Part shown: positions 1 to 20,574 of the stretch, one piece after another
Layout of the letters: each line of letters opens with the position of its first letter
Position numbering within the stretch: the first letter of the stretch is position 1
IMG/VR virus record: IMGVR_UViG_3300042565_000819
Coordinates: 1-20,574 of that record
Direction: 5' to 3' (one strand)
Source: a virus
Length of the DNA: 20,574 bases
Made by a program: the position numbers and the translations under genes
Notes under the pieces: generated by a model
Told to the model about the DNA's origin: nothing
What the model saw: the letters and a program-made list of their open reading frames with translations, nothing else
Database searches by the model: none

Positions 1-1
1 A

Positions 2-184
2 CAACTCATAGAGACCATCCTCAACCTGCCAGAGGAGGAGACAATGACAAAGAGCTCGCTGGTGCAACTCAGAGCAGTCAAACAGAAGGCAACAGGTGTA
101 CGTGATAAAGAGTGCTTCTGCTCTGGAGTACGTAGGAAGGTATGGTATAAAGACTTCTTGACCTGGTATGAAGCTAATACTTGA
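2..184 (+). CDS. C-terminal end of an unknown small basic protein (5' truncated)
   Basis: An open frame runs from the window edge to TGA at 182-184 and gives the last 60 residues of a protein. The visible part is hydrophilic and lysine/arginine-rich. It ends in a compact block with Cys-Phe-Cys, then Arg-Arg-Lys, then aromatic residues (ECFCSGVRRKVWYKDFLTWY). I do not recognise a family; the CxC plus basic/aromatic block could bind metal or nucleic acid, but this is a guess. The frame overlaps the next gene by 17 bp, which is the same tight packing seen in the rest of the window and supports it being real and co-transcribed with the sigma-like gene. Confidence 0.6.
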   Translation, partial: QLIETILNLPEEETMTKSSLVQLRAVKQKATGVRDKECFCSGVRRKVWYKDFLTWYEANT

Positions 185-710
185 CCAATATATCAGCCGC
201 AACTATGAAGAGGTGCTCAAATACACAAAGCACTTCCTCAAGCGACTCAATATACCAAGCTCAATAGATGCAGATGCAGTCATCAACAACGCATATCTAC
301 ACTGTGTGAAAGTAAACATACCAGACATGACTCAAGACAAGGCTAAGAGCTACCTACTCAACACGATCAAGTATGAGTTGATATGGACTCAAGGCTCCAG
401 GACTAAGAAAGATGACATCTACAGATCACAGGAGTACCTAACAGATTGCATTGATGACCCCACAGAGATAGAGCACAAGATAAGAATTGAGAATGACCAC
501 AACTTTAAGAAGGCAATGGTCGAGATATACAGGAACAACTTGGACGATAGGATAAAAAGGATTATATTTGAAGCATACTATGACAAAGGTCACTCAACTC
601 AGACTGCACTGGCTCAGTACTTTGACATCAACAGTACATCGGCATACTTTCTGATACGAGAAATAAAACAAAATATAAAAGAGATACAATATAGGTATGA
701 AGAGTGTTGA
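168..710 (+). CDS. sigma-70-like transcription factor (putative phage late regulator)
   Basis: A 180-residue protein with the two-block layout of a short sigma factor. Residues about 30-90 form a helical region resembling sigma region 2, with acidic DADAVINNAYLH and the segment KSYLLNTIKYELI. Residues about 125-175 form a region-4-like helix-turn-helix: IIFEAYYDKGHSTQTALAQYF, then the recognition-helix-like INSTSAYFLIREIK. The family assignment comes from pattern only; some flavobacterial phage proteins of this kind are annotated as sigma factors. The start overlaps the preceding gene. The last 26 bp contain a copy of the repeated TACAATATAGGTATG element that starts the next gene, so the regulator may control a promoter lying inside its own coding sequence. 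Being just upstream of the packaging and structural genes fits a late-transcription switch. An alternative is a general HTH DNA-binding protein. Confidence 0.55.
   Translation: MKLILDQYISRNYEEVLKYTKHFLKRLNIPSSIDADAVINNAYLHCVKVNIPDMTQDKAKSYLLNTIKYELIWTQGSRTKKDDIYRSQEYLTDCIDDPTEIEHKIRIENDHNFKKAMVEIYRNNLDDRIKRIIFEAYYDKGHSTQTALAQYFDINSTSAYFLIREIKQNIKEIQYRYEEC
667..699 (+). promoter_or_regulatory. repeated late element, copy 1 (AACA-N14-TACAATATAGGTATG)
   Basis: AACA at 667-670 is followed after 14 bases by TACAATATAGGT at 685-696, directly abutting the ATG at 697-699. The element lies within the 3' end of the sigma-like gene. Four other copies with the same spacing relation start genes at 2811, 10129, 14098 and 16688. 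If TACAAT acts as a -10 box, transcription would begin at about the A of the start codon. Confidence 0.6.
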
Positions 711-861
711 CATCATAGGACTTATTACTTACATCCTCGCATGGGGTGTGGTGCTGGCACTGTTCAATGAGAACATGTACCTGCTGTATAAATTTGCAGG
801 TGCAACATTAGCTGCTTATCTAATATTCATAATAATACAACAAAATGAACTACAAAATTAA
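697..861 (+). CDS. small two-helix membrane protein (54 aa)
   Basis: A short frame from ATG 697 to TAA 859-861 that encodes 54 residues with two hydrophobic stretches. One covers about residues 4-23 (IIGLITYILAWGVVLALF) and one about residues 31-47 (AGATLAAYLIFIII). They are separated by a short polar turn containing NEN. It is supported by its start codon sitting exactly on the repeated TACAATATAGGTATG element, by a 14-bp overlap with the sigma-like gene upstream and by a 17-bp overlap with the next gene. The function is unknown. A role at the inner membrane, such as a holin-like or superinfection-related protein, is possible but nothing in the sequence decides it. Confidence 0.65.
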   Translation: MKSVDIIGLITYILAWGVVLALFNENMYLLYKFAGATLAAYLIFIIIQQNELQN

Positions 862-1165
862 AGACGAATTTATTGGTAAGACTATCAAGGTCTACAATAA
901 GCACACAGGAACAAAGGCAGTATCTATTGCCAGCCTTGATATGAGCAAAGTAGAGTATTATATCACAACAGGACTTAAGCATATCTTTGAGGAGGTAGTC
1001 ACTACGACTGCACCAGGTGAAGTATATGTATCTCCATCAGAACTCAAGGGCGCTGATAAACTTGAGGTTACTGTGATAGAGTACAAGGCTGTAGACCCAC
1101 CAATACCAGAGAACGCTCCTAAGCCTAAGAAGAAACGCAAACCAAAGGCTGATGCCAAAGCATAA
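845..1165 (+). CDS. hypothetical protein with basic Pro/Lys-rich tail
   Basis: A 106-residue protein that I do not recognise. The first 85 or so residues look like a small mixed alpha/beta domain with several beta-like stretches (KTIKVYNK, LEVTVIEYKAV). It ends in a disordered tail rich in Pro, Lys and Ala (PKPKKKRKPKADAKA) that could contact DNA. The start overlaps the small membrane protein by 17 bp, and the end overlaps the terminase small subunit by 14 bp. It therefore belongs to the packaging transcription unit and could be a packaging or head accessory factor. That role is inferred from position only. Confidence 0.6.
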   Translation: MNYKIKDEFIGKTIKVYNKHTGTKAVSIASLDMSKVEYYITTGLKHIFEEVVTTTAPGEVYVSPSELKGADKLEVTVIEYKAVDPPIPENAPKPKKKRKPKADAKA

Positions 1166-1565
1166 ACACATAGAGACTCCAGAGGCAATGTGGGAGCTAT
1201 TCGAGAAGTACAAAGAATGGACTAAGAACAACCCACGTTATCAATACTCACTTTCTAATAAGACAGGTGAGGCAACTGCTGTACCACTTGAGAGACCAAT
1301 GACTCAAGTAGGTTTTAGATGCTTTGCTGCTGATATGAATAGTTCAGTGCAGGATTACTTCGCTAATACGGATGGGAGATATTCAGCGTATACGACAATC
1401 TGCACACGCATAGAGGAAGCAATCAGACAAGATCAGATAGAGGGAGGGATGACAGGGCAGTATAATGCCTCCATCACTCAGAGACTAAACAACCTAACTG
1501 AGCGAGTGGATACAACCACCCAAGGTCAGGCTATAAATGATATTAAGGTTACTATTATTAAATAG
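1152..1565 (+). CDS. terS: terminase small subunit (DNA-packaging gp3-like)
   Basis: A 137-residue protein with the typical pattern of the small terminase subunit of Bacteroidetes phages. It has an N-terminal IETPEAMWELFEKYKEW helix, a central RPMTQVGFRCF segment, then YTTICTRIEEAIRQDQIEGG followed by the NxSITQRLNNL block before a polar C-terminus. In this family the protein forms a ring that recognises phage DNA and hands it to the large subunit. It immediately precedes the large subunit, the usual order. The ATG at 1152 overlaps the preceding gene. The gap to terL holds a hairpin and a flanking inverted repeat. Confidence 0.85.
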   Translation: MPKHKHIETPEAMWELFEKYKEWTKNNPRYQYSLSNKTGEATAVPLERPMTQVGFRCFAADMNSSVQDYFANTDGRYSAYTTICTRIEEAIRQDQIEGGMTGQYNASITQRLNNLTERVDTTTQGQAINDIKVTIIK

Positions 1566-1631
1566 TGTATCTTTGACATAAATCTTACTATACTACTAAT
1601 TAAGTGGTATAGCTCAACTATTGCACACTAT
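1562..1631 (+). promoter_or_regulatory. structured terS-terL spacer with nested inverted repeats
   Basis: The 64-bp spacer contains a hairpin, CTATACTACT (1588-1597) pairing with AGTGGTATAG (1603-1612) around an AATTA loop: ten pairs, one of them G-U. Outside it, ATAGTGT (1562-1568, covering the terS stop) is a perfect inverse of ACACTAT (1625-1631, covering part of the terL start codon). No T-run follows the hairpin, so it does not look like a terminator. It could be an RNA fold that hides the terL start, or a DNA site recognised by the packaging machinery. Confidence 0.45.
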
Positions 1632-2781
1632 GGAGATAAAGAGCACAGTAATCTTTGAACGCAACTACGAGGCACTGACAAGTCCAGACCATAGATTCAT
1701 TATCAATGAGGGTGGCTCAAGGTCATCTAAGACATACAGCCTATGCCAGCTTATCATAGTCTACTGCCTACAGAATAGAGGCAAGGTAGTGAGCATCATA
1801 AGGAAGACCTTCCCTGCACTCAGAGCTACAGTGATGCGTGACTTCCTTGAGATCATGAAGGACTTGGATATCTACGAGGTGAGCAAGCACAATAAGTCTG
1901 AGCACATCTATACCTTTGACAATGGCTCTATTGTGGAGTTCTTCTCAGTAGATGATGAGCAAAAGATAAGAGGTAGGAAGAGAGACCTGGCATGGTGCAA
2001 TGAGGCTAATGAGCTGTACTACGATGACTTCACTCAGCTGAACATGAGGACAGAGGGAAAGCTAATCTTTGACTACAACCCGTCTGAGAGCAACTCATGG
2101 CTGTATGAACTACCAGTTGAGGAGAGCATCCTTATTAAGTCAACCTACAAGGACAACCCGTTCCTGCCAGATAGCATCAAGAGACAGATAGAGGACTTGA
2201 AGAGAACAGATGAGGCACAGTATCAGATATACGCACTTGGAGAGAAAGCCATCAGCAAGAGCAACATCTACAGCAACTGGTCATTTGTCAAGCATAGGCC
2301 TGCTAAGTTCACATCCTTTGTCTATGGGCTTGACTTTGGATACAACCACCCTACTGCACTGATACGGGTGTACTGGAGAGATAAGGACATCTACATTGAG
2401 CCTGTGATCTATGAGAGCTACTTGACCACCACTGACCTCATCGCAAGGATGGATCAGTTAGGCATAGATAAGAGCATCAACATACTGGCTGACTACTCAA
2501 GACCTGAGACCATAGCAGAGATAGATAGAGCAGGCTACTACATTGAGAATGCCAACAAGGTAGTGAAGAAAGGGATAGACAACATCAAGACCTTTGGAGT
2601 GATCTGTGAGGAGCACCCTGCACTTAAGAAAGAGTATGAGAACTACAAGTGGAAGAAGATAGGTGACCAGATAACAGATGAGCCAGTCAAGCTGTGGGAT
2701 GATGCCATGGATGCCATCCGATATGCAGCTACATACATCAAGCAGGAGTACTACACTGATGACTCATACCTTGCCTTCTAA
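1630..2781 (+). CDS. terL: terminase large subunit (PBSX-type packaging ATPase/nuclease)
   Basis: A 383-residue motor protein that pumps DNA into the prohead and cuts it. The N-terminal ATPase shows a Walker A motif GGSRSSKT at residues 28-35 and a Walker B-like LAWCNEANE with Glu125; the NEA form is usual in PBSX-type terminases. The C-terminal RNase H-like nuclease shows its acidic residues at Asp235 (YGLDFGYNHPT), Asp288 (LADYSRPE) and the WDDAMDAIRY block at 356-365. I chose ATG 1630 over an in-frame TTG nine bases upstream. The length is at the short end for the family but both domains are complete. No repeated late element precedes it; expression probably reads through from upstream, possibly modulated by the structured spacer. 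Confidence 0.93.
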   Translation: MEIKSTVIFERNYEALTSPDHRFIINEGGSRSSKTYSLCQLIIVYCLQNRGKVVSIIRKTFPALRATVMRDFLEIMKDLDIYEVSKHNKSEHIYTFDNGSIVEFFSVDDEQKIRGRKRDLAWCNEANELYYDDFTQLNMRTEGKLIFDYNPSESNSWLYELPVEESILIKSTYKDNPFLPDSIKRQIEDLKRTDEAQYQIYALGEKAISKSNIYSNWSFVKHRPAKFTSFVYGLDFGYNHPTALIRVYWRDKDIYIEPVIYESYLTTTDLIARMDQLGIDKSINILADYSRPETIAEIDRAGYYIENANKVVKKGIDNIKTFGVICEEHPALKKEYENYKWKKIGDQITDEPVKLWDDAMDAIRYAATYIKQEYYTDDSYLAF

Positions 2782-2813
2782 CAGGATTCGCTTCAAGATA
2801 CAATATAGGTATG
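2780..2813 (+). promoter_or_regulatory. repeated late element, copy 2 (TAACAG-N13-TACAATATAGGTATG)
   Basis: AACA at 2780-2783 overlaps the terL stop codon. TACAATATAGGT follows at 2799-2810, 19 bases downstream of the AACA start, and ends at the ATG of the next gene at 2811. The short terL-to-tail gap contains little else. The GG of the element is too close to ATG to serve as a Shine-Dalgarno sequence, which favours a transcriptional role. Confidence 0.6.
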
Positions 2814-4307
2814 GCAACAACAATCATAGCACAGCCTCAAGACTTCACACCTGCATACAATGAGTGCAAGTTCATAGTGAAGTCAACCAATGTGAACAAG
2901 GCAGGATTCAGATACATCTTTGAGGTGTTTGAGGCAGGAACGGCAACAAGGATAGGATACTACAAAGCACTGCCAGCTTATGGCAATGGCAATGGTGAGC
3001 AGGACTTATCTAAGCTACTTAGTAACATGGTGAGCTTTGACTTCAACCCGTACATCAGTACCTTTTATAATGCTGTGAACTCATACTATAACTACGATAT
3101 TAAGTTTGGTGAAGAGTATATCTTTGACCTAAGCTACACAGCCTCATTGGTTGACAATGCAGGTAACGTTCGCATCACAGCAACGCATCCCTTCCAGGTA
3201 GGTGATCAAGTGAACATCACACAAGCTGACTTAGGTGTGGCCAATCCAGGAGTGGAAGGACTGCATACAGTGATTGCCATCACAGGCACAACTAACTTCA
3301 CCATCAACGCATTGTGGGCTGATGTAACTGATGCAACTATCAACGGCTCAGTTGAGTATGCTGATAAGAGAAAGACCATCAACCTTAACATAGTGAGCAC
3401 ACTTGATAAGTATGTGTTCAACGGTGTGCAGCCATGGATTGATATGCCGTACTGGGATGAGACTAACTATGAGCTTGACAACGTACTTGGCCAATGGCTC
3501 ACTGACCAGCCTACAACATTCAGCTGCACACTTGGTCAGGACTTATGGCTCAACCTTAAGGACCCAGGCATAGCACCTACCAATAAGAGGGTGTACTTTG
3601 AGAATGACAACGGTGATCTGTTCTACAAGGCTGTGAGTGGAGCTGACTACATTAAAGGTGTGGCAGTTGGTGTGAACAACTATGGCTCATTGACTGTGGT
3701 GAGTGGCACTGCTCCATTGGTCAAGCCTACAACCAAAGCATACCAAATATGGTACAGTGACGGGATATTCAACCCTGTGAAGTCATTAGCATACACCATC
3801 AACATAGATAGAAGGATACTAATCTCTGAGAGTCACATCCTATTCCTTGACCGTATGGGTTCATGGAGCAGCTTTGCCTTCCAGCTCAAGAGCTATGAGA
3901 AGCTAAACATAAAGAGAGAGACCTACAACAAGGATGTACCTGGCAGCGTGGTTGACTCACAATGGCAGTATAAAAGTTATGAACAAGGGACTGTTAATTT
4001 CAACACCCAAGTGAGTAAGACTATTGACCTCAACACCAACTGGATGAGTGAGAGTGCAGGAGTGTACTTCCAGCAGTTGGTTACATCACCACAGACTTAC
4101 ATTAAGAATGTAGTGTATCACATCACAGAGGAGGGAGAACCACTTTATGATGAGGATGGCTGCATCATACACGTACCTGAGAGCACTGAGTACATCAGCT
4201 GCAACGTTGTGAACAACACCTTTGACATACAGAGAGAAAGGAACAAGCATCTGATTAGACAACAGCTACAAGTTAGGTTATCAAACAACGACATAATCAA
4301 TGGTTAA
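2811..4307 (+). CDS. beta-rich virion protein, probable tail/adsorption component
   Basis: A 498-residue protein that is rich in Asn, Thr, Tyr and aromatic residues and low in charge clusters, as structural phage proteins often are. Residues about 114-182 form a recognisable small inserted beta-domain: NVRITATHPFQVGDQVNI, then GLHTVIAITGTTNFTIN. This VGD...G.HTV...T.FT pattern is a common add-on module in phage tail proteins. The rest has no motif I can name. It opens the tail gene block behind the second copy of the repeated element, and its stop overlaps the start of the 932-residue protein by 8 bp. I infer a distal tail, baseplate or adsorption role; the exact part is unknown. Confidence 0.6.
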   Translation: MATTIIAQPQDFTPAYNECKFIVKSTNVNKAGFRYIFEVFEAGTATRIGYYKALPAYGNGNGEQDLSKLLSNMVSFDFNPYISTFYNAVNSYYNYDIKFGEEYIFDLSYTASLVDNAGNVRITATHPFQVGDQVNITQADLGVANPGVEGLHTVIAITGTTNFTINALWADVTDATINGSVEYADKRKTINLNIVSTLDKYVFNGVQPWIDMPYWDETNYELDNVLGQWLTDQPTTFSCTLGQDLWLNLKDPGIAPTNKRVYFENDNGDLFYKAVSGADYIKGVAVGVNNYGSLTVVSGTAPLVKPTTKAYQIWYSDGIFNPVKSLAYTINIDRRILISESHILFLDRMGSWSSFAFQLKSYEKLNIKRETYNKDVPGSVVDSQWQYKSYEQGTVNFNTQVSKTIDLNTNWMSESAGVYFQQLVTSPQTYIKNVVYHITEEGEPLYDEDGCIIHVPESTEYISCNVVNNTFDIQRERNKHLIRQQLQVRLSNNDIING

Positions 4308-7098
4308 GATAGTACTATCAACAGGGGTGCTGGATGTTGCTGAGACTCTGTCACTGCCTATCACATTCAACATAGGAGATATCAGAGACCTATCCTCTCG
4401 CAAGGGTACATTCTCAAAGACTGTCACATTGGATGGCACTAAGAACAACAATGAGCTGTTAGGCCATTACTACGATGTGAACATCCAAGCAGGCACATTC
4501 AACATCAACACCTTGACTAAGTGCCAAGTGATACAGAACGGTGTGCCAATCTTAGATGAGGCATTGCTCCAGTTGGTGAGCGTGAACAAGGTGCAGAGCA
4601 ACAACAGCTATGAGGATGAGGTAACCTACAGCGTATTGATTAAGGATAGCAGAGCGGAGTTCTTTACAGCCATCACTAATGCCTATCTCACTGACTTAGA
4701 CTTTAGTGACCTCAACCATGCCTTTGACTCTGCTGCTATAGCTGGCACATTCAACAACACTGTGGCAGATGGATACAAGTATCTGATGCCATACAATGAT
4801 ACCAACGTGTTCCAGGCTAATGACTTCAAGCCTGCTATCTATGCCAAGACATATTGGGATAGGATATTCGCTGTGGCTGGCTTCACATACACATGGAGTG
4901 AGATAGCGGCTGCACACTTTGATAAGTTGCTGATACCATACAACGGTGATGTGAACAACCAGGACTATGATGACTACAGAGTTGAGGCAACCAACACATG
5001 GACTACTACTAATGTGCAGGCGGTTGGTCAAAACATAACGTTTCAAGAGGCTATTGACTCAGGATGGAGTGAGCTGATAGATACACAGGGTATCTTTGAT
5101 CCTACTACAGGAGAGTACACTACACCGATAAGCACTAACACTAATGCAGGTGAGCACTATGTGTACAGCTTGACAATAGGTGGTACAATAGATTTGAACA
5201 ATACGAGTGGTGGTACGGCTGCACTTGTAAACAGTGAGGACTTTACTACTGGATTCACCTACAACAGATATAGAGTCTTTGCAAGGGTACGTGTTGCAGG
5301 TAGTGGTAACGCTGTAGTATATGGGTCTTTTGGATGGATAGCTGCTGTACCTGGTAATTTCTTAGCGACAGGTATTACTAATGTGTTGACATTCTCAGAT
5401 ACCTTTAACATACCTGTAGCCTACAATGGTACGGGCGTTGCTAATGGTATTGACTTAGGAGATATACAAATACTTGATATAGGTGTTGAGGTTAAGACAT
5501 TTCCAAGTATTGTAGGCAATCAACAGCCATATTCAATCAATGCTTTTTGGCGTAACTCAACCCCTCCATATGCTACACCAGCAGCAGTCAACGTAGTCCT
5601 TGACCTGAACTTTATCAACATGGTGATATTGCCAAGCAACAACATACAGATCACTGGAGGCACGTTGACAATGAACCAATATGTCCCTGTTGAGATTAAG
5701 CAGTCAGACTTCGTGAAGGGCATACTACAGATGTACAACCTTTATGTTGAGCAGGATATTGACAACCCCTACAACCTTGTGTTGAGACATAGGGATGAGT
5801 ACTATGACTCAGGAGCTGAGAAGGACTGGAGTGAGAAACTTGCTAAGGATAGAGGGCAGGACTTAATGTTCCTTCCTGACTTGACTAAGAAGAGGCTCAA
5901 GCTAACCTATGAGGCTGATGAGGATACGGCTAATAAATTATACACACAAGCGACTGGTGAGATATACGGTCAGATAGAATACACTTTTGATAATGAATAT
6001 GTTAAGGATGTTGAGACTCAGGCTTTACTGTTCTCACCTACTCCAGTTTACTCTACGAGTTTTGGTGCATACCTTCCAGCCATAAACGGTGCAGCACCCA
6101 ACACAAACATCCGCATCTTGTATGATGGCGGTGAGCAGATATGCCAGCCGTTTGACATAGTTGACTTTGGCACAACAGGTCAATATGGCTTGACTGACTA
6201 CCCTATGATTGGTCACTTCAACAATGCGTTAACACCTACCTTTGATATTAACTTTGGCACGAATGACTTTTACTTCTATGAGACAACATCACTGACAGCA
6301 AACAACCTGTACAACTTATACTGGAGGCGTACAGTCAACCAGATAAACGTAGGTAAGATGTTGACAGCTATGTTTGACCTTAATGAGGTGGACATACAGT
6401 CACTCAAGCTCAATGATAAGATATACATTGACAACTCATGGTGGAACATTAACAAGATTGCTGATTATAACGCTAACAACAACCAGCTCACTAAGGTAGA
6501 GTTGATAAGCATAGATACTGAGATTGACCTTGCACCGTTTCTTACTGGTGCAGGTAATCCTATTGGTGATACTATCACTGCTATAGGTATAGATTCTATC
6601 TTAAGGACAAGGTCAATGACCAGCAATGTGATCATGCCTGGTGCAGATGCTATGGTGTTTGGTAAGGGTAACACTGTGACTGCTGGCACAAGGGGTGTTG
6701 TGATTGGTGACGGTCAGACCTTGAGTGAGGATGGTATGGTGGTGAGCAACTTGACTGTGACTGGTACTATCAATGGTGATGTGGTGGTGAACAGTGCTAA
6801 GTACATTGCAACTATAAGCCAAGGGGGAACATCCGACCCAACTGTCACTGTACTTGAGAATAGTATAGGTGACATTGTGTGGACAAGGGCAGCAGCAGGT
6901 AGATATCAAGGTACATTGACAGGTGCATTTTCAGACCAAGATAGAACATATCTAATTATAAGCAATACAGCTATAGACACGTATCTTAGAATATTCTGGG
7001 TGAGTGCTAATGTGGTGGAGGTAAGGACTTTAGACTTTACAAATACTTTACAAGACGGGAGACTTAGTTATAACACAATAGAAATAAGAACATACTAA
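4300..7098 (+). CDS. large tail hub/baseplate-like protein (932 aa)
   Basis: The N-terminus (LPITFNIGDIRDLSSRKGTFSKT, then GTKNNNELLG) is a pattern found at the start of tail proteins in Bacteroidetes phages. Around residues 465-550 there is VPVEIKQSDFVKGILQMYNL, then WSEKLAKDRG. Near 705-730 comes LKLNDKIYIDNSWWNINKI, a layout reminiscent of hub proteins of the gp27/Tal kind. Residues about 780-830 hold short repeats (GKGNTVTAGTRGVVIGDGQTL, then VSNLTVTGTING) like beta-helical fibre stalks. The last 100 residues look like a separate beta-sandwich tip. It directly precedes the tape measure gene. I infer a tail-tip hub that may carry its own binding tip; a tail-associated enzyme is an alternative, but I see no catalytic motif. 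Confidence 0.55.
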   Translation: MVKIVLSTGVLDVAETLSLPITFNIGDIRDLSSRKGTFSKTVTLDGTKNNNELLGHYYDVNIQAGTFNINTLTKCQVIQNGVPILDEALLQLVSVNKVQSNNSYEDEVTYSVLIKDSRAEFFTAITNAYLTDLDFSDLNHAFDSAAIAGTFNNTVADGYKYLMPYNDTNVFQANDFKPAIYAKTYWDRIFAVAGFTYTWSEIAAAHFDKLLIPYNGDVNNQDYDDYRVEATNTWTTTNVQAVGQNITFQEAIDSGWSELIDTQGIFDPTTGEYTTPISTNTNAGEHYVYSLTIGGTIDLNNTSGGTAALVNSEDFTTGFTYNRYRVFARVRVAGSGNAVVYGSFGWIAAVPGNFLATGITNVLTFSDTFNIPVAYNGTGVANGIDLGDIQILDIGVEVKTFPSIVGNQQPYSINAFWRNSTPPYATPAAVNVVLDLNFINMVILPSNNIQITGGTLTMNQYVPVEIKQSDFVKGILQMYNLYVEQDIDNPYNLVLRHRDEYYDSGAEKDWSEKLAKDRGQDLMFLPDLTKKRLKLTYEADEDTANKLYTQATGEIYGQIEYTFDNEYVKDVETQALLFSPTPVYSTSFGAYLPAINGAAPNTNIRILYDGGEQICQPFDIVDFGTTGQYGLTDYPMIGHFNNALTPTFDINFGTNDFYFYETTSLTANNLYNLYWRRTVNQINVGKMLTAMFDLNEVDIQSLKLNDKIYIDNSWWNINKIADYNANNNQLTKVELISIDTEIDLAPFLTGAGNPIGDTITAIGIDSILRTRSMTSNVIMPGADAMVFGKGNTVTAGTRGVVIGDGQTLSEDGMVVSNLTVTGTINGDVVVNSAKYIATISQGGTSDPTVTVLENSIGDIVWTRAAAGRYQGTLTGAFSDQDRTYLIISNTAIDTYLRIFWVSANVVEVRTLDFTNTLQDGRLSYNTIEIRTY

Positions 7099-7099
7099 C

Positions 7100-9667
7100 A
7101 TGAATGAAGTAGAAATACCTTTAAAGATAACGGGCATAGGTGCTATCAAGGCTGAGCTTAGAGACCTCAAAGGACAGATAGCTGATGCCACAGACCCTGA
7201 GTCACTAAGACAGCTATCAATGCGAGCTGGTGAGCTCAAAGATCAACTCAAGGATGCTAATGAGGCAGTGAATGTCTTTGCATCTGGCAGTAAGTTTGAG
7301 CAGGTCAGCAACTCAATAGGTGGTATCAAGGACTCATTGATGAGCTTGGACTTTGAAGAGGCTAATCAGAAGGCTCAAGTCTTTGCCGGTGCACTTGGTA
7401 AGCTCAACCCTGCTGACTTAGCAAAAGGAATGAAGGGATTGATGGGTACTTTATCTACTGTAGGTGGTGCATTTGTTAAGTTAGGAGCTACTATCCTTGC
7501 CAACCCTATATTCTTACTTGTGGCGGTCATCACAGTGATAGTCGTTGCTATTGGATTTTTCCTTAAAAAGATAGGTGTACTTGATGCAGTGTTCAAGGCT
7601 ATCATGGCACCAATCAATGCGGTGATACAAGGCTTCAAGGACTTGACCGATTGGATGGGATTGACTGACAATGCAGCAGAAGAGAATGCAGAGGCGGTGA
7701 AGGAGGCAAGTGAGAAAAATAGAGAAACTTTAAAGGCTGAAAGTAAAGCAAGACAGGATTTGTTCAACCTTACAAAGGACTTAAGTGATGAGGAGATTGC
7801 AGCTATTGAGGAAAAATTAGGTATTCAAATTGATGCCAACACTAATATCTATGACCTTAAGCAGGAACAGATAGAGGGAGATATGGCTATCAATCAAGCT
7901 GAGATTGACTCACTTAACCTTAAGAAAGAACTGACAGAGGAGGATAAGAAGAGGTTAGCTGATCTAAACAAGACTCAAGCTGATTTGGCTAATCAAGCAG
8001 TTCAAAATGAAATCAACAAAATACTTGCTATTAAGAATCTCAACCTAAGCCTTGATAAGCAGATTGAGATGTTGCAAGCTAAACAAATCAAAGGTGAGTC
8101 TGAGCGTGCTAAGGCAATGCTTGACATTCAACAAAAGGAGGCTTTGGCCAAGGCTGAGCAACAACTCAAGGAAGCTAAACAACTTGGTAATCCAGAGGCT
8201 GTAACTAAGGCATTAACATTGATACAGTTAATTAAGACTGACTTCAAACGGCAGGAGCTTGAGATAACTAACAAAGGTAATGCTGCTGTAGCTAAGTCAA
8301 ACACATCTGCTATTACTAAAAGCACTCAAGAGACTAAGACTGCTGAGGCAAGAAAGTTAGAAAAAATGCGTAAGGATGGTGAAAATGCAATACTATTATT
8401 ACAAACAAACAGAGCATCAGAGGAAGAGATAGAGGCGGAAAGACTTAAGCAACTTGATGCTGAGTTAGCTTATGTCAAAGCTAATAAAGCTGCTTTATAC
8501 AAGGCAGCGGTTGATCAACAGAATGCCATCCTAAAATTAGAGAAATCAATAGGTGATATTAAGGATAAGGAGAAAGCTCAGCAGGAGAAAGAGGATAACG
8601 CCAATGCTCTTTCAAGACTTGAGCGTGCTGTATTGAATGCAAAGGAGGAAGGTAATGCTGTACTGTTAGCTCAAAAAGATTTATTAACTGAGCAGAGCAG
8701 ACAAAAGATGCTATCCTTAGAGGTAGGGTCTGAGGCGGCTTTACTCCTTGCAGATGAAACTGCCAAAGGACTGGATGCTATTGACAAGCAGATTGTCATT
8801 AGTGATAATGAGAAGACCCTTAAGATACTTGCAGCGGCACAATTAGTACAAGAGACTAAGCTATCTAATGCGGCCTTTGAACTTGAGAGGTTTAAGGGTA
8901 CATCAGACCAACAGATTGCACAACAGGAAGCCTTTCTCACAACTACATTAGCTACATTAGATACTCAAAGAATAGCTGAGCTGGCAGCACTTAACCTATC
9001 AGAGGAAGAGAAGGCAGCTATCAAGCAGAAGTATGATCAAGCTGAGATAGTTGCAACAGAGGCTAAGACAGCCAAGATAGAAGAGATTGAGAAGGCTGCA
9101 AATGATAAGTTAATAGCATCAATTAATGAAGGCTTTGAGACTGCAAAAGAGGCAGGTGCAGCTATCAGTTCATTGCAACAAATCAACACAGATAGAAAGC
9201 TCAAGAACGTAGAGAAAGGTAGTAAGGAAGAGGAGAAGATACTTAAGCAACAATTTGCTCAACAGAAAGCAATGCAGTTAGCAATGGCCGCAATCAATGG
9301 TGCTCAAGCCATCCTTGCAATCTTGACTGTTCCTGACTTCACACTTGGCATTGCATCTGGTATAAGGATAGCGGCATCAGTAGCGGCAACAGCAGCAAGT
9401 ATCTCAGCTATTGCAAGTACATCCTTTGAAGGAGGCGGTCAAGCACCTGGTGACCCAGGCCTTCCAGATGTATCAGGTATAACAGCAACCAGTATGGCCA
9501 CACCATCAGCCTCATTGTTTGGTAGTAACAACAACTTAAACAACGTAGGTGCACCACAGGACGGCCAAGGAGGGCAGAGTATCACAGTCAATGCTATAGT
9601 AAGTGAGACTCAAGTAACAGATGTACAGAATAGAATAAATAGAATACAAAGAAACGCAGAACTATGA
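7100..9667 (+). CDS. tail tape measure protein
   Basis: An 855-residue protein with the classic tape-measure makeup. There is a short N-terminal domain, a strong hydrophobic segment at about residues 130-155 (LANPIFLLVAVITVIVVAIGFFL), then some 500 residues of Lys/Glu/Ala/Gln-rich coiled coil. A second Ala-rich hydrophobic stretch follows at about 722-775, then a Gly/Pro/Asn-rich linker and a conserved-looking tail (ITVNAIVSETQVTDVQNRIN). In tailed phages this protein sets tail length and is ejected with the DNA. At roughly 1.5 angstrom per residue it would suit a tail somewhat above 100 nm. The gene is the longest in its frame neighbourhood and its stop overlaps the next start as ATGA. Confidence 0.88.
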   Translation: MNEVEIPLKITGIGAIKAELRDLKGQIADATDPESLRQLSMRAGELKDQLKDANEAVNVFASGSKFEQVSNSIGGIKDSLMSLDFEEANQKAQVFAGALGKLNPADLAKGMKGLMGTLSTVGGAFVKLGATILANPIFLLVAVITVIVVAIGFFLKKIGVLDAVFKAIMAPINAVIQGFKDLTDWMGLTDNAAEENAEAVKEASEKNRETLKAESKARQDLFNLTKDLSDEEIAAIEEKLGIQIDANTNIYDLKQEQIEGDMAINQAEIDSLNLKKELTEEDKKRLADLNKTQADLANQAVQNEINKILAIKNLNLSLDKQIEMLQAKQIKGESERAKAMLDIQQKEALAKAEQQLKEAKQLGNPEAVTKALTLIQLIKTDFKRQELEITNKGNAAVAKSNTSAITKSTQETKTAEARKLEKMRKDGENAILLLQTNRASEEEIEAERLKQLDAELAYVKANKAALYKAAVDQQNAILKLEKSIGDIKDKEKAQQEKEDNANALSRLERAVLNAKEEGNAVLLAQKDLLTEQSRQKMLSLEVGSEAALLLADETAKGLDAIDKQIVISDNEKTLKILAAAQLVQETKLSNAAFELERFKGTSDQQIAQQEAFLTTTLATLDTQRIAELAALNLSEEEKAAIKQKYDQAEIVATEAKTAKIEEIEKAANDKLIASINEGFETAKEAGAAISSLQQINTDRKLKNVEKGSKEEEKILKQQFAQQKAMQLAMAAINGAQAILAILTVPDFTLGIASGIRIAASVAATAASISAIASTSFEGGGQAPGDPGLPDVSGITATSMATPSASLFGSNNNLNNVGAPQDGQGGQSITVNAIVSETQVTDVQNRINRIQRNAEL

Positions 9668-10116
9668 CAAGTTATCAAGCACTAATCAACCACATTGAGG
9701 CCTTCTATAACAACCATCTACAGGTTAAGAAGGTAGGCTCAGACTTCACAGAGCAATTACCTAACTTTGCTACCAAGGATGAGAGATATCCTTTGGTGTT
9801 CATAGCTCCAGTCTTTGCATCTCCGACCACAAACACCAACACGATCAGCTTAGAGATATACTGCTTTGACATTATCCAAAAGGATAGAGCCAACATCACA
9901 GTGATACTGTCTGACTGTCATCAAATATTGGTTGACCTGGTCAATCAGTTCACATTCAGTGATGACTACTCCTTTGATATCATAGGCTTACCATCCCTCA
10001 CACCTATGAACAACCAACTACTTGACTATGCTGCTGGCTGGATGATGAGTTTGGATGTTGACATGAGCAACTGGACAGATTGCCAGGTACCACTTCTAAC
10101 AAATTTGCCAACGTAG
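9664..10116 (+). CDS. putative tail terminator/completion protein
   Basis: A 150-residue protein. The pattern is an N-terminal helix followed by KVGSDFTEQLPNFATKDERYPLVFIAP, a strand pair with LEIYCFDIIQKDRANI, a helix ILSDCHQILVDLVNQF, and a final strand GWMMSLDVDMSNWTDCQVP. This alternation resembles the alpha/beta fold of tail completion proteins in siphoviruses, and the position after the tape measure suits a tail assembly role. The start codon overlaps the tape measure stop as ATGA, implying coupled translation. The assignment comes from general shape, not a diagnostic motif, so it should be held loosely; hypothetical tail protein is the safe reading. Confidence 0.45.
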   Translation: MTSYQALINHIEAFYNNHLQVKKVGSDFTEQLPNFATKDERYPLVFIAPVFASPTTNTNTISLEIYCFDIIQKDRANITVILSDCHQILVDLVNQFTFSDDYSFDIIGLPSLTPMNNQLLDYAAGWMMSLDVDMSNWTDCQVPLLTNLPT

Positions 10117-10131
10117 TACAATATAGGTATG
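10098..10131 (+). promoter_or_regulatory. repeated late element, copy 3 (TAACAA-N13-TACAATATAGGTATG)
   Basis: TAACAA covers 10097-10102, inside the 3' end of the upstream gene. TACAATATAGGT follows at 10117-10128, immediately after that gene's stop codon, and abuts the ATG at 10129. AACA-to-TACAAT spacing is 19 bases, as in copies 2 and 5. It would start the adsorption cassette as its own unit. Confidence 0.6.
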
Positions 10132-10785
10132 GCACGCAGACAAAAGATATCACAGATGACTCCGAAAGGGGCTAATCTTGACTTCACAGATTTACTTGAG
10201 GTAAGTGTTTTGAGTGGCTTTGGATACAACACATACTCTATCACAGGCCTTGAGTTGATGAGAGCTGCTGCATCATTAAATAACTTGTACACTCAGACAG
10301 CATCAAGCACACCTGTCACCAACACAACTACTGAGACCTCTCTACTTGATGGCGGCTTAGGTAGTTTGAGTATCCCTGCTGATGGTTTCAATGTAGGTGA
10401 TAGCTTCCATGTTATACTAACAGGCCATGTCTCAGCTGTAAACAACCATACCTTGACTATAAGGATAAAGTCTGGCAGTGTTATATTTGCAACAACAGGA
10501 GCAATAACAATGGCAGGAACAACTGGTAAGCATTGGAAGCTGGAAGTGTTTTTTACTGTGAGGACTATAGGAGCTGCTGGTGTAGCATCCATAGCTACAG
10601 GAGGTGCTTTCATGTACACTAAGAATGCCTCTACTAACTTTGAAGGCATTAACTTTAGTACTGAGAACACCACTACCTTTGATACAACTATAAGCAACAC
10701 ACTATCAATCACAGCTCAGTGGGATACTGCCAACGTTGGTGATTCTATATACTCAGAAATATTTACACTTAATAAAACTTATTAA
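10129..10785 (+). CDS. putative tail fibre / minor virion protein
   Basis: A 218-residue protein with two parts. The N-terminal 45 or so residues (KISQMTPKGANLDFTDLLEVSV, then YNTYSITGLEL) match a short module often found at the front of phage structural proteins of flavobacterial phages, probably a virion anchor. The remaining residues, rich in Thr, Ser, Gly and Asn, read as a beta-sandwich beginning with LLDGGLGSLSIPADGFNVGDSFHVIL and followed by strands with regular alternation, a pattern typical of trimeric fibre tips. It opens the adsorption cassette behind copy 3 of the repeated element. A fibre or decoration role is inferred; no enzyme motif is visible. Confidence 0.5.
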   Translation: MARRQKISQMTPKGANLDFTDLLEVSVLSGFGYNTYSITGLELMRAAASLNNLYTQTASSTPVTNTTTETSLLDGGLGSLSIPADGFNVGDSFHVILTGHVSAVNNHTLTIRIKSGSVIFATTGAITMAGTTGKHWKLEVFFTVRTIGAAGVASIATGGAFMYTKNASTNFEGINFSTENTTTFDTTISNTLSITAQWDTANVGDSIYSEIFTLNKTY

Positions 10786-10787
10786 CA

Positions 10788-11057
10788 ATGAACACAGATA
10801 ATGACATACTAATTGCAAACCAGGGGAGCTTTGTAGTCAACAACACAGTAGAGAAGACTGTAACTATCAACGCTATAGTGGTACTTGAGGATACTGTATT
10901 CAACACGATCAAGATAGCTGGCTCAGATGTGAAGTCAACTTATATTGCTGCACCAGCAACAGCTGTGAAGGCAGGTACTATCATCAGAGCTACAGCGGCT
11001 CAACAGTTTAGTGGAGTTAGGTTAACATCTGGAAGTGTATTGCTAATACTTGCATAG
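10788..11057 (+). CDS. small beta-rich virion-associated protein
   Basis: An 89-residue protein consisting almost entirely of short beta-like stretches. The last 50 residues (FNTIKIAGSD, then AVKAGTIIRATAAQQFSGVRLTSGSVLLI) follow a pattern I associate with small phage structural add-on domains, in which an extended strand leads to an F.G..LTSGSV ending. The gene begins two bases after the previous stop, in an AACAATG context with no Shine-Dalgarno sequence, and sits between two adsorption genes. A tail-fibre accessory or capsid-decorating role is possible. I do not recognise a named family. Confidence 0.5.
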   Translation: MNTDNDILIANQGSFVVNNTVEKTVTINAIVVLEDTVFNTIKIAGSDVKSTYIAAPATAVKAGTIIRATAAQQFSGVRLTSGSVLLILA

Positions 11058-11058
11058 T

Positions 11059-12111
11059 ATGAACGGCTATGGTAACAGCGTATTTTTACGCACAGCTTGG
11101 GAAGTAAGTGGAGGCGTTCCTCCTGTCAACACTGTTGCTCCTGCAATAACAGGAACAGCTCAGGAAGGGCAGATAGTTACTTGTTCAACAGGAACATGGA
11201 CTGGCACACCTACTATAACCTTTGCATATCAGTGGAAGCGTAACGGCTCAAACATTGGTAGTGCTACAAATTCAACTTATACGCTTGTCACTGCTGATGT
11301 TAGCCAATCAATAACTTGTCAAGTAACAGCAACCAATGGAGTAGGTAGTGCAAGTGCAACATCAAACACCATTACACCAACAGCAGCAGTAGACCCAGAT
11401 GCTCAAGCATTTATTACAGCGGCTGCAATAACAGACCCAACACAACAAGCGGCTATTAATACTTTGGTAGTTGACTTGAAAGGGTATAACGTGTGGACTA
11501 AGATGAAGGCTTTGTATCCAATGGTAGGAGGTACGGCTACAAGTCATTCTTATAACCTACGTAACACCTCACAATATCAAATTACTTGGAACGGTGGGCA
11601 AACACACGATGCAAATGGATATACGCCAGGAGTAAATGGTTATGGAAATACGAGCTTTGCAACTAACTTATATACATCTGCAAATGATTTTGGTTTATCA
11701 ACTTATATAAGAACGAACACAACAAGCGGTGCTGATATTGGAGTATTTTCCCCTGATTTAAGATACATTGGTTCTAACTTAACAAATTTTGCATATTTTG
11801 GAGTTGGTAATACTTTTATATTAGGTGCAAATACTGATGCAAAAGCATTTTGGCAAGTAAATAGAACAAGCGCGTCAGTAGTAAAAGGCTTTAAAAATAG
11901 TAGTGTTTTTGTAAGTGGCACAACGGGAGCTGGAACATTAGGAGCAAGAACTGTTTTTATCGGAGCTTTAAATGATAATGGAAACGCTAATTTTTACGCA
12001 CCCAGACAACATGCTTTTGATGCAATTCATGACGGCTTAACAGATACAGAAGCGGCTAACTTTTACACAGCGGTACAAGCATTCCAAACAACATTATCAC
12101 GTCAAGTATGA
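11059..12111 (+). CDS. receptor-binding protein: Ig-like domain plus lectin-like C-terminal domain
   Basis: A 350-residue protein; I chose ATG 11059, one base past the previous stop, over an in-frame TTG. Residues about 21-107 form an Ig-like domain: APAITGTAQEGQIVTCSTG, then WTGTPTITFAYQWKRNGSNI, then YTLVTADVSQSITCQVTATN. This module is frequent on phage surfaces, where it can bind glycans weakly. After a short linker, residues about 115-350 form a beta-sandwich headed by AINTLVVDLKGYNVWTKMKAL, then YPMVGG and SHSYNLRNT. This is a widespread surface-binding domain in phage and Bacteroidetes proteins, likely of concanavalin type. It is the best candidate for host recognition. Base use becomes visibly more A/T-rich in the second domain, which suggests domain exchange. 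Confidence 0.75.
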   Translation: MNGYGNSVFLRTAWEVSGGVPPVNTVAPAITGTAQEGQIVTCSTGTWTGTPTITFAYQWKRNGSNIGSATNSTYTLVTADVSQSITCQVTATNGVGSASATSNTITPTAAVDPDAQAFITAAAITDPTQQAAINTLVVDLKGYNVWTKMKALYPMVGGTATSHSYNLRNTSQYQITWNGGQTHDANGYTPGVNGYGNTSFATNLYTSANDFGLSTYIRTNTTSGADIGVFSPDLRYIGSNLTNFAYFGVGNTFILGANTDAKAFWQVNRTSASVVKGFKNSSVFVSGTTGAGTLGARTVFIGALNDNGNANFYAPRQHAFDAIHDGLTDTEAANFYTAVQAFQTTLSRQV

Positions 12112-12359
12112 AACTAACACAACTAACAACAGAAGAAAAGTTGACCTATGTAGGACTTTTGACAGAGCTACAAAAGAATGAGTTGGTAGGTCAATTATAT
12201 GCACCTGATTCTTACTTTAATCCTATTCAAGACTTGAATGATAATTGGATAATTTCAGTAGAGGAGATGGAGCAGTGCGTTAATCCTGATTATCTTTGGG
12301 TAAAAGACCTTGACTTGATACCATACGAACCAAAACCAACACCCCCACCTTTTGACTAA
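12108..12359 (+). CDS. hypothetical protein downstream of the receptor-binding gene
   Basis: An 83-residue acidic protein. It has an N-terminal helix (LTTEEKLTYVGLLTELQKNELV) and a central SYFNPIQDLNDNWIISVEEMEQC block followed by a Pro-rich end (YEPKPTPPPFD). I have an impression of similar short proteins next to fibre genes in Bacteroidetes phages, but no named function. The ATGA overlap with the receptor-binding gene and the one-base TAATG overlap with the next gene tie it to the adsorption cassette. A fibre chaperone or small attachment component is plausible by position alone. Confidence 0.55.
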   Translation: MKLTQLTTEEKLTYVGLLTELQKNELVGQLYAPDSYFNPIQDLNDNWIISVEEMEQCVNPDYLWVKDLDLIPYEPKPTPPPFD

Positions 12360-12811
12360 TGGCAAGATACGCTAACACTGGAGAGTTTAATGTCCTTTAT
12401 CCTACCAGGAGAAGGATGGCTACGATATTGAAACGTATTATCAGAAATGATGTTGTTGATGGTGAAGGCACATTAGTAGAGTCTATCAGAATCAATGCTA
12501 AGATTACAGGCTTTGAGAAACTTGAGATACAAATCATTGCTATGTACTACTTCATATTTCTTAACAACGGTGCATACTTATGGAACAATGGTATAATTAC
12601 ACCTCGTGACTACGTTGCCACGTTCACAGATGAGCTGAATGCAGCAGGCATCACAGCTGAGATATACTCACAGTACACTGAGTGGTTAACAAAAAGATTT
12701 CCTATCCTACAAGTAGCAGAAGTACTTGAAAAAAACCAAAGAATCACTTATACCTTTGAGGCTATAGACCCACCTGCTGGCTTCCAACCAGGCGTTGCAT
12801 TAGACGTTTAG
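12359..12811 (+). CDS. hypothetical protein at the end of the adsorption cassette
   Basis: A 150-residue protein with mixed helix and strand. It has a basic N-terminal stretch (TRRRMATILKRIIRN), a hydrophobic core segment IQIIAMYYFIFLNNGAYLW, then YSQYTEWLTKRFPILQVAEVL and a final strand ITYTFEAIDPPAGFQPG. The IYSQYTEWLTKRFPIL and FEAIDPPAGF phrases look conserved, but I cannot name a family. The start shares one base with the previous stop (TAATG). Its 3' end overlaps the convergent minus-strand gene by 12 bp, so both genes end in the same short stretch. It is probably a virion or assembly protein. Confidence 0.55.
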   Translation: MARYANTGEFNVLYPTRRRMATILKRIIRNDVVDGEGTLVESIRINAKITGFEKLEIQIIAMYYFIFLNNGAYLWNNGIITPRDYVATFTDELNAAGITAEIYSQYTEWLTKRFPILQVAEVLEKNQRITYTFEAIDPPAGFQPGVALDV

Positions 12812-13534
12812 TTCCTTCTTCATACCTAACATATTAAAGGTCATGATTAGTGATAGGTTAGTCACCTCATTAAACTTAGTTAAGTCCTCATTGCATAGGC
12901 TGTAGATTAGTCTCTCCCAACCCCATTTTTTCTCACTCTTTTTTAGAGCTATCTCCTTTGCCTCATCAGATGTTGCAGGACGTTCATCCTCATCCTCATC
13001 ACTTCCATCCTCATCTGTGAACAGATTAGCATAGGTGATCATGAATGACTCTCTGTAAGCAAGATACTCAGGCAGGATACCGTACACATCATTGATACAC
13101 ACCTCATCAAAGATACTGCATCTTAGACTTGGCTTAAACTCATACGGCTCAAACACTGTCTCTCCCCATTCATTGGTCATCACCTTTCGATATATGATAG
13201 ATGCAATGTGGCCAACGTGCTGATTATAGTCTTTGGAGAAGTAGTGCTCAAGGTCAATGAACTCACCTACAGTAAGGGTGTTCAATGGCTTATAGTGATA
13301 CTCACCTATTACGTGCTTATAGTTCTTGGATGGCTCAGAGTTTATGAAGGTGATCTTAGCCAGCATCTCACTCACCTCACTTATGTCAAGGTCTTCTAAG
13401 TCATCAGATGGTATGTCAGCCAGGGCAGAAAGTATCTCTATCTCCCTGGTGAACACCTCTTGTATAGAATACAGCTCTCTAATCTCTTTGAACTGTAATA
13501 CATCTATCTCACTCCACGACTTCGGTAGGTACAT
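12800..13534 (-). CDS. minus-strand protein B, paralogue of protein A; possible tail assembly chaperone
   Basis: A 244-residue protein on the minus strand. Its N-terminus (LPKSWSEIDVLQFKEIRELY, then REIEILSALADIPSDDLEDL) lines up with the N-terminus of the neighbouring minus-strand protein. A later segment (LTVGEFIDLEHYF, then HVGHIASIIYRKV) lines up with that protein's LSVRDTKHIDKVM and ISEMLAILFKRT. A very acidic patch (TDEDGSDEDEDE) precedes a C-terminal helix pair. The start overlaps the upstream partner by 26 bp in the +1 frame, so the two are probably translated together. Tail assembly chaperones often come as such overlapping pairs near the tape measure. No slippery sequence is evident in the overlap, and the role is inferred. 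Confidence 0.6.
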   Translation of the reverse strand: MYLPKSWSEIDVLQFKEIRELYSIQEVFTREIEILSALADIPSDDLEDLDISEVSEMLAKITFINSEPSKNYKHVIGEYHYKPLNTLTVGEFIDLEHYFSKDYNQHVGHIASIIYRKVMTNEWGETVFEPYEFKPSLRCSIFDEVCINDVYGILPEYLAYRESFMITYANLFTDEDGSDEDEDERPATSDEAKEIALKKSEKKWGWERLIYSLCNEDLTKFNEVTNLSLIMTFNMLGMKKELNV

Positions 13535-14054
13535 CCTTAGGCATTTGTTTAGCTAACTTCTGACCTACCTCAACTAAGTAAGGAACAGCAATCTCTGCCT
13601 TGAGCTCTCTGATTATCTTTGCTTTGAGCTTAATGTGTGCATCTGTATAGTGCTCAACCTTTGTCAAGTCAGTACGTTTAAACAGGATGGCCAGCATCTC
13701 TGAGATGTATCCCTTATGTCTTGAGTGCATAACCTTGTCAATGTGCTTTGTATCCCTAACAGATAGCTTGAATGTATCCTCAAAGGCGGTGTAAGTGTAG
13801 TTCATGTGCTCAAAGGACGGTTGTAGCTCTGGCTTACCACTAAGATTGTTGAACTGCTTAACACATTCCTTGAACTCCTCAATAGATACATCATCCCAGT
13901 CTGCCTCTGGCACTCCTAACAGAGTGAACACGTCAATGTGTTTCTCAATAGAATCCAGCTCTTGATTTGCATGGATTGTTGTGATGTCCTCAAACTGTTG
14001 AACCGTCAACTCATTCAATTGGTTGGGTACTTCTTTACCTAAAATTGTTACCAT
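13509..14054 (-). CDS. minus-strand protein A, first of a paralogous pair; possible tail assembly chaperone
   Basis: A 181-residue acidic helical protein beginning VTILGKEVPNQLNELTVQQFED. I chose the ATG at 14054 over an in-frame TTG 18 bases upstream because MVTILGKE is the more natural start. Helical blocks follow: KHIDVFTLLGVPEADWDDVS, then IDKVMHSRHKGYISEMLAIL, then a long basic helix to the C-terminus. The first block matches the neighbouring protein B in spacing and hydrophobic pattern, so the pair looks like an old duplication. The small size, acidic character and pairing are reminiscent of siphovirus tail assembly chaperones, which normally sit between tube and tape measure genes; here the pair lies between fibre and head genes and is inverted. 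Confidence 0.6.
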   Translation of the reverse strand: MVTILGKEVPNQLNELTVQQFEDITTIHANQELDSIEKHIDVFTLLGVPEADWDDVSIEEFKECVKQFNNLSGKPELQPSFEHMNYTYTAFEDTFKLSVRDTKHIDKVMHSRHKGYISEMLAILFKRTDLTKVEHYTDAHIKLKAKIIRELKAEIAVPYLVEVGQKLAKQMPKDVPTEVVE

Positions 14055-14067
14055 AAATATAATTTTT

Positions 14068-14100
14068 AACAAATATAATACTTTTTACAATATAGGCATG
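14068..14100 (+). promoter_or_regulatory. repeated late element, copy 4 (TAACAA-N12-TACAATATAGGCATG)
   Basis: AACA at 14068-14071 and TACAATATAGGC at 14086-14097 abut the ATG at 14098. One base differs from the other copies (GGCATG instead of GGTATG). It lies in the 43-bp gap between divergent genes, where it is the only plausible plus-strand start signal. It fixes the start of the protease gene at 14098. Confidence 0.62.
14070..14077 (-). promoter_or_regulatory. possible host-type promoter (-7 box TATATTTG) for the minus-strand pair
   Basis: On the minus strand, TATATTTG (complement of 14070-14077) matches the Bacteroidetes -7 consensus TAnnTTTG. A transcript would begin near 14063, about nine bases before the minus-strand ATG at 14054. 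No clear TTTG -33 box is visible at the expected distance. It overlaps the AACA half of plus-strand late element copy 4. Confidence 0.35.
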
Positions 14101-15075
14101 GACAGACCAGTATACAAGATCACTATTGATGAGGCCTACTCAGATGGGGAGGACTTAGGTATGGAGATGATTGCCTTCACCAATAAGCCTGCTATTAAGG
14201 TTAAAGGTATGGCATTCAATTCTCATGTTGCTCCTATGACATTCAGTGACTCAGTCAAGATGCGTATTGTTGCACCTGCCATGATACCAATGAACATCTA
14301 TAGACAAGATGAGGACGGTGAAGAGTATGATGTTCAATTCTCAGCAGAGGTGATTGAGCAGATACACGCCAAGTTCATGCTTAATCTTAGCAACAAGAAC
14401 ATCTTTAACCTTGAGCATGATCAAGATGAGAAAGTGCCTGCATACATCCTTGAGGCCTGGATAGTAGACAGTCCAGAGACTGACAAAGCATTCACAACAT
14501 ACGGCATTGAGGTACCTAAAGGGACGTTGATGTTGACAAGCCAAGTAACTGACAGAGAATACTATGATGCACTGGTTGAGTCTGGTCAAGTAGGTTACTC
14601 TATTGAGGGATTCTTAGGCATGAAATTATCGGAACAATTAAAATTAAATACAATGAAGTTACCAGATGGAGAACACATGATTGAGGATAAGATCTACGTT
14701 GTTAAAGACGGAGAAATTATCGAGATCAAAGAAATGCCTACAGAGATGGAAGCAGAAATGGCTGCCGACCCAGTAGCAGAAGAGGAAGCTGAAGTAGCAG
14801 CAGAGAACCCAGAAGCAGAGGCTGAGGATGCTGAGGCTGATGCACCAGTACAAGAGGAGATGGCTATTGACCCTGCGGTTGATACAGAAGCTATCCTTGC
14901 TATCGTAGCACCAATGCTTGAGGAGCACATGAATGCAGTGATTAGAATGATTGCTGACTTAAAGAACCAACTTGAGGAGAGTCTTGCTGTTGAGACAGAA
15001 ACAGAAACAGAGAGTGTGGAGTTGACTTCACATGAGAAATTTAAAGAATTTGTAAAATTTTCAAAAACCAAATAA
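14098..15075 (+). CDS. XkdF-like prohead protease fused to a scaffold-like acidic tail
   Basis: A 325-residue protein. Residues 1-185 match the XkdF-type serine protease that matures phage capsids: a buried-looking strand ending NIFNLEHDQ with His107, the segment VPAYILEAWIVDS, then GQVGYSIEGF with Ser168. His107 and Ser168 are the likely catalytic pair. From about 212 to 270 the chain turns into a Glu/Ala-rich acidic helix (EMEAEMAADPVAEEEAEVAA), then a coiled coil, ending in HEKFKEFVKFSKTK. This fits a scaffold fused to the protease, as found in several phages. The start at 14098 is set by the repeated element; an in-frame ATG at 14023 would read into the divergent gene. The capsid gene follows after one base. 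Confidence 0.78.
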   Translation: MDRPVYKITIDEAYSDGEDLGMEMIAFTNKPAIKVKGMAFNSHVAPMTFSDSVKMRIVAPAMIPMNIYRQDEDGEEYDVQFSAEVIEQIHAKFMLNLSNKNIFNLEHDQDEKVPAYILEAWIVDSPETDKAFTTYGIEVPKGTLMLTSQVTDREYYDALVESGQVGYSIEGFLGMKLSEQLKLNTMKLPDGEHMIEDKIYVVKDGEIIEIKEMPTEMEAEMAADPVAEEEAEVAAENPEAEAEDAEADAPVQEEMAIDPAVDTEAILAIVAPMLEEHMNAVIRMIADLKNQLEESLAVETETETESVELTSHEKFKEFVKFSKTK

Positions 15076-15076
15076 C

Positions 15077-16009
15077 ATGAACCGTAATTTAAAATTCAAT
15101 TTAGATATTGAAACAAACGCACTTTTAGCTGCGAACCCAGAGGAGTTTTATTCAAAGGCTTATTTATCAAGCCCTGACATTCCTAACAACTTCCGTACTT
15201 TACCAGGTGTGAAGTCAAAAACAAAATTAGCCAATGTAGTATTTGGTCAAGTGTTGCAAGCATACAACTGTGCTTTCTCACCAAGTACTGACCAATTAGA
15301 TGCTATTGACATTGATGTATGTTCATTGTCTGCAATGGCTGAGCTTTGTCAGTTTGATTTAGAGCAATCATTTTTAGCTTTGCAAATGACAAAAGGATCT
15401 AATGGTGACTTCACTGTTGCATCTTTCATGGCATACTACTGGAACGAGATGGCTTTGACTATTGGTCAAGACATTGAGGTGTTGAGATGGCAAGGTAATG
15501 ATGCATCTCTTGATCCATTATTGTCTTTGTGTACTGGATACTTATTCAAGATGTTCTATGATACAGATGTTATAGGTTTATATGATGGAGCTATCACTAC
15601 ATCTAATGTATTGACTCAATTAGAGGCTATGCTTAACGCTGCTCCTGCATCTATAGTAAGACGTAAAGCTGACTTAAGATTTTATGTTTCAACAAACGTA
15701 GCTAACGCATATGAGTTGAAAGCAGCATCTGGTAACACTCAGACATTCGTTACTTTACCATTAGGATTAACTTTCTTAGGTATCAATGTAGTGACTTGTG
15801 AAGGTATGCCAGATAACACTATGGTGTTGACATTGAAAAACAATCTTATATACAGTTTTGATGCTGAAGGAGACTCTAAAGCATTGAAAGCTATCAACTT
15901 AACTGACACAGTTGCTGAGCCTGTATTGAGAACTCGTGCCAACATGAAGGTAGGTTTCCATTATACCAACCCTACTGAGATTGTTTTGTATAACGCATTC
16001 TACATCTAA
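15077..16009 (+). CDS. major capsid protein
   Basis: A 310-residue protein directly after the protease-scaffold gene, the standard place for the capsid subunit. The composition fits an HK97-fold capsid: a helical N-terminal part (YSKAYLSSPDIPNNFRTLPG), a helix-rich peripheral domain (FMAYYWNEMALTIGQDIEVL, then VLTQLEAMLNAAP) and a beta-rich end (LGINVVTCEGMPDNTMVLTL, NMKVGFHYTNPTEIVLYNAF). Three cysteines sit in the first third. Codon choice looks different from the tail genes, with many tta, gct and cgt codons, as might be expected of the most abundant protein. The start is ataacATG without a Shine-Dalgarno sequence. A strong hairpin terminator begins seven bases after the stop. Confidence 0.82.
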   Translation: MNRNLKFNLDIETNALLAANPEEFYSKAYLSSPDIPNNFRTLPGVKSKTKLANVVFGQVLQAYNCAFSPSTDQLDAIDIDVCSLSAMAELCQFDLEQSFLALQMTKGSNGDFTVASFMAYYWNEMALTIGQDIEVLRWQGNDASLDPLLSLCTGYLFKMFYDTDVIGLYDGAITTSNVLTQLEAMLNAAPASIVRRKADLRFYVSTNVANAYELKAASGNTQTFVTLPLGLTFLGINVVTCEGMPDNTMVLTLKNNLIYSFDAEGDSKALKAINLTDTVAEPVLRTRANMKVGFHYTNPTEIVLYNAFYI

Positions 16010-16015
16010 ATATAA

Positions 16016-16044
16016 AGGGAGGTAGTAAGTGCCTCCCTATTTTT
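16016..16044 (+). terminator. hairpin terminator after the capsid gene
   Basis: AGGGAGG (16016-16022) pairs perfectly with CCTCCCT (16032-16038) around a nine-base loop, followed by TATTTTT. It starts seven bases after the capsid stop. The tube gene lies beyond it, so it probably works as a partial terminator, or the tube gene has its own start site. Confidence 0.85.
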
Positions 16045-16065
16045 AACCTTTAAAAAAATATACCT

Positions 16066-16608
16066 ATGAGCTGTGAAGCACTAATAGCCATTGAAAAAAG
16101 CTGTGATAACAATAGCGGTGGCATCAAAAAAATTTATATCAATCTACAGGATAATGTAGACATGGATACATTAGCAGTGGTTGACCCTGTAGGTACACCT
16201 GCTGAGCAGTATGCTATTGGCACACTTGACTTAGTAGTTGCTGCTGATCCATTTACTGAGTTTGAGTTCAGACGTAATACATCTGGATACACAGAGGAGA
16301 GCAATATTGACTTAATCAATGGCTCAAGTTTTGTGACTCAGACTATCAACCTAATGTTCCACAGAAGAGAGGCAGCTAAGTCTAATGCAATCAAGGTACT
16401 TGGTTCTGGACAGCAGTACTTATCTGCAATAGTAGAGGATCAGAACGGCATCCTTTGGTTCTTCCCATACTTGCAGTTGACTGCATCTGGTGAAGGCTCA
16501 GGTACAGCTCGTGCAGATGGCTCTAAGTACAGTGTAACATTACTTGCTGAGAATGACCAGTTGGCCTATACAATGACTACTGGTGTGTTGACTGGTTTAC
16601 TATCTTAA
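16066..16608 (+). CDS. probable major tail tube protein
   Basis: A 180-residue protein with the look of a siphovirus tube subunit. The beginning is MSCEALIAIEKSCDNNSGGIKKIYI; beta-rich segments follow (EFEFRRNTSGYTEES, then SFVTQTINLMFHRRE) with a helix-like AAKSNAIKVLGSG, and the end holds GSKYSVTLLAENDQLAYTM. The pattern of a Cys-rich N-terminus, a VTQTINL strand and a final strand is common in Bacteroidetes phage tube proteins. It stands alone between two strong terminators, which fits a highly expressed single-gene transcript. The upstream sequence AATATACCTATG resembles the late element ending AATATAGGTATG with GG changed to CC. Confidence 0.68.
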   Translation: MSCEALIAIEKSCDNNSGGIKKIYINLQDNVDMDTLAVVDPVGTPAEQYAIGTLDLVVAADPFTEFEFRRNTSGYTEESNIDLINGSSFVTQTINLMFHRREAAKSNAIKVLGSGQQYLSAIVEDQNGILWFFPYLQLTASGEGSGTARADGSKYSVTLLAENDQLAYTMTTGVLTGLLS

Positions 16609-16627
16609 CCCTATCATATCTATAAAC

Positions 16628-16656
16628 AGCCTCACTACTTAGTGGGGCTTTTTTTT
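16628..16656 (+). terminator. hairpin terminator after the tail tube gene
   Basis: AGCCTCACT (16628-16636) pairs with AGTGGGGCT (16641-16649) around an ACTT loop, nine pairs with one G-U, followed by a run of eight T (16649-16656). This is the strongest intrinsic terminator in the window. A late element begins one base beyond the T-run. Confidence 0.9.
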
Positions 16657-16690
16657 AACAATTATTTTTTAGTAGTACAATATAGGTATG
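16657..16690 (+). promoter_or_regulatory. repeated late element, copy 5 (TAACAA-N13-TACAATATAGGTATG)
   Basis: AACA at 16657-16660 directly follows the T-run of the terminator, and TACAATATAGGT at 16676-16687 abuts ATG 16688. Because transcription arriving from upstream should stop at the terminator, this copy is the best argument that the element initiates transcription. Confidence 0.68.
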
Positions 16691-17023
16691 ATATATCTTG
16701 AGAAAGACACAGTCAACTTGTTTGTTCTGACCTTAACAGAGGTTACAACCATCCCAGACCCTTACTATTTATTTGAGTTTGAGGACGAGTTCAACACTGC
16801 ACCCGACCCTATATACTGGGAAGGCACAGATACTTCTGTATATCCCTCAAGATTCAACCTATTCACACTTGATGAGCCCACAGATATTGACTTCGTAAAG
16901 GGTCAGTATAGATACAAGGTGTATCAGAGCTCAGAACCCACAAACGACCCTACTGGCTTGACCATGATAGAAGAGGGTAGGATGGTAGTGGCAGGTGTAA
17001 CACTTAACTCAATATATGACTAA
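16688..17023 (+). CDS. hypothetical protein preceding the portal gene
   Basis: A 111-residue protein that appears to be a compact beta-sandwich: MIYLEKDTVNLFVLTLTEV, then YYLFEFEDEFN, then RFNLFTLDEP, and GQYRYKVYQSSEPTNDPTGL followed by IEEGRMVVAG. Alternating strands with the YKVYQ...P.GL...EEGRM.V pattern look conserved in flavobacterial phages, but I know no function. It is the first gene after a terminator and late element copy 5, and its stop shares one base with the portal start (TAATG). A head, neck or fibre-like small structural protein is likely from context. Confidence 0.6.
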   Translation: MIYLEKDTVNLFVLTLTEVTTIPDPYYLFEFEDEFNTAPDPIYWEGTDTSVYPSRFNLFTLDEPTDIDFVKGQYRYKVYQSSEPTNDPTGLTMIEEGRMVVAGVTLNSIYD

Positions 17024-18333
17024 TGGCATGGTATAGTAGATTCGTAGGCAGTAAGCCTAAAGCAACAGAAGTAGTGGAAGGATATCAATCTTTCAGCACT
17101 CCATTTGGTAACGTAGGCAACGCCAACTTATCACTGCCTTATGTCAATGGTAGATATCAGATAGCTGGCTATATACCATTTGGCCAAGATAATATGTTCC
17201 CTGAGCTACTTAATCAGTTATACTATACCTCACCTTTACATGGTGCAATAGTGGACTTCAAGACCAATGCAACAGTCGGAGGAGGATATACTCTTGAGAC
17301 TGCTAAGATGTCCAATGAGGATAAGTTGAAGCTGTACACCTTTGAAAAAAAGATGAAGCTCAACAAGACCAGCAAGGCTATAGCTCAACAGTTGATAGTA
17401 CACCATAGAGTATACTTTAAACTATGCTATAATAAGAAAGGTGAGCTGTATAAGATAGAGAATGTATCACCTGAGAAGGTGAGAGTGGCCAGAGATAAGA
17501 TAACATACTTCATGTGTGATGACTGGTCAGCTCGTATTGACATAGTACCTATCAAGAAAGCACATCCTGCCAACACTGACCTTGAGCAGTTATATGTTTA
17601 TGAGATAATGACCTTGGGTCAAGAGTGGTATTCACTACCTCAGTACACATCTGCTTTGAACTTTGCATTTCTATCTGGTGAGCTAAGCTACTTTGCTAAG
17701 AGTAACATCCAAAACTCAGTGTTTCCTTCCTTTGCTATGATGTTTCCTAAGAGACCACAGTCAGAAGAGGAGAAGCACATGATTAAGCAAACCATTGATA
17801 GGTTGAAAGGTGCAGCTAATGCAGGTAAAGCTGTTGCATTCTTTGCTAACAGTCAAGATGCATTACCAAAGATAGAGCCATTGCCTACCAATAGCAATGA
17901 TAAGCTCTTCCATGAGGCCTCTGCACTCAATACTGAGCAGATATGTTTCTCACACACTATAGATCCTATCTTGATGGGAGTACGTACCACAGGATCACTT
18001 GGCGGTGGGGCTGATATCAAGCAGGCTTATGTTGTATTTGAGAAGAATGTAGTGATGCCATTGAGAGACCAGGTTGAGGAGATAGTGAATGAGCTATTGG
18101 CACTCGCTAAGATACCAGGTGTGTACATGATTAACAACTTCCAGATAATAAATGAGACTATTGTTGAGATAGAAGGAGATGCATCTAAGACAGCTGATGC
18201 CATCAACTCATTGAGTCCATTAGTAGCTACCAAAGTATTGAATGCAATGACTCCGAATGAGGTCAGATCACTTGCATCCCTACCTCCTATAGAAGGTGGT
18301 GATATAATACCAACAGAAACACCTGCACTATGA
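17023..18333 (+). CDS. portal protein
   Basis: A 436-residue protein matching the portal layout of PBSX/HK97-type phages. The N-terminal part has YIPFGQDNMFPELLNQLYY, then SPLHGAIVDFKTNATVGGG. A central wing holds KIENVSPEKVRVARDKI and the stretch LPQYTSALNFAFLSGELSY. The helical stem region includes KHMIKQTIDRLKGA, and a later segment reads FSHTIDPILMGVRTTGSLGG, typical of portals that end in a helical crown (MPLRDQVEEIVNELLALAKI). The portal forms the twelve-fold DNA gate at the capsid vertex. Its distance from the terminase genes is unusual. Its stop overlaps the next start as ATGA, linking it to the connector gene. Confidence 0.82.
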   Translation: MAWYSRFVGSKPKATEVVEGYQSFSTPFGNVGNANLSLPYVNGRYQIAGYIPFGQDNMFPELLNQLYYTSPLHGAIVDFKTNATVGGGYTLETAKMSNEDKLKLYTFEKKMKLNKTSKAIAQQLIVHHRVYFKLCYNKKGELYKIENVSPEKVRVARDKITYFMCDDWSARIDIVPIKKAHPANTDLEQLYVYEIMTLGQEWYSLPQYTSALNFAFLSGELSYFAKSNIQNSVFPSFAMMFPKRPQSEEEKHMIKQTIDRLKGAANAGKAVAFFANSQDALPKIEPLPTNSNDKLFHEASALNTEQICFSHTIDPILMGVRTTGSLGGGADIKQAYVVFEKNVVMPLRDQVEEIVNELLALAKIPGVYMINNFQIINETIVEIEGDASKTADAINSLSPLVATKVLNAMTPNEVRSLASLPPIEGGDIIPTETPAL

Positions 18334-18896
18334 TATACTTTATAACAGAGACATACCTCAAGACCAACACTCCTATCACAGCCAATGTGGATGTAACAGA
18401 TGTTACTCCATACATAGCGACTCAGGCTCAGCTTAGAGTGATGCCTATCTTAGGAACAACATACTACAACTATCTACTGGCTGCATACAACGGTCAGACG
18501 TTGACAAATGATGAGGAAGCACTTGTTGCCTTCATACAGCCAGTGATTGCATGGAGATCAGCAGAGGATGCTGTCTTTGGCTTGACATACCAACTTAAGA
18601 ACAAAGGATTGCAGACTCAATTCGGAGACTTCTCTGCATCTGTTAGCCGTAGTGAGGTTGCATTTGGTATGGAGCACTATGCACAAAAGGCTTCGTTCTT
18701 TGAGCAACGGTTGATTAGGTACTTGATAGCTAATAAGGACTTATATCCTGGCTTCACTTCACCTACCAACAGAGATACTGACCTTAGACCTATGATTGAC
18801 AGATGTGATTGTGATTGTGTAGGCCAATGCCATAGTGGATGCCCATGTGGTGGGATGAGAGAGAACGGATACAACAACTCAATACTGATATTGTAA
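18330..18896 (+). CDS. head-tail connector-like protein with C-terminal cysteine cluster
   Basis: A 188-residue protein. The first 145 residues resemble helical gp6-like head-tail connectors: YIATQAQLRVMPILGTTYYN, then LVAFIQPVIAWRSAEDAVFG, then an amphipathic end near KASFFEQRLIRYLIANKDLY. The position directly after the portal, with an ATGA overlap, fits this. The unusual part is at the C-terminus: Cys159, 161, 163, 167, 171 and 173 plus His168 within 15 residues (CDCDCVGQCHSGCPCG), which looks like a metal-binding knuckle. The stop shares a base with the following start (TAATG). The connector role is inferred from context and general helical pattern. Confidence 0.6.
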   Translation: MIYFITETYLKTNTPITANVDVTDVTPYIATQAQLRVMPILGTTYYNYLLAAYNGQTLTNDEEALVAFIQPVIAWRSAEDAVFGLTYQLKNKGLQTQFGDFSASVSRSEVAFGMEHYAQKASFFEQRLIRYLIANKDLYPGFTSPTNRDTDLRPMIDRCDCDCVGQCHSGCPCGGMRENGYNNSILIL

Positions 18897-19186
18897 TGGA
18901 CTTTAATGAAATAGCCTTCACGATTATAACAATACTGATCTCTGGTGTAGCATACTTCCTTAAGGGAGTGCACGCAGATATCAAAGCATTAGCAGAAGAG
19001 CAGAAGAGAATTATTGAGACTCAAGGAAGGCTCAAAGGTAAGATTGAACTGGTTGACAATGAGTCCAGGTTCAAGTATGATGCCATTGAGAAAATGACTC
19101 AGCTGGAGATCAAGCACCTGGCAGAGCAAATCAGTGAGCTAACTCAGTCAGTAAAGAAATTAATAGAAGTACAATTAACAAGATGA
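18896..19186 (+). CDS. membrane-anchored coiled-coil protein, lysis-associated
   Basis: A 96-residue protein. A hydrophobic segment at about residues 6-24 (IAFTIITILISGVAYFLKGV) is followed by 70 residues of charged coiled coil (KALAEEQKRIIETQGRLKGK, then KHLAEQISELTQSVKKLIEV). I chose ATG 18896, which forms a TAATG junction with the upstream stop and puts the membrane segment at the N-terminus; an earlier in-frame ATG at 18839 would read inside the previous gene. It precedes a holin-like and a lysin-like gene. A spanin-like or XhlA-like accessory lysis function is plausible, but XhlA has its membrane segment at the other end. Confidence 0.62.
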   Translation: MDFNEIAFTIITILISGVAYFLKGVHADIKALAEEQKRIIETQGRLKGKIELVDNESRFKYDAIEKMTQLEIKHLAEQISELTQSVKKLIEVQLTR

Positions 19187-19398
19187 GTATAATGAAAAGA
19201 TGGTCGGCTCCCACTCCTAAGTTCTGGAAGAGAGTGCAGAGAATAGCAATCACAGTAGGTGCTGTAGCAGGTGTTATCATTGCTGCACCTATCACATTGC
19301 CAGCGGCATTAGTAACTGTTGCAACATACGCTATCACAGCGGGTACTGTAGCGGCAACCTTATCACAATTAACAATAGAAAGCAATGAGCAACGTTAA
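19183..19398 (+). CDS. probable holin
   Basis: A 71-residue protein with a basic N-terminus (MKRWSAPTPKFWKRVQR) followed by two closely spaced hydrophobic Ala/Val/Thr-rich stretches (IAITVGAVAGVIIAAPITL and ALVTVATYAITAGTVAATL), the size and shape of a small two-helix holin. Such proteins with the KRWSAPTPKFWK opening recur next to lysins in Bacteroidetes phages. The ATGA overlap with the upstream gene and the 14-bp overlap with the lysin-like gene mark a lysis cassette. A second in-frame ATG four codons in could give a shorter form, as in dual-start holin genes. Confidence 0.68.
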   Translation: MSIMKRWSAPTPKFWKRVQRIAITVGAVAGVIIAAPITLPAALVTVATYAITAGTVAATLSQLTIESNEQR

Positions 19399-19933
19399 GA
19401 GCTACACTGATAAGCAACTCTTAGATAGAGTCAAGTCACTGCCTACCTATAAAAGCATACCATCTGATATGTGGCTGTTGTTTGTTAGGTCAAATGAGGA
19501 CGGAAACAACATCTTTGATGACAAAGTATATATATTCAAGGGCTCAGCCTTCCAATATGTGACATCTTGCACCACAAACAAAGGCAACAAAGGTACTGCT
19601 GTAATGGAAGCAGACCAATGGAACTATGACTCGTATGCATACGGCAAGCACAGAGGCAAAATGGAGGCTCTTAGACAGATTAAAGGCGTTCCGTATAGGC
19701 GTGATTATACCACTGATGGTAAAACCAACCCTACAACGGCTGTAATGACTGATTTGATATTCCTTAATATCCATGGAGCGACATATAACAAAGGCTCACA
19801 ACAAGTGGCAACACAAATCGGAGGCTGGTCAGAGGGATGTTTAGTCCTTAACAACAACCCAGAGTATGAACGCATGGTAAAAATGGCAAAGGATCAACCC
19901 AGAGTATCAATAGTTTTATTAAATGAGTTCTAA
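19385..19933 (+). CDS. lysin-like protein with L,D-transpeptidase (YkuD-type) motif
   Basis: A 182-residue protein. The C-terminal half carries FLNIHGATYNKG with His130 and GGWSEGCLVLNNN with Cys152, matching the HG...S.GC arrangement of YkuD-type L,D-transpeptidase folds that act on peptidoglycan peptides. The N-terminal half has YIFKGSAFQYVTSCTTNKGN and the conserved-looking YGKHRGKMEALRQIKGVPYR. No signal peptide is visible, so export would depend on the holin encoded upstream, whose gene it overlaps by 14 bp. I infer the phage endolysin or a peptidoglycan-modifying enzyme. Whether it cuts or only remodels the wall cannot be read from the sequence. Confidence 0.65.
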   Translation: MSNVKSYTDKQLLDRVKSLPTYKSIPSDMWLLFVRSNEDGNNIFDDKVYIFKGSAFQYVTSCTTNKGNKGTAVMEADQWNYDSYAYGKHRGKMEALRQIKGVPYRRDYTTDGKTNPTTAVMTDLIFLNIHGATYNKGSQQVATQIGGWSEGCLVLNNNPEYERMVKMAKDQPRVSIVLLNEF

Positions 19934-19934
19934 T

Positions 19935-20174
19935 ATGGCAAAGAAAGTAGGCAGACCTAAGAAAGTTGATCTAATCATAGAGACCAACAAGGCAGAGATT
20001 GAGTATCACAAAGATGGCACTAATCATGACCTTAAGTATGACGGCAAAAAGGTAGATGTGCACATCACAAAGGATGAGACTGGCACTAAAGTAGAGGTAG
20101 TATCTGAGAATAAGTTTCTCAAAGCTCTTGCAACCTTAGCATCCAAGTTTATTGTGAAGAGGTTTAAGAAATAG
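19935..20174 (+). CDS. small AT-hook-like DNA-binding protein
   Basis: A 79-residue protein from ATG 19935; an in-frame ATG at 19923 would add four residues and overlap the lysin gene. The N-terminus MAKKVGRPKKVD contains the Gly-Arg-Pro core flanked by basic residues that defines an AT-hook, which inserts into the minor groove of A/T-rich DNA. A charged beta-like middle (YDGKKVDVHITKDETGTKVE) and a basic helical end (FLKALATLASKFIVKRFKK) follow. It is the last gene before the non-coding control region, which is A/T-rich and full of phased repeats, so it could bind there. A virion DNA-binding role is an alternative. Confidence 0.6.
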   Translation: MAKKVGRPKKVDLIIETNKAEIEYHKDGTNHDLKYDGKKVDVHITKDETGTKVEVVSENKFLKALATLASKFIVKRFKK

Positions 20175-20182
20175 TACCTTTG
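20152..20182 (+). promoter_or_regulatory. Bacteroidetes-type promoter reading into the control region
   Basis: TTG at 20152-20154 and TACCTTTG at 20175-20182, separated by 20 bases, fit the -33 / -7 consensus TTG...TAnnTTTG. A transcript would begin near 20189. There is no sizeable gene between there and the terminator at 20279, so the product might be a short RNA of roughly 130 bases. Confidence 0.5.
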
Positions 20183-20230
20183 TGTTAACATATATATAAA
20201 ACGTGTTAACGAAAAATAGATTTGATTAAC
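20182..20230 (+). repeat. phased TTAAC repeats (possible operator)
   Basis: GTGTTAAC occurs at 20182-20189 and 20203-20210, exactly 21 bp apart, and a third TTAAC lies at 20226-20230, 20 bp further. The core GTTAAC is palindromic. Two-helical-turn spacing places the copies on one DNA face, and the first overlaps the promoter's -7 box, as expected of a regulator binding site. Confidence 0.5.
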
Positions 20231-20233
20231 AGT

Positions 20234-20276
20234 ACCTGCATACTTACCATTAGAACAGTTAGCAGGTCATTCTAAT
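20234..20276 (+). ncRNA. possible folded RNA with interleaved stems (pseudoknot or switch)
   Basis: ACCTGC (20234-20239) pairs with GCAGGT (20262-20267), and ATTAGAA (20249-20255) pairs with TTCTAAT (20270-20276). The stems are interleaved in the order of an H-type pseudoknot, though only two bases separate the last two arms, so they may instead be mutually exclusive. The next hairpin begins two bases later. I recognise no known riboswitch class. Confidence 0.35.
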
Positions 20277-20278
20277 AC

Positions 20279-20319
20279 ACCTCCTATGCCTATCAATGAT
20301 GCACACTTAGGAGGTTTTT
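20279..20319 (+). terminator. hairpin terminator at the end of the late region
   Basis: ACCTCCTA (20279-20286) pairs perfectly with TAGGAGGT (20308-20315) around a 21-base loop, ending in five T (20315-20319). It should end transcripts from the lysis genes and from the promoter at 20152. The 3' arm also reads as a strong Shine-Dalgarno sequence seven bases before an ATG with a nine-codon frame. Confidence 0.7.
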
Positions 20320-20320
20320 C

Positions 20321-20353
20321 TATGTCTAAAGTACGTCTAAAGTATGTCTAATG
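20321..20353 (+). repeat. three tandem 11-bp repeats (TAYGTCTAAAG)
   Basis: TATGTCTAAAG, TACGTCTAAAG and TATGTCTAATG follow one another without gaps. The 11-bp period equals about one DNA turn, as in iterons or stacked regulator sites. They sit between the terminator and the promoter of the last gene. Confidence 0.7.
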
Positions 20354-20393
20354 AAATAAACAATTAGATGTTAATAACTTTTATTGTTAATTA

Positions 20394-20425
20394 TTTGCAC
20401 GAATGAAAAAAGTTATCTACATTTG
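20394..20425 (+). promoter_or_regulatory. Bacteroidetes-type promoter for the rightmost gene
   Basis: TTTG at 20394-20397, 20 bases of spacer, then TACATTTG at 20418-20425 is a close match to the TTTG / TAnnTTTG consensus used by the primary sigma factor of Bacteroidetes. Transcription would begin near 20432, giving a leader of about 17 bases before ATG 20449. It should be active as soon as DNA enters the cell. Confidence 0.75.
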
Positions 20426-20448
20426 TAAGGTAATCAATACGGAAAAAT

Positions 20449-20574
20449 ATGAAAAAGTTTATTAAAGAATGTACCACCTGCTACGGCACTGGTAAAATGG
20501 GTAGTAATAACTCATGGGATAACCACCCATCAAGAGATGAGTCTTGGCCTTGTGACTATTGTGAGGATGGTCAA
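20449..20574 (+). CDS. zinc-knuckle protein, DnaJ-like CxxCxGxG (3' truncated)
   Basis: The first 42 residues of a protein cut by the window edge. CTTCYGTG at residues 8-15 is the CxxCxGxG motif of DnaJ-type zinc fingers, and CDYCEDG at 35-41 supplies a second Cys pair, so one zinc site is likely complete (Cys8, 11, 35, 38). The start ATG lies in an A-rich context (gaaaaatATG) about 17 bases from the predicted transcript start. The host-type promoter and its place beyond the late terminator suggest an early gene. Full length and function cannot be seen. Confidence 0.65.
   Translation, partial: MKKFIKECTTCYGTGKMGSNNSWDNHPSRDESWPCDYCEDGQ

Follow-up and report, generated by a model that had tools for sequence, protein, structure and literature searches.

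Five genes of a small uncultivated phage begin directly behind the same short sequence, which raises the question of what reads this element and whether it acts in transcription or in translation. The window analysed here is the whole stretch of 20,574 nucleotides of IMG/VR record IMGVR_UViG_3300042565_000819. We propose that ORF 168-710 probably encodes the reader, an ECF-type sigma factor that would act on host core RNA polymerase at two-part late promoters giving mostly leaderless mRNAs, with early genes transcribed from host promoters.

Five copies of a two-part element

Exact copies of TACAATATAGGYATG were found at positions 685, 2799, 10117, 14086 (C variant) and 16676, all on the plus strand (n = 5 in the window); elsewhere in the window there was neither a further exact copy nor a match to the reversed pattern. 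A first-pass annotation had described a five-copy element ending in start codons, and indeed all five copies end in the ATG of a gene, these ATGs opening ORFs of 54, 498, 218, 325 and 111 amino acids in site order. For the gene at 14098 this is the first ATG of the frame; the mechanical ORF list begins it at an upstream TTG (14023). AACA starts at 667, 2780, 10098, 14068 and 16657, which is 18, 19, 19, 18 and 19 bases 5' of TACAAT in copies 1 to 5 and reproduces the spacing of 18 or 19 bases given before. The longer form TAACA, also part of the motif first described, is present in four of the five copies; copy 1 has AAACA.

At up to three mismatches, TACAATATAGGYATG gave eight matches in the window, compared with a mean of 2.29 and a maximum of 7 in dinucleotide shuffles (0/100 reached 8). 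The 11-base core at up to two mismatches was not enriched (12 matches versus a shuffle mean of 8.9, with 18 shuffles reaching 12), so the signal resides in the exact copies. The features of the five putative promoters are as follows.

666..670, plus strand: site 1 -35 element AAACA, within the predicted sigma gene (Lys167-Gln168 codons)
685..697, plus strand: site 1 -10/discriminator/initiator TACAATATAGGTA; predicted +1 at 697, the first base (A) of the 54-aa ORF
697..861, plus strand: 54-aa hydrophobic ORF, heading the block that contains the terminase genes
2779..2783, plus strand: site 2 -35 element TAACA; its TAA doubles as the TerL stop codon
2799..2811, plus strand: site 2 -10/discriminator/initiator; predicted +1 at 2811, where the 498-aa protein begins
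10097..10101, plus strand: site 3 -35 element TAACA
10117..10129, plus strand: site 3 -10/discriminator/initiator; predicted +1 at 10129, where the 218-aa protein begins
14067..14071, plus strand: site 4 -35 element TAACA
14070..14077, minus strand: host-type -7 box TATATTTG, overlapping the site 4 -35 element; candidate promoter of a divergent gene pair
14086..14098, plus strand: site 4 -10/discriminator/initiator TACAATATAGGCA; predicted +1 at 14098, where an XkdF-like protease (Peptidase_S78_2) begins
16628..16649, plus strand: terminator-like hairpin
16656..16660, plus strand: site 5 -35 element TAACA
16676..16688, plus strand: site 5 -10/discriminator/initiator; predicted +1 at 16688, where the 111-aa protein ahead of the portal gene begins

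The surroundings of two copies are as the annotation described them. Copy 4 occupies a gap between divergent genes, with a minus-strand ORF pair starting at ~14054, and copy 5 follows a terminator-like hairpin whose T run extends into its AACA (-35) element; the terminator scan of the window as a whole was at chance level (8 found versus a shuffle mean of 11.1). The core TACAATATAGG, present at 5/5 window sites, differs from host TAnnTTTG, again as claimed. A built-in sigma-70 promoter scan was likewise at chance in the window (50 found versus 49.1 in shuffles).

Conservation in related contigs

The element is kept at the same five genes in related contigs. Leave-one-out matrix scans of 14 near-clade sequences gave 68 matches, all on the plus strand and all at the five orthologous places, with 0 in the backward control; the motif being equally common inside genes, which the annotation had named as evidence against its promoter reading, is thus not what these scans show. 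Seven of the eight far-clade contigs were scanned in the same way (G020 was left out) and gave 20 matches, all on the plus strand and each with a start codon at +1, with 1 in the backward control. Related contigs are non-independent observations and the training sets include near relatives; diverged sites were partly missed by the matrix, which recovered 2 to 4 of 5 per far contig.

In loci fetched by the sigma protein only, AATATAGG on the plus strand had a start codon one base on in 114/167 near and 107/149 far cases. Four control words gave 0/6, 6/46, 1/64 and 1/21 (near) and 0/54, 0/24, 2/90 and 2/66 (far) in the same test. On the opposite strand, this short word was found as well (29 near, 17 far for AATATAGG).

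IMG/VR was scanned with the two half-sites alone, ATG not being required, which covered at least 52 related loci with at least 61 sites and at least 67 unrelated loci with at least 68 sites; ATG came next in 55/61 sites of related loci versus 3/68 of unrelated loci. A second pattern scan, with ATG required, brought in at least 113 additional loci, at least 66 of them related (at least 76 sites) and at least 47 unrelated. Among the matches listed in this second scan, only 5 of the at least 66 related loci had the sigma gene inside the fragment. Five of the at least 47 unrelated loci were inspected and had one site each, one locus having a second near-match, and the ORFs of two of them contained nothing typical of this phage group. 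The promoter may be used by another phage group.

The start codon, usually one base past the GG of the element, lies 2, 3, 12, 16 or 17 bases past it in some lineages; in these cases the element and its TA stay where they are. In three far phages GTG replaces ATG at the same position. Copy 1, which lies inside the predicted sigma gene, has synonymous codons fixed at both half-sites. All representatives of both clades use AAA for the -35 Lys, and the -10 codons read CAA TAT AGG TAT in 136/140 unique sigma genes (fetched by protein). Synonymous entropy is zero in both clades at the -35 Lys and at the -10 Gln, Tyr and Tyr codons, against conserved-column means of 0.91 and 1.05 bits; the -10 Arg codon is variable in the far clade (AGG 19, AGA 3).

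A translation-initiation element beside the start codon, on a transcript begun elsewhere, would account for the single base that usually separates the two. We give this reading hardly any credence: the element precedes only five window genes and is absent before the other genes of the blocks, it is retained under start-codon shifts of up to 16 bases, its far half-site is conserved ~30 bases upstream, and copy 5 sits behind a terminator-like hairpin. The preference of the annotation for transcription over translation is supported by the element staying when the start codon shifts and by the codon constraint on both half-sites of copy 1. Together with the five syntenic genes and the constant strand, the same two observations argue strongly for a phage-specific promoter, as had been suggested.

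A predicted sigma factor encoded around copy 1

The gene that contains copy 1 is not mentioned in the first-pass annotation.

168..710, plus strand: putative ECF-type sigma factor of 180 aa with two domains (sigma2 + sigma4), predicted from AF2 models for two clades

ECF-type sigma factors have sigma2 and sigma4 domains without sigma1.1 or sigma3 and comprise roughly 180-200 aa. The model of ORF 168-710 fits this plan, with two bundles and a low-confidence linker between them. The N-terminal bundle aligns with sigma2 structures (5uxx, 3.8 Å over 76 residues; 4lup, 3.3 Å over 74) and the C-terminal bundle with sigma4 structures (3mzy, 2.3 Å over 73 residues; 2h27, 2.9 Å over 69), the last of these being region 4 of E. 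coli SigE on its -35 DNA. Sigma factors by title made up 45 and 46 of the 50 listed PDB matches of the two clade models, respectively. The best Foldseek E-values of the two models were only 2.5e-3 and 5e-4 (pTM 0.41 and 0.40), and the VIA Z of up to 8.7 is middling, within the range that the tool calls common for helical bundles.

Pfam, PHROG and PDB sequence searches with the protein gave no convincing match, and the Pfam matches included no sigma family. A Sigma70_r4_2 search of 14 records returned 3 weak matches, none above the cut-off and none at the sigma gene, and hhalign against E. coli RpoE gave no signal at low power (profiles with Neff ~2). The identification of ORF 168-710 as a sigma factor is thus a prediction from folds that the sequence searches do not support.

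The failure of sequence searches to recognise the 180-aa protein as a sigma factor, and the weak HTH-family matches of a few members of its family, would fit a DNA-binding activator, with the element used by the host holoenzyme or a host alternative sigma. We consider such an activator unlikely, since the separate bundles match sigma2 and then sigma4, in that order, since both clade models match mostly sigma factors, and since the -10 half differs from host TAnnTTTG.

For ECF sigma factors, the cognate -35 has AAC ~30 bases upstream of +1. Here, AAC starts at -29 to -31 relative to the inferred +1 in 32/45 dereplicated sites, in agreement with that rule; the other 13 are without it, several having AAT, and the count excludes 12 of 57 dereplicated windows that were dropped beforehand, mostly as chance matches, and that the position table still contains. 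One dropped window, L050 (TACAATATAGGTAG), may be a genuine site with its ATG 22 bases further. The predicted sigma factor likely reads the five promoters, a pairing that rests on co-occurrence.

The element ends in TATAGG, which resembles the end of the T7 promoter, and a T7-like single-subunit RNA polymerase starting at GG would leave a 3-nt leader, GGUAUG. A promoter of this type is very improbable. Pfam and PHROG scans of 10 ORFs from the near-complete relative G004, which covered nine of its ~21 early ORFs and among these the longest, showed no RNA polymerase family, and neither did Pfam for 20 window proteins. Moreover, a separate -35 half-site at 18/19 spacing is unfitting, and the sigma-like gene would stay unexplained.

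Host-type promoters and the proposed early/late programme

Matches to host-type promoters form a contrast class to the five late sites, and two of them lie near the end of the window.

20395..20425, plus strand: host-type match TTG-N20-TACATTTG, 23 bases before ATG 20449
20152..20182, plus strand: second host-type match TTG-N20-TACCTTTG, a weaker case with its box in the gap after 20174

ATG 20449 opens a frame that runs past the window end and is a candidate early gene. Host-type boxes were intergenic in 49/166 matches, with intergenic DNA making up 6.4% of the sequence, and several precede replication and recombination genes. The minus-strand box TATATTTG was found in 22/22 distinct site-4 windows. 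The late class proposed by the annotation agrees with the terminase, tail, protease, structural protein and portal genes downstream of the five sites, and with host-type promoters instead preceding replication and recombination genes.

We hypothesize that the host holoenzyme would first use TTG/TAnnTTTG promoters to transcribe early operons; in relatives, one such promoter is predicted ~3 kb 5' of the sigma gene. The sigma factor, as an early gene product, would then switch on five late promoters via host core RNA polymerase, and these would head the terminase, tail, tail-fibre-like, protease/structural and portal blocks. Each late promoter would consist of a -35 half TTnTAAcA whose AAC begins near -30 or -31, a -10/discriminator TA[C/T]AATATAGG and an initiator YA.

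Predicted start site and probable leaderless late mRNAs

In the sigma-70 register, TAnAAT occupies -12 to -7, which puts +1 at the A of ATG; the majority of late mRNAs, usually 4 or 5 of 5 per phage, would then be expected to lack a leader. With some start codons 12 to 17 bases further on, leaderlessness appears to be dispensable. The leaderless mRNAs that the annotation envisaged are a prediction supported by the position of the element and by the kept start codon; they would not be universal, given start codons 2, 3, 12, 16 or 17 bases past GG in some lineages.

It is conceivable, though we are inclined to doubt it, that the mode of translation is switched as well. Early leadered mRNAs from host-type promoters would give way to late sigma promoters welded to start codons, and nearly all virion proteins, at least for the first gene per block, would be made from leaderless mRNAs in a phylum that is without Shine-Dalgarno pairing and rarely leaderless; the sigma gene would end in its own promoter, and the divergent host promoter overlapping another would be silenced by the sigma factor.

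Phage group and significance

The phages are small and uncultivated, and their hosts are probably Bacteroidota. INPHARED contained no match to the sigma protein and no near DNA match. The terminase matched 1311 INPHARED records, the best 20 of which (32-34% identity) were Parabacteroides, Bacteroides and Flavobacterium phages; the most numerous were phages of Vibrio (322) and of Streptococcus (212). Since the best and the most numerous matches disagree, the host phylum can be given as probable only. A search of GTDB genomes for the sigma factor gave 42 pattern-matching stretches with 0 relatives among them, and thus no host or prophage was pinned down.

The analysis provides a candidate early/late transcription programme with a likely regulator for widely sampled, uncultivated small phages, and it makes a single clear prediction, namely that late transcripts start at the A of AUG. 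If true, Bacteroidota would gain a sigma/promoter pair, and the phages would offer a natural test case for translation from leaderless messages where Shine-Dalgarno pairing is not used.

Comparison with known systems

The best PDB fold match of both models is 9n9q chain C (14% identity), which we take to be the sigma factor of a structure titled as an RNA-guided transcription complex; RNA guidance is suggested by nothing in these phages. Among the papers listed by searches of open-licence PubMed Central, neither this promoter nor this sigma factor is reported.

The primary sigma consensus of Bacteroidota is given as TTTG/TAnnTTTG in the available part of PMC6847099; such boxes occur here between genes, and the late element is unlike them. 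Host mRNAs mostly carry leaders: according to excerpts of the respective papers, 5.5% of F. psychrophilum mRNAs are leaderless (PMC9723704) and 87% in F. johnsoniae have leaders >10 nt (PMC6847099). Phage transcripts are described as often leaderless in an excerpt of PMC5312081, so leaderless phage mRNA per se is not new.

The ECF-like sigma gp36 of phiEco32, with tAATGTATAtA promoters and relatives in SU10 and 7-11, is similar in that, as far as the excerpts of PMC4281155 and PMC4331800 describe it, a phage sigma acts on host core with its own promoter class for structural genes and host-type early promoters. In contrast, hhalign detected no sequence relationship (probability 0.15%, against 0.40% for an unrelated phiEco32 protein, at low profile diversity). 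The phiEco32 motif printed there forms a single block that lies 6-8 nt before the start site, whereas here two half-sites are present and the start codon is usually fused; a TAATGTATA-type promoter is absent, the core being AATATAGG with a separate -35. The genomes here are ~30 kb and the hosts probably Bacteroidota.

Gp55 of T4 is likewise a small and strongly diverged phage sigma that serves late promoters of its own. In the available part of PMC2988020, T4 late promoters are without -35 sequence conservation and a second protein, gp33, provides the sigma4-like part, whereas here a -35 half-site is predicted and the sigma4-like domain is predicted to reside in the same protein.

Results

A conserved element, very probably a promoter, fused to start codons

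By pattern scan, the five elements lie where the first-pass annotation had placed them (-10, discriminator and initiator at 685, 2799, 10117, 14086 and 16676) and nowhere else in the window. Its AACA-to-TACAAT spacing was correct; its upstream TAACA holds for four copies, copy 1 having AAACA. The exact 11-mer TACAATATAGG occurs in 29 of 30 records, on a single strand in each, and its backwards control matched once (G015). Contigs of the near clade, that of the window, carry the five sites at the same genes, a few with one base changed; one contig, G007, ends before site 3. In six contigs of the far clade (G014-G019) several scans combined found all five sites, with core sequences such as TATAATATAGG or AATAATATAGG. 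Extra matches elsewhere in the relatives, with one or two mismatches, lack the features of the sites.

Scanning with a matrix of columns -12 to +1, each genome being left out in turn, gave 68 matches in 14 near-clade sequences, all on the plus strand, and none with the backward control. Ten sequences had five matches, G007, G010 and G011 had four, and G009 had six, site 1 being counted once per contig end. That identical site 1 sequence, at 97 and 29174 (L213-L214; 29,077 bases between), suggests that G009 is a complete genome of ~29.1 kb with end redundancy. A start codon stands at +1 in 59 of the 68 matches; the remaining nine comprise site 3 of G001 and the site 1 copies of one subclade. 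Seven far contigs gave 20 matches, each on the plus strand and with a start codon, against one for the control; of the five sites, the matrix recovered just two to four per contig. No matrix match fell among early genes on the gene map. Among the matches listed for AACA-N14-20-TACAATATAGG, scanned without ATG, ATG came next in 55 of 61 sites at related loci and 3 of 68 at unrelated ones. The shorter word AATATAGG on the plus strand of protein-fetched loci had a start codon at +1 in 114/167 and 107/149 cases, control words in at most 6/46.

Upstream, TAA starts at -32 in 28 of 45 dereplicated sites and AAC at -30 (17), -31 (12) or -29 (3); several copies of sites 2 and 5 have AAT in place of AAC. 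With TAnAAT at -12 to -7 in sigma-70 numbering, the predicted +1 is the A of the TA after GG. YA is a usual initiator. It is likely that most late mRNAs, starting at this predicted +1, are leaderless.

Probable role in transcription rather than translation

The place of the element at start codons would also suit a translation signal, a very improbable reading. The earlier preference for transcription is borne out by relatives in which the start codon moves while the element stays: it lies 16 bases past GG at site 1 of one subclade, 12 at site 2 of three far phages, three at site 4 of four far phages, and two, with one extra base, at site 4 of G010. Site 3 is kept in G001 (turned contig 10258; L203-L204), where no relative of the 218-aa site 3 gene was found and the next ORF has its ATG 17 bases downstream. 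TA directly follows GG at all moved-start sites except that of G010. The 111-aa gene begins with GTG at the unchanged place in three far phages; therefore +1 retains not only a purine but also a start codon.

Copy 1 lies inside a gene, in the 3' end of ORF 168-710, which the first-pass annotation did not mention for this element, and synonymous codons are fixed there. Across 19 representatives, all of them fetched by protein only and one of them the outlier L202, mean synonymous entropy was 0.91 bits over 96 conserved codon columns, eight of which were at zero: Gln75, Lys140, Ala149, Lys167 and Gln174-Tyr175-Arg176-Tyr177. Lys167 (AAA) is the -35 of site 1, and the last four (CAA TAT AGG TAT) are its -10. 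The chance of four named columns all being among 8 zero columns of 96 is ~2e-5, relatedness ignored. The far clade taken by itself (23 representatives, 90 columns, mean 1.05 bits) had five zero columns, Lys2, Lys165, Gln172, Tyr173 and Tyr175, and its Arg codon was AGG in 19/22 and AGA in 3/22. Exact CAATATAGGTAT is present in 136 of 140 unique putative sigma genes, with AGA in three and AGT in one. Moved starts and fixed codons together make it almost certain that the element is a promoter.

A predicted phage sigma factor

Searches with the 168-710 protein, its family profile and a far-clade profile returned 140, 345 and 191 relatives, 80 kept each time; distant full-length relatives share 47-52% identity. 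No sigma relationship was detected for this protein by sequence methods. AlphaFold2 models of the window and far-clade proteins (mean pLDDT 79.1 and 79.5, pTM 0.41 and 0.40) are both all-helical, with two bundles and a low-confidence linker. Among the 50 Foldseek matches listed per model, 45 (window) and 46 (far-clade) are titled sigma factor (best E-values 2.5e-3 and 5e-4). The lists are headed by 9n9q chain C, and both Mtb SigL and E. coli SigE stand within the first four. VIA-align, run with the window model, superimposes the first bundle on sigma2 of 5uxx (Z 7.3, 3.8 A over 76). It places the second on sigma4, both that of 3mzy (Z 8.7, 2.3 A over 73) and region 4 of SigE in complex with -35 DNA (Z 7.7, 2.9 A over 69). 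By the tool's own guidance, helical bundles commonly reach such Z values. Since both bundles match sigma in order and the lists contain few other folds, we read the fold as that of a sigma factor, which probably reads the promoter.

Host-type signals and gene blocks

Features of the window
1152-2781: terminase small and large subunits
large proteins whose position suggests a tail role
14070-14077, minus strand: host-type box TATATTTG, 15 bases ahead of the first ATG of the divergent pair
14098: XkdF-like protease
15077: virion structural protein
16016-16038: second terminator-like hairpin, between the 310-aa structural gene and the 180-aa gene
16628-16660: terminator-like hairpin and site 5 -35, the hairpin T run being the upstream part of the -35 element
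17023: portal
20395-20425: host-type match TTG-N20-TACATTTG, ahead of the ATG at 20449

Divergent genes flank site 4. In 22 of 22 distinct site 4 sequences the -35 shares bases with TATATTTG, a host -7 box on the other strand; the two are candidate mutually exclusive divergent promoters, and the host box would be hidden by phage holoenzyme bound at site 4. The minus-strand pair (12800-14054; 244 and ~181 aa; no Pfam match for either) lies amid the late region and is kept in 21 of 22 sequences, the exception, G020, ending before that place. At site 5, terminator and promoter would share bases, the T run being common to both. No exact late promoter directly follows the 16016-16038 hairpin in the window pattern scan.

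TTG-N17-22-TAnnTTTG matched 166 times in 22 sequences; 49 matches are intergenic, although only 6.4% of the sequence is. Of these boxes 22 lie 22-32 bases ahead of a start codon, others 5-6 or 87-127; some are not near any gene, and most of these are on the minus strand. Among the sequences scanned, G012 had no intergenic box. In G002, G005, G007 and G008, at 2.8-3.3 kb upstream of the predicted sigma gene, a box stands 22 bases ahead of a gene for 167 or 187 aa. G004 has three intergenic boxes: one near the contig end, one ahead of a 76-aa gene and one ahead of a 777-aa primase-like gene. In its stretch upstream of the sigma gene, the ORFs, which include genes for an exonuclease and for an Erf-like annealing protein, lie on the plus strand except one small one, and would form one early operon with the sigma gene last. 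Two more genes of the G004 early region (L241 4136-5329 and 3756-4136, minus) code for a C5 cytosine methyltransferase and for a small DnaA-type HTH protein.

No close DNA match to the window, an entire IMG/VR record of 20,574 bases, turned up among the collected phages. The best terminase matches among 1311 matching records are Parabacteroides, Bacteroides and Flavobacterium phages (32-34% identity), Vibrio and Streptococcus phages being commoner by number. These best matches, together with the TAnnTTTG boxes, point to Bacteroidota as the candidate host phylum.

Discussion

We propose that host polymerase would make the early mRNAs while the phage sigma builds up during infection, and that core polymerase with this sigma would then fire the five late promoters, one of which lies within the 3' end of the gene for this sigma; most late mRNAs would start at AUG. 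Such a joint scheme, of a phage sigma on host core, five late promoters and mostly leaderless late mRNAs, appears quite probable. More tentatively, and with some doubt, translation mode might switch from leadered early to leaderless late virion mRNAs, site 4 shutting the divergent host promoter.

As described in PMC4281155 and PMC4331800, phage phiEco32 has its own sigma, gp36, and its own promoters for structural genes, a likeness to the predicted system here. No sequence relationship to the gp36 family was detected for the 168-710 protein. Unlike that described for phiEco32, the predicted promoter here is two-part and usually fused to start codons, and the host phylum is probably different. 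Leaderless messages make up 5.5% in F. psychrophilum (PMC9723704) and transcripts of F. johnsoniae are mostly leadered (PMC6847099). Therefore, if our reading is true, leaderless messages would, against these accounts, be unusually concentrated in these phages.
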